Source of the DNA: Nereocystis luetkeana
Lineage: Eukaryota > Sar > Phaeophyceae > Laminariales > Laminariaceae
Assembly: GCA_031213475.1 (NCBI GenBank)
Contig: JARUPZ010000010.1
Span: forward strand, 5,434,776 to 5,498,775
DNA: 64,000 nucleotides
Reading direction: 5' to 3'
Part shown: positions 1-64,000 of the stretch, piece by piece
Numbering within the stretch: the stretch's first letter is position 1
Layout of the letters: every line of letters begins with the position of its first letter
The notes under the pieces: model-generated
What the model saw: the letters and a program-made list of their open reading frames with translations, nothing else
Database searches by the model: none
What the model was told of the DNA's origin: nothing
Program-made: the position numbers and the translations under genes

Positions 1-560
1 GTGGTTTCGTCGATCGGTTTCAACGATCTGCTCATCTCCGCAGTGGCGTCTGCCGCGGCAATAGCGAGAGAGGCAAACCGTTAGAACCCTGTTAAAGGGG
101 CCCACGTGATGCTTCGTACATATAGATATATACCAGGTATATATATATATATAATCCCAAGTACCTGGTATATTAATTGGCGAGATGAACAAAATCACAG
201 CAGTAAAAACGTGGCCTAATCAACCAACCAACCTTGTTCGGGTGTGAGAGCGATCAGTCTGTTCACACCGTGCGAGTAGAGTATCATGGTGCCGGCGTGT
301 TGTGCAACAACTTGATGTGCGCTTCCGATATACCACGAACTACACTGCTGTACCCAGTACCTGGTCTAGGTGTTAACATCATGCCCCAACCAGGCAAGCG
401 CCGACTCGAGTCGTAGCGCAAGCCTGTATAGCAAGTAACACAACTGGTCCCCCCCTCCCCCCCGAAGAAAAAAAGCACAGAGCAGGACCTGGAAAAAACT
501 ATCAATAACAGATGAACCCCCACCTCCAACCTCCAGCCATGTTAAACCTCGCCAATACCG
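1..560. other. Anonymous sequence
   Basis: I see no convincing gene. The stretch holds a short (TA)n run near 140-155 flanked by TACCAGGTA and TACCTGGTA, and a C-rich patch near 450. Open frames on both strands are short and overlap one another. Confidence 0.4.
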
Positions 561-860
561 GGGAGGGGGGGGGGGGGTGTACTCGATAGGAGAGATGTAC
601 TCGATCTCATGCATGGCTGTAGCCGTATGACCATAGACCCTCGCATCCCTACAATGCCGGGACGGAGCATGTCGGGTTTTCACCGACCAGGCAGACATTG
701 CTTGCACCAAGGCGCGAAGCGCCGTGAGGTGTCTGGCGAGTCGCATGAAGGGTGAGCTGCATCCTACTAAGAACCGCTTTTGAGGCGGACTTGCATATGG
801 ACGACAGCTTCAATGAGTTGATTTAATTTCCGGTGTAGGCATTTCCAGAGACAGCAATAC
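561..860 (+). repeat. Poly-G repeat F, copy 1
   Basis: A dispersed repeat that opens with a run of G, then TACTCGAT, a CATGCATG block, TGACCATAGACCCTCGCATC, GACGGAGCA and a 3' part ending in TTTAATTTCCGGTGTAGGCA. The same order recurs at 49684-49962 and inverted at 48331-48627, with partial copies at 48629-48755 and 62355-62565. No inverted terminal repeats or target duplication are visible. The class is unknown. Confidence 0.7.
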
Positions 861-880
861 TGACGGGGGGGAGGGTATAA

Positions 881-1053
881 CCCTTTTAGTACCGCAGTCC
901 CGTTTTGGGGACAAACTATTTAGAATTTGAGCGGTTTGTCCCCAAAACGGGACTGCAGCCTTAACCCTTTCAGAGCCGCAGTCCCGATTTGGGGACAAAC
1001 TACTTGAAATTTGATTGGATTGTCCCCAAAATGAGACTGCAGTTCTAAAAGGG
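881..1053. mobile_element. MITE B, two tandem copies (piggyBac-like)
   Basis: Two near-palindromic units of about 80-90 bp share a TTAA at 961-964. Another TTAA follows at 1054-1057. Each begins CCCTTT(T)AG and carries GCAGTCCCGTTTTGGGGAC inverted against itself. TTAA targets with ends starting CCC are typical of the piggyBac superfamily. These copies have no coding capacity, so assignment to that superfamily is an inference from the ends and the target. Confidence 0.8.
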
Positions 1054-1059
1054 TTAAAA

Positions 1060-1330
1060 GGGTCATGAGCGCTGACTTTCGCACAGGGGGTATACGATAG
1101 TTTTCAGCGCTCGATTTTCCCACAAGGGGAACGTTAAGGTTGCCAATAATATCGAACAACATTCAAGGAGATTTTTTTCGGAAAACATCTGGTTGAGAGC
1201 CTCCCGAACAATACAATGTTCCGACTTTAGTTAGCACCCTTGCTGCCGTTCGTTGTTGAGAAAACGAGCACTGAGTGAGCTGAAAAGCGATCGAACCGCT
1301 GCGTTTAACGAACTCAACGCTCTTGATCCT
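1060..1330 (-). repeat. Repeat M, copy without MITE
   Basis: The reverse complement aligns with 16748-17090. Both contain AAGAGCGTTGAGTTCG, TCAGTGCTCGTTTTCTC, a TTTTCCGAAAA block and AAAATCGAGCGCT in the same order. The copy at 16.7 kb has a MITE B at a point where this copy has none, so this copy represents the empty site. No coding content is seen. Confidence 0.6.
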
Positions 1331-1416
1331 TTCAAGACCGCGGTCCAGCTCCGGAAACAAACAACTCAAACACGAAGTAGTTTGTCCCCAAAACGAGACT
1401 GAGGCCCCAAAATGGT
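1327..1416. mobile_element. MITE B, diverged copy
   Basis: A weak match to the MITE B palindrome: CCTTTCAAGACCGCGGTCC on the left and GTTTGTCCCCAAAACGAGACT on the right. The TTAA duplication is no longer visible, so this is probably an old copy. Confidence 0.5.
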
Positions 1417-1966
1417 CAAGACACGTACTCACTCATGTCATGCGCGGTCGTGCTTCGTACGATCATATACATAGAAACATTATTCTCTCAAGTCTCAAGT
1501 CCTCGCACGATTGCAACGATCGCAGGGTCGTCGTTGTGGAGAAAACAAACTCACAGGCTATGCCGTTGCCGGTAAAGCGATCGCCACGCGCGGTGCCTCT
1601 TGCCCCGGAGACACTCGAACAGAGTCATCAGCATCGCGCCAGCCACGAGGCTCATGATCGCCGTCACCTGCGTGTGCACGACGAAACGGAGAAACAACAT
1701 ATTTTTTCTTCTAAAAAATCGTTTGGATTCGCAATTTGCGCTCCGTTGAAAAACTACAAGAAAAGAGAAAGAAAAAAAAAAACATATCCCACACTAATTC
1801 TAAGTAAATAGCGAGCACTTTCCGGCCGCCTATACCGCATCGATGAATCATGATCTACAGTCAGTAGGACTAAGTATAGAAATCGGGGAATTTGGTGTGG
1901 CCCGCGTGTGGTTCCAGTGTTGTGAGAAGGGAATTGAAAAAAAAAAACAGACATAACGTTGAGCAC
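1417..1966. other. Anonymous sequence
   Basis: No recognisable gene or repeat. A 162-codon open frame on the plus strand has low-complexity, charged composition and no family resemblance, and I do not call it. Confidence 0.35.
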
Positions 1967-1968
1967 TA

Positions 1969-2073
1969 TGACGGGGGACCATAGTTAATAGGACATATGG
2001 TTTACATAAAAACCTATATATTTAACAATTTTTGCTAACAAAATTTGGTCCTATTAACTATGGTCCCCCGTAA
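1969..2073. mobile_element. MITE A, 105 bp (TA-inserting, mariner-like)
   Basis: The ends are inverted: TGACGGGGGACCATAG on the left and CTATGGTCCCCCGTAA on the right, with TAGGACC and GGTCCTA further in. A TA precedes the element. About fifteen relatives lie in the window, most of 103-111 bp and flanked by TA. TA target duplication with short inverted ends fits non-autonomous Tc1/mariner (IS630) elements. No transposase is present. Confidence 0.8.
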
Positions 2074-2549
2074 CAGAACCCTATAAAACCCCAAAATCCC
2101 GATCCCGTTCCTGCCCACCATTGACGAGAAGAAGGTTAAACCTGATACCTGGTGTATGCTTTACGACGAAGGTCCAGTCCAAAACACGAGCACGTTTTCA
2201 TGTTATTTCTTTATACTCGCTTCTTTCGCCCTTGCTGCTACCCGCTGCTGCTGCCGATGCTGCTCCTACCGCTGCTGCTAATAACCATTTTTTCTCACTG
2301 CAAGAATGATATCACACTGTTTCTACATAAGTAAAGCACTTCGGATCCAAAACGTGCAGACAACGGACAGACCATCGATCCGCACTTCGAGATCTAGCTA
2401 CTAATAGATATTTCAGAGATAATGAAATATTTCAGGGCAGCCACTGTACTGGTATTACATAGATACCTTCCTGACCTGAGTGATCTACTGCCGTACTAGC
2501 TCATGTTGACGGGTTCAAACCATACAACACACTATGACCTACTGCTAGT

Positions 2550-2603
2550 ACAGCAGTAGCGCAGCAGTAGCACAGCAGTAGCACAGCAGTAGCACAGCAG
2601 TAG
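2550..2603. repeat. 11-bp minisatellite
   Basis: About five tandem units of GCACAGCAGTA. The surrounding 2074-2800 holds no gene I can support. Confidence 0.8.
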
Positions 2604-2800
2604 AATATGTCCCTGCGTTGGATCTGCCCTGTAGACGCAAAGACCCCGTAAAAAGTCTCATAACTCCCAATAACATGCTATTAGGGAAATAGGATCTTCT
2701 GTGGATTATTGGATAAAAAATCGTGATTCCTATATATTCTGCGCGATGCGCCGATGCGTGAAATTGTGCGTATATACAACTATTAACAGGAGGGCTGTTA

Positions 2801-3008
2801 GTTCGGGGGACTAGAGTAAATAGGACCAAATCTTGCTAGAAAAAATAGGGAAATATGTACCTGGTAGTTTTTTTGCGTGTACCGTAGGTCCTATTTAACC
2901 CCTTTAGAACCGCAGTCCCGTTTTGGGGACAAACTACTAGAAATTTGACTGGTTTGTCCCCAAAACGGGAGACTGCGGTTCTAAAAGGGTGAACATGGTC
3001 CCTCGTAA
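2801..3008. mobile_element. MITE A split by a MITE B insertion
   Basis: The left part runs from TCGGGGGACTAGAGTAAATAG to GGTCCTATTTA. It is interrupted at 2899-2989 by MITE B and resumes as ACATGGTCCCTCGTAA. A TACCTGGTA lies at about 2857, inside the MITE A body, where most copies have a plain TA. The nesting shows that B moved after this A copy was in place. Confidence 0.85.
2899..2989. mobile_element. MITE B inside MITE A
   Basis: A 91-bp near-palindrome beginning CCCCTTTAGAACCGCAGTCC and ending in its inverse. TTAA precedes it (2895-2898) and TGAA, a one-base variant, follows it. Removing it and one duplicated TTAA restores a normal MITE A right arm. Confidence 0.85.
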
Positions 3009-3248
3009 ATAGTACAGTATAGGCCCACCAACAAGAAAGCGCCCAATAAGAACATAATGCCCACTTTTTGGAGAACTCTAAGAAAATTGGGTTGAGTAAA
3101 ACAGCTCGGTGGTGAACTCTACCCTAAATCCTACCAGGCACCTGGTATATAATAGTCTATGCTCAAAGTTGTTAGAAGATGGCGCCCCAATAAGAACCCC
3201 AGGCTTGCCCAGATTAGGCGTTTCTTGTTGGCGGGCCCATACTACAGC

Positions 3249-3350
3249 TGTACTGCAGCCCGTTTTTTTTTTCGGGGGGGGGGGGGGGGGAACACTCTAA
3301 TTATGAGTAGTTTGTCCCCCAAAAACAGCGTTGCAGTCCGAAAAAAGGGT
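3249..3350. mobile_element. Degenerate MITE B with G tract
   Basis: CTGCAGCCCG on the left and GTTTGTCCCCCAAAAACAGCG on the right resemble MITE B arms, but the left arm has expanded T and G homopolymers. No TTAA is evident. Confidence 0.4.
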
Positions 3351-3395
3351 CAGCCCGACACTTCCGCTGTGTGGACGAAACACTTAGAAATAGAC

Positions 3396-3496
3396 TTACG
3401 GGGGACCTTAGTAGATAGGACCTACGGCAAACACAAAAACCTACCAGGGTGGGTATATATTTACCTTTTTTTACTGACAATATTTGTCCCCCGTGA
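3396..3496. mobile_element. MITE A with shortened right arm
   Basis: It starts TTACGGGGGACC and ends CCCCCGTGA before TA. The inner part of the right arm (GGTCCTATTTACTATGG in other copies) is missing. The body contains an inserted CCAGGGTGGGTA after a TA. Confidence 0.7.
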
Positions 3497-3601
3497 TAAG
3501 ATCGAGGATTCCGTGCAGTGCAGCACGAAGAGGGATTGACCGTTTAGACGTATGATATGATACTCGTGTGCTCGTCTACTGGTACATGTTGATACGTACT
3601 A

Positions 3602-3703
3602 TTACGGGGGACCACAGTAAATAGGACCCAATATTGTGAGTAAAAATAACGAAATATACAGGTTTTTGTGCGTACCGTAGGTCCTATTTAATATGGTCGC
3701 CAG
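3602..3703. mobile_element. MITE A
   Basis: TA is followed by TTACGGGGGACCACAGTAAA. The internal CGTACCGTAGGTCCTATTTA is intact, but the far right end is diverged (ATGGTCGCC). Confidence 0.75.
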
Positions 3704-3875
3704 GATTTACTGTAGCCCAAAAGGTCCAAAAAAACAAAAAAACGACCAAACGTCCATCAAAGGTCCAACAGTGTAAAAAATACGTGTCTGTCCGCCCTGT
3801 GCTGCTATTAATAGTCGCTGTTTTTTTTTTTCTAAAACCATTTATTTATCATCACTTTTTTACTTCCCAGCTTAA

Positions 3876-3965
3876 CCCCTTTAGAACCGCAGTCCCGTTT
3901 GGGGACAAAACTACTTGAAGTTTGACTGGTTTGTCCCCACATATGGGACTGCGGTTCTAAAAGGG
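3876..3965. mobile_element. MITE B, 90 bp, intact TTAA duplication
   Basis: Perfect TTAA repeats at 3872-3875 and 3966-3969 flank a 90-bp palindrome with ends CCCCTTTAGAACCGC and its inverse. This is one of the cleanest copies. Confidence 0.88.
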
Positions 3966-4206
3966 TTAACTCGTAGGAGGTTTCACCCTCAGCCATGGTC
4001 ACAGATGTCGTGCCCTTCCCCCCCCCCGGTACGTCCCTTCCTTTTTATCGCGCATAGGGTTCATTCAGCATTCCCATTGCCCCTCGATTTTCATCGAAAG
4101 TTGCTATTGATATTAATACTATTAATAATAACTCACGCTCTCGCACTTCCCATCCCTCATTTTTTACGGAAGAAAAAGTATTTTACCAGGTACGTATATA
4201 CGTACG

Positions 4207-4292
4207 AGTATGCACCCGGTGAGACTCGAACCCACGGAATAGATCTTATTAATAGTAGGCACGCGAGCCATCTACCAAGCCACCGAGGCAGG
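4207..4292 (-). repeat. tRNA-like SINE head
   Basis: Read on the minus strand there is an A-box-like TGGCTTGGTAGATGG and a B-box GGTTCGAGTCTC in a 5-bp T stem (GTGGG/CTCAC). The acceptor stem does not pair well. The anticodon-loop region reads CTACTA followed by an extra TTAATA. Without those six bases the loop would be CTACTAA, resembling a serine tRNA. I read it as a tRNA-derived SINE or pseudogene rather than a working tRNA. Confidence 0.5.
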
Positions 4293-5117
4293 ACGCCGGC
4301 TGCTGATGGAGTGCATTGATTCATGGTTGTTGAGGCTGTTGCTGTTGCTGCTGCTGTTGATTAATGATGCTGCTTCTGTGGCGAGGCCTAAAACCTAAAA
4401 CCGTTCAGGTCGGGTGTTTATCGCTTGTACGTACGTATTCATCATGAATATCACCGCGCCTATTCACCCACGCCTCCTATTTACCCGCCTATTAATATTG
4501 ATATGATCATTAAAATAGTATCAAGTACTTTTCTTACGGGTATATACCAGCAATACATTATACGAGGTAGAGTGGGAATGTCCAATCACGAGTGATGGAG
4601 ATAACCGCAAGTGCGAGGAGCATTCGGTTTTTCAGGATGGCGGAGAAAGGGAACCGACTGGAAGGGAGTGGCAACGAGAGCACGTGCAAAGGAGCGGGCG
4701 GATCGGGCCAAGGAGATGAGGCGGCCATGAAGAGCGGCAGGAAGACGGTGCACGGAGACCCATGACCTGCGCGCACACTATCATCACGAGAGAAGCAGTC
4801 ATAGTTTGTTCTTTCCTGGTATTGTTTTTCACGAGGCAGAATAGTATCTACTTGTTATTAACGTCACTGGTCTTTGTGTGGTTTAACGAGTTGTATACCC
4901 TTCATGGGGAATAACCCACGCAATTATCAGGGACGTGGTATCATAGCTGCTGTGCTGCACCTTTTTTGTGTCAGACAGCCCAGGAAGAGATGGCGATCGT
5001 TGATATTCGTGTGGTAGTGAGGTTCGATTGCTTCTTTTTCACTGCATATCCGCGAGTCTTCACTCAGACAGCACTCCAGATAGCAGGCAGGTGTGTGTTC
5101 CTCTTTCGTGTTCACGA
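4293..5117. other. Anonymous sequence upstream of repeat D
   Basis: Two tracts with TATTAATA footprints lie just before and within this stretch (near 4113 and 4488). No gene family is recognisable. The part after about 4950 may be the 5' continuation of repeat D, but there is no second copy here to confirm it. Confidence 0.3.
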
Positions 5118-5430
5118 CTACCGTGCGTTTCGTACGGTGCAGGCAGCATCCCAGACAGCAGCCGCTGTAGTCAGCAGCCACAACTTGGATAGTGGTGGGA
5201 ACGGGGATACTCTGTTATGTTATAGTTGAGAGGATATACCCGCGGCCATGTTATTAATAGTTCAGTTTACATATTGGTTTTATCTTGTGTGCGCTTTCTT
5301 CGTCTCGTGTATTTTTAGGCAGCCGAATTTCGATTTTTTGTGGGTTTTCGGATCTTCCTAGGGCTCCAGCACCTTTGTGTGACCACGGACTCCTTCGTCA
5401 GAGAGTTAATGTGAGAACAACAACAACAAC

Positions 5431-5462
<32 letters not shown>

Positions 5463-5475
5463 CAACAACAACACA
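5118..5475 (+). repeat. Repeat D (LINE 3'-end relative) with (AAC)n tail
   Basis: It aligns with 20086-20398 over about 310 bp and ends GACCACGGACTC...GTTAATGTGAGAAC followed by an AAC microsatellite. The last 40 bp or so match the 3' terminus of the RTE-like LINE at 20.4 and 28.4 kb, while the rest does not. It is either the 3' end of a sister LINE or a non-autonomous element borrowing the LINE's 3' recognition end. This copy carries a six-base TTAATA that the other lacks. Confidence 0.7.
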
Positions 5476-5503
5476 TAATATGTTTGTCTTCATGACAATG
5501 GGG

Positions 5504-5814
5504 GAGGACCTTTAACAATCTGGGAGAATAGATCTTTAGGTTGGTAGGCTGTTCGGATGTTTTACTTCCTGTTGGGATCAAGGCACGCGCGAAGACCCAA
5601 CCCAACCCCTGACTCTAACCCTAACCCTAACCCTGACCCCAATCCGCAGCCGAAACGGGCCAAAACTCGCCATAAACGAGGCTACGCCGAGTTTGCATCG
5701 AACCAGGAAATTTCTCAGATGCGGACGACGATTCCGAAGTGCAGACCACGCTACACATTTTTCAAGTAGAACACATCCCTAAAGGTCCCTTCTCCCAGAC
5801 TGCTAAACCTACTC
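5504..5814 (+). mobile_element. Element C, 311 bp, 8-bp target duplication
   Basis: The inverted ends are GAGGACCTTTAACAATCTGG on the left and the inverse of GAGTAGGTTTAGCAGTCTGG on the right. The 8-bp direct repeats CAATGGGG (5496-5503 and 5815-5822) flank it exactly. Inside are four CCCTAA-type units. An 8-bp duplication fits hAT or Mutator-like DNA transposons. The GAG...CTC termini do not decide between them. It is non-coding and non-autonomous. Confidence 0.85.
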
Positions 5815-5822
5815 CAATGGGG

Positions 5823-6405
5823 CGTTCTTTCTACCCGCCGATGGGAGTGAAGTGTGAATTGCCCTGAAAAAACATCATTGCAATACTTTCCTTTTTCTCG
5901 AGAGATTGAATTGTCACCGTTTGGGCGGCCGATCTTTCACTCTTCATTCATATTTGAATATTGATAACTTCCCAGTAAACTTTACAGCCACTGGGCTCTG
6001 TCACGGAAACTGTTCGAACCCCGCAGTCCCCGGCTTTCCAACTCTATTTCCATCGATGTTTCGATGTCTAATTCCATCGATTTTCAGCCATGCTCTTGCT
6101 ATTGCTTTACCCAGTTTCGAACCAAGTATGGATCTGTCGCCAATCAACCATCTGTTCGACTTTTGATTTGACACACAGAATCCGGCTCTGCTGAACTGGC
6201 AACCGGCACTTGAATAATCAGTCTGCCTGTCGCATATCTTGTACAAATTCAATGTGTTTCATCTGCGCTACTATTGATATGTTATTGGACTCTCTGTATT
6301 TTCCACGCAAGGCAATGGTCTGCTCGAGTACCGAGCGCCGAGCACCAACCTCTTCTTCTTGCCGTTATTTACATGTTGTTACATTTCGTCCGTCCACGAG
6401 AAACA
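5823..6405. other. Anonymous sequence
   Basis: No gene or repeat recognised. Short overlapping frames on both strands only. Confidence 0.35.
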
Positions 6406-6515
6406 TTTACGGGGGACCATAAATAGTAAATAGGACCAAATATTGTCAGTAGAAACAGCGAAGTATATAGGTTGGTGTGTGTACCGTAGGTCCTATTTAA
6501 TTGGGCCCCCCGTCA
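6406..6515. mobile_element. MITE A
   Basis: It runs from TTTACGGGGGACCATA to GGGCCCCCCGTCA, with internal GTACCGTAGGTCCTATTTAA. The flanking dinucleotides are AT rather than TA, so the ends have drifted slightly. Confidence 0.75.
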
Positions 6516-6805
6516 ATATCAATAAGAGTAGTTTGTAATTCGTAATTTTCAGGTCTTGTTCGGAGCAATCAATTCCCGAGGGAGGCGGAAATCGCGGTGA
6601 ATCAATCACATAACAGAGTCGCAAAAGCGGAGTGAACACTGGCGAAAATACCATCAGGAAGACCAAACCACGACGAATCGAATGACGCTTTTGTTTTTTT
6701 GCTTGTTCACGAAGTAGGAACCGCGGTACGTATGAACAAACTAAATTTCACCAACCGTTTAGTTACTAATATTAATAGTAGGTTTTACTATCTATCTGTC
6801 AGCCA

Positions 6806-7065
6806 GGATCTTTAGGGGTGTTTTTGACTTAAAAAATGCTTAGCGCGGTCTGCACTTCGGAATCGTCGTCCGGAATCGAGAAATTTCCTGGTTCGATGCA
6901 AACGCGGCGCAGCCGCGTTTATGGCCAATTTTGGCCCGTTATGGCTGCGGTTTGGGGTCAGGGTTGGGGTTAGGTTAGTCACGAAGGGGTTGGGTTGGGT
7001 ATTCGCCCGTACCTTGATCCCAACAGGAACCAAAATACCCGAACAGCCTACCAACCGAAAGATCC
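6806..7065 (-). mobile_element. Element C, terminally truncated copy
   Basis: The body of C in the orientation of the 55.6-kb copy: GGATCTTTAGG...GGTCTGCACTTCGGAATCGTC...GGGTCAGGGTTGGGGTTAGG...CCAACC. The outer 25 bp of each inverted end are missing and no target duplication is visible. Confidence 0.75.
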
Positions 7066-7201
7066 GGGCTCACAGAGGGTCATAGGATCCCCGTTTTTTT
7101 AGCAAGTAAGTAGGAACCGCGGTAGGACCACGGAAGTATTCAATTCCGGTGGTAAACTTCCCCCAAGTGGTAATATATGCCGCGGTTCGTACTCGGCAAA
7201 C

Positions 7202-7202
<1 letters not shown>

Positions 7203-7234
<32 letters not shown>
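7203..7234. repeat. (CA)n microsatellite
   Basis: About fourteen CA units. Confidence 0.95.
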
Positions 7235-7425
7235 CAGACACACACCGTCATTCGATTCGCCGTGGTTTTGATCGTTCTTACGGTGTCTTTGCCCTTGTTG
7301 GTTCCTGAAAAATTAATAGTAACTCTGTTCCTGGCTGATTCACCGCGCTCCTCGCCATCCTCGGGAATTGATTGCCCCGAAAAAAGGCCCTTGTAACTTT
7401 CGACCATACGCTCACGGCTCCTTAA

Positions 7426-8572
7426 CTACCGCGTAGCTGTCTCTACAGTCGCCATCTCTCCCCAGCCATCGCGACCGATGCGAGGCCCACAGGAGCAGCG
7501 GCTACGACGCCCGAGCGTTTGTCCCGCCGTCCTATTAACAACTATCTGGGGGGGTACAACTACACAGCAGCAGGGCGAGACTCGCGAGGGCGTCGTTTGG
7601 TCGGGAGGAGGTTTTCTCTGTGTCTCTTGCACCTCGAGCTCTTTCTTTCCCCTTGCGAAACGATAGAAGGAGCTGACCGAGCCTGCGGCAGCGACGAGGC
7701 ACGAGCGAGCGTATGTTCGGGCGTCCCGCACAAGGGGCGATCTAAATAGCAGCAGCGGCTACAAGGCCGGACCTGGTGATTGGTCGTCGTGAACGACTGG
7801 CAAGATACACGCAGAAACAGCAGTAGCAGCAGCAAAAGCTTGTGCCAGCCCTTTCCCTTGAAACAGCTGATGCGAAATCCTTATCCCGACCAAAGCATGG
7901 GCTCCAGCCTCGTCCTGCTGCTGTGCACCTCGCCATTGGTTGTTAGGCACGACCGAACACACGCTCGGGACTTTACGGGCGAGGCGGCGTGGAGCGGGAC
8001 GGGGCGCACAGCCCCGACCCGCGCTCCACCCAGCTTGCAAAAACCACGTGTGCGTGTCAAGGATGACTTCTCAGACTCCGCGGATTACTGGTTGAATGGA
8101 ATCGCCAGGTCTCAGCGGGGTCAGCCGGTCGCTCGTACAAATGTGAAATGTAACGACATTCACGCGAAACGGTACACGTTACATCGCTGGACAATACTTA
8201 CAGATTTTGGATGAAGAAATGCACGGAGCGACCTACCAGCACAGCAGTACTGCTGTAGCACTACTCGTAGTACTGTTGCTTTTGTTCTTCGAGTATTTCC
8301 AGAGCAACCTGCAGCAGGATGAGGGGTAGACTCCACCGACACACATCATTTGCAGGAGTACAAGCAGTACAGTTCGTAAAAGAGTTCTACGATTGATTGC
8401 CAATTGAACGCACTACGCACGAGTACCCATGATATCACCAAATTTCACAGGCGCGTCCCAACCAGGCGACAAACCCCGTGTGTGAGTCAAGGATGAGCTC
8501 ACTCCATGGACTATTGCTTGGAAGAAATCGCCAGGAAGCGGAGTGCACCAGCCAACCTCGAATAAGTACGTA
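7426..8572. other. GC-richer anonymous stretch
   Basis: Several frames stay open on both strands for 60-144 codons because of composition. None resembles a family I know and no clear exon boundary stands out. A host exon cannot be excluded. Confidence 0.3.
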
Positions 8573-8683
8573 TTACGGGGGCCCGTAGTAAATAGGACCA
8601 AATATTGATAGTAAAATAGATAAATACATACCTGGTAGGTTTTTGTATGTTCCGTAGGTCTTATTAACTACGGTCCCCCGTAT
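8573..8683. mobile_element. MITE A with an internal TACCTGGTA
   Basis: TA flanks both ends (8571-8572 and 8684-8685), with inverted TTACGGGGG and CCCCCGTAT. At about 8630 the body reads ACATACCTGGTAGGTTTTTG. The copy at 55.5 kb reads ACATAGGTTTTTG, a 7-bp difference located at a TA. Confidence 0.85.
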
Positions 8684-8689
8684 TAGTAG

Positions 8690-9470
8690 TGTCACTGGGA
8701 CCCGCGTGCAGAGCAACCCCTCTGCGCGCTATGCTATTCAATTCTCCATCTCGATATTTTGTACTCCCCTCTAAAATAATGCCTTACCATAACACTTGAA
8801 ACCTTTCTTCTATAACGCGTCACCGTGTCCCCATACCCCACACAATAATTGCACAACAACACAATTCTAGGAAAAGCGCTACGAACGTAAAAGCCATAGA
8901 CAGGCAAAAAAACTACCTGGTGGGTCGTTTCATGATCTACAGTTAGTGTAGTAATATCAACTTTTTGGCCCGTCAAGACCGCCTTAGGCTTACTATAAAT
9001 CGTATGCTGGCTATAGTGTGGGGATAGCCTTGACGATTTTCAAGGGCAACATGTATCAAGATAGAGCCATGTGACGCTCGGTCGCAGGCAGTACCGCACT
9101 GCTTAACACTTTTCCATGATATGTTGAGGATGCATACCGCGACTCGTATATACACTATTGATAGTCGAGTACCTGGTAGTCTGTAAACACTACTCACTGC
9201 TGTACTGCTGTACGTTGAGTTGTTGCAGTTAGATCATCCATACGCATCCATATATACATGACGTACGTATCTAGTACAGGAGGTACGGGTATAAAACATC
9301 GAAACCGCTTGGGATTCCGCGAGATGAAGGTTGAGATTCAGGTCCAGATGAAGGTCGCCTTTTTTAGTCAAAATTGCCGAAGACATCACAGCTTGCCTTC
9401 TATCAACCGCTCTTCTTCAAGAACAGATCGGCACTGCTTTTTCGGAGGCAATCTCCATGACCGCCAATCA
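8690..9470. other. Anonymous sequence
   Basis: No recognisable feature beyond a TACCTGGTA near 9171 and an ACTATTGATAGT variant just before it. Confidence 0.35.
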
Positions 9471-9473
9471 CTA

Positions 9474-9581
9474 TTACGGGGGACCATAGTAAATAGGACC
9501 TCGTACGGTACAGACAAAAGCCTAAACATTTGCGTATTTTTAAAACCAATATTAGGTCCTATTTATTACGGTCCCCCGTCA
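9474..9581. mobile_element. MITE A, 108 bp
   Basis: TA on both sides (9472-9473 and 9582-9583), left end TTACGGGGGACCATAGTAAA, right end TATTACGGTCCCCCGTCA. Confidence 0.85.
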
Positions 9582-9610
9582 TAGTACTCACCAGGTACTC
9601 TAATCCTTTT

Positions 9611-9644
9611 TGTGTGTGTGTATGTGTGTGTGTGTGTGTGTGTT
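9611..9644. repeat. (GT)n microsatellite
   Basis: About sixteen GT units with one interruption. Confidence 0.9.
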
Positions 9645-9648
9645 CTTC

Positions 9649-10205
9649 ACATTAAACCGTTCTTTCTACCCGTCGACATCCCGCACAACCAGTGTTCGTG
9701 CCGATTCTTCAATCCTAGAAGAGACACAAGTTCTGTGGTCACAAAGCTACGCCACAGAGATACTACGTTGCCACGTACCAGTATGCAGTAAGCACCGCAG
9801 TGGGCAATGCAATGCCATGTCATTATGGTTTAATGTGAAGAACACACACACACTATTAATAGATACGACAGGCACGACATATACATTCTATGAAATAGAG
9901 AAACGAAAGGAAAAATCAGAGAGAAAAACAACAACAAAGTAGACAAATCGAAAGAGAAAAAGAAAAAAAATGAAAGCAAAGACAAAGAGAAACAACGGAA
10001 GAAACAAACTGTCGTGCCCCCCCCCGCAGGCGAGGTGGCCAACACTCGAAAAAGAACGAGCGGGAAAAAAAAAGAAAAAAATAACAAAAACACCACTGCT
10101 TGAGTAAGACAAAGAACCAAGGAAAAAAAAGGGGGAAATAACAGACAGACCAAAGCCCAAAGCACCCTCCGGTGGCGGCAGCAGTTTGTGGTACGAGTAG
10201 TATAG
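9649..10205 (+). repeat. Repeat I, copy 1
   Basis: It begins TTAAACCGTTCTTTCTACCC, passes through GCCGATTCTTCAATCCTAGA and GTGGGCAATGCAATGCCATG, then a purine-rich 250-bp half and a CAAAGCACCCTCC block. Relatives lie at 11209-11565 and 11857-12122 (minus) and at 12122-12990 and 14420-14725 (plus). No terminal repeats are defined and the class is unknown. This copy has TTAATA inserted at a TA near 9852 and CCAGTA at a TA near 9777. Confidence 0.65.
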
Positions 10206-10468
10206 CCAGGTTCTCCCTGCTAATCCGCCTGGTACCTTGCTACCCAGACTGCCGTCTCCGCCCTGCGTTCGTCAACTGTGCCCAGCCCCTTGGCGCCAGA
10301 CAATACGAAACGAGCAGAGCACGTTCGTCATCCAACCACGCCACACGACTCCTTCAGTACGGCTTATCAATCAGAAAAGGAAGAGAAAGAAATAAAATGC
10401 AAATCACGGGAGAATCAGCGCAAGAAAGAAAAAAACGAAAGAAAAAAACGAAACAAAAAGAGAAGAGT

Positions 10469-10470
<2 letters not shown>

Positions 10471-10501
<31 letters not shown>

Positions 10502-10823
10502 CCATCCCATTCATTATCTTCGCACATCTTCTTCTCTCTCTCCTTCCAACTCGTAACTCAGATCCGGGGTCACATAGCAGGCTCTTCTCCCCCCTTCCCG
10601 CTACGGTACGTGCCTTCATTTTTATCGCGAGAAGATTTCAGCCTTCTTCTTCCCTCGTCGACTCGCATCGAATTGTGCCTACCCACGCTGCAAGGCGCTC
10701 TCAACAATTGAATCCCTTTTTTATTTTTGCAAATAAAGTCAAAGTCCGACCCTCCTAGGGCTCGAACCCAGGACTCAAACAAGTAGAATTCGAGGTTAAC
10801 CACTTGAACCACCGGGGCGACCG
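10471..10823 (-). repeat. tRNA-derived SINE J, copy 1
   Basis: On the minus strand: tRNA-like head with A-box TGGTTCAAGTGG and B-box GGTTCGAGCCC, a body of about 230 bp, then a poly(A) tail of about 30 (poly-T at 10471-10501). Full-length relatives lie at 12291-12646 and 51499-51847, and truncated ones at 31514-31717 and 45828-45945. The pol III boxes plus A tail make this a SINE. Confidence 0.88.
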
Positions 10824-10826
10824 TGC

Positions 10827-11019
10827 AGCAGTTCCGTTGTTGGGGACAAACACGTCAAATTCTATGTACAGCGCCAGTAGTTTGCCCCCCAAAACGGGAC
10901 TGCAATTTTGCCTGATGAGGGTTCTTTTAAACCTTGCAGGACCGCAGTCCCGTTTTGGGGGCAACGTGGTTAGAATCCGAGTGGTTTGCCCCCAAAACGG
11001 GACTGGAGTCCTAACAGGT
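10827..11019. mobile_element. Two adjacent MITE B copies
   Basis: The first (10827-10926) is diverged: GCAGTTCCG...CCCCAAAACGGGACTGC. The second (10931-11019) follows a TTAA at 10927-10930 and is a better palindrome with GGACCGCAGTCCCGTTTTGG and its inverse. The right TTAA of the second copy has decayed. Confidence 0.7.
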
Positions 11020-11208
11020 TTGAAATATAACCCTCATGGGCTTCACGGGGGAAAATCGACGATAAAAAGCGACGAATTACAGCAAGCAGCAACGGCCTGG
11101 GTGATGAAGGGCATGATACAAAGTTGGTGTCCAAAGTCACAATGGTTGGACGCAAGGAGTCGTACGTATGAATTATTTAGCTTGTTCTTCTCAAGTTGTC
11201 TGCCACAT

Positions 11209-11565
11209 CCCCCTGCGGGAAGGCACGACATCAGTTTTTCTTTCTTCTTTATTTTTCCCTTTTTCTCGGCCGAATTGTTTTCCACATTTTCTTCGTTTGC
11301 TTTTGTTGTCTGTTTTGTCCCTTTCATAGAATATGTATGTAGTGCCTGCAATATCCTGTATGACGACATGGCATTGCATGGTCTACTGCTGCTGTTGTGC
11401 TTACTGCATACCAGGTACATAACAATGTAGTATCTCGGTGGCGTAGTTTTGTCACCACATACTGGTAACTTGGACGCATCTCTCATCTCACTAGGATTGA
11501 AGAATCGGCACGGACACTGGTTGTGCTGGATGTCGACGGGTAGAAAGAACGGTTTAACCTTATAA
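11209..11565 (-). repeat. Repeat I, copy 2
   Basis: The inverse of family I, ending GGTAGAAAGAACGGTTTA. It has TACCAGGTA at 11407 within the segment that reads CACGTATGCAG (no insertion) in the 11.9-kb copy. Confidence 0.6.
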
Positions 11566-11750
11566 GGACTGCGGTACTAAAAGGGCTTATGTGAAGAACA
11601 TGCACATGGCACGGGCTAGACTGGTTCTGGGCCCTCACATTTCAAGCTGCTTGGAGACGGTTGACAATGCTAACGTCATCAACGATTGTTCTGGTCGCTA
11701 TCTTTGCAAAACTCAATGTGGTTGATGTGTGCTGTATCTGTGTGTTCTTC

Positions 11751-11848
11751 CCTATTAGGACTGCAATCCCGTTTTGGTGACACACTACTTAGACTTTGAG
11801 TGGTTCATCCCCAAAACGGGACTGCAGCCCCAACAGTACTACAAGGGT
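11751..11848. mobile_element. MITE B, diverged
   Basis: Inverted arms GGACTGCAATCCCGTTTTGG and CCCCAAAACGGGACTGCAGC, followed by AAGGGTTAAAA. A shorter relic lacking the stem lies near 11565-11590. Confidence 0.65.
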
Positions 11849-11856
11849 TAAAACCG

Positions 11857-12122
11857 TTTTTTCTACCCGTCGACATCCAGCACAACTCTTCGATTGTTTC
11901 CTTTCGTTTCTCTATTTCATAGAATGTGTGTATGTCGTGCCTGTCGTATCTAGTATGATAACATGGCATTGCATTGCCCACTGCTGTGCTTACTGCATAC
12001 GTGGCAACGTAGTATTCTGTGGCGTAGCTCTCCACAGAACTTGTATCTCTTCTATTAATAGGATTGAAGAATCGGCACGGACACTGGTTGTGCTGGATGT
12101 CGACGGGTAGAAAGAACGGTTT
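11857..12122 (-). repeat. Repeat I, copy 3
   Basis: Inverse copy containing TTCTATTAATAGGATTG. Four relatives have the same site without TTAATA (CTAGGATTG, or CTAGA in the 12.1-kb copy). At CACGTATGCAG it represents the empty state for the TACCWGGTA insertions seen in other copies. Confidence 0.65.
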
Positions 12123-12990
12123 AGTGTGAAGCACACACAACCAGTGTACATGCCTATTTTTCAATCCTAGAGAGGTATATTTACAGGCTCTGTGGTCAGT
12201 AAACTACGCGACAAAAGATATTGCTTCGTTGCGAAGTACGAGGTAGTAAGACGAGCAGAGAACGCAATACCATGTCATCATGCTGGAGCCGGTCGCCCCG
12301 GTGGTTCAAGTGGTTAACCTCGGATTCTACGTGTGTTTTGAGTCCTGGGTTCGAGCCCCAGGTGGGTCGGACATTTGACTTTATTTGCAAAAATAAAAAT
12401 AAAAAAGGATTCAATTGTTGAGAGCGCCTTGCAGCGTGGGTTGGCACAATTCGATGCGAGTCGACGAGGGAAGAAAAGGCTGAAATCTTCTCGCGATAAA
12501 AACGAAGGCACGTACCGTAGCGGGAAGGGGGTAGAAGAGCCTGCTATGTGACCCCGGATCTGAGTTACGAGGTGGAAGGAGAGAGAGGACGATGTGCGAA
12601 GATAATGAATGGGATAAGCAAGAAAAAAAAAAACAAAAAAAAAAACAGAAGACACGACACAGACATTTCTACAAACGAGAAAAATAAAAGAAACCAAATG
12701 AAAACAATTCGAAAACCAAAACCAAAACAGCACTGTCGCGCCCCCGCAAAAGATGCGACAGACTAGCTGTACAAAACGAGGAAAATGACAAGAAAGAACA
12801 CCACCAAATAGAAATAAAGAGAGTTCGAGGCACAGAACCAAAGGAAAGAACAGGCAGACCGAAGCACATGAAAAAACAAAACAAACAGCACCCTCCAGGC
12901 AGCCATCCGCAGCAGTTAGTGGAACGTGTAGCACAGACAACGTCTATCTACTATTCGTAGTCGGTCTGGTACACTGCTACCCTGTCTGCC
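12122..12990 (+). repeat. Repeat I, copy 4, split by SINE J
   Basis: The 5' half (12122-12290) and purine-rich 3' half (12647-12990) align with copy 1 on either side of a SINE at 12291-12646. Later sequence includes CTGTCGCGCCCCCGCA and AGCACCCTCCAGGCAG, matching 10013 and 10161. Confidence 0.6.
12291..12646 (+). repeat. tRNA-derived SINE J, copy 2
   Basis: GGTCGCCCCGGTGG opens the tRNA-like head. The A-box TGGTTCAAGTGG and B-box GGTTCGAGCCC are exact to consensus. The body ends in an A-rich tail (12620-12646). It is inserted inside a repeat I copy. Confidence 0.88.
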
Positions 12991-13079
12991 GTCTCTGGGT
13001 CGCTGTGCTCGGGAAGGTTTCTAAAAGGTCTCTGTGCGGGCACAGAGCACTACTCTAGCATGCCGGGTTGTGTCGATGT

Positions 13080-13260
13080 GGGTAGTTGTGGTTATTGGGA
13101 TCGTCGACTACTACTGTGGTGTGGTGGTGCGGTGTGTGGCGGGTTATTATGGTTGTTGTTGTGCGTGTGGCTGTGGTAGTGGTTTTGGGGGTTGCTGTGG
13201 CTGTTCAGTTGTTCTGGTGTGATCGTGATTGTGGCTGTTGTGGTTGCCTTCATGGTTGCT
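13080..13260. repeat. GT/TGG-rich low-complexity tract
   Basis: Irregular TGTGGTTG-type repetition. The frames open here are composition artefacts. Confidence 0.7.
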
Positions 13261-13384
13261 GTACTATTAATAGCTGTGCGCTATTCTTCTCACGTTCTGT
13301 AGACCACACGGTTACGTAGCCCCCAATAACAATCTAGGAAGCGAAATCACGAGGAAGGCTAGGCTCCGACAGTTCTCTAAATGG

Positions 13385-13481
13385 GGGGGGGGGGGGGTAC
13401 TCATTTGTTGCTTGCCTTAATCATTTGACCATTGACCACGCATCCCTTTCGAGACGGAGCACCGTTCCTACTCCTACTGTA
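13385..13481 (+). repeat. Poly-G repeat G, copy 1
   Basis: Poly-G, then TACTCATTTGTTGCTTGCC, TGACCATTGACCACGCATCC, GAGACGGAGCACCG. Relatives lie at 15340-15435 (minus), 37390-37530, 49966-50065 and 61035-61175. It has the same skeleton as repeat F (poly-G, TACTC, TGACCATNGACC, CGCATCCCT, GACGGAGCA). Confidence 0.7.
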
Positions 13482-14253
13482 GTCCATGTGGTCACATGAA
13501 AGGCTAACCTAAAATAAACCTATTAATAGACGGGGGGGGGGATAGAGTCGGTGTCGCCACCAGAAAGACCAGCCTTCAAAAATTATCGAGAGGGGAAAAC
13601 ACGCGCCAGGTGAAGTTGCCCAGACTCTGTAAATTCGTAAATTCCCGTGTGCTCGAGTACGCTGCTATGCTATGCCGACAGGACCGACGACATGAATACG
13701 AGTGTTACCTTTTAGCCAGATATAACCACAAACCGAACAGTGCGGAAAATTCAACAGACCCCCTACTACTGTGCGGATTGTCCTGGTCACTATCCCAAAT
13801 TGAAAGAAGAAAACGAGTCTGAAACAGCGACCGAAACAATCCACAATGCAGTGGGTCTGTTGAATTTCCCCTGTTTCCTGTTTGTGGATTTCGTGAAATT
13901 CTGCAGCAAGCAAAAAAATCAAGTTCGTTAAATTTCACACTTTTGGGGGGAAAAATCAGGAAAATATGGAAGACAGAAAAATTGCCGCGAATTTTTTTTC
14001 GAAATTATGGAAAAAAGCTCTCCGATAAGAACGACCCTTAATAGGGCAAAAAGGCAACACCCGCACATAAAGTGGGTCCTATCAGCATTCGTAGCAGTGT
14101 ACTCGAGCATACGGGAATTTCACAGAGTCTGAGAAACTTTACCTGGCGCATGTTAGCCCCCCTCGAAACTATTTGCAAGCTTGTACCTTTCTTGTGGCCA
14201 CTGTCCAATAAGAGAACTATTGGAGGATTAGCCTTTATTGTGACCACAGGGAC
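13482..14253. mobile_element. 772-bp foldback element with TA flanks
   Basis: The ends GTCCATGTGGTCACA and TGTGACCACAGGGAC are inverted and flanked by TA (13480-13481 and 14254-14255). Inverted similarity then continues inward for roughly 250 bp per arm: CGCCAGGTGAAGTT near 13603 against its inverse near 14140, and GTGTGCTCGAGTAC near 13649 against its inverse near 14100. A further inner pair lies near 13745 and 13860. There is no transposase-like ORF. It is a long-arm foldback or MITE, perhaps mariner-related given the TA. Confidence 0.75.
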
Positions 14254-14419
14254 TATTAATAGACCGTTCCCACTCGAGAATAGTGGTGTACCTGGTGAGC
14301 CTTTTCGGGTCTAGGTATGGCGACTTACAAAGGGACAAGTACTGGGTGATTCATATCAGGTTAGAGTGTGTGTCAAGACTTCTTGATAGACTACAAGAAT
14401 AGTCTACTGAACTACTGTG

Positions 14420-14725
14420 TGTCTTCACATGAAACCGTTCTTTCTACCCGTTGACATCCCCCACAACCAGTGTCCGTGCCGATTCTTCAATCCTAGAAGA
14501 GATACAAGTTCTGTGGTCACGAAGCTACGCCACAGAGATACTCGTTGCCACGTACCAGGTACCTGGTATGCAGTACAAGCACAGCAGTGGGCAATGCAAT
14601 GCCATGCCATCATACTAGTACGACAGGCACGACATACACATTCTATGAAATAGATAAACGAAGGGAAACAATCAAAGAGAAAACAAAAACAAAGAAGACG
14701 AAATCGAAAAAAAAAAAAAAACTGT
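14420..14725 (+). repeat. Repeat I, copy 5
   Basis: It aligns with copy 1 from AAACCGTTCTTTCTACCCG onward. At the site reading CACGTATGCAG in the 11.9-kb copy it has two consecutive 7-bp insertions, giving TACCAGGTACCTGGTA. Confidence 0.65.
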
Positions 14726-14912
14726 ACGCAAATTAGTAGAGGGAAACCTACCTACGTCAAATGAGACGTAATTTAGGCGGTAAAAACATGAAACAACACA
14801 CACATACCTGGTAATACACACTAGTGGCAACACACACTATCACAACCCAACACTCGTCTATATAATACCAGTACCTGGAATGAAACCTTAAAACATCCTA
14901 TTATGAATAATA

Positions 14913-15015
14913 GTACGGGGGAACATAGTAATACGACCTACGGCAACAACAAAAACCCATATTTCCCCATTTTTCATGACAATATTTGGTCCTATTTACT
15001 CAAGGTCCCCCGTAA
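14913..15015. mobile_element. MITE A, 103 bp
   Basis: TA precedes GTACGGGGGAACATAG. The right end is GGTCCCCCGTAA followed by TA. It lies in the orientation opposite to the copy at 8.6 kb. Confidence 0.8.
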
Positions 15016-15339
15016 TATGTACCGTACATCGTCCGACGGCTGACAGAAGGGGGGACCAAAAGACCAAAACATTGTTTTTGTTTCCTCACCTGCTGTTCAT
15101 AACTGCATCCTCGTTTTCGGGACAAACAAACTTGAAATATTTCATGCTTAGAATTATACGGAGGACTGAAGTTCGTGTGTTTCGCCATAAATAAATACCC
15201 GTACTTACTACAATAACCTTACGAGCGTATGGTGACGGAGGTCGCAGACAGAGCCTCCGCCCCTCTCCCTCCCTCCTACCCCAGGCACACCAGCATAGAC
15301 GTGACGTGACGAATGACCCAACCCCTCAGCCGCGTCACC

Positions 15340-15435
15340 CCCCCCCCTCCGTCTCGGAAGCGATGCGTGGTCCATGATGAAATGACTAAGGCGACCAACA
15401 TATTTGTACGCGACCCACTCCCCCCCCCCTCGCCC
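15340..15435 (-). repeat. Poly-G repeat G, copy 2
   Basis: The inverse of copy 1 (CGATGCGTGGTCCATGATG then AAATGACTAAGGCGACCAAC and poly-C). It falls inside the presumed intron downstream of the exon at 15549-15683. Confidence 0.6.
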
Positions 15436-15548
15436 TCCCCCACCCTCCCGCACTCCAGGCGCATCAGCATGGACGGATGGCGTCACGCATAACCCAGCAA
15501 CCCAACCAAACCCTTCGGCAACATGCCAACAATTCCAAGAGTTCGCAC

Positions 15549-15683
15549 CTGCACATCTCTCCAGCTGTTGGTGGTGACGTTCGGCTGAGCGCCCTCCCCG
15601 ATTTTCGGGGCCGGCGTGGGCGCGGGGGTGGTAAAATTGCCGGTGAAGTTCGACGGGCTGGGGGTGCCGTCTAAAGACGCCAT
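15549..15683 (-). CDS. Possible first exon of an unknown host gene
   Basis: A 45-codon ORF begins at an ATG in the context GACCATGG. It is rich in Thr, Pro and Asn (TPSPSNFTGNFTTPAPTPAP), then KIGEGAQPNVTTNSWRDVQ. It stops exactly at a donor-like CAG|GTGCGA in phase 0. The frame runs on 21 codons to a stop, so splicing is not forced. Third positions are GC-rich, unlike the flanks. There is no signal peptide or known domain, and I do not recognise the product. Supporting an exon are start context, composition and donor. Against it, I cannot find the next exon downstream on the minus strand. Confidence 0.35.
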
Positions 15684-15699
15684 GGTCTTTCAAGTCGCC

Positions 15700-15875
15700 T
15701 CAAGTCTCTCGGCCAGTCACGCCAAGTCTCACCAAGCCTCGCCAAGCCTCGTCCAACCTCGCCCAAGCCTCGCCAAGCCTCGCCAAGCTCCGCCAAGCTC
15801 CGCCAAGCCTCGCCAAGCCAAGCCGAGTCAAACCAAGCCAAGCCAAGCAACGCCAAGCCAAGCCAAACCGCCGCC
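15700..15875. repeat. Minisatellite, CGCCAAGCCT-type units
   Basis: About sixteen imperfect 5- to 10-bp units (CCAAGCCTCG, CCAAGCTCCG, CCAAG) immediately upstream of the exon candidate. Long open frames across it on both strands are repeat artefacts. Confidence 0.85.
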
Positions 15876-16239
15876 CAACCCTCCGTCCCCCTCCTGCCCC
15901 CGTAGTCTCAAAGGAGCGAGAGAGTTGTACTGCTGCTGTTGATAATATAGATGCCCCAGCAAGTCGTCCACTCCTCAAAAGGCGACGCCTTCCACGTCCG
16001 AGCAATACCTATCTTGGGTCGGTTGTCCCGCTCCTCCCCTGCTCGCTTGACTGCCGGCCTGACGGAGTTTTTTTTTCGTTGTGCAGGCTCCTGTACATTT
16101 TGTTGCAACAAATAAATATGACACCATAACACAAGCAACAGCAGGAACAGCAACAGGAGCAACCGCAGCGGCAGAAACTAGAATCAAGCGCAGCGTGTAA
16201 ACATATACCGGTATTAAGCATGTACGAATCTTAGCAAGA

Positions 16240-16510
16240 TTCCATGGCGAGCTTCAGCGAAGCGGGCAATGCGAGTTATGTCTTTTGCGAAATCGTTGGC
16301 CGATCAGATGAAGGTACTGGAGATAAACGTGACCTCTTTCAGACGTGAGGAGTGCCGTGTGCCGTATGTTGGGTAAAGCTGTCAGACATATTTCCTGAGA
16401 CCAGTATCATAGAACGCGCCAGTGATGAGCGTCAGCCGCGGGGGCAAGCGGCGGAATGCGAGTTTTGTACGTACGCGCTAAGAATTGGCCAATCAGATTG
16501 GTGTTGTCTC
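16240..16510. repeat. Diverged direct repeat with CCAAT-like cores
   Basis: CAATGCGAGTTATGTC...GTTGGCCGATCAGATG (16268-16312) and GAATGCGAGTTTTGTAC...ATTGGCCAATCAGATTGG (16454-16502) are related and follow similar AGCGGGC or AAGCGGC text. ATTGGCCAAT is a palindromic CCAAT box. Whether this is promoter or repeat cannot be told from here. Confidence 0.4.
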
Positions 16511-16747
16511 TACGACGTGATGAATAAACACCAAGTTCGTACCGAAAATTACACAACCTCAACGTCGCACTGGTACGTAGTCGTTGCGGGTCGCGCAGAC
16601 GAGCAGACGTCAAGTGAACGGCTTCCATCAACTTCCAAGCCTTCACGCCAACAGCAGTGGGGGGAGGTATTCAGGGTCCAGGAGGTGGTCCCCTTCTCCG
16701 TAATACGGGCTATCATAGCGGCTGAAAACCGTTTCAGTCACACACGG

Positions 16748-17090
16748 TGAAGAGCGTTGAGTTCGCGCACAGGAGAGCGCGGTCGATTCTCAGTGCTCGT
16801 TTTCTCGACAACAACGGCGGTTGTTATGTAAAAGGGTGCTATTGATAACTAAACTCGAAAAAAATCATATAATTTTCGGGACTCTCTAGACCAAATCTTT
16901 CCGAAAACGCCGCTTGACCCTTTTAGAACTGCAGCCCCGTTTTGGGGACAAAAACCAGTCGTTTCTCCCCGAAACGGCACTGCAGTCCTACGTACAAGGT
17001 TTAATATTCGGCTTTGGCACAACCTTCCCGTCCTGGTAAAATCGAGCGCTAAAAAACGATCGCACCCACTTCTGTGCCAACTCAACAATG
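16748..17090 (+). repeat. Repeat M, copy with MITE B inserted
   Basis: Sister of 1060-1330 in the opposite orientation. MITE B interrupts it at 16918-17000. Confidence 0.6.
16918..17000. mobile_element. MITE B inside repeat M
   Basis: TTGA before and TTAA after (17001-17004). Arms CCCTTTTAGAACTGCAGCCC and CCCCGAAACGGCACTGCAG. Confidence 0.75.
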
Positions 17091-19640
17091 CTCTTTACTC
17101 GTACCCAACACACGAGTAATACTGCTGGTACGATCAACACTGCTGCTGTCGTTGTTCACACATTCCCACTGCTTTAATAGTTCCCTCGGGGGTAAAAATT
17201 GCAACGCACTAAACTCAGGTATCCAGGTAAGAGTAGGTTGCCCGCAAAACCGTGGGTGCAGGCTGACATCTCCGTCGGCAGTTGATTTCTGGAATGATGG
17301 TACGCTGTGTGCTCTGTGCTCTGCTGAACCTCAAGTAAAAAGTTTTTTATGTCGTTTTGACGTACTGTTGATACCGGCACGTATCATGCCACTATATATG
17401 TCCGTAAATGTAACCACATTTCGTTTACTATTATTAACTAAAACGTTCCTTATATTTATGAACAATAGTTGTTGTATATATATACCCGTATACCCTGTGC
17501 TGCCGCCGCTGGTGCTGTACGGGGATACATACGTACTGCGTAAGAAGTACTCCTGCTGTGTACTGGTACGAACCAGGCCCGGAGCACATTTGTGGGCATA
17601 TACCCGGTACCAGGTACATGTTGCACCATACGGCCGTTTTTATTTGCGTGTTCGTACTGCTGTGTGTATGCACGAGAGTTGTTTCGTTTGTGTTGCAGTC
17701 ACGACACAAACGAAGTTTTTGAACACAAACAAACAAACAAACCGCCAACCGCGTTGAAAACGAAAAAAAGTACGCACGACGGGCAGGAGCAGGCACGGGG
17801 AGTAGCAGCAGCGGCAGGAGCAGAGAAGCAGCAGAAACGGCAGCCAGTGAAAGGGCACGGTCCGAAATGAAACACGGCCTGGAAGAAGGGTGCAGGATAT
17901 ATATATAGGGTCTGAAACCCGAGCTAAAGCAGACGCACTCACGGCTGCGTGTGACTGCTGTGCTGGCTGGTGGCGTCGAAAACGAAAAAGAAGAAAAATC
18001 GGGACGGGAGGTGCGACTGGTGTATGGCGGGGTGGGGCAGACTACCTGCATTTTCAGTGTCCTGTCATACCAGGTACAGACGGCAGATAACCAACCCACA
18101 CTATTTTATCTTGAATACGAAAAAAGGCAAGAAAAAAAAAAAAACGCACCAGGTGGGCTGCACCAGGAGGAGCCGCAAACAGCAACAACTCGAAAGCAAT
18201 AAAACCTTTCAACCTTCCAAACATGCCGGCACGTGTTGCTTGATTGACGTGTACACGAAGGTTCTGTGGGCTTGCTTCTAAGGACGAAGGGTCTTGTATC
18301 CATCGCAAAAACCAGCGCAACAGGCAAACCGAGCAGTGATCTCTTATCTGTGTGCTGAGAACAAGCAAACGACGCCCCGGCAGCTCAACAATCGGTCCAA
18401 TCGTCTGTTGGTTGTTTGCATTATCTTGTCCCTCGAAACACGAAAGGAATACAGCGAGCAAGCCCGATCGTTTCGGAGCGCCCCCTGCTCTACGCCCTTC
18501 GTTATCCCGACTCGCCGGCTCACCGACCACTCGGCTCGGGATGGGGCAGCCAGGTTTCAGGGCCCACCCGCAGCTGACGCAGAGGATGCAAACGGTCACT
18601 CCAAACAAAGGTAGACACAACGGTGGGGCAGCAGCAGCAGCACGCACAGCAATGCGTAGGACTCCCAATCCCATATACGAGAGCAACGGACTGGATGGAG
18701 TCAGTCAGGGAATATACTTCTTACACCAGCCCGCGACAGGAAAATCTCCTGCGCGTTCATCCCTACTCAGCAGTGCAACCAACTCCCACTTCACCTGCTG
18801 TCTGAAGCGTTCCAAGGAAGCCCCCGGCGGAGGGCAGCTCCCTACTATGTAGCTCGTAAAACCTCCTAAACGGACAATTCCATGAACGTCGACATCGAAA
18901 CGCCTTAATTTTATCATTGAAATCCGTGGATGCGGGACAATAAGCAAAGCTGTCCCGTGAGCCGTGAGGTGTAAAATTGCCGACGATAAAATGTGTCCAC
19001 GACGATACGACGATACGCCGATGCACGTGCACACTGCATGCCGGGAGTGACAGAGCCTAAGTCGCTAGCATAGACGCGCGGAAACTCGCTGAGTGGCTTT
19101 GGAAACGAGTCGGGCCAGTCTGGTATCACCCACACATATGTCATGTTCCGTACTTCCAGCTTGAAAGTCTACAGGCAGTCGTTCGTAAATATAAGAAACC
19201 TTTTTATATAAATATAAATATCAAAACGGTCGTAATATTTCCGGACAAAGAGGTATGATATACGGTACCAGGTACGTAGCAAGAGACAAACACGTACCAG
19301 GTACCTGGTATGAAGGAAGCAACAACAGCCGTTGCAACTTCGACGATACCAAGTCGGGGCCCAGCGAACAACGAACGTCGAAGACTAAAGCACACAAGAA
19401 AAAAACACATCACTACAACGTACGATGGACAAACAAACGTGGGCAATACCATGAGGGCCGCTGTGCTGCCGAAGCGCCCGTTGGCGAGATCAAACCCATA
19501 ATATCTCTGGGCCTGTAACTAAAAAGCACTCCGTACCTGGCACGAGAGAGTTGAGACGTTGACGCACACCCCGAGACAAACAAACATGATCCATAGTTGT
19601 TTCTTTGGGGATAACACAGTCACGGCGTACACTATTTTAT
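17091..19640. other. Anonymous 2.5-kb stretch
   Basis: No gene family recognised. A 210-codon minus frame at 18054-18686 and a 166-codon plus frame overlapping it are both open, so neither is convincing. The minus one has Ala/Gly-rich and Phe-rich patches. TACCAGGTA-type motifs occur at 17609, 18068, 19265 and 19296. A host gene with short exons cannot be excluded. Confidence 0.3.
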
Positions 19641-19710
19641 ACCAGTACCTGGTACCAGATACTGCTGATGCCGCTGTCTCGTCTTATCTTTGGCGCTTAT
19701 GACGTACCAG

Positions 19711-20085
19711 GTTGTTGTTGTTGTTGTTGTTCTCACATTAACTCACAATACAATGCATTCCGTGGTCGCAGGACAGGCTCCAATAACTCTGGAGTGGAAG
19801 AAATACCTCAAGTAAAACAGAGGCAAAAACAAAAAACAAGCTTACGCACTCCACCACTGCGGACACCAGGGAAGCAAAAAGGAGACTATTAATAGCAGAC
19901 AAAACCTAAAAAAGAAGATGAAGCGAAGCAAAAAACAATACCAATACAAAACAAAAACAGTAAGCAGATAGCAAAACGCAAAAAAGGCAAAACGGACCAT
20001 ACTAACAAAGACACAAAGAGGTACAAACGGGAATGAAAGAAAAATGAAAAAAAGAAGGGACAAAAAAGCGATAGTCACGGGCGGG
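19711..20085 (-). mobile_element. RTE-like LINE 3' fragment
   Basis: The (GTT)n tail, TCTCACATTAACTCACAATA and about 340 bp of A-rich 3' UTR match the full LINE at 20400-20770 on the same strand. It is 5'-truncated inside the UTR, the common outcome of aborted target-primed reverse transcription. It abuts repeat D at its 5' end. Confidence 0.85.
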
Positions 20086-20398
20086 TGCGTTTCGTACGGT
20101 GCAGGCAGCACTTCAGACAGCATCCACTGTAGTCAGCAGCCACGAGTTGGTTAGAGGTGGGAACGGGGGTACTCTATGTTATAGTTGAGAGGATATATAC
20201 CCGCGGCCATGTTAGTTCAGTTTGCACATTGATTTTAGTTCGGGTGCGCTTTCTTCGTCTCGTGTATTTTGAGGCAGCCGAATTCTCGATTTTTTTCGTT
20301 TTTTTCGGATCTTCCTAGGGCTCCAGCACCTTTGTGTGACCACGGACTCATTCGTCAGAGAGTTAATGTGAGAACAACAACAACAACAAACAATAGTA
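20086..20398 (+). repeat. Repeat D, copy 2, with (AAC)n tail
   Basis: It matches 5118-5475 from GTGCGTTTCGTACGGTGCAG to GTTAATGTGAGAACAACAAC. It ends seven bases from the tail of the oppositely oriented LINE, so two AAC/GTT tails face each other. GCCATGTTAGTTCAG here lacks the TTAATA present in the 5.2-kb copy. Confidence 0.8.
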
Positions 20399-20399
20399 C

Positions 20400-23300
20400 T
20401 TGTTGTTGTTGTTGTTCTCACATTAACTCACAATTCAATGCAGTCCGTGGTCGCAGGACAGGCTCCAATAACTCTGGAGTGGAAGAAATACCTCAAGTAA
20501 AAACAGAGGCAAAAAACAAAAAACAAGCATACGCACTCCACCACTGCGGACACCAGGGAAGCAAAAAGGAGACTATTAATAGCAGACAAAAACCTAAAAA
20601 AAAAAAGAAGATGAAGCTAAGCAAAAGAAAAACAAAAACAAAACTAAAACAGAAGCAGATAGCAAAACGCAAAAAAAAGGCAAAACGGACCATACTAACA
20701 AAGACACAAAGAGGTACAAACGGGAATGAAAGAAAAATGAAAGGGACAAAAAAGCGATAATCACGGGCGGGGGGGAAAGAAAATACCAAAGGCAGGCACT
20801 GGAGCATACAGACACGCAAAGTTGCCCAGATGGCACCATGCTAGTTACTTGGGTCCCACAGAAAGGAATGCATCATGACGATGATGGCCATAACCAGGCT
20901 TCAGTCTGTTGGGCAGACCGCCTCCCCTCCCCCCCCCCGCCATTCCCCCTCGTCCCCCTTTCGCCCCCCCCCTCTTCCCTGCCATTCTGCACACTCGCGT
21001 TGGCGTCAACGGCTGTGGTCGTGGTTGCAGCTATTCTATGCCGTTCTGCCGATGCCTCCTTCTCATCTGTATGCCATTTCCGCATGAAGGCCTCCGCCCC
21101 TTCCTCGACCCGTCGGAACCATCTGCCGGCTTTCTGTGCTGCCTCGCGCCACCCTTCGAGCTTGATGCCGAACTCCTTGAGGTCCTCCTCAAGGTACCTC
21201 ATCCAGTCCCACTCCTGTCCTCCGGAGTAACCCTTACCCCCAACCATCTCCCCAAACATCACCCTCTTCGGCAGACGCTCCTCTCCCATTCGTGTCACAA
21301 AGCCCGCAAACAAGAGCCTACGTCTGCGTACCGTCGTCTCAACGCTTTCAGATGTTGTCCTGAGAAGCGCGCTAGCATAGGATAGAATGTGGTCTTCGCG
21401 CTTTCGTTTTCGCCACCCGATGCATCGGAGGAGCATCTTGTGGTGGACCTCCCGTAGCCTACCGTAATCAGTCTTGCTCGGGCTCCAAGTAACGCAACCG
21501 TAGAGCAACGTTTCGATCACCTCGGCTCTCAGCATTCGCACCTTCAGGCGTAGGCGCACACCCGGGCGGTCATAAATTTCCATCTTATACCGTCCGAAGC
21601 ATGCCCATGCCCTCTGGAGTCGACGCGTTACCTCGACACTTCTGCCCGTCCAATCTGCGCTGATAGCCCCGCCCAGATACACAAACTCGGTCGTTTGTTT
21701 GTACACTTGGCCGGCGGCGGTGACGGTGAACGGCACGTTCCCCCCATCTTTCGTTTGCAGACACACTATCTCCGTCTTGGCCTCCGAGACCGTCAGGCCG
21801 AAAGCGGCACATGCAGACACGATCACCGTCATCATCCTCTCCAGGCCGTTGGGTGATCTCGATACTATGCCTGCATCGTCGGCATAGAGCATAGCCCACA
21901 GTGTCTGGGCCTCTTTATCATTCCCCTGTCCGTCGGCGTGCCCGACCCGTGCCTTCCCCCTCTTCTTTTTCTTCTTCTCCTGCTTTTGTTGGAGTTGCAC
22001 CAAGCTGTCCGTGATGGCTTTATCAGCAGCGAAACGTTTCTCCGCCACACGCAGCACCGCTGTAAAAAACATGTTGAACAACAATGGTGCGAGCACACAC
22101 CCTTGCCGTAGGCCCTGTTTCACGTCGAACGTATCTGAGCACTCGCCGTCATCCAGCCGCACGCATGCTCGCATGCCGTCGTGGAATTGGCGGATAACGG
22201 TGAGCATTCTAGGTGGCACCCCAAAGCGAGCCAAGACAGCCCACAGGAGGGTTCGGTCGACGGAGTCATAGGCTTTGGTGAGGTCGACAAAGCACATGAA
22301 GAGCGGAGTGTCCTTCTTCCTTGCCAATTCCTGCAAGCGTCGCACCACGAACATCATGTCGACCGTCGATCGTTCGGGCCTAAAGCCACACTGCTCCTCC
22401 GGCAGGATGCCTTCCCGTTCGCAATAGTCGCTGAGTCGGCGCGCGATGACTTTGAGGAGCACTTTGCCGGCATGCGCGACTAGGGAAATGCCACGATAGT
22501 TACCACACTCCGTCCTGTCTTTCTTCTTGTGCAGCACCTTAATCGTTGCATCCTTCCATTGCTGCGGCACGACCCCTCCCCTCCACACAGCGACGATAAT
22601 CTCGTAGAAGCTTCCCAAGGTGTCCGAGTCTCCCTCGTCGGCCAGGACCTTCAGAAGTTCAGCTGGGAGACCATCAGGCCCAACCGCCTTGCGGTTCGCC
22701 ATCGCCCTGATCGCGTCTTCCACCTCGTATCTAGACGGGACGTCGTCCAGCGGACTGCACGAGGGCCAGACCTTGAGCTCATCGACGATAGTCGGGTCGA
22801 CGGTCGATGACCTTGTGTTTAGCAGCTTATGGAACCACCTTACCCATCGTTCCCGGATGAGGCCTATGTCTCGTAGTAATCTACCTTCCTCGTCCCTGAT
22901 GTACTGCGAATGGAAAGTCCTCTTTCCTTCCACATTCATCCCCTTAAGGTGCTTGTAGAACCCAAACTGATCACCTTCTTGGATACGCCTTTCGAGTTGA
23001 CGGACGTAGTCCTCGAAGAACTTCTGCACTCCGTCCGTCCTCGCACGTTTGAGCTGTTTAGTGGCAATCTTCACAGCTTTTCGCTGATTTTTGTCTTCCG
23101 GGTTAGCACGTAGTTGCGTCCTCGCATTTTCCTTCTCCTGCCATCGTGAGTGCACCTCTGCTTTTACCTCTTCGGGCGTACACCAGCCCAGCGGCCCTTG
23201 TTTTCGACTGGTATGAGGTGCTAGTTTAGCAGCTGTCGACAGCACGGTCTCCACTAGAGCAGTTGCCTTATCATCGACACTCCCAATTGTACCAGGCGGT

Positions 23301-24770
23301 GGGGGGGTAAGTTTGGTTATCTCCCTATTGAGGTCCGCTCGGAGACCGGGGTCTGCCATCAACCGTTGTAGATTAATAGCTCGTTTTCCGCTGCCTGCTT
23401 TTACCCTCCGATTCGGCGCGAACCGACCCAAGAGGCGAATATTGCAGACCACGAGGTTGTGGTCAGATTCATGCCGATCCTCTGGGGGTTTCCGTACTGT
23501 CATGTTGCGGACCAGGCGTCGATCAACTTGCCGAGTAAGGATGTAGTCTAGCCTACACTGACCCTTCCCGGAGTTTGGAGATTGGAAAGTGTACGACACT
23601 CCGCGAGTAGGTGTGGCAAAGAACGTGTTGAGGAGCGCAAGCCTGTTGTCATCTGCGAGGAGGAGTAGTCGCTCTCCGTTATTGTTCAATTCATCGCGCC
23701 CGTATTTACCCATCACCTTACTGCCGGCACATCCGCTCTCTCGCTTGCCGGTGCGAGCATTTGCATCCAAGAGTACAAGTAGGTGATCCCCACTTGGGAC
23801 CCCCGAGACGACTTTGTTCAGTTCGTTCCAGAAGTGATCTTTCTCGCGAACGGGTGCATCCAGTATCGGCGCATAGCCGACAACAAAAGAAACAGCATTT
23901 GATTTGCCCTCAAGTTGAATGCGAACTTTCATCAGTCTGGCACTAACGCACTCCACCTCGAGACCATCCTTGCCCACACCTGCCACAATAGACTCCCTGA
24001 CAGCTAGTCCTACACCATGGGTGCCCTTCCTCTCGTATTTGCTGCCGTCTGCTCCAGAGCAAAAAATCGTGTATCCAGCTGCTGTGAACGTGCTATGCCC
24101 GTCTCGCCTAGTCTCTTGGAGACCTACGACATCGCATCCTAGTTCCTGGCATACCTTCATGATGACCTCGCTGTGGCCGATGCCATTTTTGCCGTTGAAG
24201 GCGAGTGTGCGAACATTGAACGTACCCACGACGAGTTCCCCAGCTCTGTACCTAGCCCTAGCATCTGAGCGTAACCTTCGAGCTTCTCTGCGACCTTTCC
24301 GACCTTGCCTCCTCTTCTTCCGTGCAGCATGTTTTTTCTCCTCTACCCTCCGCTTTTCCCAGGCGGTGGGTTTCTTCCGTTCCGTGTTTTTTCGCCCGGC
24401 CCGGTTCGTGCCGAGGTTCCGACGTGCTGGGGGCAGCAATCCCAACGCGCCTCGACGCCCATCATCTCCTAGATGACGTCGAATGGGGTGCTTACTCACG
24501 TGGATCCTAGCCTCTCTTCTCCGTTCGCTACGAGTTCCACGCTTTCCGCGACGGTGATACGACACGGCTACCGCAGGCAATACTGCCGCGTGGAAAAAAT
24601 CCGCGAGAAAAATTTCCGCCATATCGCTGGCCATCACCGCCGGCTCGACCATGCTCGAACGCTAGTTAGACGCGCAAGCAAGGTCAAGGCCGCGCTCCAC
24701 TGGGAGCTCTAGCACGCGTTGGGGAAGCCGCAGGCCGGAGCTCCACCCCGGCCGGGGAGCAGCCGATGTT
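20400..24770 (-). mobile_element. Full-length RTE-like LINE, copy 1
   Basis: Single-ORF non-LTR retrotransposon of about 4.4 kb. From the 5' side: a GC-rich leader of about 120 bp, the ORF at 24652-20873, an A-rich 3' UTR of about 470 bp and a (GTT/AAC)n tail in place of poly(A). A 3' microsatellite tail and the apurinic-endonuclease-plus-RT layout without RNase H are features of the RTE/BovB group. The ORF is unbroken and a 97%-similar truncated copy lies 5 kb away, so the family was active recently. The 5' boundary is set only by the start of unrelated TACCAGG repeats. Confidence 0.9.
20873..24652 (-). CDS. LINE ORF: AP endonuclease and reverse transcriptase
   Basis: A 1259-residue protein that would nick target DNA and reverse-transcribe its own RNA at the nick. 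Residues 1-138 are Arg/Lys-rich, a likely nucleic-acid-binding tail. Residues about 139-405 form an APE-type endonuclease: FNVRTL (145-150), LQETR (178-182), LDANAR (295-300), LDY (368-370) and SDHN (396-399). The reverse transcriptase follows, with NYRGISL (718-724), [14 protein letters not shown] (752-765), [13 protein letters not shown] (788-800), [13 protein letters not shown] (847-859) and the catalytic YADD (923-926). A Lys-rich insert sits at 888-900. The C-terminal region ([18 protein letters not shown]) matches what I recall of RTE-type proteins. It is longer than usual for RTE. All catalytic residues I can check are present. I used the first ATG of the open frame. A start further in is possible. 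Confidence 0.93.
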   Translation of the reverse strand: MVEPAVMASDMAEIFLADFFHAAVLPAVAVSYHRRGKRGTRSERRREARIHVSKHPIRRHLGDDGRRGALGLLPPARRNLGTNRAGRKNTERKKPTAWEKRRVEEKKHAARKKRRQGRKGRREARRLRSDARARYRAGELVVGTFNVRTLAFNGKNGIGHSEVIMKVCQELGCDVVGLQETRRDGHSTFTAAGYTIFCSGADGSKYERKGTHGVGLAVRESIVAGVGKDGLEVECVSARLMKVRIQLEGKSNAVSFVVGYAPILDAPVREKDHFWNELNKVVSGVPSGDHLLVLLDANARTGKRESGCAGSKVMGKYGRDELNNNGERLLLLADDNRLALLNTFFATPTRGVSYTFQSPNSGKGQCRLDYILTRQVDRRLVRNMTVRKPPEDRHESDHNLVVCNIRLLGRFAPNRRVKAGSGKRAINLQRLMADPGLRADLNREITKLTPPPPGTIGSVDDKATALVETVLSTAAKLAPHTSRKQGPLGWCTPEEVKAEVHSRWQEKENARTQLRANPEDKNQRKAVKIATKQLKRARTDGVQKFFEDYVRQLERRIQEGDQFGFYKHLKGMNVEGKRTFHSQYIRDEEGRLLRDIGLIRERWVRWFHKLLNTRSSTVDPTIVDELKVWPSCSPLDDVPSRYEVEDAIRAMANRKAVGPDGLPAELLKVLADEGDSDTLGSFYEIIVAVWRGGVVPQQWKDATIKVLHKKKDRTECGNYRGISLVAHAGKVLLKVIARRLSDYCEREGILPEEQCGFRPERSTVDMMFVVRRLQELARKKDTPLFMCFVDLTKAYDSVDRTLLWAVLARFGVPPRMLTVIRQFHDGMRACVRLDDGECSDTFDVKQGLRQGCVLAPLLFNMFFTAVLRVAEKRFAADKAITDSLVQLQQKQEKKKKKRGKARVGHADGQGNDKEAQTLWAMLYADDAGIVSRSPNGLERMMTVIVSACAAFGLTVSEAKTEIVCLQTKDGGNVPFTVTAAGQVYKQTTEFVYLGGAISADWTGRSVEVTRRLQRAWACFGRYKMEIYDRPGVRLRLKVRMLRAEVIETLLYGCVTWSPSKTDYGRLREVHHKMLLRCIGWRKRKREDHILSYASALLRTTSESVETTVRRRRLLFAGFVTRMGEERLPKRVMFGEMVGGKGYSGGQEWDWMRYLEEDLKEFGIKLEGWREAAQKAGRWFRRVEEGAEAFMRKWHTDEKEASAERHRIAATTTTAVDANASVQNGREEGGGERGTRGNGGGGEGRRSAQQTEAWLWPSSS

Positions 24771-24775
24771 GTACG

Positions 24776-24933
24776 TACCAGGTACCAGGTACCAGGTATA
24801 TGATAAAGAATGTATAGTCTACGAGTGGGTGGGGCATGTATTCTCTGCTGCGACCGCTTGCTGATCATGATGATGAAGGGTGGTGTATTTGCTTCTTTAA
24901 TGCACGTCCCGTTGAGGCTTTACTTATATACTA
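24776..24933. repeat. (TACCAGG)n cluster
   Basis: GTACCAGGTACCAGGTACCAGGTA at 24777-24800 is three CCAGG units separated by TA, directly after the LINE 5' end. The rest is anonymous. Confidence 0.8.
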
Positions 24934-25052
24934 ATACGGGGGGCCATATAGTAAGTACGACCAAATATTGTTAATGAAAATATGTACTGGTAAATATTAT
25001 GAAGGTTTTTAGGTCCTACCTGGTATTCACTACCAGGTATGGTCCCCCGAAA
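24934..25052. mobile_element. MITE A with two TACCWGGTA insertions
   Basis: TA flanks (24932-24933 and 25053-25054). The right arm reads GGTCC-TACCTGGTA-TTCAC-TACCAGGTA-TGGTCC. Other copies read GGTCCTATTTACTATGGTCC. Both TA sites of the arm have gained seven bases. Confidence 0.88.
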
Positions 25053-25658
25053 TATGGCAAAGACTTTCTCGTAGAAGAGAGGTGTCGGAAGTAAAGAACG
25101 GAATCTAAGACTGACTGCCACAGGTACGAGTCTGGAGTGTGCACGTCGTCGAGCTCCGGAAGAAGAGGAGAACAACTTTTAATATCGTGCGTCAGTACGT
25201 CACGGCGCAGGACGCACAGAGTACGAGTACTTACTACTGTAGGCTAAAAGAAGATACTCAGAGCTCCTCGTATTGTAACTGTAATAATGTACCAGGTATG
25301 TGTCTGCAGCTGCTGCGAACACTCGGACAGGTGAACAACGGCGGGGGCTGGTTGTGTACGTATACTGTGTGCTCTATGTATGTATGTACAAGGCGCTTCG
25401 CTCCGCGGGCGGCCTACGCCGCCCGCTACGCTCGCTCAGGAAGGAAAAAAGTACATCAAATTATGCGAAGCGAACAGAGGTCCACGATTGAGTTTAGTGT
25501 TTTCAAGGATCGTAATTGCAAACCGGCGACTTGATAATGCCAAGAGTCCCGCCGCCATGCTTCAGGAAAAAACAGCTCCGACGTCAGCTTGGATGCGACA
25601 TATACGCTTCGCGTCGCGGATGTCGTACGTACGTACATACACCCCAGGTAGGGTACTA

Positions 25659-25763
25659 TTACGGGGGGCCACAGTTAACAGGACCAAATATTGTTCGTAA
25701 AAATGGTTAAACATATAGTTCTTTATGTAAACCATAGGTCCTGTTAACTATGGTCCCCCGTAA
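25659..25763. mobile_element. MITE A, 105 bp (tandem pair, left)
   Basis: TTACGGGGGGCC to GGTCCCCCGTAA with TA on both sides (25657-25658 and 25764-25765). The empty copy of repeat E reads GGTACTACTGCC, confirming TA as the target. Confidence 0.9.
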
Positions 25764-25771
25764 TATGACTA

Positions 25772-25876
25772 TTACGGGGGGCCATAGTTAATAGGACCTA
25801 TCGTGTACATAAAAACCTGTATATTTAACCATTTTTACTCACAATATTTGGTCCTATTAACTATGGTCCCCCGTAA
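25772..25876. mobile_element. MITE A, 105 bp (tandem pair, right, inverted)
   Basis: Same ends and TA flanks (25770-25771 and 25877-25878), body in the opposite orientation. Only TGAC and flanking TAs separate it from the left copy. Confidence 0.9.
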
Positions 25877-25921
25877 TACTGTCTGTACGTATTTTCTTCT
25901 TTCGATATGCTCTATGTCTGT

Positions 25922-28454
25922 ACCTTATGGGGATGAATGTGGAAGGAAAGAGGACTTTCCATTCGCAGTACATCAGGGGCGAGGAAGGTAGATTACTACG
26001 AGGCATAGGCCTCATCCGGGAACGATGGGTAAGGTGGTTCCATAAGCTGCTAAACACCAAGTCATCGACCCTCGACCCGACTATCGTCGATGAACTCAAG
26101 GTCTGGCCCTCGTGCAGTCCGCTGGACGACGTCCCGTCTAGATACGAGGTGGAAGACGCGATCAGGGCGATGGCGAACCGCAAGGCGGTTGGGCCTGATG
26201 GTCTCCCAGCTGAACTTCTGAAGGTCCTGGCCGACGAGGGAGACTCGGACACCTTGGGAAGCTTCTACGAGATTATCGTCGCTGTGTGGAGGGGAGGGGT
26301 CGTGCCGCAGCAATGGAAGGATGCAACGATGAAGGTGCTGCACAAGAAGAAAGACAGGACGGAGTGTGGTATCTATCGTGGCATTTCCCTTGTCGCGCAT
26401 GCCGGCAAAGTACTCCCCAAAGTCATCGCGCGCCGACTCAGCGCCTATTGCGAACGGGAAGGCATCCTGCCAGAGGAGCAGTGTGGCTTTAGGCCAGAAC
26501 GATCGACGGTCGACATGATGTTCGTGGTGCGACGCTTGCAGGAATTGGCAAGGAAGAAGGACACTCCACTGTTCATGTGCTTTGTCGACCTCACCAAAGC
26601 CTATGACTCCGTCGACCGAACCCTCCTGTGGGCTGTCTTGGCTCGCTTTGGGGTGCCACCTAGAATGCTCACCGTTATCCGCCAATTCCACGACGGCATG
26701 CGAGCATGCGCGTGGCTGGATGACGGCGAGTGCTCAGATATGTTCGACGTGCAACAGGGCCTACGGCAAGGGTGTGTGCTCGCGCCATTGTTGTTCAACA
26801 TGTTTTTTACAGCGGTGCTGCGTGTGGCGGAGAAACGTTTCGCTGCTGATAAAGCCATCACGGACAGCTTGGTGCAACTCCAACAAAAGCAGGAGAAGAA
26901 GAAAAAGAAGAGGGGGAAGGCACGGGTCGGGCACGCCGACGGACACGGGAATGATAAAGAGGTCCAGACACTGTGGGCTATGCTCTATGCTGACGATGCA
27001 GGCATAGTATCGAGATCACCCAACGGCCTGGAGAGGATGATGACGGTGATCGTGTCTGCATGTGCCGCTTTCGGCCTGACGGTCTCGGAGGCCAAGACGG
27101 AGATAATGTGTCTGCAAACGAAAGATGGGGGGAACGTGCCGTTCACCGTCACCGCCGCCGGCCAAGTGTACAAACAAACGACCGATTTTGTGTATCTGGG
27201 CGGGGCTATCAGCGCAGATTGGACGGGCAGAAGTGTCGAGGTAACGCGTCGACTCCAGAGGGCATGGGCATGCTTCGGACGGTATAAGATGGAAAATTAT
27301 GACCGTCCGGGTGTGCGCCTACGCCTGAAGGTGCGAATGCTGAGAGCCGAGGTGATCGAAACGTTGCTCTACGGTTGCGTTACTTGGAGCCCGAGCAAGA
27401 CTGATTACGGTAGGCTACGGGAGGTCCACCACAAGATGCTCCTCCGATGCATCGGGTGGCGAAAACGAAAGCGCGAAGACCACATTCTATCCTATGCTAG
27501 CGCGCTTCTCAGGACAAAATCTGAAAGCGTTGAGACGACGGTACGCAGACGTAGGCTCTTGTTTGCGGGCTTTGTGACACGCATGGGAGAGGAGCGTCTG
27601 CCGAAGAGGGTGATGTTTGGGGAGATGGTTGGGGGTAAGGGTTACTCCGGAGGACAGGAGTGGGACTGGATGAGGTACCTTGAGGAGGATCTCAAGGAGT
27701 TCGGCATCAAGCTCGAAGGGTGGCGCGAGGCAGCACAGAAAGCCGGCAGATGGTTCCGACGGGTCGAGGAAGGGGCGGAGGCCTTCATGCGGAAATGGCA
27801 TACAGATGAGAAGGAGGCATCGGCAGAACGGCATAGAATAGCTGCAACAACGACCACAGCCGTTGACGCCAACGCGAGTGTGCAGAATGGCAGGGAAGAG
27901 GGGGGGGGCGAAAGGGGGACGAGGGGGAATGGCGGGGGGGGGGGGGGGAGGCGGTCTGCCCAACAGACTGAAGCCTGGTTATGGCCATCATCGTCATGAT
28001 GCACTCCCTTCTTTGGGACCCAAGTAACTAGCATGGTGCCATCTGGGCAACTTTGCGTGTCTGTATGCTCCAGTGCCTGCCTTTGGTATTTTCTTTCCCC
28101 CCCGCCCGTGATTATCGATTTTTTGTCCCTTCTTTTTTTTCATTTTTATTTCATTCCCGTTTGTACCTCTTTGTGTCTTTGTTAGTATGGTCCGTTTTGC
28201 CTTTTTTTGCGTTTTGCTATCTGCGTCTGTTTTTGTTTTGTTTTGTTTTTTTTGCTCAGCTTCATCTTCTTTTTTAGGTTTTTGTCTGCTATTAATAGTC
28301 TCCTTTTTGCTTCCCTGGTGTCCGCATTGGTGGAGTGCGTATGCTTGTTTTTTGTTTTTGCCTCTGTTTTTTACTTGAGGTATTTCTTCCACTCCAGAGT
28401 TATTGGAGCCTGTCCTGCGACCACGGACTGCATTGAATTGTGAGTTATTGTGAG

Positions 28455-28519
<65 letters not shown>

Positions 28520-28520
28520 C
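25922..28520 (+). mobile_element. RTE-like LINE, copy 2, 5'-truncated
   Basis: It begins mid-ORF at the codon block for [10 protein letters not shown] (residue 571 of copy 1) and runs through the full 3' UTR to an (AAC)n tail of about 22 units. Compared with the empty site in the other repeat E, it sits between CTGTAC and CTGTATG, with the intervening GTA lost and no clear target duplication. About 19 amino-acid differences from copy 1 over 690 residues point to a recent insertion. Confidence 0.92.
25927..27999 (+). CDS. LINE reverse transcriptase, N-terminally truncated
   Basis: A 690-codon open frame equal to residues 571-1259 of copy 1, so it lacks the endonuclease. The RT motifs are all present ([30 protein letters not shown]) with no frame break. 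The first ATG lies at the truncation junction and is not a true start. The protein could not make its own nick. Differences from copy 1 are scattered, including W for R and A for V near the motif before the GLRQGC block. Confidence 0.9.
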
Positions 28521-28656
28521 TGTATGTACGAAGAAAGCGAAAGCACAGCACGGCACAGCAGCAAAAACAATGAAAATGAAACCGAGAACTCGGAATGGAA
28601 AAAAATCCCCGTCCCCTCCTTATATTTTTCTGCCTGATTGGAACACCTTACACCCG

Positions 28657-29275
28657 GTGTAGGGGATGTAGACTAAAAATGTTACGTAACAAACGCTACT
28701 CGAATTTAAGGCTTCTAAACTCGCTTTTTTCCAAACACAGTCTCCCTCACTAAGCCTGACTTATCTCTCCTTGCGAGTAAGTCAGGAACCCCGATGAGAC
28801 TCTGAGTATCCAAGTTTTACCTCCTATTTTTCGGTACCGGACTCAGTATGCAATGATCGCATTGCTCTCATCGTTCCTTCCTGGGTGTTTTCTAAGTGAG
28901 TGAGTTTTACAGGTTCTTGAATATGAGATGCTGCACATTGTCGGATGGCAAGAGAAATAATAATAATAGACTTTCGGTGCATGGGTTTCCTTTTGTTTCC
29001 GAGGTTTTCTTCTTTCGGGAAAGTTATGAGTGATCCATGTTGAAGATCATTCTGCACATTGTCGGATGGCAAGAGAAATAATAATCATAATATGAGATGA
29101 TCCTTTTTTTTCCTTTTTTTTTTCTTGCGGGGGGTGAAGGCGAGGATCGAACCACGGACCTCGCTCTTCAGAATCTAACGTCCTGCTGACGACGCCATTG
29201 TAGGGAATGTAGACTAAAAATGTTACATAACAAACGCTACTCGAATTTAAGGCTTCTAAACTCGCTTTCCACCAC
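28657..29275. repeat. 0.6-kb insert in repeat E with repeated ends
   Basis: It is absent from the 46-kb copy of E (junction ACACCCGGTG before, CACACCGGTC after). A 70-bp segment beginning TAGGGRATGTAGACTAAAAA is present at both ends (28657-28727 and 29201-29270) in direct orientation. Inside, GCACATTGTCGGATGGCAAG occurs twice (28934 and 29053) and a tRNA-like SINE lies at 29103-29203. The direct repeats could be a duplication created with the insert or part of a larger tandem. Its class is unknown. Confidence 0.65.
29103..29203 (-). repeat. tRNA-like SINE or retropseudogene with A tail
   Basis: On the minus strand: AATGGCGTCGTCAGCAGGAC, an anticodon-loop-like TTCTGAA (CTG in the anticodon position), B-box GGTTCGATCC in a CGAGG/CCTCG-type arm, then an A-rich tail. 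Stem pairing in the anticodon arm is poor, so I do not call a functional tRNA. Confidence 0.5.
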
Positions 29276-30213
29276 ACCGGTCAAAAAGAAGAAAATAAAC
29301 AAATCAATGCCTACTGGAAAAAATCGCACAGAAGAGCTTCTTCTCTCTCAGCCTCGTACGCCGCCCGCCCCTCTCGCGACCACCTCGCTACCGATTCGGT
29401 CCGGGTAAAGCTTTTATCACTCTCTGCCACAATCAGCCCCGTCGCCCGCCCCGCGTGAAGCCCGGTGCTCACCGTGGCCGTCGTTCACCAGCTCGATAAC
29501 GTTGGTGTTCAAACTGCACACCTCCCTCTTTCAACTTCAGCATGGTCGCAAAAATAAGCACAGCTTGAATATTCTCTTGCCCTCCCGAACGACCTTTATA
29601 AATTCGTACATACTCTATCAACAATCATAAATCGAAGCCAGACGAAGCCCGTTCATGCATCCCTCGTGTCTCGAGGCACACGCGACGCCTAGGCACGAAA
29701 GCGGCGACCGCGCTCCTTGCAACCCCCCCTCTACCCGCCAGCACCCGCTGGCACTCGCGACGGTGCCGGGTCCTCCCGCGATGCCGTGGTCGGAGAACAC
29801 GCACGCACACGAAACGAAAAAAGAAAAAAGGAAGAAAGGACCGAGAAAACAAAGAACTGCTGGAAAGGTCCGGCAAGTAATGAAAGGAGGCGGTTTGGAA
29901 GTGGGAGCTCTGAGAGGCCAGGGATGCACCAACCGAGCACGCTCAGGGGTTGTGATCTAAGTATGTAGTTCTATAGACAATCTACTGTGTAGTAGATGCT
30001 ATTAATACCACTGCGTGTATGTTCTATACATCTTCCTCGTATATACCGAAGCGGGCCGTGTATTTTTTACCTCGTACTCGTACTCGTATATCGAACCCGT
30101 GCATTTTTCCAGAAGATCCTTCGTCGCAGGAATGCCCGGCGACTCCGAATGGACAGCAGTAGTAGTAGTAGTATTAATACCTGGTACTTCGTACCAGGTA
30201 TAACATGGTGTTA

Positions 30214-30318
30214 TTACGGGGGGCCATAGTTAACAGGACCAAATATTGTTAGTAAAAATGGTTAAACATATTGGTTTTTATGTATACCATAGATCCTGTT
30301 AACTATGGTCCCCCGTAA
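30214..30318. mobile_element. MITE A, 105 bp
   Basis: TA on both sides, ends TTACGGGGGGCC and GGTCCCCCGTAA. Just upstream (30170-30201) is a compound run of TATTAATA, TACCTGGTA and TACCAGGTA. Confidence 0.9.
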
Positions 30319-30540
30319 TAGTAGTGGACAGCAGTGCGTATATACAACTGCTACAACATAAAAAAGCCGTCCACATAAAAATCGTGACGCTGGTTTCCCT
30401 CTGCTTGCGATCTCGAAGTCAGTCCGGTTTACATAGAATGTTAATACTAGAGTAAATACGGCCTAAAGTTGCTGTATACAGTCGATTTTCCGTGGAAAAA
30501 AACAGAAAAAATATATTACCCACCACTATAAATCAAAATC

Positions 30541-30985
30541 TTGCCGGAAAAAAACTTACGCGCTACCGAAAAAAGAAAATTCTTAGAATGTTATGTACTT
30601 TCATGATAACCGAAAAATATAATTATTTTTAACTTGATTTTAGTATAGAACACGTTATTACAGAAGTCTATCCACGATATTTCTTTCTCCGATCTGCCAA
30701 ACTCCAGATATTTCGTGCATTCTTCTACTTTTCCCTCTTTGATAACAAAAATTGTCGAAATAAAATATGCTCCGAATAAAACTTTCCGTATTCAATTTTT
30801 GGAAAAAAGAAGACTGACGTCATCATCCACGGCCACTTTTCCAAGTTTTTATTTTTCAGAAAAGTGACGTCACGAATCCGCATGACGACAAATGTCGACC
30901 AAGGATTTTCCACCAATCAAAATTTCCACCCATAAAAATTGACCAACCAGAAAACTGCGGGCATGAAATCCCTTTCTCTCTCTGC
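30541..30985 (-). repeat. Repeat H, copy 1
   Basis: Inverse of 53041-53525 over about 450 AT-rich bases. Shared landmarks are the GACGTCA and GTGACGTCA sites, CATAACATTCTAAGAA and TGGAAAAGTGGCC. It has no open frame and the class is unknown. Confidence 0.75.
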
Positions 30986-30999
30986 TGTATCTGTCAGCC

Positions 31000-31513
31000 T
31001 GAAAGCAGAAGAATAAATGCCACTCCAGAAAGGTGGCCGCCCCCCGCCTTGCACACTTCTTCTATTGTTGTGCGCGTAAAAAAAAACTCGCGGGGGCATT
31101 GAACAACATGCGCCATTGTTAGGGTTTGCTACAATGTCTCCACAGCAATGCACAAATCCTATAGTACAATGTGCCGATATCGCCTCTAAAATCGGCACGT
31201 CTAACGGTATGCTACGTTGTTCACAACCTCCACAAGGATTTTATTACCCCCACATTGTCTGTGTCTCCACTCTCCACACAGAGACCGACTTATGTTTCGT
31301 ATGTATGCTTGTAGGAGCGCCTTTTACGAATTTTCAATACGCACAACGACCACAGCAGTACACAGCATTAAAAAATCCATGAATGATGTTACCCTGAAGG
31401 CACACGTAGAACCGCAACAGCTGCACAACAGTACCACAGGTGGCCGAGACCCCCCCCCCTTGTGCCCATGTGGGGCTATGCAACAATTTACTATAGCAAA
31501 CCCCACAAACAAG
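31000..31513. repeat. Anonymous sequence with inverted and direct duplications
   Basis: TCGGCACGTCTAACGGTATG near 31192 resembles TCGGTACGCCTAATGGTGTG near 31736, and CCACAGGTGGCCGAGACC near 31436 is inverted near 31840. An older element may therefore surround SINE J copy 3. Not assigned. Confidence 0.35.
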
Positions 31514-31717
31514 GTATTTTTTTTTTTTCCCTTTTTTTTTCTCATCCCATTTATTATCTTCGCGCATCTTCTTCTCTCTCTCCTTCCAACTCGTAACTCA
31601 GATCCGGGGTCACATAGCAGGCTCTTCTCCCCCCTTCCCGCTACGGTACGTGCCTTCCTTTTTATCGCGAGAAGATTTCAGCCTTTTCTTCCCTCGTCGA
31701 CTCGCATCGAATTGTGC
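31514..31717 (-). repeat. SINE J, copy 3, lacking the tRNA head
   Basis: A tail (poly-T on plus) and body as far as CACAATTCGATGCGAG, then it breaks off before the tRNA-like part. Confidence 0.8.
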
Positions 31718-31859
31718 TATCTACGTCCTCTCCACTCGGTACGCCTAATGGTGTGCCACATTGTTCAGTATCAGATACCCACACGAGATTAGTTTTAGAC
31801 GCCCGCACTGCTGTGCAAGGGGGGGACCCCGGCCACCTGTGGCCCGCTCATGATACTAT

Positions 31860-32600
31860 CTGTCTGAAGCGTTAAACCGTAGAATGTAAACACTCATCAT
31901 GACGAGACACACCCAAAGACGAACCTCCGAACTGGTTCTCTCGATGACGGGGGGAGAGCGATGCCTCTCTGTCTGTATGGACAGGTCTCGACGAGATCTT
32001 CCCAAAAAACCACCATGTTCGTTGCACGTGCATCTGTGCCCCCCCCCCCCCCCCCCCGCTGGTTTTCGATAAACTCGGGTCGGAAATTAATATCTTGGGG
32101 TGAGTCATCTTGCGTTCTATGATATGCTCACGATTCCATCGCCGCGAAAATCGGATGCGACTATACCGTATAGGTGATGATGACGATGACGATGTTGAGG
32201 ATGATTGTATTGCAAAGCAAACGCCGGCCTGCGAGGCCCGGAGGCTTCGGCGCGAATGGGGCCAGAACAGCCCGGGCTTGGGGCCACCACTCGATGCTGT
32301 TTCCCTAGACGATCTGCACCAAAACTTCACAACCGGCAAGAACGTCCAGCCAACCGGATCAGCTGGGTAGTTGCACACGTGCGTCTGAGCATTTACCCAC
32401 GTGCTAGACATCTTCAACCACGCCTTGGATCGGCCGAAGCGGAACCTGGCGACGCCGAACTCACCCCAGCGGGCGATTACTATACTGTGGCATTTTCTGC
32501 CGGATCTGCGGCACTCGGCCGCATTCAAGAGGCGGCAGAGGTTCACGTTAATCGAGAGCGGCGACAAAGACTCTACAGCAGCAGCCCTCTTGCTCTCGTG
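31860..32600. other. Anonymous sequence
   Basis: A poly-C run at about 32040-32057 and several open frames on both strands, including one of 282 codons on the minus strand. None has a recognisable domain. The frames are probably due to GC content beside RT2. Confidence 0.3.
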
Positions 32601-34050
32601 GCTGATTGTGTACACCAGGCGAGGAGACGCGAGGTAAAAAAGTGCCGCCCAAGAAGAAGCTTCCGGGGGGGCTAGCGCGGCCGTGCGCCGCCACCGTGTC
32701 GCTCGGCGGGCGGGGTTCACGTCGCAGCGTGCACCCTCTTAGCAGAGTCGCAGCACGCGCTCTGGTGACCAAATCCCCTCCCGAAGACCTCGCCGAGATC
32801 CACGCGGCGGCGGCGGCGGTAGTCCTAGGAACTGCCACCGAAGGGGAGAAAGGAAGTGCTCCCCCATGGCGCAAATACGACGAGTACGCCTTGCAGGTAT
32901 TCGTGCACATGATCAGCTCCATCAGCTCCTGCAATGCTCTCTTGGCGTCCGGAAATGACGGTAAACGCCTCGTGCACATACATGCAATCCAACACCCACA
33001 CACGAAGATAGGGCGAGAGGAGTTTTGGCAAGGGCATGACAGCCTTCTGGTGGAGAATCTCCCGCATCCCTGACGCGTTCCCATCGGTGCTTATTGCATT
33101 TTTTTTGCAGTCTAGCCTCACCCGCTGGGGGGAAAGAGCCGACCGGTCCATACCGGAGGGGCAATGTGACAGGGCCGACCGTGGTTGGAGGAGGTTAGCC
33201 ACGAAGTGAGGCAGTCTGGCGTCGCTGAGCCTGAACAAGGAGACGAAGACGGGCAACTGGCTCCTTCCCACGCCGACTTCTCCAACGCGTTCCACACGGT
33301 CAAAAGGGCGACTGTACTTGCGGAGGTGGCCACCTGCGAGCCGGCGCTCAAAGTGCTAACATGGTAAGCGCTACATACGGTGAGAGACCAGCTAACGTGT
33401 TATTTCGGGTGCACTCGGAAGAGGGGGGGTACCGGACGATTGCTTGCTCTAAGAGAGGTGTAGCAAGGAGCCCCCGTCGGACGGACGATGTTCTAGTATC
33501 ATCGCGACCGAATTTGGAGCCTTTTCGTGCGGAGTTCGAGGGGGAAGAAGTTAAAGCCTTTGCCTACTCGGGCGATGTAACCATCGGGCTCATGAGGGTC
33601 TGATGTGCCCCTGGTGTCCCCTGACTGCCACATATCACAGCACGCACGGCCAGCGCCATACCCTTCCTCCGGCGCGAGAATTGACGGAACCGGCATCGCT
33701 GCCGACCCCGCCAAGACCGTGGCACTGTAGCACCTCCAAACGTGTCACGTTTTAAAGGATGGGATTTCCTTCGCTCCTGGCAAGTGTCGATATCTGAGTC
33801 GCGGATGAGGGAGAGATGACGGTGGTGGGTTGTCCCTATCGATACCGGAGAGTATACCGTTGAGCGCGCGGTCGAAGACAGGAAGGGACGAAGGCGCGGG
33901 TTGTCTGGCGCGTTGCCTGGCAGGCAAGCCCGACAAGCACGCACACGCCTTTGTTGCAACCGAAATTCTTGGGCAGATAATCAAAAGGTGTACCTCGAGC
34001 GCGTCCTGGATGCGGGGTACAGACTTCGCTCCAAGCACGCAAGAGAACAT
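32600..34050 (+). pseudogene. Decayed second reverse transcriptase (RT2), N-terminal part
   Basis: Recognisable blocks in scattered frames: ADFSNAFHTV (about 33270), an SATYGERPANVLF block (33364), SKRGVARS, a palm-like AYSGDVTIGL (about 33570), then LARCLAGKPDKHAHAFVATE (about 33895). This is the order of a non-LTR-type RT: Asp motif, Ser-x-Gly-Val-x-Gln-like motif, AYxDD-like motif. Which non-LTR clade it belongs to is unclear. The catalytic DD is replaced and the frame is broken repeatedly, so it is dead. It is interrupted at about 34050 by a LINE and resumes at 35785. Confidence 0.65.
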
Positions 34051-35775
34051 GCGGGATGGCCGAACACGGGGAGCAATCGGCCCCCATGGACATTGCACCA
34101 CGATCACCAAGAACTTGGACGGAATGACGACGGTGATCGTGACTGCGTAGGTGGCGTTCAGGCTGACGGTCTCGTGGGGCCAAGGCGGGGAATTGTGCTT
34201 GCAAACGAAAGACGTGGGGAAGATGCCACTCACCGTCACTGCAGTCGGCTACGAACAAACGGTCGAGCCTGTGTACTTGGGCGGGGCTATCAACTCAAAA
34301 TGGGAGTCCAGCGTCGAGGTAACGCGTCGACTCCAGAGGGCGGCGCGGGTGTGCTTCGGGCGGTATAATGTGTACCGCCTAGGCTTGCGCTTGCGCCTGA
34401 AGGTGCGGATGCTGAAAGTCGAGGTAATCGAGACCCTACTCTACGGGTGTATCACGTGGAGCCCGAACAAGCATAACTACGACAGACAGACAGGCCCACC
34501 ACAAGATGCTCCTCTGGTGCCTCGGCTGGCGGAAACGGAAGCGCAAAGACCGCACCCTACCCCGCGCCAACGCTCGTGCCAAAAACAACTCTGAAAGGAT
34601 TGATGCGACGGTTACGCCGACGAAAGGATATTGGTCGAGGGACGTAGTGGCACGTATGGGAGAGGGATGCCAGCCGATGAGGGTGATGCTTGGGGAGATG
34701 GTCGAGGGTGATTGAGAAAGAGGCGACATCAGCCTGTTGTCGTGATAACGGTTCTGTAGCGACTACGAGTACATCAGTCTGCCTAGGAATCGCTCAGTAT
34801 GGAGTGCTACTGAAGAAACATAACCATAACGGCCTGCAGAGGGTAGGGGGGGGGCAAGGGGTACTCCGGAGGATAGGAGTGGGACTGGGTGAGGGATCTC
34901 GAAGAGGATTTTGAGGCGTTCGACATCAAGACCGAAGGGTAGCGCGAGGCAGCGCAGAAGGCCGGTGGATGGTTCCGACGGGTCGGAGGCAGGGTGGAGG
35001 CCTTTATGCAGAGTGGCGTTCCGAGGAGAGGAGGACGACGACAGATCGACACAGGGCGGTTGCAATCGCGGCACCGACCGTTGACGCCATTGCGCGCGCA
35101 CGGGGCAGGGGAGGGGAGAGCGGGGGGGGGTGGCGGCCATGCCAAAAGACCGACGTCTGGGTGTGGTCTTCATCGCCATGATGCGTCCCTTCCCTTGGGC
35201 CCAAGTAGTTAGCGCAGTGCCGCCCGGACTCTCTTGCCTTTCTATATGACCCCAGTGCCTGCCTTCGTTTTTTGTACTTTTTCTTACTTTTCGTTTGCCG
35301 TTTTTACTGTCTTGCTCCTTCTCTCTTTCGCTGGTTTTCTCCCTTGGTCTTCTTGTTGCTATTATTTTTGTGCGTTGTGCTTTTCGGTTCTGCGCCCCCC
35401 CTGCGCTGCTTGCGAGCTTGCAAGTTTACGTAGTATCTTGAGTATGTTTTCCCTTTCTTCTACCGTTTTTCTTCTCCTTGCCCTGCTTTCGAAGTCGTTT
35501 TTTTCATATCGTCTCTTTTTTCTGGGCTTTTATTAGGTCCCTTCAGTTTCTGTTACGCCTCGTACAACGTATGTATCTACGGTAATACGTACATACATTC
35601 GCTGATTTCACTTCATTTGTTTTTCTCAGGTGTACGGTTTGCCTCAGTTATTACGTCTCTTTTTGTTTTTCATTGCTATTTTTGGTCTCCGAAGTTATTC
35701 TTCCACTTCAGAGTTGTTGGACCCCGTCATGTGATCACGGACTCGGTATTCAGCGTTGACTCAGTATGAGAACAA
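34050..35775 (+). pseudogene. RTE-like LINE, copy 3, old and 5'-truncated
   Basis: It starts at about residue 905-930 of the LINE ORF, just around where YADD would be. Clear similarity lies at 34151-34480 ([48 protein letters not shown]). The frame then breaks several times through the C-terminal region. The A/T-rich 3' UTR and the end GTGATCACGGACTC...GAGAACAACAACATC are present, with only three AAC units left. Much more diverged than copies 1 and 2, so an older insertion. It lies inside RT2. Confidence 0.8.
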
Positions 35776-37050
35776 CAACATCATGAGCACATCCTCGAGC
35801 TACCGGGGGTCATCGAGTCACTGGCGCTCTTTGAGGAGGGATGCCCGGGCGATCGGCAGACCCTGAGCCCCCACCAGCAGGCGCAAACGCGTGTGTCGGC
35901 AGAAGGCAGGAGGGTTGGGGTTGCCATCGGCAGAAGCGAGGTGGATGTCCGCCTCCACTGGAAGAAGAGATGGAGATTTTTCCGAATGTCCTGCCAGTCC
36001 AGACTGACCCTTTTCTTTCGAACCAGTGAAGACGGGGTTACCTGAATCCGGAGTCATCAATCGGCTCGGAAGGAACCTGCGAGCGATTCGCGACACATGG
36101 TGGATCCCGAGAGAAGAGAGAGTGGGACTCGTCCCTGAATCGTGACTGGAGTGGGGTCTCGGCACAGAGGAGGTCACCGCCCTATCCTCGCCCGGAAATT
36201 GGCATGCTCGCGGCGGACGACGCAAGGACTACAAACTCCCACAAGTCCTACAGTAGCTACTATAGGAAAGACGCAAGGACTCCGAAGCTACGAAGCTCTA
36301 CAAACCCTTCAACAACTACCAAGTAAAGCTGGAAAACCGTGTCCGTCACGCCGCGCCGCGCACGTGGCTGCCCTTAACCAGCTGCCCCAGACAGCATCTC
36401 CGCCGGAATCGGACTACCGTCTAAAGAGAACATATACTAGAGTCTTAGCCAAAGCCTGGATCCTCTCAGCGGCGGGAGCTACCGCCCGTCTTCCAGCGGG
36501 GTCAACGGGTTTCTGTCGATCCCTCCCGGCGTCGGAGTCCGTGGGCTTGAGTGGTAAAGTGTTGGGCATCAGGGCGTGCGTGGGATCAACGTATCCCTGC
36601 TGTAACGCAGTGGACATGCACACGCAACACGCGCCACGCAAGGGTGTGTACTCGAGCTAGAGCGCAGGTAAGCCTGGACCAAGCTGCTTTTTCACGCGAT
36701 ACCTCGCACCCTGAAGCGACTCGGAGATCCCCGCCATGCGGAAGGCGGGGAGCCCTTCACCGCAGACAGGGATCTACGGGCGGATGAAGTTCTCCGGGGA
36801 GGTAGTTTTCGTGAAGCCCCCTCCCGAGATGTTCCTTGGACAAGTCGACCTTGCTGGACTTTTAACACTCGTGCCGACCCGCAAGCGCAGGCATACCTTC
36901 GTAAAGGCAGCGCTGATCATAAAGGGCAAGTCGTGGTTGAGCTACTTCCGAAGCTACTTCCGAAGCGTGCAGGCGCCAACACCGCGCTTGGCCGAGGCAA
37001 TATTCTTTCGACAAGCTCTACTGGGGCCTATTAGGGCTTCAGAGAAGTGA
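35776..37050 (+). pseudogene. RT2, C-terminal part after the LINE insertion
   Basis: The text resumes with EHILELPGVIESLALFEEGC and SPHQQAQT, then a GGLGLPSAEAR block, LPESGVINRLGRNLRAIRDT, ALNQLPQTASPPESDYRLKR, VLAKAWILSAAG, GLSGKV, ACVGSTYPCC and EPFTADRDLR, and faintly ADPQAQAYLRKGSADHKGQ near 36880. I recall this block order from RT proteins common in algal genomes. The Cys/His region and Asp-rich tail might be a zinc finger and restriction-like endonuclease, but that is an inference. Several frame changes, no intact ORF. Confidence 0.65.
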
Positions 37051-37389
37051 ATAACAAAGTGTGGCGATATGAAAAACACCGACCACGTGAAGCAGCCCGG
37101 ACTACTCGGGCTGCTGGGGTATGGGGATGCGTCCGAAGCGAATATAACATAGGAGCGATGCGACTTGCGCGCAGGCAGCATGCCGATATGTACTCGCATT
37201 CTAGCGCGGTTCTCCTCGATGGTTGACACGGCTACACCTCTCATTGTTTTGCTCGTTTTTTTCCGGGCCCCAAGAAGGTCTAAAGCTTCGCCCGCGAGAA
37301 GTACAATAGACTGTTGGTGGGACTGCGACAGAGGAGTCTTGGAGAAATGGTACGAGAATGGTTCAGCGCGGCCAACCGAAAGAACTGAA

Positions 37390-37530
37390 GGGGGGGCGGG
37401 CGTGCTGGCGTACTCATTTGTTGCTTGCCTTAGTCTTTTGACCATTGACGACGCATCCCTTTCGAGACGGAGCACCGTTCCTACTCCAAATAGAGACACC
37501 TTCCACATTTGGGAGCTCACTAGGTTGTTT
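37390..37530 (+). repeat. Poly-G repeat G, copy 3
   Basis: GGGGGGGCGGG, TACTCATTTGTTGCTTGCC, GACCATTGACGACGCATCC, GAGACGGAGCACCGTTCC, then a shared tail AGAGACACCTTCCACATTTG also seen at 61135. Confidence 0.7.
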
Positions 37531-38140
37531 CCGTAAAATTTATAGTTTTTTTTTGCTAATCCTATCCCCTTTCTGTTTGGCCGCCTGTGGTTACCATCTA
37601 TCTTCTAGCGATCGTTTTCTCGCTGCTATCTAGTGTACCAAACTCCTCGATGTCACATTCGTCTATTTCCCTTTCCTCCCCTTCCAATACAGCCCGTTCT
37701 TCCTTGTACACTCCACAATATCATACTATGTGAGTGCTACTCTCTATTGCTTTACTAGACGGGCACATCTGTTCATCTACTTCCTCCTCGTCCCGGCTAC
37801 TGGTATACCTCTTTCTTTTTTCTGGCAGGTCCAGGTCCCCTACACCAAATCGCAGTTTCAGCGTTTTCGCTGCAGGGGGGGGGGGGGGGGGAATAATCAA
37901 CCGTGTACATAAACGGAAGTTGGTACTGACTGATCGCGACAAGCAGAACAGGGTGGAGGGACCAGTTGCACAAGAGAAGGAGATGAGATGCGACCGGGGG
38001 TGAGGGGGGCGCAAGGGGCAAGCAGATGGTGACAGCGATAGAGGTACGGAAGAGAATAATTAATGCCATGACATGTGAGTAGTTCAGTCGTGATGACGGT
38101 CAGCGGCGACGGCGGAGGGAGCGACCGCCAGAACCCGACG
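37531..38140. other. Anonymous sequence
   Basis: A G16 run near 37876. No gene recognised. Confidence 0.35.
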
Positions 38141-38169
38141 GAGGCTAGGCCTCCACGTTCAGGCGCGCC

Positions 38170-38361
38170 CTAAGATACTTTTTTTTTTTCTCGTGCCAGC
38201 GACCCGCGCTCAAGTAGTTCGTAATGTGACCACAGGGCGTGACGTTGAAAATTGTCGCGGTAATACCCGTTCCCGTCAAAAACAAGTGCCATCCCTCCTT
38301 TGTTGACGTGCTTAGTACATATGATTGACTTGACTTGGTCGACGACCGCGACAACGCCCAC
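38170..38361 (-). pseudogene. Possible FLYWCH zinc-finger relic
   Basis: The minus-strand frame reads KGGMALVFDGNGYYRD...ALWSHYELLERGSLARE. Its spacing resembles FLYWCH fingers (G..LV.DG..Y, then YW.C......C.A). The two cysteines expected after the Trp are not there (WSHYE, RGSLA), so it would not bind zinc normally. FLYWCH domains often precede MULE transposases. I find no transposase core nearby. It could also be chance. Confidence 0.3.
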
Positions 38362-38835
38362 CGATGCTGGTACCCTCGTATGAGCTTCTTCAAACGCATT
38401 AGTTTTTTTATACGATAATCTGCTGGTCTCCTTAATCTAAGCTCCCATTCAGGGTCATACGTGCTTGCTAAAATCGTCGGCTGGACTCTTGGAACGCACG
38501 GCGTATCAAAAACGGAAACATGCGGGTATTAATCCTTTTGAGGCCCCACTCAGGCGCCTTACTTGGAGAGCACCATCAGCATGGTATACAGCAGAGGCAG
38601 TGGTCTCTCATACGGCAACATCTAGCGACTTCCACGAAACACAACATCGCTCGTCGTAGACCAGGCAAGGGTCGCTCAAACGGCAACACCCATTGGCAGC
38701 AATAACCAGGACGACGTCGTGGGCACCATGGTTTCGCCGGCCGCTGTCAACTCATCCTGTGTTCTCGCGGCGGTTGGCAAGTACTACAGCCTGCAAACAT
38801 GTGTGCTCGAACGTACACCCGCCGAAGGAGGTGCT

Positions 38836-39450
38836 TCAGCTTCCCGCCTCGCTCATCAATCGCTGTTGTTCTGGCACATGGCCTGCGCTAACGCTTTCAA
38901 CGCAGCGCCAACACATTCGGCAGTTGTGCGCTTCACGATTTGATTGTAGCTGGTTTCTCCTCGCGGTGGTCCGATTCTCCCGCGACTGAGTGCTGCCTCT
39001 GACACCTTTGATATCGTCGGGAAATATCATCCACGAGTCCCGTAAGTCTTCCGCGAACCCCACGGCACTAGGCTTCCTGCTCCGGCCCCTCCGCTGCCGA
39101 ACATGTCGACGACTAAGCTGGTGACGTTGTTTAGGCACAATTTTCTCCTTTTCGCTCGAAGAGAGCTGCGCGTTGTATTTCATGAACAGAGCGACTCGGA
39201 TGGATGAGCCCGTGACACAAGGATACGATTTGAATCTCCCTTCTGCTCTTCGACGGCACGGCGGCAGGTCAGGTAGTCGTAAGGGATACAACACGTAACC
39301 ACATACCGGTATACAAACAGCAGCTGCTGTGCCCGATTTAAGGTGTGCCTTCTGTGACGCTACCGATAAACTACACCAATGTCCTGGACGCGGTACACAG
39401 TGGGTTCTGCCCCCTTTACCGCAAAACAGCGACACATAATTATCGCACAA
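38836..39450 (-). other. Unassigned 204-codon open frame
   Basis: The C-terminal two-thirds look protein-like: basic RHQLSRRHVRQRRGRSRKPS, then VGFAEDLRDSWMIFPDDIKG and a Cys-x2-Trp-Arg-Cys cluster. Plus-strand frames of 74 and 98 codons overlap it, so strand is uncertain. There is no known domain. It may belong with the FLYWCH relic 0.5 kb downstream on the same strand. Confidence 0.3.
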
Positions 39451-39630
39451 CTACCGTATGTTACCACGTGCGATGGAGCTACTTGCTCGCGTTTGCTTCG
39501 GCGCTACGCAGTCGAGACTTCCCCTGTTGCTTTGAAGCGGACAGCTTGTCATATCACAAAATAATAAGGCTTCTCGAACTGGTGGTACGGACCCAACAAG
39601 AAGCAACGCCACAAATGGTACGCGGGTTAA

Positions 39631-39720
39631 CCCTTTGAACACGGCACTCCCATATGTGGGGTCAAAATACTCAAATTGTATGTAGTTTGTCCCCAAAACG
39701 GGACTGGGGCCCTAAATGGG
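39631..39720. mobile_element. MITE B, 90 bp, TTAA both sides
   Basis: TTAA at 39627-39630 and 39721-39724. Arms are more diverged than in other copies (CCCTTTGAACACGGCACTCC against GGACTGGGGCCCTAAATGGG). Confidence 0.78.
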
Positions 39721-39886
39721 TTAAGGGGATTCACAAAATCGTCTCAGGTTTCGATCGAACGGCGGATATGATATGACAATGCAGACGCATTCCAGACAAC
39801 TCGCTGGTTATGGCTTTCCTTGTATACACATTACGCTTGAACAATCTTGTACTCCTTTCGATACGGCGCGATCTCGTCACCCACCT

Positions 39887-40327
39887 TTACGTCTTGGTGG
39901 ACCAGGACCTAACTATCCCCTCTGTTGCGTTGATTCCCGCCGCCGAAGAGACGGTCGCGTGGAGAAAGCTCTGTGGTTTACCCGATAAATAGACGCTGAT
40001 ATCACGCCGCCGCACTTTCCACGAAAATCGTGCTAAACAACGGTGAAAAACGGTAGCAACAGGCCTCAAAATCATGTCGCCCGACGCCGCATCTCCGAGG
40101 ACGCTGGACGCGTCGAAGGCATCGGAGTCATCGGACGTTTTTATGGTGTGCGTGGCGACGGCGGTGGCTTCGAAGTCCATCACAAACGTGGGGGGAAGGG
40201 CTTCCGCGACCGTTGTTGGGAGCGCGAAAATATACGATTTCGGAAATGTTGCTCCGGAAAATTGCGTCAGAAAATAAATGGCAACACCTCTCCCCCGCTC
40301 ATCACCACCAGCAAACGAAGCACCCAC
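39887..40327. other. Coding-like stretch, strand ambiguous
   Basis: The minus frame is open for 146 codons (VMDFEATAVATHTIKTSDDS, then SGDMILRPVATVFHRC). The plus frame at 40074-40277 is a complete 67-codon ORF (MSPDAASPRTLDASKASESS) with GC-rich third positions. Local composition differs from the flanks, suggesting a host exon on one strand. I cannot decide which, and recognise neither. Confidence 0.35.
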
Positions 40328-41099
40328 CTAATTGCATGATGTATATCAACACTACAACACTGCCTGGCTTCGGCTGCGTGATCGGCACTGAGTGGTGTCG
40401 CCGTTTTAGCTCGTCCGTACAGCCCTTAGCGATTCGCTTCTTCTATTTATGAGGCAAAAAACTGACGGCAATGCTCGCTGGATGTGGAGTAAAACGGACG
40501 CATTTACGCCGACAAATGTGATCGTTGTATGGTCGCCCGGTTAATTGCGGACCCCGGAGAGACCTTGCAAGCTAGCGCTCTCTTTGTTGAGAGTACTCAG
40601 TATCATACGAGATACTTTGCAATTGACGTTTTCCCAAGCGGGAGCCTCCAGGGTTAGGTTCGCGTCGCCCGTACGTCAGACAAAGTAGACAGAAGTATCC
40701 ACACATAGCCAAAGATCGGAACGTAGTTGCCCCATTTTAATCTGTCAACGCCGAAGATATTGCCGAAATGATGGCTTCCTCCTTGCGCGCACCTGCACGG
40801 GTATGCAGTGCAGGGGTGCGCCGTGCAAGGGGGTGTGCAGCGTATCCTTTTCTCGCCTGCAGGGGGGGCTACCACATCGCGTTTGGAATAATATGGTTAG
40901 CGGAGGTTCGCCTGGTTGTTGTGCTGAATGCAACTCAGCAGCTGTGAGACCTGCTTGCTCTGTGCATTGTGTACAGCAAATAAATGAATCCTACACGACG
41001 GGCTCCGCGCTTCTACTTCGTACCAGGTCTTGCTGGATCGTCGTTGTATCACGCTGTTGCTGGATCGGCGTTGTAAAAAGCTACCAGTAAGTTTAAAAA

Positions 41100-41170
41100 A
41101 CTAACTACAAGGGTAAAGTAGTAGTCGTAGTAGTATAGTAGTAGTAGAAGTAGTAACTGAATACCAGGTA
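41100..41170. repeat. AGT/GTA-rich microsatellite
   Basis: Irregular GTAGTAGTAG repetition ending in TACCAGGTA. Confidence 0.7.
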
Positions 41171-41746
41171 ACTGTTTGTTGCTGCTGCTGTATTTGTACC
41201 AAGTACAACGCTACATCTACTGCTGTTATAACAGCCTGCGATGGTAATGGATTGGTACATACCTACAAGAGCACGGTGATAAGTCGGTAGGCGGCGGTCA
41301 TTGTACGGTTTGTGTCGATCGTTATACGATAGTGGTACGCACTGCTGTAGGTTGGACTTCGGTATATCTTCTGAACCCCCATGGTATCCTTCGCTCTATT
41401 TTTTTACCGTTCGTCGTACAAGTAGTTCGTAGTACGTCGTGCACCAGAAGTTACAGATCTCACAACGAAACAGTAAAACCGTTACACATCGTCACACCTT
41501 GGCCGAATCTCACGACCGGTCACGGATGACATACGACACACGACACACAGACACGACGACCGATGATGCCATGATCTGGTCACGATTCAAGATTCACGAT
41601 TCATGATCTCAAAAAGAAAAAAACGTTACGAACGAAACGGAACTAAAAACGCGGCCTAATTTCTTGCTGGTCAGGCGTGCAAGGCCACAAGAGAAGCTCA
41701 GTAAAAGTGGAAACACCCATCAGCGCCCTCTACGCGCAGGGGTACA

Positions 41747-41983
41747 ATGGCAGACCGCGCGCTCACTGCACGCACGATTCGGAAAGGGTTTACGGTGGAC
41801 ACGGGTGCCGGCGGTGCCGGCACCGTTCGGTTAAAGAACAAGCGAATCGCCACGGCTGCGGAGCTGGGCTTAGCCGAGCACCTTGCTGTCCTTGATGAGG
41901 CAACGGAGCTGCCCCCGTTCGGGTTCAACATTGCGGGGCTCGAGCAGCGTCTGGAACGGCGCCTGGGGCTTGAGATCACTCCG
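41747..41983 (+). CDS. Probable first exon of an unknown host gene
   Basis: A 79-codon block starts at ATG in the context TACAATGG and ends in phase 0 at a donor-like CCG|GTGCGAG, the same GTGCGA as at 15549. The peptide has MADRALTARTIRKGFTVDTG, AGGAGTVRLKNKRIATAAEL, GLAEHLAVLDEATELPPFGF and NIAGLEQRLERRLGLEITP. It is soluble, mixed charge, with an Ala/Leu helix-rich middle, no signal peptide and no membrane segment. GC is well above both flanks. I do not recognise the family. Beyond the donor the frame continues into AT-rich text unlike the exon, which supports splicing. No second exon is identified. Confidence 0.5.
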
Positions 41984-42900
41984 GTGCGAGGTTTGCTGTT
42001 GTGCTTCTTTCACAGATCGTGCCGTTCAGGTTATACTCGTGGGCATATGGCACGCAGCGAATCCTCGGGAGCTCTATTTGAAAATGTTTGTTTTTACGAA
42101 TACTAATCTAGTACTCGACGAGCACAGAAGAAACAGCAGGCCTCGACACTCGACACATCAGATCTCAGAGATCACATCATGTAATACGAACATGCATACT
42201 TTGACCAGCTGCCGGCAGTCTATTACTACTGCTGTATGTACGTGTGCTGCTGTCGCCTGCTTCTGTCGGCAGAGCTACAAGTACTAACATGCAACACGCA
42301 GCAGCAGTCGTAGTGCTGCGGAGCTCTGTGGTAAATGTGGTACGAAATACGATTACGAAATTCCTGCTGGTGCGAACGAGGTGGAAGTACAGACACCCAT
42401 CAACATATACTCGTACTGCTGTAGATCTACGAGTAGCAAATACCGGTGTCATGGTGCATACTGCTCACGTGTGTATACCTGGTACCCTGGTACACCTGGT
42501 ATTACTGTTACAGTCGACTACCAGTATTAAATACCAGTCCTCGTTCTCTGTTGTTAATACTGCTAATAATAACGAATACCTTGTACATCCACGATGTTGA
42601 CTTCCTCGTAATAAAAGCAGCATCGGGTGTGATAATACGTCACGTACGATCCTGGAGTTCACTATCTATTCGCTCGCTGCTCACGAATGCGTGCACTCTG
42701 CCGCTGTTTCAAGGTCTGGATATCATTCTCACGTATGAATACCGCCGTGCTTTGTGCAGCAGCAGTTACGCAGTCAATAAGTGGACGATGCTGGCTTCCG
42801 ACGCACTGCTCACTCGATCGCTCGACCCCGGTATCTACCTGCTCATGATATGATAGATAAATACTCGTACAGGAGTGTATAGCGCGGACAGATTTCCGTT
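41984..42900. other. Anonymous sequence, possible intron
   Basis: Follows the exon candidate. Contains TACCTGGTA and TACACCTGGTA clusters at 42476-42502. No exon recognised. Confidence 0.3.
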
Positions 42901-42903
42901 TTA

Positions 42904-43172
42904 ACACGTGTGATAATATATCACACCCCGAGTGATGAATATCACACCCTCGGGGGACGATTTTCCAAGCCGATTTACTCCGTAACAAGGGGGGGGCAAC
43001 AAAACGAAACAGGAGTGGATTTGGGAAGATACCGTCGACGTCTCTCCATACACAGACGCACCTATCTACAGAGTCGTATCTGTTGGCCGTTTACATCTTC
43101 CCCGATTTCGAGAGAACTAGCTTGAAAATTTGTCCGAGGGGGTGTGTTATCTTACCACCCTAGTGTGATACT
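42904..43172. repeat. Repeat L, small foldback
   Basis: TGTGATAATATATCACACC at the left end, then ATATCACACCCTCGGGGGAC...TTTTCCAAGC, loosely inverted at the right as GCTTGAAAATTTGTCCGAGG and GGTGTGTTATCTT. Similar GTGTTATCTT plus GGTCCGGAA or GGCCGGAA blocks occur at 47688-47745 and 59945-60097. Confidence 0.4.
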
Positions 43173-43800
43173 TATGGGTAGGGGTGTTTGCGTCCTTGAG
43201 ATTGCGTCTTTCTGCCAGGAAGGCCGTCCTGCGGTCTCCTGGTGTCTTTCCACACGCTCTTTTCAAGTAAGCTTGCAACGCTGAGTATCAACTACTCAGC
43301 AGTCGGCCCGTCGAGCTCGATCGAGCGCTGACGTACTTGTAATAATTTTATGAAATACACGCGACCCTCCCAGCCTCCAGCCTCCCAGAGATTGCCAAGA
43401 AGAGTTTCGAACAATCGGTGTCGTAGCTGACGTTTTTTTTTCACTTGAAAAAAGGGACTATTTGCTCGCTGTTGTCGTGTTTTGGTGTCGTTATTTTCGC
43501 TTGCGCTTTTACGCCTTTCTTATGACGTCCTGCACACCTAGTGCCCGTACGCACTGCTGCTCCCTCATGCTGGGGAGATACAAAGTAATTTGGCCACAAT
43601 CTATGATACGAGATGATACGATTAACACTTAGTAGTCCCTAAATATTAGCACGGTTTATACATCGATATTGAATTCAAACGATCCTTACATGAAGGGCCG
43701 AGGTGGTGTAAACATTGCTCGAGCTATCGACTGATATATATACTGCGGGTACACTTACGCGACAACGGGTAGAAATAAACGTGGGACTGTGGTGGGCTTT
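43173..43800. other. Anonymous sequence
   Basis: No recognised gene or repeat. Confidence 0.35.
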
Positions 43801-43803
43801 TAA

Positions 43804-43892
43804 CCCTTTTAGGACCGCAGTCCCGTTTCGGGGACAAATTACTTAGAATTTGACTGGTTTGTCCCCGAAACGGGACTGCGGTTCTAACGGGG
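43804..43892. mobile_element. MITE B, 89 bp, TTAA both sides
   Basis: TTAA at 43800-43803 and 43893-43896. Arms CCCTTTTAGGACCGCAGTCC and GGACTGCGGTTCTAACGGGG. A near-perfect palindrome. Confidence 0.88.
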
Positions 43893-43993
43893 TTAAGCTT
43901 TATTTTCACCACTTCGCCGGAGAATTTGAAACAAGAAGGAAAACAGCAGTAAAACTACCGTAGTATTCACATGTACGCTATAATGTACTCGTA

Positions 43994-44096
43994 TTACGGG
44001 GGGCCATATTAAATAGAACCTACGGTACATACAAAACCTGTATATTTCTTTATGTCTACTAACAACATTTGGTCCTATTTACTATGGTCCTCCGAA
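43994..44096. mobile_element. MITE A, 103 bp
   Basis: TA both sides, TTACGGGGGGCC to GGTCCTCCGAAA. Confidence 0.82.
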
Positions 44097-44370
44097 ATAG
44101 TAGCTGCGGACATTCGTTTGTGTGATCGAGTACGACGATACATGCTTTTCAGCAGTACGAGTCGTTCATCGACGGTTAGCACTACCGGGTACTGCTGCTG
44201 GTGCTGAGACGTATGAGGTCTATTTGCAACAGTAGCGGTCAAGGGTTGATCGCGAATCTTCCTAAGTTCCTAAGGTAGCTATGCAGGCACTCTGATTGGC
44301 TAAGGGTTTTCAGATGCGGCATAATGAACCTAGAGTATTTCCCACCCACAGCATCCCGAGCCGGTCTTAG

Positions 44371-44459
44371 CCCTTTTAGAACTGCAGTCCCGTTTCGGGG
44401 ACAAACCACTCAAATTCTAAGTAGTTTGTCCCCTGAATGGGACTGCAGCCCTAAAAGGG
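44371..44459. mobile_element. MITE B
   Basis: TTAG before and TTAA after (44460-44463). Arms CCCTTTTAGAACTGCAGTCC and GGGACTGCAGCCCTAAAAGG. Confidence 0.85.
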
Positions 44460-44516
44460 TTAAAAGTCTCTCCAACACACAGCATCCAAGCCGGCCGAGT
44501 CAGGTTAGAGTCTTAG

Positions 44517-44972
44517 GCTGCGCCGCGTTTGCATCGAACCAGGAAATTTCTCAATTGCGGACGACGATTCCGAAGTGCAGACCGCGCCACGCAATTTTCA
44601 AGTAAAAACCTTCCCTAAAGACCCCTGCTCCCTGATTGCTAAACTTACTCATAAGGTTAGGTTTCGGGTCGGAAGGTCGACTTCAGGCACCAAGCACAAA
44701 CAACCTCCGTGAAGATTCACGATCAAAGGGGTGACCACCCCTCATTTGCAACGCCTCAGGATACATATTCCAGTGTGGTCGGGCTGTTCCCATATCCCAC
44801 ACGTTTACGGAATAGGCAGCGCTTCCTGTTGGGAAGGCACGGGCGGAGGACCTTTAACAATCTGGGAGAAGGGATCTTTAGGTTGGTAGGCTGTTCAAGT
44901 GTTTTGGTTCCTGTTGGGATCAAGGTACGGGGGAAGACCCAACCCAACCCCTGACTCTAACCCTAAGCCTAA
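44517..44972 (+). mobile_element. Element C, rearranged fragments
   Basis: A right-end fragment (44517-44650, ending GCTAAACTTACTC) lies upstream of a left-end fragment (44846-44972, starting GAGGACCTTTAACAATCTGG). A third partial match precedes the latter. The order is the reverse of an intact copy, as if neighbouring or circularised copies recombined. The telomere-like tract survives as CTAACCCTAAGCC. Confidence 0.65.
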
Positions 44973-45630
44973 ACGAGGCACGGGCGTGTGACCCAACGCA
45001 ACCCCTACCACCACGACTAACCACAACCCGTGGCCCCCACCTGGTGGCAAACCGGACCAGAAATGGGCCAGAAACGCGCCTGAGAGACGATTCTATTTAT
45101 TTTCGGCGTGCGGACTATTTGCGGACCACGGTCCCGAGCTGCGGACCATGAGTTAGTTACCTCTCTGACCAATCGTAAGGAGGTACGTGCAAACACCTTG
45201 AAAATTACGCCCTCGTACGTAAAATGTATAATCCGGAGAAAGTCGTTGCGACAAAAAAGAAGAAATATAGTATTATCATGAGTCAGTTTCCGTGTCGTCG
45301 AATACGAAGAGAGTAAAAACCAAGGGAACGGAAAACGAACTAGCGGTTTGGGATTTTTGTCAGAAAAAAATATACCAGGTATATATATATTTAATTCGGG
45401 GGGACGAAATATGAAGTCAATAGGTCTAACAACGTGTCCGGACGGAATTTTCGCGACGGTTTTTCACTTCCTTCCTGTTGGCCAGGACTGAAAAATCTTG
45501 CTTTTATAAATAACCGCGTGACAACTTGCGAGCACAGACATAACCGACTTTGTGTCTACTAGAACGGGAGGTAGCATACGAAGCGTCAAGCTAGCTGCTC
45601 GTGCACTGGTATCGTATCGAGATAGAAAGA
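44973..45630. other. Anonymous sequence
   Basis: GCGGACTATTTGCGGACCACGG and CTGCGGACCATG form a loose repeat near 45110-45150. No gene recognised. Confidence 0.3.
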
Positions 45631-45633
45631 GAG

Positions 45634-45747
45634 GTGCTACGGAGGGCCATAGTAACCAGGAGCCATCATAAACACAAAAACCTTTGTATATCCAGTATTT
45701 GTTTTTCTGAGAATATTTGGTTCTGATCACTCTGTTCTCCCGCAGTA
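45634..45747. mobile_element. MITE A, strongly diverged
   Basis: CTACGGAGGGCCATAG to GTTCTCCCGCAG, body with AAAAACCTTTGTATAT. Probably the oldest MITE A copy here. Confidence 0.55.
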
Positions 45748-45827
45748 GATTACGCGAAGTAGCCCGGCCGCTCGTAGGTATGAAAACAAGTAAACCGCAG
45801 AGAGTGCCTTGCGTCGGCAGGCGCGAT

Positions 45828-45945
45828 GCGACGCGATTCAACGAGAGAAGAAAGGGCTGAAGTCGATGGGGAGTGAGGAGGAGAGCGTGCTATGTGACCC
45901 CGGAGTTAACTCACGACTATGAATAGGGAGAGAGAAATATATATA
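45828..45945 (+). repeat. SINE J fragment
   Basis: GCGATGCGACGCGATTCAAC...CTATGTGACCCCGGAG matches the SINE body. The tRNA head and A tail are missing. Confidence 0.6.
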
Positions 45946-45953
45946 TATATATA

Positions 45954-47073
45954 CAAGGTGCTTCGCTCCGCGGGCGGCCTACGTCGCCCGCTACGCTCGC
46001 TCAGGAAGGAAAAAAGTACATCAACTTATGCGAAGCGAACAGAGGTCCACGATCGAGTTTAGTTTTTTCAGGGATCGTAATTGCAAACCGGCGACTTGAT
46101 ATTGCCAAGAGCCCCGCCGCCAAGCTTCAGGAAAAAACAGCTCCGACATCAGCTTGGATGCCACATATACGCTTCGCGTCGCGGATGTCGTACGTACGTA
46201 CATACACCCCAGGTAGGGTACTACTGCCTGTACTTGTTTTCTTCTTTCGATATGCTCTATGTCTGTACGTACTGTATGTACGAAGAAAGCGAAAGCACAG
46301 CACGGCACAGCAGCAAAAACAATGAAAATGAAACCGAAAACTCGGAAAGGATAAAAATCCCCGTCCCCTCTCGTGTAATATTTGTTCTGCCTGATTGGAA
46401 CATCTTACACCCGGTGGAAAAGAAGAAAAAAAAAAAATCGCACAGAAGAGCTCTCTCAGCCTCGTACGCCGCCCGCCCCTCTCGCGACCACCTCGCTACC
46501 GATTCGGTCCGGGTAAAACTTTTATCACTCTCTGCCACAATCAGCCCCGTCGCCCGCCTCGCGTGAAGCCCGGTGCTCTCCGTGGCCGTCGTTCGCCAGC
46601 TCGACAACGTTGGTGTTCAAACTGCACACCTCCCTCTTTCAACTTTAGCGTGGTCGCAAAAATAAGCACCGCTTGAATATCATCTTGCCCTCCCGAACGA
46701 CCTTCATAACTCGTACATACTCTATCAACAATCATAAATCGAAGCCAGACGAAGCCCGTTCATGCGTCCCTCGTGTCTCGAGGCACACGCGACGCCTAGG
46801 CACGAAAGCGGCGACCGCGCTCCTTGCAACCCCCCCTGTACCCGCCAGCACCCGCTGACACCCGCGACGGTGCCGGGTCCTCCCGCGATGCCGTGCTCGG
46901 AGAACACGCACACGAAACGAAAAAAGAAAAAAGGAAGAAAGGACCGAGAAAACAAAGAACTGCTGGAAAGGTCCGGCAAGTAATGAAAGGAGGCGGTTTG
47001 GAAGTGGGAGCTCTGAGAGGCCAGGGATGCACCAACCGAGCACGCTCAGGGGTTGTGATCTAAGTATGTAGTT
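45954..47073. repeat. Repeat E, copy 2, uninterrupted
   Basis: A 1.1-kb repeat flanked by (TA)n tracts and used here as the empty-site reference for copy 1. Contains the left hairpin (one mismatch), an A/G-rich middle and a GC-rich right half. Frames open across the right half on both strands show no domain. Confidence 0.85.
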
Positions 47074-48330
47074 CTATATATATATAGAGAGAGAGAAGGA
47101 CTGAGCGAAGACAGTAAATGGGAGGGAAACATATAAAATATAATGTATAAAATATAATGTAGCACACCGGCAGCGCCACATATGGCCCACCCTTTCGGTC
47201 TTTCCAGAGAGGCTACCGCGCTAGCCTTTGGGCAGCTTCCGTTAGGCTGCGCGCGCCTTCGAAAGGCAGCCCTGTCGCGCTGGGTTCACTTGTGGAGCGT
47301 ATCGGGGCGAGAGCCTTGCCGCCCCCCACCGAAGAAGCTACGAGTGCCCAATCGTACCGATCATGAGAATCACGCGGCGCAACCTCTGCGCCATGTTGGG
47401 GCTGCGCAGGGAGATGCCCCAAAGGCGAGGCACACATGGGACGATAGCTTGCGGTAGCGCTTGGTGCGGCCAGCCGTTTGCCACTGCTAGTACCGTATCA
47501 TAGCACGGGGTGATCAGGGTAACACACCCCCTGGAGCGAACGCCCAATCTGATTTTATCGCGACAGCCGGGAGAGTGTTAAGATCAAGCAAGAGTGCAAG
47601 CGCTGAGCGATGCGTGTTTTTTACGGAAATACCTCGAGGAGACCTTTCCAAAGCTGCTGCTGTAGCCTAAATTTTTGTGTATGCTCTCGTGGGTTTGGAA
47701 ACAATTCGGGCCGGAAGTTCTTCCTCCGACTGGGTGTGTTATCTTTGCCTGTTGAAGAGCAGCTTTTTGAGAGTTTTGCGTTGTCCCCCCGCGCGAACGC
47801 TCGCCCCCCACCTCACGGGATGTGAATGTGCTGCCAAACAACTTCCTCCCGCTGTCGAAAGCTTTATGTATGCTGTGGTTGTTGTGTTGTTACGCGGTGT
47901 GTAGCAGGCATGCGTTATGAAATAGGCCCCGTTTCATGGTACGGTATCTAAAAGGGGTATTGGGACCCATTGCGGCATATTCGGGACCTTTTGCAGCATG
48001 AATGTTTTTTTTCGTCCTATCCAAGGTCCCTTATGGTTTTCGGTCTGACTGTTACATTTTTTTTGTGGCAGATGGGGCACGTCCTTAGTTGGGTTGGCGT
48101 CGGTTGGCAACGACACTGTGAAACATGCCGCTTACTACGTGAGCTAGACAACCAGGGTGCCGTTTTTTTTTGTTTTTTCGCGGTCGTTCACAGCTCGCGA
48201 TCAAGTTAGATGATTTTTGTGCGGGGTGGAGAGCTTTTACTCCGCTCAGGGGAAATTATCGCATCCCATACCAGGTACCAGGTACCTGGTAGTGTTTATG
48301 GTACGGCACCCACGAGGCAGTTACATACCT
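47074..48330. other. Anonymous sequence
   Basis: The first 500 bp are GC-rich with frames open on both strands and no domain. A repeat L relative lies at 47688-47745. TACCAGGTACCAGGTACCTGGTA lies at 48269-48291. Confidence 0.3.
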
Positions 48331-48755
48331 GTAGTACCCACATTGCTATCTCTGGAAGCGTCCTCACCGGAAAATAAATCAACTCATTGGCGCTTTCATC
48401 CATATGCACATCCGCCTCACAAGCGGTTCCTAGTAGGATTCAGCTCGCCCTTCATGCGACTCGCCAAACATCTCACGGCGCTTCGCACTTGGTGCAAGCA
48501 ATGTCTGCCAGGTCTGTGAACGCCTGACGTGCTCCGTCCCGGCATTGTGTGGATGTGCGGGCCTATGGTCGAACGACTACGGCCATGCATGATATCAAGT
48601 ACCCCCCCCCCCCCCCCCCCCTCCCCTCCTGGTCGGTGAAAACCCGACGTGCTCCGTCCCGGCATTGTAGGGATGCAAGGGCCGACGGTCATTCGAGTAC
48701 GGCCATGCATGACAATGAGTACACCCCTCCCCCCCCCCTACCCTCCGCCCCCCCC
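48331..48755 (-). repeat. Poly-G repeat F, full copy plus partial copy
   Basis: The inverse of the 0.6-kb copy from CATTGCTATCTCTGGAAGCG to poly-C at about 48603-48622. A second, 3'-truncated unit follows (48629-48755) with its own poly-C. Both read CATGCATGAYAWYRAGTAC next to the poly-C. Confidence 0.75.
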
Positions 48756-48775
48756 CGCGCCTCTTTGGAGCAGGC

Positions 48776-49340
48776 CGCGATTAACGAGTGTCTGTCGCCC
48801 TACTACAACCTCCGGGAGTGGGAGGAGCGCTACGTCGTGACGTCCCTAGGCGAGGACATCGAGGACTTCCCCGGCGAGGGCAGCGGCAACCGACCGCCGC
48901 GGTCGCCCCTGAAAGAGTTTTGTTTGTTTTCCGACGACGAGGACAACGCCGGCGACGGCGGTGGGGGTAACGACGATCAAGACGACCAAGAAGACCGCGC
49001 GAAGGACAAAGAGAACCGCGACGATGAAGGTCGAGGATACCACCGCCACGACAGCGATGACGTCCGCAACGGCAGCGCACACAAAGGGGAGGGTGTCGCC
49101 GCCGCCGCCGCCGCCGGGGGGGGGGGTCGGGGGGCGGAAAGTGTCGGCGGAGGCGGGGCGAGGTCGGGGGGTGGGGCCGGGGGCGGAGCGGCGGCGTCTT
49201 CGAGGTCTCGTCACCTTGCGGTGGGAAGTTTCAAGAGTTTTGGGTGCAGGTGGCATTCCGACGGAAGGCCAGGCGACGGCGAGGGAAAGCACGAAGGTGG
49301 CATTCGCGTCGTCGACAGTGACGCCATGAACGTAGATTGA
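48776..49340 (+). CDS. Possible terminal exon of an acidic low-complexity protein
   Basis: After a C-rich polypyrimidine tract an acceptor-like TTGGAGCAG precedes a frame open for about 188 codons to a stop at 49340. The first 60 residues look globular (AAINECLSPYYNLREWEERY, VVTSLGEDIEDFPGEGSG), then SPLKEFCLFSDDEDN, an Asp/Glu/Asn/Lys-rich acidic stretch, Ala and Gly runs, and a C-terminus ending SDAMNVD. This is typical of nuclear or regulatory proteins with disordered tails. The frame is also open upstream, but there it runs through poly-G repeat F and is not credible. Family unknown. Confidence 0.4.
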
Positions 49341-49456
49341 CCGCTGATTAACCGAAGGTTGATCGCAGGTTGACCGCGGGTTGAATGCGGGTTGACCGCA
49401 GGTCGACCGAGAATTGACGGCAGATTGACAGACGGTTGACCGCGTGTTGGCCGCAG
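49335..49456. repeat. Tandem repeat, TTGACCGCGGG-type
   Basis: About ten units of 10-12 bp (GGTTGACCGC variants) directly after the exon-like ORF. Confidence 0.85.
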
Positions 49457-49683
49457 ATTAGTCCAGGTCCGTTTTTCGGCTGAGCGGGGTTGTGTACCAA
49501 CCAACCCCGCGCGCCGGCTCTAGACTATACATATAAAAAAAAACTTGGGGGAACTGGTTTTGTGCATATACTTTGGCGTTCGTTTCCGCGCACTTTTGAT
49601 ACATTTGAAGATCCGCGCCCGAAGTTAGGACGAGAAGGGGCCACCAGGGGCGTGATAGAATGGGCGAGAAAAAATGTGGAGAG

Positions 49684-49962
49684 GGAGGGGGGGGGGTGTA
49701 CTTGATAGGAGAGATGTACTCGATCTCATGCATGGGCGTAGTCGTATGACCATCGACCCTCGCATCCCTACAATGCCGGGACGGAGCATATCGGGTTTTC
49801 ACCGACCAGGCAGACATTGCTTGCACCAAGCGCGAAGTGCCGTGAGGTGTCCGGCGAGTCGCATGAAGGGTGGGCTGCATCCTACTAAGAACCGCTTTTG
49901 AGGCGGACTTGCATATGGACGACAGCTCCAATGAGTTAATTTAATTTCCGGTGTAGGCAATT
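49684..49962 (+). repeat. Poly-G repeat F
   Basis: About 95% similar to 561-843, including TGATAGGAGAGATGTACTCG and GAACCGCTTTTGAGGCGGAC. It is followed directly by repeat G. Confidence 0.8.
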
Positions 49963-49965
49963 CTT

Positions 49966-50065
49966 GGGGGGGGGGGGGGGGGGAGGGGGTATTCATTTTG
50001 TTGCTTGCTTCAGTCATTTGACCATTGACCACGCATCCCTTTGGAAACGGAGCACTGGGGGGAGG
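49966..50065 (+). repeat. Poly-G repeat G, copy 4
   Basis: G18-type run, GGTATTCATTTTGTTGCTTG, TTGACCATTGACCACGCATC, AAACGGAGCACTG. Joined head-to-tail to repeat F. Confidence 0.75.
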
Positions 50066-50328
50066 GGGGGAATAATTAGGTATTTTCGGATTTTCATTTT
50101 TCGCGGTCTCGCGGAGAAGACGAAAAGGCGGGGGCAAGAGGGGGGAGAGGGGGGCTGTAAGAAGGCCCCCCCATCCCATCAGCTTCCAAGGGAAGGTAGA
50201 CCAGCAGTAGACCAGGTTACGTCTTGTTTTCGAGTTGTTTCCGGGCTTCAGACTCGTCTGGGCGAGCAGATAGAGAGAGAGAGATTCTGCGCGTCGCAAG
50301 AGGCCAGAGCTGGAAAATAACTTAGTCG

Positions 50329-50385
50329 GTAGTCGTTCGTCGGTATTCGTTCGTCTTTTACCGTTCGTCGGTTGTCGTTCGTCGG
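50329..50385. repeat. TCGTTCGTCGGT tandem repeat
   Basis: Four to five imperfect units. The rest of 50066-51498 shows no gene I can support, including the GTGCGT-rich tract near 50800-50850. Confidence 0.7.
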
Positions 50386-51498
50386 TCGCAGTTTGCGTTT
50401 TAGATTATGTTGATTCGTCCTTCTGGCGTTACGTGGTCAGGACCTTTTGGTTGTTTGTTGGTCATGTTGTTTTGTTGACCTATGACACCCTGATCGCTCA
50501 GAGTACGTACTGGATGCCCTGCGCTGCGCTTTCCTAGTTTCTGCTGTCGGCGTGTGCTTTGTTACTATGCAGTATATATTTTTCATGAAGGTGCCCTGTC
50601 AGTGTTTCGTCTGGTATCCGTGGCATATATTGCGGTGGGACGGGGGCTTCAAGAAATCTGCGCGGAAAACTGCACAGAAAGCTGCACAGAAAGCTGTGGA
50701 GGTTTGTTTCTTGTTTTTTCCGACTGCGTCGGTGCTGGTTGGGGTCAGTACTCAGCCGTGCGTTTTGTTCCGTGCTGTGTGTGTTTTTTGCGGTGGGTTT
50801 GGGGCGTGCGTGCGTGCGTGCGCGTGTGGGGTGTACGTGCGCGCGCACGTGTCTTGTTTCTTTTTGTTTGTCCTGTGCTTCCGTGTGCTGTACGAGTAGA
50901 GTTTTTTTTGTCCGCGTGGTGTGCGATGTATGCTCGTCAAACGCTTTCGCGCCGCTGGTGTACCTTGTTTTTGTATTTTTGAGTGTTTGTTGGTGTCCGG
51001 GTCGATCGCTGGCCGGAAGTATTGTTGTATCGTTTACCCTCTAGTCTCCACACAACTACTGCGTGGGGGAAACTTCTTGTTCCCGTGGCCAGAACCGGCC
51101 TAAATGCCATACCATCCGAGAACAAAAGCACCGACGAATTGCACACGATACCTGGTACTTAGCATGCATGTGCGTTCTGCTCCAACGCGTAATGTGTGCA
51201 GTATGTGTACTAACACCAGTAGCTGTTCTATGTTACGTGCAAGCCTTGTTGCACAGATCGTGGGCATGTCTACTAATACTTGTAGTACCGAGGAACGGTG
51301 TACGTGATACCTGGTAGGCAATGGCCACCATGTGCAACAGGTCGTCTTTTAGGTCTTGAAAAATCTTTTTCATATTCCCCTTTTCCCATCGACCCCCCCG
51401 CCCCCTCCCGGTCCTCCTTCTCGATAACTACAGTAGTACCGGCACAGCAGTACGTGTCGTTTCATCTTACTCCGTCGCGCCAGCTCTGCAGCTGCTGT

Positions 51499-51847
51499 TT
51501 TTTTTTTTTTTTTTTTTTTGCTCATCCCATTCATTATCTTCGCACATCTTCTTCTCTCTCTCCTTCCAACTCGTAACTCAGATCCGGGGTCACATAGCAG
51601 GCTCTTCTCCCCCCTTCCCGCTACGGCACGTGCCTTCATTTTTATCGCGAGAAGATTTCAGCCTTTTCTTCCCTCGTCGACTCGCATCGAATTGTGCCTA
51701 CCCACGCTGCAAGGCGCTCTCAACAATTGAATCCTTTTTTATTTTTATTTTTGCAAATAAAGTCAAAGTCCGACCCACCTGGGGCTTGAACCCAGGACTC
51801 AAACAAGTAGAATTCGAGGTTAACCACTTGAACCACCGGGGCGACCG
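51499..51847 (-). repeat. SINE J, copy 4, full length
   Basis: Poly-T of about 20 at 51499-51520, body, and tRNA-like head with A- and B-boxes as in copies 1 and 2. Confidence 0.88.
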
Positions 51848-53040
51848 GTATAGGGACACTGTATGCTGTCATTACAGATACTTCAACCGCAGCTTGTTTT
51901 GCGATTGTCGCATCGATGTTGAGGTTCCCCCCTACCCACCCTGTGGCATAAGTATATGGACAGGTTCACGCCGACACCTCCGTAGGTCATATAGCCACCG
52001 TTGCCTTGTACGCAGGGTTGCACCGGGGGGTGCCTTGAAATGCCAGCAAATGCAGAAAAACGCTACGTAGCTAGGCCAGGCCTCTTATTAGTTATTCTGT
52101 GTCCGTGTTTGTTTTTTAGTTCTCGAGGAGGACAACTCTTCTTGGATTTCCCTTTCTGCGTTTCAGTGAGTCTCCAGCCTTTGATCGGGTACACTACGTA
52201 CCCGTTGCTTTCCATCAGGCGGGACACAGGCTGGCAGTTCGGCACAAGTTACGCGTTGGCGTATTTGTGCCTGACGTACTCGTCGACAGAATAAAATACG
52301 AAAATGTTTATTGACGGCATGTTTAATCGACAGAAGAAGCACGGTGCAAACAAGCGTATTGGGAATGCGTAAGAGCTTGATTGAGGGGTTTTCATGTAAA
52401 AAAAAGGGCCACCAAAAACCGACTGCCGTTGAGCTCACTCTTCTCTCAAGGCCTGGCTGGGGTGGGGGTCATCCCCCAGGAGATATTTCGTATCTTGTCT
52501 TCTCCCCTATATGAGCCTCGATACGCGCAGTGCACCACGGCGCAGTACGAGTAGCGAATGCCATCGAGTGATGCACAGTCTCGTGTGGCTCGGAAGCGTG
52601 GGTCTCCAGAGCAAGTAGGAAAGCATAGGTTCTGAGCCTCGATATTCACAGTCCATCCCTACGCAGCACCAATAGCTAATATAGTCGAGCAAGATCTACT
52701 GTAGTAGCGACTCGGGACTCTGTGGATCTCCAGTTCAAATATAGGGTCGGGGGTGAGGACTTCTCGATCATCCCTGTCGTCCGGGAATGAGGGTCACTTG
52801 CCAATTATTCGAGCGCTGACAAGGTGAACGCATGTCTCTATCTGTTGTAGCTTCAGAGGGTACTGAGGGTTGACTGGAATATCGATATCACCAGAAACAC
52901 TGCGACTTTAAAGAAAAACCGGAGCGTTTTATGCTTGCGATGCCACAGAGTATAGTCAACCGGATATCAATCAATATGATACCCAATGCATCCAACCAAA
53001 GGGATCCCACCTTCACTCCGGAGAGGGTACATACAGGCTC
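51848..53040. other. Anonymous sequence
   Basis: A diverged pair, GAGCCTCGATACGCGCAGTG (52511) and GAGCCTCGATATTCACAGTC (52633), and a related block near 54295 suggest a small dispersed repeat. No gene recognised. Confidence 0.3.
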
Positions 53041-53525
53041 TGGCTGTTGGTCGTATATACTAGAGAAAGGGATTTCGTGCCCGCAGTTTTCTGACTGGTC
53101 AATTTTTTTGGTTGGAAATTCTGATTGGTGGAAAATCCTTGGTCGACATTTATTTGTCATAATCCGGAATCGTGACGTCACTTTTCGGGAAAAACAAAAA
53201 CTTGGAAAAGTGGCCGTGGATGATGACGTCAGTCTTCTTTTTTCGGAAAATTGACCGGAAAAAGTTTTATTCAGAGCATGTTTTATTTCGACAAATTTTT
53301 GATCAAAGAGGGAAAAAAAGTTGAAGTCTTCTAAGAATGCCCGGAATATCTGTAGCTTGCCGGATCGGAGAAATAAATATTGGGGAAATCGTCGATAGAC
53401 TCTGTAATAATGCGTTATATACTAAAATCAAGTTAAAATTAATTATTTTTTTCGGTTATTATGAAAGTACATAACATTCTAAGAATTTTCTTTTTTCGGT
53501 GGCGCTAAGTTTTTTTCCGGTACGT
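53041..53525 (+). repeat. Repeat H, copy 2
   Basis: See 30541-30985. This copy keeps GTGACGTCACTTTTCGG and GATGACGTCAGTC. Confidence 0.75.
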
Positions 53526-55494
53526 TATTTAATGGTGGTGGGGCGTCCCTCTCTACAGCCACCTTTCTTTGGCATGTGCTGGGCAATGTACTCAATTTTT
53601 AAATTTTCCACGGCACCGAAAGAGAACAAACCATGCCACGACAGCAACAGCAACAGAAGCAGCAAGCAAGCACTATCCGACGCACCAGGGAGAGCACCAG
53701 GCGGCAAAGGTGCTGTGTAGTGTTGCCGTTTGGCTGGCCGTGTTGGATTGGCTCTGTTATAGGCTCGCCAAAGCAAGGCTCTCTGATAGGCTTTCTGCTG
53801 TGTACTATCAGGACCTGGTGGTATCTTGTGTTCACCGTGTGTGTGTTCATGTTGTTATTCAATTTTTAAATTTTTCCTCCTTCAAATCGCGATTGCTGCC
53901 AAAATATATACTTGGTACCAAGTACCGCCACTCTCCAACAACCCTCTCTGCCCCTTACCCGCGTGTACTCACTTAGAAGGCGCCTCTACCTTGTCTTACA
54001 TACCTATTTTATGGTGGAGTTCGTTTTAAGTTTGAGTTCAGAAAAGCGAACCAAGCACATCGACACCTACAACATCGCCGTAGCCTCATTGCCTGAGATC
54101 GCCGGAGCCTCATCGCCTGCGGCCTATGGGGCGGGCCGGATGATCACGCTCAACCCAGGCTGTCTGGCCATCATCGGCTGGGGCTGCCGAAGCATCATCG
54201 CCTACGATCGCTGCAGCACCACCACCTGGGGTGGATCGACTACTACGCTATGCTTTGGTCGGCCGCATACATGCATCACCAGCAACAGGTTATGAGCCTC
54301 GATTCGAGCGTTCGCTAAACACGACTCCAGCACGTCTACTGCAGAACCTCGGCTTCTCACAGGCGTTGAGACTGCACACATATACGCTAATAATGTGTGC
54401 AATGTTCGTATCCATAGTATTTACGAGTAGACACTCAGGTTCGCTCACTACTGCACATATTTTATCTGATATAATATGTAAATGGAAGCCAAAAATAGAC
54501 GCGGCTATTCTGGGGTGGGGGGAGGGCAGCTTAGTTTCAATGTGGGGGGGAAAACGCATTTTTCGAACCCCAATTATAGTTGATTAGATTGTGCAAAGTC
54601 CGGACGAGTGGACGAACAAGAGGAAGCATTCGAGAATACAGATCCTGTAGATACCAAGTGAATTGTTATTGCCCTCGATGAAATGCTTCCGAGCGCTGTT
54701 CTCAGTTTGCTTGTTTTCTTTTTTGCGAAGTCGCAGTTGAAGTTGATGCGAGTGTGGAGAGAGACCAGTAGGCACCAGCACAGACGGCACCCCAGCAGGC
54801 GAGGTTTGGCTCAGACTGAACGTCTGCTTTTTTTCCTTGGAAAACAAGAACAAAAGGCACGCGCTTCGCGCCCTCGCGCCTCATTTGTTAAATATGATTA
54901 CTATATTACGGGACAGAGTGGTATGCCAGCACAGCAGTACGACAGCACGGTGGGAGCAGGACGCCCCACCCCCCAACAGCCATCAATAGGTTGTGGTTTG
55001 CCTGTTCCATACGGCGGTAGTGTTCATGGGAAAGCTCGTCTGTCGATATCTGTATAATATCGCTGAATGTCTCCCCTCGCCTCTAAGAAAAACCCACGGC
55101 TCACGGCTCCGGTTCCGAGCGACAATGGAAGCCGGAAGCCTGCCCGCCCCTACGTACGGAAAGACACCCTCCTTTTACGAAGCATGCTATTATAACGTTA
55201 TGTGGAGTCCAGGCGGTGGTGGATCAGTAGGCACAGCTTGCAAGAAATGTTATATTGAGTATTGAGCAGGTATTTATTTTCTGAAATCGGGGAGACAAAA
55301 TACACGACGACGGTAACAAAGTGATCGCCGGACGATTAGAGACAGAACATACTGCATACATTTCTGTACCACACAGGGTCGGACAGTAAACGCGAATTAC
55401 TTTTCTTCTTGAAGTTGATGCGAATTAGACTTTTTCGTGCTGCTATTTTAATAGTAGTAAGTAGTGATGCACCAGACTCTTTCACAGCCTACTA
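53526..55494. other. Anonymous sequence
   Basis: Frames up to 135 codons occur on both strands without family resemblance. CAATTTTTAAATTTTTCC appears near 53597 and 53860. No supported gene. Confidence 0.3.
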
Positions 55495-55929
55495 TTACGG
55501 GGGACCGTAGTAAATAGGACCGATTATTGTTGGTAAAAATAGGTAAATACTCCGTACATAGGTTTTTGTGTTTACCGTAGGTCCTATTTACTATGTATGG
55601 TCGAGTAGGTTTAGCAGTCTGGGAGAAGGGATCTTTAGGGATGTTTTTTACTCGGAAAATGTGTAGCGTGGTCTGCACTTCGGAATCGTCCCCCGCATCT
55701 GCGAATTTTCCTGGTTCGATGCAAACTCGGCGTAGCCTCGTTTATGGCGAGTTTTGGCCCGTTTCGGCTGCGGTTTGGGGTCAGGGTTAGGGTTAGGGTT
55801 AGAGTCAGGGGTTGGGTTGGGTCTTCGCCCGTGCCTTGTTCCCAACAGGAACCAAAACATCCGAACAGCCTACCAACCTAAAGATCCCTTCTCCCAGATT
55901 GTTAAAGGTCCTCGTATGGTCCCCCGTAA
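55495..55929. mobile_element. MITE A split by element C
   Basis: The left arm TTACGGGGGACCGTAG...GGTCCTATTTACTAT is followed by GTATGGTC, 311 bp of element C, a second GTATGGTC and CCCCGTAA. TA flanks the whole. C therefore inserted in the right arm of A. Confidence 0.9.
55603..55913 (-). mobile_element. Element C, 311 bp, with 8-bp duplication
   Basis: Direct repeats GTATGGTC at 55595-55602 and 55914-55921. Ends GAGTAGGTTTAGCAGTCTGG and the inverse of GAGGACCTTTAACAATCTGG. Same length as the 5.5-kb copy. TTAGGG-like units lie in the middle. Confidence 0.9.
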
Positions 55930-55931
55930 TA

Positions 55932-57204
55932 TTATACTTGAAGAGTGTGGGAATGACGAAAGTGATAGATCTACTGTGGCACACAGCAAGCAGTGGTCTG
56001 CCACGGGGTTTCTTGACATGTGCCAGGTATTATTGCGCTTGTACGCACGACGGTTACTAAGCAAAAAGTAATCATCACTATACTCGTGGTCGTACTATCA
56101 TACGAATTGAATATGATATGTACTTTATTTGGGAAACGATTATAGAGAAAAAAATACCAATCGAGTCTATACAATGCCAAAATATGTAACGACCAGCGTG
56201 AAATATGGTTTACACAAAATACATGGTCGGAACTTTTCCGACCAAGCACGTACAGCATACTCGCATAATGAGTATTGGGTAGTAAAGGTTTTCTGGGCAT
56301 TCATTTTCATAGTGTGGCACGCCGTACAACATACAGCACACAACACAGCTTTGTGTGCCGCAGCATGTAGCAGAGGAGCAGCCCCAGCTCTGCTGCAACA
56401 ACGCACATAAAGCACCGCCATACGATCCAACCCCCCAACCCAAGTACAACCCTCTTCTCGGCGTAGTATGAACTCGCAGTTATCACCCTTCAACACCAGC
56501 AATCTCAACAGCGTGGTGTGGCACGCCGATCTAGCACGCGTGACTCAACCGACAGCCTCTCGTAGTAACTGATGGAAATGATCGACCACAATATTTCCCC
56601 GAATATATCGAGCACACTTAGCACAACAAACACCACCACACACTGCACAGCACAACCCGGCACACAGGCCTTGACTCCAATGCCCCCCCAACCCAAGCAC
56701 TATTATGAATACTAATAAAGATCAGCTGGCGTGTGTAATAAGCGCTCACACGATGACGATCCGCCCAGTGAACTCTGCGGCCCCAGATCGCGAATTTTTT
56801 TAGATCCCCAACAAGCGGTCCGAGAGCTGACGACGCTTTGTTGGCCAATATCAATGAAAAACATGTTGTGGGTTGTTACACATTTGACAGATTGACATGT
56901 AGTTTCAACTGCCGGGTTATTATCTGTGCGACGATAGATGCTCGATCTCGACAGAGACTCAACCCACGGCCAACCCGCTCGGTGGCGGTCAAGGTCAACT
57001 ATTGTAGATGACGGGCTCGAAGAAATGAGGTGGATGGATGCATATTCTAGGGGGCAAGAGCTTGCCGGCGGCGTCCTACGGTATCCTCCCCAACCTGAAA
57101 AAAAACATATATTGGCCATTCGAGACGGATACACTTTCTTGGCCATTCGAGACGGATACAGCAGGAAAGTAGTACTCGTACATAATGTTCTAATCTATTT
57201 TGTG
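55932..57204. other. Anonymous sequence
   Basis: TTGGCCATTCGAGACGGATAC is tandemly duplicated at 57111-57156. No gene recognised. Confidence 0.35.
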
Positions 57205-57300
57205 CACACCAGCGGCCAATGCGCTGCACTGAGCGTAGGGCCCAAGCGTCTGAGCCAACTCTGACTGCCTTTCTTCGGTCTGGCGAACTGCAGTGCTCGA
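57205..57300 (+). repeat. Repeat K, copy 1
   Basis: GCTGCACTGAGCGTAGGGCC and CTGACTGCCTTTCTTCGGTC match, inverted, 63755-63835. Confidence 0.55.
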
Positions 57301-57394
57301 CGTACATACTCTGGATTCATCGCCACCCTTGCACAACAACACGACACTACAGCAGCAGGCACCTCATCTGGTGTATAGACGTCTCCCCAACTCT

Positions 57395-57560
57395 GACTGC
57401 CTTACGCGGTATGGGATATGGGCTAATTTGGTGGTATGGTATATGGGAATATGGGAAAACCACGGTATGTGGTTTGGTATGTGTTGACGGTATGGTACGG
57501 GAAACCACACAGTATATGGTATGGTACGTTTGCGGTATGGTACCATGGTACGATGTCGTG
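57395..57560. repeat. GGTATGG-rich tract
   Basis: Irregular repetition of GGTATGG and GGTATATGG. Confidence 0.7.
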
Positions 57561-57705
57561 GATGTATTATATGGCTAAATTTGCCAGGTGGAATGGAATG
57601 TTTCAGTATATAAGGGCCGTAAAGGCCGAATACGTCCTACGAATATCATCTGTAACAAGCTTATATATCGGCCATTGGAAAGTGTTCAAAAATATGAGCC
57701 TTGCG

Positions 57706-57773
<68 letters not shown>

Positions 57774-57775
57774 GG
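57706..57775. repeat. (GACA)n microsatellite
   Basis: About seventeen uninterrupted ACAG units. Confidence 0.97.
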
Positions 57776-58901
57776 TTTGCATTTGCCGAAACTGATAATG
57801 CCTCGCAGAGAACGGCCTTTCTGCGGCAGGTGCTGTAGGTCTTCTTGTGTATAGGGCTCTACTACAATAGGGCGTGGGGCGAAGAAGAGCTACTAAGTAT
57901 TGCGCCTGGTAGCTGTGGGTGGACCTACTGCACGTCAAGGTTTTGCGTGAGTAGGTCGAGACTGCGCCATTCAATCCCGGCACTTCGTTTTGTTGCGAGA
58001 AAAACAGTTGAAAAAACAGCCTCTACCATAGTACCGGGCAGTGAAAACTAACTTTCACCTGGGATCATGCTCCTCATGCAAACATCAACGCTGGTACATA
58101 CGTAGTTGTGCCAGAATAAAATAATTGAGATTCGCGTTTCAATCGCGGTAAGACTTGAGCCAGAAACATCATATGATACTGCACTACCTGGTACCGGTAT
58201 TAAATAAGCTATTCAAGGGCTCTAGACCAGCTACAGCGAGTGGTAGAGCCCCATCGGTTAGAGCCTGGGAACTGTAAGGCTTATCATACCTGGTAGTTGC
58301 TTTCCCGTGGAGAAACAGTCCCGACGTTGTATGCAAGCCGAACCACCACAAAAAATGAGTTGCTCTGGCGTCGCTGAAACTCGTATATCCCCCCCCCCCC
58401 GAATCGTCTACCACTCCATCCACTACCATGAGGCTTTTACCGGTACATACTATTAATACCGTAAAACTGTCTGTCGTGGCTACTGACTTGGTCCTGGCGG
58501 CTCAAGCCCAGCGCCAAAACCAGGTGCTGAACCACGGTCACTCTGAAATCGGACTTCTGCCCAATTCATCACGCCCCCCTCGCCCCCCCTCCTCATCAAA
58601 AAGCCTTACAATCCTTAGACAGCAAAACTAAGCTAAGCTTAGCCAACATGTGACCGGGGTTGGACGTCCATGGATCTTTGTCAACAACCGCGGCCACGTT
58701 TTTGGGGGCAACAACTTGGATTCAGAGTGGGAAGAAGAACAACAGGGGAAAACCACACATGGCTGAGCTCTATACCCAGACCTACAGCAAGCAGAAAAAA
58801 TAGACGGCTAAAACAATTGACAGCCCCCAAGCCACACTCACTCGTCAACATCACGCCTCCTCTCCTCGACCCTCACCGCGCCGGTCTCCCACCAAAACCC
58901 C

Positions 58902-59485
58902 ATGCTGCTTACTACCGCTTTTCCACCATCAACCATACTTGCTTGCCGCTCACCAGGCGAGCCTTTCGTAAACCGAATAAAAATTCGCTGGATCCGCGGC
59001 GAGATCAAGAGAGCAGGCTCTTCACAGCCTGATGCACCTGCCACCATCGACACCCCCACTAAAGCTCAAGACGACACGGACGAGCCTCGAAATTTGAAAG
59101 AGGGCGCTGTGCACACCCTATATAGCGCCACGATAACGGACGAATCTTCAAAGATATTCGAGACAGCGCCATCCACAGCCGATACGGCTCGCTACAACCT
59201 CGAATACTATGATATGGACGATTCTCTAACGCTGATGTTAAACAAGACAGCATGGCCAACGAAGCAGCAGCGTCGATTCCCAATGACGGAGTCCGGTCAT
59301 TGGCAACCCAGAGCAGGACTACAGAAGACAAGCACACACTAAAGGAACGTACAGTAGAAAACGTCAGCGCGAAGACACGAACCAAGCCGCAGAAACCGAG
59401 ACAACTGCCGGGAGCACCCCCCCCCACCGCCCCCCTTTCACCCCCCCCAAATTCTGCCTCCGTGGATGAGGAAGAGGGCGCGTGA
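58902..59485 (+). other. Coding-like stretch, product unknown
   Basis: One frame is open from 58902 to 59342 with hydrophilic, protein-like text (IKRAGSSQPDAPATIDTPTK, EGAVHTLYSATITDESSKIF, TARYNLEYYDMDDSLT). An overlapping frame from 59252 to 59485 is also protein-like (NEAAASIPNDGVRS, then a Pro-rich end). They may be exons or one aged ORF. No domain is recognised and I do not join them. Confidence 0.35.
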
Positions 59486-61030
59486 ATGCAGTGCGCTCGC
59501 TTGCTCAACCCAAGACATCGCGGGCGAATAGCCGTCTGCTCCACTCTTTTTTCGGGGCACTATTTCCAGCGATAGGGGCATGGAGGGGGGGAGAGCGGTT
59601 TTAATCCCCACTGCTGCACAACAGCTGTCGCCGTACAATAGCCGTCGGACAACAGTCGTTGGACGGTACATGGCCGTTGCCTCGCAAGTTGGCCACACTT
59701 TCCGCGCATCCATCCCCTGCCCCCCCCCCCTGTCCGTCTCCTCTTGCTTGTGACAAACAAAAACTGTGCAGAAAAACTCGACCAGGATCCCAAACGGCCC
59801 GGACAACCTGCAAGCGGCGCGTTGTACTTAATGAAAAAAAAGCAAAAACATTCCTCTACCCCCCGCCGCCCTCCCCGCCCCCCCCTCCCCTCGCGGAAGC
59901 GATTACGGTATAACAAGCAGGATGTAACACGACTCCTGGGGTAAATTTCCAAGCCGACTTCTTGTCAACGGGGAGCGTACAAACTCCAATCGATGCGTAC
60001 ATGCGAGATATTTCCCTCGCCACTTCGTTTTCATGTGTCTTGGAGAAAATCGGTCCGGAAAACCATCCCAGGAGGTTGTGTTATCTTAAGCGTGTTGATA
60101 CGGCACACTTTTTGCAAAACAAAAACCGGAAGCTCTCAAGAAAATACGAGCCGCATCACCAGACATGCCAGAAAAAATCGCGGACATCAAACAGTCACGC
60201 CTCACCGAACGGGCGCTTTTGGTAGGGCACCCCCCTCTTTGCGGCAAAAGAACCACAGCAGAGCAACACATCAGTGGCAAAAGCGCCAAGGCACCTACTG
60301 TAGAGAGAGACTGGCGTCAATTCACTGCCTGCCCGCTTCTGCTTTTCGTGCCTCTTGTATCACACAGCTCCTTCTTGTTTTCGCCGCAAATCTGTACCTG
60401 GTACTGTTTTTGATAGCGCTACACGAGTGGCGGTCTGTTAACTCTTAATACACCCTTCGGAACTGTACCCACATTTTTGGGAAAATTCACTTAGAATTAA
60501 AGTTGGATTTTTTTTGCAGCGGTAAACGGGTGAAAAAGCCGCGATCATCTGGAACTCCCTCCCCCCCTCTTCCTCCTCCCCTTTTCGCTCCTCGACACAG
60601 CAGCACCACGATAACATCTAGCTACATAATCCACCGCAAGATCTTATCCCCATCGCCGAGTGCAAAAGTACGGGCGGGAGAGACACACAAGCGCGGGGCG
60701 ATAATTTGCTCGGAAAGTTCCGGAAACAAAAAATGGTCACGACTTGACGCGGTAATTTTCTCCGAGAATTGCGGAAACAAAAAATCCAAAAAACGCCAAC
60801 ACAACCTCAACAGGAGGGGCGAGGTGGGATGGACGCGGAGCAGGGGGGGGGGGGGGGGGGATAGTCTTGGTCTTGCAGCTAGCGACTTCAAAGCGTGATT
60901 ATAACTTCTTCTGGGTAGCCCCTGTGCACGAGGTAGTCCGTCACTTTGCGGGTGAAAAACTCCGGGCCTGTGGGGGTTGGAAGTAGACGCGGCAGGAACA
61001 GGAGGTGAAGTAGGGGAAGGGGCAGGAGGA
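59486..61030. other. Anonymous sequence
   Basis: Poly-C and poly-G tracts near 59725, 59880 and 60845. A repeat L relative lies at 59945-60097. No supported gene. Confidence 0.3.
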
Positions 61031-61034
61031 GCAG

Positions 61035-61175
61035 GAGGGGGGAGGGTGGGCGCACTCAGTTGCTGCTTGACTTAGGGCTTTGACTATTGACCGCACATCT
61101 CTTTCGCGACGGAGCCCCGTTCCCAATCCTATTAGAGACACCTCCAACATTTGGGGGCTCCTATATATTTATTTT
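61035..61175 (+). repeat. Poly-G repeat G, copy 5
   Basis: GGGCGCACTCAGTTGCTGC, TGACTATTGACCGCACATCT, GCGACGGAGCCCCGTTCCC, then AGAGACACCTCCAACATTTG as in copy 3. Confidence 0.65.
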
Positions 61176-61659
61176 TCGGGGGGGGGGGGGGGGGTGGAGG
61201 TAAAAAAAAAAAAAACACGTGACGCCGGCCCAAAACAAAACGCAGAACACTGCGGCAAGCAGCAGCAGCAGCAACATCCCAGACGAAAACAAAAACACAG
61301 ACGAACAAAACGAAGGACGTAACGAACGGCATCTCAGCTAAAAGACGCGACGTTGCATCGACGTGGGATTTCGATCGTATCCACATGTTTGCAGCCCTAC
61401 AACAACAGGTGCAATACCGGGGGCAAACGAAGCATACACAGCATGTCATGTCCGAACAAGTTTAGCGCGGGATGAAAAACATAAAAAAAAATATCGCGCA
61501 ACGGCAAGGGCAGCAAGAATACAAAATCGGCATTCCACGCGGACGGTTTTAGGGCTCGCTAGTTGGCCGGTTCGTTGGTCGCTCACCCCCAACACTGCTA
61601 CCGCAATGAGACAGACCGGGAAACAGAACGCACAGCAAACACCCCGCGAGCATTCCCCA

Positions 61660-62200
61660 CATCTGCTACAGCCGCGAGGGGGGTGATTTTGAAGCCAGGT
61701 GCCGACGTCGACAATCCTACGTGACCAATTCTCCTGAAACAATGAAACACGGACGAAGAACAAAACAAAACTAACCAGGGAGATACTGCGAACCCGTGGT
61801 AAAAAAATACTTGGAACAGGAAAGCCTGCAGCAGCAGAGCACCCCCTCTCCCCTCCCCATGCATGATATCGAGGACCCCCCCCCCCCCCCCCAAACCTGC
61901 CACAGTAGCTAGGGTCCAGCCTTGAGGTCAGTCGCGGACATCGATAATTATACGTATTTTTTTTCAACGAAACTGCAACAGAGAAACAAAACAAACGGGG
62001 CAGAGCTTGCGTACGCAGTAAAATATACCGGTATAAGGAACAAACAGGAAAACAAAAAAACTGAATACTGAGTAGCATACGACAATGGCCATGCATGATA
62101 TCGAGTACCCCCTCCCCCCCCCCCGCCCCCCCCCCTTCCCCATTTGCCACAGCCGCGAGGGCACCGATCGTCAACTCAGGCGCTGACGTAACCAGGTTAA
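61660..62200 (-). repeat. Three short LAAVA-encoding blocks with poly-G
   Basis: On the minus strand, blocks near 61720-61670, 61930-61895 and 62195-62155 read SAPGFKITPLAAVA, SATDLKAGP then LATVAG, and SAPELTIGALAAVA. Each is preceded by a pyrimidine-rich stretch and AG. The second and third are followed by a G run and TCGATATCATGCATGG, the start of repeat F. They resemble the end of the exon candidate at 62574-62768. Confidence 0.5.
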
Positions 62201-62354
62201 AAATAAATAAATAACATATTAATAACAAAACAAATCGTGAACCCAGGATAGAAACAATACATGGAACAACCAGAAAAAAAAAAAAGACAAGAAGAAGAGC
62301 AACTCCTCTCTCTCCTCCCCGACTCCTTCGCCATCCTCCCCCCCCCCCACCTCC

Positions 62355-62565
62355 CACCCTTCACACAACTCGCCAAAAACCTCGCGTTCCGCTTCTTCCC
62401 GCGTGCTGCGACAAGCAAGGTCTACCAGATCGGTGAAAATCCGACGTGCTCCGTCCCGGCATTGTAGGAATGCGAGGGGTCTATAGCTACTCCACTACGG
62501 CCGTGCATGACTTATGTACACCCAACGTCCTCTTCCCCCCCCCTCCCCCGTCTCCCCCCCCCGTC
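62355..62565 (-). repeat. Poly-G repeat F, partial
   Basis: GATCGGTGAAAATCCGACGTG, CTCCGTCCCGGCATTGTAGG, CGGCCGTGCATGAC, TGTACACCC and C-rich text, the inverse of the 0.6-kb copy's 5' half. Confidence 0.6.
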
Positions 62566-62573
62566 CTCTTCAC

Positions 62574-62768
62574 CTGCAACAGCCGCGAGTGTGCCGATCT
62601 TAAAGTCAGGCGCGGCCTCTCGCACGTTAGCGTTGGCGCCCAGCTGGTGCCCGAAGAGGTCCCGCTCAACGATGCAGCTGACGTCCAGTTTGCGGTGGTT
62701 GCGGAAAAAAGCCTCCTCCAGTTCTCCGTACAGCGCGAAGTCTTCCGCCTTTTCGTTCAGCCAGAGGA
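62574..62768 (-). CDS. Possible internal exon of an unknown gene
   Basis: The minus strand has a pyrimidine-rich tract (CTTGCTTGTTTTTCCTC) before GGAAG, then about 64 codons: VLWLNEKAEDFALYGELEEA, FFRNHRKLDVSCIVERDLFG, HQLGANANVREAAPDFKIGT, LAAVA. It ends at GCAG|GTGAAG. The phases at its two ends are 2 and 1. The text is amphipathic and protein-like, clearly better than the other frames here. Family unknown. A run of G and repeat F follow in the presumed intron. Confidence 0.42.
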
Positions 62769-63240
62769 CTTCCGCCGCGGAATAAAAAGAGGAAAAACAA
62801 GCAAGAAAGCAACACCAGAAACGAATATTGAATCAGGAGAAATGTACACGAGGTATACATACCTGGTGGGTACCCATAGGAAAAAATAGCAAAAAATGAG
62901 TGAAAAAGGAACGGTAAATATGCAAAAAAAACAAAAAACGGCGGCATGAAAAAAGGCGACCAGTACATTGGCATCGACTGCATCAACAACCGCTTTCCTG
63001 CAGTTTAAAAGGTTCAATGCATATTTCAATTTCAATTTGATACCACTACGAGTATTCATTTCTAGTTTCGTTTTCATTTTAAATCACCATTTCCAGCGTT
63101 GTCTTCCACCCCATTTTCCAGTTTTTCCTGATTTTGAGTGCCCCTGCATTTAAATGTTTACCTTGAGGCTGTTTGCTACCAGGTATGCGGTTCGGTTTCG
63201 AACTTCAGACTTGTATTTTTCGAACCCGAATATGAAAGCA

Positions 63241-63442
63241 TCTGCTTAAGCAGTCCGAATTAGCAAAATCTGACCGTAATTTTTCGATTGGAGATCCGAC
63301 GGCCCCAAGTCTTCAGATTTTGGGCCTCTGCTTAAGTAGTCCGAATTAGCAAAATCTGATCGTATTTTTTCGATTGGAGATCCGACGGCCCAAGCCGTCA
63401 GGTTTTGGCCCAGAATCCGACGACTTGGGCTATCAGATTTTC
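63241..63442. repeat. 86-bp tandem repeat, about 2.3 units
   Basis: Units start TCTGCTTAAGYAGTCCGAAT at 63241 and 63327, with a partial third. Each holds CAAAATCTGA and, 50 bp later, TCAGATTTTG, giving a 10-bp hairpin stem in the first unit. Confidence 0.85.
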
Positions 63443-64000
63443 AAAACGAAAAAAGGTATGGTCTCTAAACTCAAGATGTTATCCACGACTGCAAGCAGCA
63501 GGACGATCGAATAGTTGGATGGTGACACAGGTGTGTAGCGATGTTGCGTCGCGCCTGACGCGCGGTCGGCGCGTCTCTCAGTACTACAGTCGGCTGGCGC
63601 GGGCTGGGGCCTAGAGGTCTAGAGAAGCGCACTCGGCGCGCAACTCTCCGTGGATACGAACTCGTAGACTGCAGCAGCATCAGCAGCAGTCAGTTACATT
63701 GTGAAACACAAAATAAGAAAAAAAAAAAATGATTGACTCTAGCGCACTAGGCACGTCTCTTCGCCGCCGGACCAAAGGCAGTCAGCGTTGGCTCGGACGC
63801 TTGGGTCCTACGCGCAGTGCAGCGCACCCAGTGCGTCTTTTAGCGACGGCAGACCACAACAACAACAGCAGCAGAGTTGGTCTCGGCGGTTGCTCGAATC
63901 TTAGGACGCACAATAAATCCGATTTTCTCCGCACAGGGAGACTGTTTCGTTTTGCGAGGTTCAAAGCTAAAAGCGCGATCGCACCGAAATCTGGAAGCTC
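63443..64000. other. Anonymous sequence with repeat K
   Basis: Repeat K inverted at 63755-63835. The rest is a GC-rich stretch without a recognisable gene. Confidence 0.3.

Follow-up and report, generated by a model that had tools for sequence, protein, structure and literature searches.

The 9-nt motif TACCWGGTA, found 36 times in the window (the whole 64,000-nt stretch of DNA analysed here) with a central A in 19 sites and a central T in 17, is probably a footprint left by the excision of a cut-and-paste DNA transposon that had inserted at TA and duplicated it (Table 1). In 100 dinucleotide-preserving shuffles of the window the motif appeared 0.22 times on average and never more than twice, so that the chance level of 'about two' in a preliminary description of this DNA, which had asked beforehand for such an enrichment test, was too high. 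The over-representation reported there was borne out, both in the window and in the whole 465-Mb assembly, which carries 182,395 copies (∼ 1 per 2.5 kb) as compared with 1,744 for the reversed-pattern control, and matches were found within 5 bp of each of the 18 positions that had been quoted.

Sequences one substitution away from the motif, transitions foremost, exceeded chance by ∼ 73 (rows summed) beside 124 intact copies, an excess that aged copies of the motif would give. A motif this frequent and palindromic might instead be a selected protein-binding or regulatory site that recurs because it is useful, but such an origin is hardly credible given the transition bias of its relatives, its appearance at TA as a gain of fixed length (7 bp), the presence of its flanks around the slip variants (see below) and what would seem an implausible regulatory load at this density. 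The same excess bears on programmed DNA elimination, in which the sequenced genome would be a processed one whose TA-bounded germline segments are removed in each generation, leaving CCWGG. TA boundaries are reminiscent of the internal eliminated sequences of ciliates, but freshly remade scars would be uniform and paralogues with an empty TA are present, and we give this reading scarcely any weight.

The motif represents a 7-bp gain at a single bare TA. In a sample of 316,763 bp, 118 sites (arrays collapsed) were compared using 60-bp flanks and an alignable paralogue was available for only 14, several of which lie in the same MITE family and thus do not represent 14 independent families. At 11 of these 14 sites at least one paralogue had exactly one TA at the junction; two had an empty paralogue only with a mutated TA and one had neither kind. 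The earlier statement that the motif replaces a single TA in every paralogue pair is too strong, since some paralogues show 6-bp gains (TACCAGTA, TACTGGTA), a 12-bp gain (TACCAGGGTGGGTA) or, in some aligned pairs, other small differences at the same TA. Empty alleles carry one TA and scars carry two, as in the TA insertion with TA duplication of the IS630-Tc1-mariner group, a trait that is deduced here from the scars and not from an element. Two other superfamilies were ruled out: piggyBac, with its TTAA target and seamless excision, because the target is TA and the gain is 7 bp, and PIF/Harbinger, with its 3-bp TWA duplication and mostly precise excision, because only TA is duplicated and the scar stays.

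Table 1. Putative scars and related features in the window. Strand is '.' in all rows; plain scars rest on motif matches and the shuffle test.
Feature	Position	Remarks
Scar TACCAGGTA	131..139	
Scar TACCTGGTA	162..170	
Scar TACCTGGTA in MITE copy	2858..2866	3 empty-TA alignments; others differ slightly at junction
Longer variant TACCAGGGTGGGTA	3442..3455	Homologous TA of the MITE family holding the 2858 scar
Scar TACCAGGTA	4184..4192	Sole alignable paralogue neither exact empty site nor filled
Scar TACCTGGTA in MITE copy	8629..8637	12 empty-TA alignments
Scar TACCTGGTA	9170..9178	
Copy of MITE TA-TTACGGGGGACC...	9472..9583	Presumed source of TTAA scars
4-nt variant TACCAGTA	9776..9783	Same TA as double scar at 14553
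Scar TACCAGGTA	11409..11417	2 empty-TA alignments
Second scar CTA-TTAA-TAG	12052..12061	7 empty-TA alignments
Further CTA-TTAA-TAG scars	3805, 9853, 13264, 13520, 14253, 19886, 20573, 28289	
Double scar TACCAGGTACCTGGTA	14553..14568	Unlike middle bases; 4 empty-TA alignments
Scar TACCTGGTA	14805..14813	
4-nt variant TACCGGTA	16206..16213; also 39304, 58192, 58438, 62026	Flank signature supports the class, not individual sites
Scar TACCAGGTA	17608..17616	
Scar TACCAGGTA	18068..18076	
Scar TACCAGGTA	19266..19274	
Double scar TACCAGGTACCTGGTA	19295..19310	Unlike middle bases
Scar TACCTGGTA	19646..19654	
Triple scar (A, A, A)	24776..24798	
Scar TACCTGGTA	25017..25025	
Scar TACCAGGTA	25031..25039	
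Scar TACCAGGTA	25290..25298	
Scar TACCTGGTA	30178..30186	1 empty-TA alignment
Scar TACCAGGTA	30192..30200	Paralogues: one empty with mutated TA, one with 2-bp gain
Scar TACCAGGTA	41162..41170	
Scar TACCTGGTA	42476..42484	
Scar TACCAGGTA	45373..45381	
Triple scar (A, A, T)	48269..48291	6 empty-TA alignments
Scar TACCTGGTA	51149..51157	
Scar TACCTGGTA	51308..51316	
Scar TACCTGGTA	58185..58193	TACCGGTA directly after, at 58192
Scar TACCTGGTA	58287..58295	
Scar TACCTGGTA	60395..60403	
Scar TACCAGGTA	63177..63185	

The same genome provides a positive control for reading such sites as scars. A second scar type, TA-TTAA-TA, matches in its flanks and end bases a MITE that is still present (TTACGGGGG..., inserted at TA). 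Beside the 33 examined ends of this MITE we found T in 27 cases and A in 31, followed further outward by G (20), T (22) and A (20), so that the outer flanks of the MITE are those of the TATTAATA scars. The form of the TACCWGGTA footprint likewise fits end bases left between two TAs, although here the element itself was not found: no TA-flanked element with CC...GG ends, CCAGG ends included, was seen in a 282,054-bp sample or among the first 100 matches listed of a genome-wide screen. Of the TA-inserting element with CC...GG ends proposed in the preliminary description, the gain at bare TA and the ends are supported, whereas the element did not turn up in these searches; it would now be rare, too diverged for recognition or gone. 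A 16-copy family starting with TACCAGGCT was rejected as the source, since the three copies read all lie within a longer repeat. No transposase could be tied to the scars by searches of the genome with PF13358 (no matches; its control matched in 3 of 14), PF01359 (no matches, but its control gave no signal anywhere) and PF03184 (28 matches), and an inverted-repeat scan, mostly of 1.5 kb on each side, revealed no CCAGG terminal repeats at the 11 of 28 PF03184 matches that lie in loci that were read. The missing element would suit a DDE-type or other nuclease that pastes short end fragments directly, the full element never having been at each site; this is improbable, because for the second scar type an element can be seen whose flanks and ends match, so that ordinary excision is enough.

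What the flanks of the TACCWGGTA sites have in common is a palindromic target preference, TA|Y....TW; in other respects they are unrelated. Among 120 sites, the frequency of A at +1 was 0.05 (background 0.19), that of T at +6 was 0.51 (0.26) and that of A or T at +7 was 0.80 (0.53). This signature was used as a classifier of insert forms, with CCAGG as the training class (z 18.3). The minor forms CCAG (z 7.0, n = 37), CCGG (z 5.9, n = 18) and CCAGGG (z 4.0, n = 11) have the same flanks as CCWGG; CCCGGG (z 3.2, n = 5) and CCATGG (z 2.8, n = 3) scored lower, and CCA and CCG (both z 1.1), CC (z 0.3), CCSGG (z 0.2) and CAG (z −2.1) do not carry these flanks. The signature alone is not specific, since high scores were also obtained for (TA)n, GGACC, CA (z 4.8) and CG (z 2.9). 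That CCSGG lacks it counts against the excision model, in which some such sites should have arisen when the middle base mutated. The preliminary description had suggested that TACCGGTA could be a variant without the middle base and placed it at four sites, each found within 3 bp; the shared target signature agrees with that relationship, although a slip of the same join by one step is the better reading of this form. The 6-nt form TACCWGGGTA occurs at 13,000 sites genome-wide (control 771) and is nearly always CCAGGG (93 A to 7 T among the first 100 matches listed, 8 of the 93 belonging to one tandem array), which fixes the polarity: the ends read CCA....

The ends of the element would accordingly have the form TA-CCAG(G)...(C)CTGG-TA, with the transposase cleaving 4 or 5 nt inside them. 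Two identical 3' overhangs could then pair by C:G and G:C around an A:A mismatch, whose resolution to A or T would yield TACCAGGTA or TACCTGGTA, and a one-base slip in pairing would give either 4-nt forms (CCAG/CTGG and CCGG) or 6-nt forms (CCAGGG/CCCTGG). The Sleeping Beauty-like logic suggested earlier for the central A/T would hold in this form, as a mismatch between identical overhangs. Not all forms fit: CTAG, a predicted slip product, has an unconvincing signature (z 1.5, n = 13), and the first 100 matches listed in a genome-wide search include 21 of TACCAGGTAGGTA, a form outside the predictions of the slip model, and 12 of the 8-nt TACCAGGTGGTA, for which a 5+3 join would be required. 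A stagger of 4–5 nt would also be unusual among TA-inserting transposases, which counts against the proposed cut and favours an element with unlike ends, TA-CCA...GGG-TA, and the usual 3-nt stagger of mariner and Sleeping Beauty. Full fill-in would then give CCAGGG and the loss of one or two bases CCAGG and CCAG, which explains why the 6-nt form is polar and why longer forms are scarce (CCAGGTGG, CCAGGCTGG and CCAGGCCTGG are absent in 316,763 bp) and lets CCGG be read as CC+GG. We nevertheless consider unlike ends unlikely: they predict CCGGG and CGGG, but CCSGG sites lack the signature and CGGG is near chance (11 vs 8.8), the 8-nt form exists genome-wide, and a one-base loss ∼ 14 times commoner than full fill-in is left unexplained.

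Scar formation of the kind proposed here is best explained as working like that of Sleeping Beauty or Stowaway, a likeness of logic that stops short of membership, as neither an element with CCAGG ends nor a transposase linked to the scars came to light. The Sleeping Beauty (Tc1/mariner) footprint, TACWGTA, likewise places between two TAs a short palindrome whose centre may be A or T, and it follows the same mismatch logic. However, it has three bases between the TAs and not five, CWG lacks the flank signature here, and no Sleeping Beauty-like element or transposase accompanies the 182,395 sites; a 3-nt-stagger scar of that type was ruled out by the form of the scar, TACCWGGTA, and by the CAG sites (z −2.1, n = 117). 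Excision footprints usually come to light at single loci. Sleeping Beauty footprints are described as varying with the cell type, being mostly canonical only in some (PMC3770610). In the accounts cited, Stowaway/Osmar MITEs of grasses leave 1–4 bp fragments of their terminal repeats between TA duplications, in several forms per site, and a new element may reinsert at the scar (PMC1925063, PMC4561436). Short end-base footprints, multiple forms and reinsertion would be shared with our scars, but those accounts concern a single intron site with a few differing footprints, whereas in the present genome a single form prevails throughout and its source is unseen. For rice, 8 of 94 putative excisions are given as perfect and the remainder as carrying deletions or filler (PMC4423477). 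In the brown alga Ectocarpus, Mariner-Tc1 is described as one of the DNA transposon groups of greatest diversity, with almost 12,000 mostly non-autonomous copies, and the main text of that report contains neither 'excision' nor 'footprint' (PMC12477816).

A more specific reading, possible but doubtful, is an undescribed group of TA-targeting transposases that cut 4–5 nt inside CCAG(G) ends, leaving overhangs that re-anneal with one central mismatch and rejoin cleanly. Because the scar ends would recreate part of the element's own target, existing scars would seed further ones; the element would then have become rare or extinct while its scars remain. The total of intact, slipped and decayed scars would be well over 200,000 by our estimate. 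If the footprint interpretation is correct, the sites would form a dense fossil record of a transposon that was not itself found, and a genome-wide record of eukaryotic end joining on one defined overhang pair in which the main join, its slips by one base in either direction and the mismatch choice are all readable. They would also record the insertion preference of the transposase and the timing of its activity, would provide ready presence/absence markers, and would imply that element counts may badly underestimate past transposition and that transposon scars can seed simple-sequence arrays.

Adjacent scar pairs number 15,917 genome-wide (control 2), vs 1,359 doublets expected with all TAs equal. 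Each scar would leave two TAs and, seen from outside, resemble a fair target half-site, so that arrays of 7-bp units would grow as later insertions came back to it. Arrays might also be those of a 7-bp microsatellite expanding by replication slippage, which the preliminary description had named, together with the absence of any TA-flanked element with such ends, as what would refute its reading. Equal neighbours do exceed an independent-event model by ∼ 3,161 pairs, about 20% of doublets, so that some slippage or duplication happens, and we retain slippage for a minority of arrays. As the main cause it is contradicted and very unlikely: A-then-T (4,522) and T-then-A (1,856) pairs leave 9,539 equal ones, so that 6,378 of the 15,917 (40%) are discordant, empty alleles carry a bare TA, 104 of 113 arrays in the 282,054-bp sample are single units, and slippage explains neither the flank signatures nor the scattered single copies. 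For most neighbouring scars, separate events fit better than slippage. The excess of A-then-T doublets runs in the direction set by the preference for T at +3.

The nonamer TACCWGGTA (in which W is A or T), which we read as the footprint or scar of an excised TA-inserting transposon, occurs 36 times in the window, compared with a mean of 0.22 and a maximum of 2 in shuffled sequences. The over-representation reported in the preliminary description also holds genome-wide: the assembly (465,085,209 bp in 1,987 contigs) carries 182,395 copies, approximately one per 2.5 kb, against 1,744 for the control, the same pattern read backwards. The samples pooled the window with loci fetched from this assembly, some of which (L001–L004, L007 and L008) were chosen for carrying the motif, so that the samples are slightly enriched in it whereas the genome-wide counts are free of this bias. 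Loci L005 and L006 were left out of the 282,054 bp sample owing to overlap, and L001–L008 were all excluded from one set of pattern counts. The paralogue, enrichment, logo and array-expectation tests are based on 316,763 bp (34 loci, without L005, L006, L008, L029 and L030), to which L039 and L041–L043 were added for the flank classifier (334,167 bp).

In the paralogue test, the flanks of each scar were fused around a single TA and relatives were sought in the 34 loci. An alignable paralogue was found for 14 of the 118 scars with full flanks. For 11 of the 14, a paralogue carried exactly one TA at the junction, in agreement with the earlier suggestion that the scar is a gain at TA; for two, the empty paralogue had a mutated TA, and one scar had neither. 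Several of these 14 scars belong to a single MITE family, in which one particular TA carries a gain in multiple copies (window 2858, window 8629, L014 and L026); at window 3442, a 12 bp form is found at the TA shared with the MITE-borne scars of window 2858 and 8629. In another repeat, one TA is bare in some copies, carries two scars at window 14553, and holds TACCAGTA at window 9776 and TACTGGTA in L018.

The scar flanks are unrelated in sequence yet non-random. When the two sides of 120 sites are combined, A almost never follows the TA directly (0.05 vs 0.19 in the background), T is frequent at the sixth base (0.51 vs 0.26) and A or T predominates at the seventh (0.80 vs 0.53), with the logo flat past position nine. 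We read this signature as the target preference of a transposase. It was scored on TA-X-TA forms with at least five sites and an X no longer than 10 nt in the 334,167 bp sample, where the training class CCAGG/CCTGG reached z = 18.3 and the signature was shared by CCAG (z 7.0, n = 37), CCGG (z 5.9, n = 18), CCAGGG (z 4.0, n = 11), CCCGGG (z 3.2, n = 5) and CCATGG (z 2.8, n = 3). In the same sample, CCSGG (z 0.2, n = 14), CCA and CCG (z 1.1 each), CC (z 0.3) and CAG (z −2.1) did not carry it. High scores were also obtained for further forms, among them (TA)n, GGACC, CA (z 4.8) and CG (z 2.9), and the signature is therefore to be read jointly with enrichment. In the 316,763 bp sample, the observed and expected numbers were 131 and 3.0 for CCAGG, 11 and 0.7 for CCAGGG, 17 and 4.5 for CCGG, and 36 and 13.5 for CCAG; CCGGG was enriched (14 vs 2.1) but lacks the signature. 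Genome-wide, TACCWGGGTA is found 13,000 times (771 in the control). The W position is A in 93 of the first 100 matches listed, a single tandem array contributing 8 of these, and T in 7; this bias fixes the polarity as CCA...

This set of forms fits the annealing of two identical overhangs, CCAG or CCAGG. Such annealing would yield the 5 nt product, whose central A:A mismatch would give rise to W, and slippage by one base would yield the 4 nt and 6 nt products. The predicted slip product CTAG is unconvincing (z 1.5). The pattern TACCAGGN{1,4}GGTA has 6,506 matches genome-wide (control, 1,274), the first 100 of which listed include 21 TACCAGGTAGGTA and 12 TACCAGGTGGTA that fit poorly; under the slip model, TACCAGGTGGTA would need a 5+3 join, and CC/GG alone, at z 0.3, is no supported scar elsewhere. 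Comparable footprints are described in the literature. Those of Stowaway in Triticeae consist of 1–4 bp from the terminal repeat, set between TAs, with several per site, and a scar can take a reinsertion (PMC1925063); Mariner/Stowaway excision is described as leaving element-derived overhangs behind, the sites being repaired in yeast mainly by end joining (PMC4561436); and in rice, 8 perfect events are listed among 94 putative excisions, the remainder having deletions or filler (PMC4423477). The present scars work in like manner but differ in form, in the longer stagger that they imply and in their far greater number. Neither 9-mer occurs as a whole word in open-licence PubMed Central papers, which does not show its absence from print, and no description of a TACCWGGTA scar is apparent in the titles and abstract openings of the papers that searches of that literature listed.

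The excess of one-substitution neighbours in 282,054 bp is ∼ 73 against 124 intact copies, with transitions in the lead. This amounts to some 6% per site, which is approximate as the CCSGG neighbours do not resemble decayed scars. The scars seem to be inherited and mixed in age, which argues against their being remade in each generation. Adjacent scar pairs number 15,917 genome-wide, compared with 2 in the control and 1,359 expected were all TAs equal. Viewed from its outer TA, the scar (of which four octamers were scored) ranks between the 76th and the 95th percentile among TA half-sites as a whole, and its score is higher with T as the third base, so that A-then-T pairs are predicted to outnumber T-then-A pairs. 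The numbers are 4,522 and 1,856, a ratio of 2.44 compared with about 1.9 from the logo; this is a check and not a blind prediction, as counts of 14 and 5 were already known among 59 listed sites. The middle base is discordant in 40% of the pairs and equal in 9,539 (by subtraction). If A and T were chosen at random in new scars, equal and unequal pairs would match; the excess of ∼ 3,161 equal pairs (20%) is ascribed to slippage or duplication. On one contig, seven of eight TACCAGGGTA sites are regularly spaced at 528 bp, and this scar seems to have been amplified together with the tandem unit. In locus L012, short repeats of the type AGCTGCGCAGCTAGCTG...CAGACAGCTATT are arrayed in inverted orientation about a palindromic core, and this single array holds several different TA gains (TACCTGGTA, TACCAGGGTA, TACCTCGTA and TACCTAGACGCAGGTA).

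The main weakness of the excision reading is the missing element and transposase. In the 282,054 bp sample, no CCAG(G)-ended element was found among TA-flanked inverted repeats of up to 1.5 kb, at recurrent boundaries after TA, at any TACCWGG without a following TA or in relaxed inverted-repeat scans reaching 3 kb and 9 kb. None was seen among the matches listed for insertion/empty pairs of 40–9,000 bp, or among the first 100 places listed of the 7,824 from a genome-wide half-site screen, whose pattern is not enriched as a whole (33,908 for the backwards control). TACCAGGC outnumbers TACCTGGC by 20 to 4 in 73 hand-picked rows of these 100, but there is no such preference in the 316,763 bp sample (9 to 8). 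The segment L025 1164–2536 was dropped as a source and read as two mutated scars, a 105 bp inverted repeat in the mutually overlapping loci L007 and L008 was dropped as it occupies one place in the 282,054 bp sample, and the TACCAGGCT family (16 copies) is internal to a longer repeat in the three copies read. Searches with the PF13358, PF01359 and PF03184 (DDE_1) profiles revealed no transposase tied to the scars; among the PF03184 loci inspected (L029–L040), L039 and L040 contain long inverted duplications, and none of the eight longest arms listed for each was a CC...GG terminal repeat at TA. The inverted duplication in L040 is large and near-perfect, its exact arms including some of 739, 455 and 447 bp, and it lies where two DDE_1 matches occur in opposite orientation. 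We estimate roughly 2,500 copies at most for a CCAGG-ended element, provided that each copy has two ends and that these would have been recognised; a low-copy source is compatible with absence from the sample. The missing element is not fatal to the excision reading, since neutral fixation would demand only that copy number multiplied by excision rate stay high enough for a long period, for which a few dozen active copies could be enough.

A second motif, CTATTAATAG, is likewise a gain at TA (TA to TA-TTAA-TA) and is found 9 times in the window (0.01 in shuffles). In the 316,763 bp sample, 16 of the 78 TATTAATA sites were alignable: 10 had an exact empty-TA paralogue, one was empty with a mutated TA and five were neither. 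A MITE starting with TTACGGGGG sits at TA in the same genome, and the outward flank of its 33 ends (G 20, T 22, A 20) is that of the TATTAATA scar (G 0.53, T 0.55, A 0.62; 74 sites). The TTAA could represent the MITE ends TTA and TAA joined over two matching bases. Given this match, which serves as a positive control, scars left by the excision of TA elements do appear to build up in this genome, with the source visible for one of them. The abundant MITE with ends TTACGGGGGACC favours TAC-TA-GTA as its target and appears to be a source of TATTAATA scars.

Coordinates of repeats and arrays in the window and in other loci of the assembly
Feature	Location	Strand	Remarks
Reverse-transcriptase frame	window 20873–24652	−	opposite in orientation to the next, very similar by eye
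Reverse-transcriptase frame	window 25927–27999	+
MITE, ∼ 105 bp, ends TTACGGGGGACC	window 9472–9583, 8574–8682 and others		at TA
MITE, ∼ 105 bp, ends TTACGGGGGACC	L009 6306–6408		at TA
MITE, ∼ 105 bp, ends TTACGGGGGACC	L014 8195–8297		at TA
Foldback elements, ends like (TTA)ACCCTTTTAGAACCGCAGTCCCG	window 878–1056, 2905–2983, 3873–3968, 43810–43886		mostly 75–100 bp
Foldback element, ends like (TTA)ACCCTTTTAGAACCGCAGTCCCG	L013 378–472
Foldback element, ends like (TTA)ACCCTTTTAGAACCGCAGTCCCG	L022 8651–8751
Inverted array	L012 3400–5200
Tandem TACCAGGGTA sites	G000 C1 1304145–1308362
Inverted duplication	L040 (G000 C34 4442000–4451800)

Two reading frames in the window have reverse-transcriptase domains, one also with an endonuclease domain and the other without that part; from their domains, we read them as a non-LTR retrotransposon. 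More inverted similarity is seen near window 19887, 20574 and 28290. The foldback elements are possibly a TTAA-type MITE.
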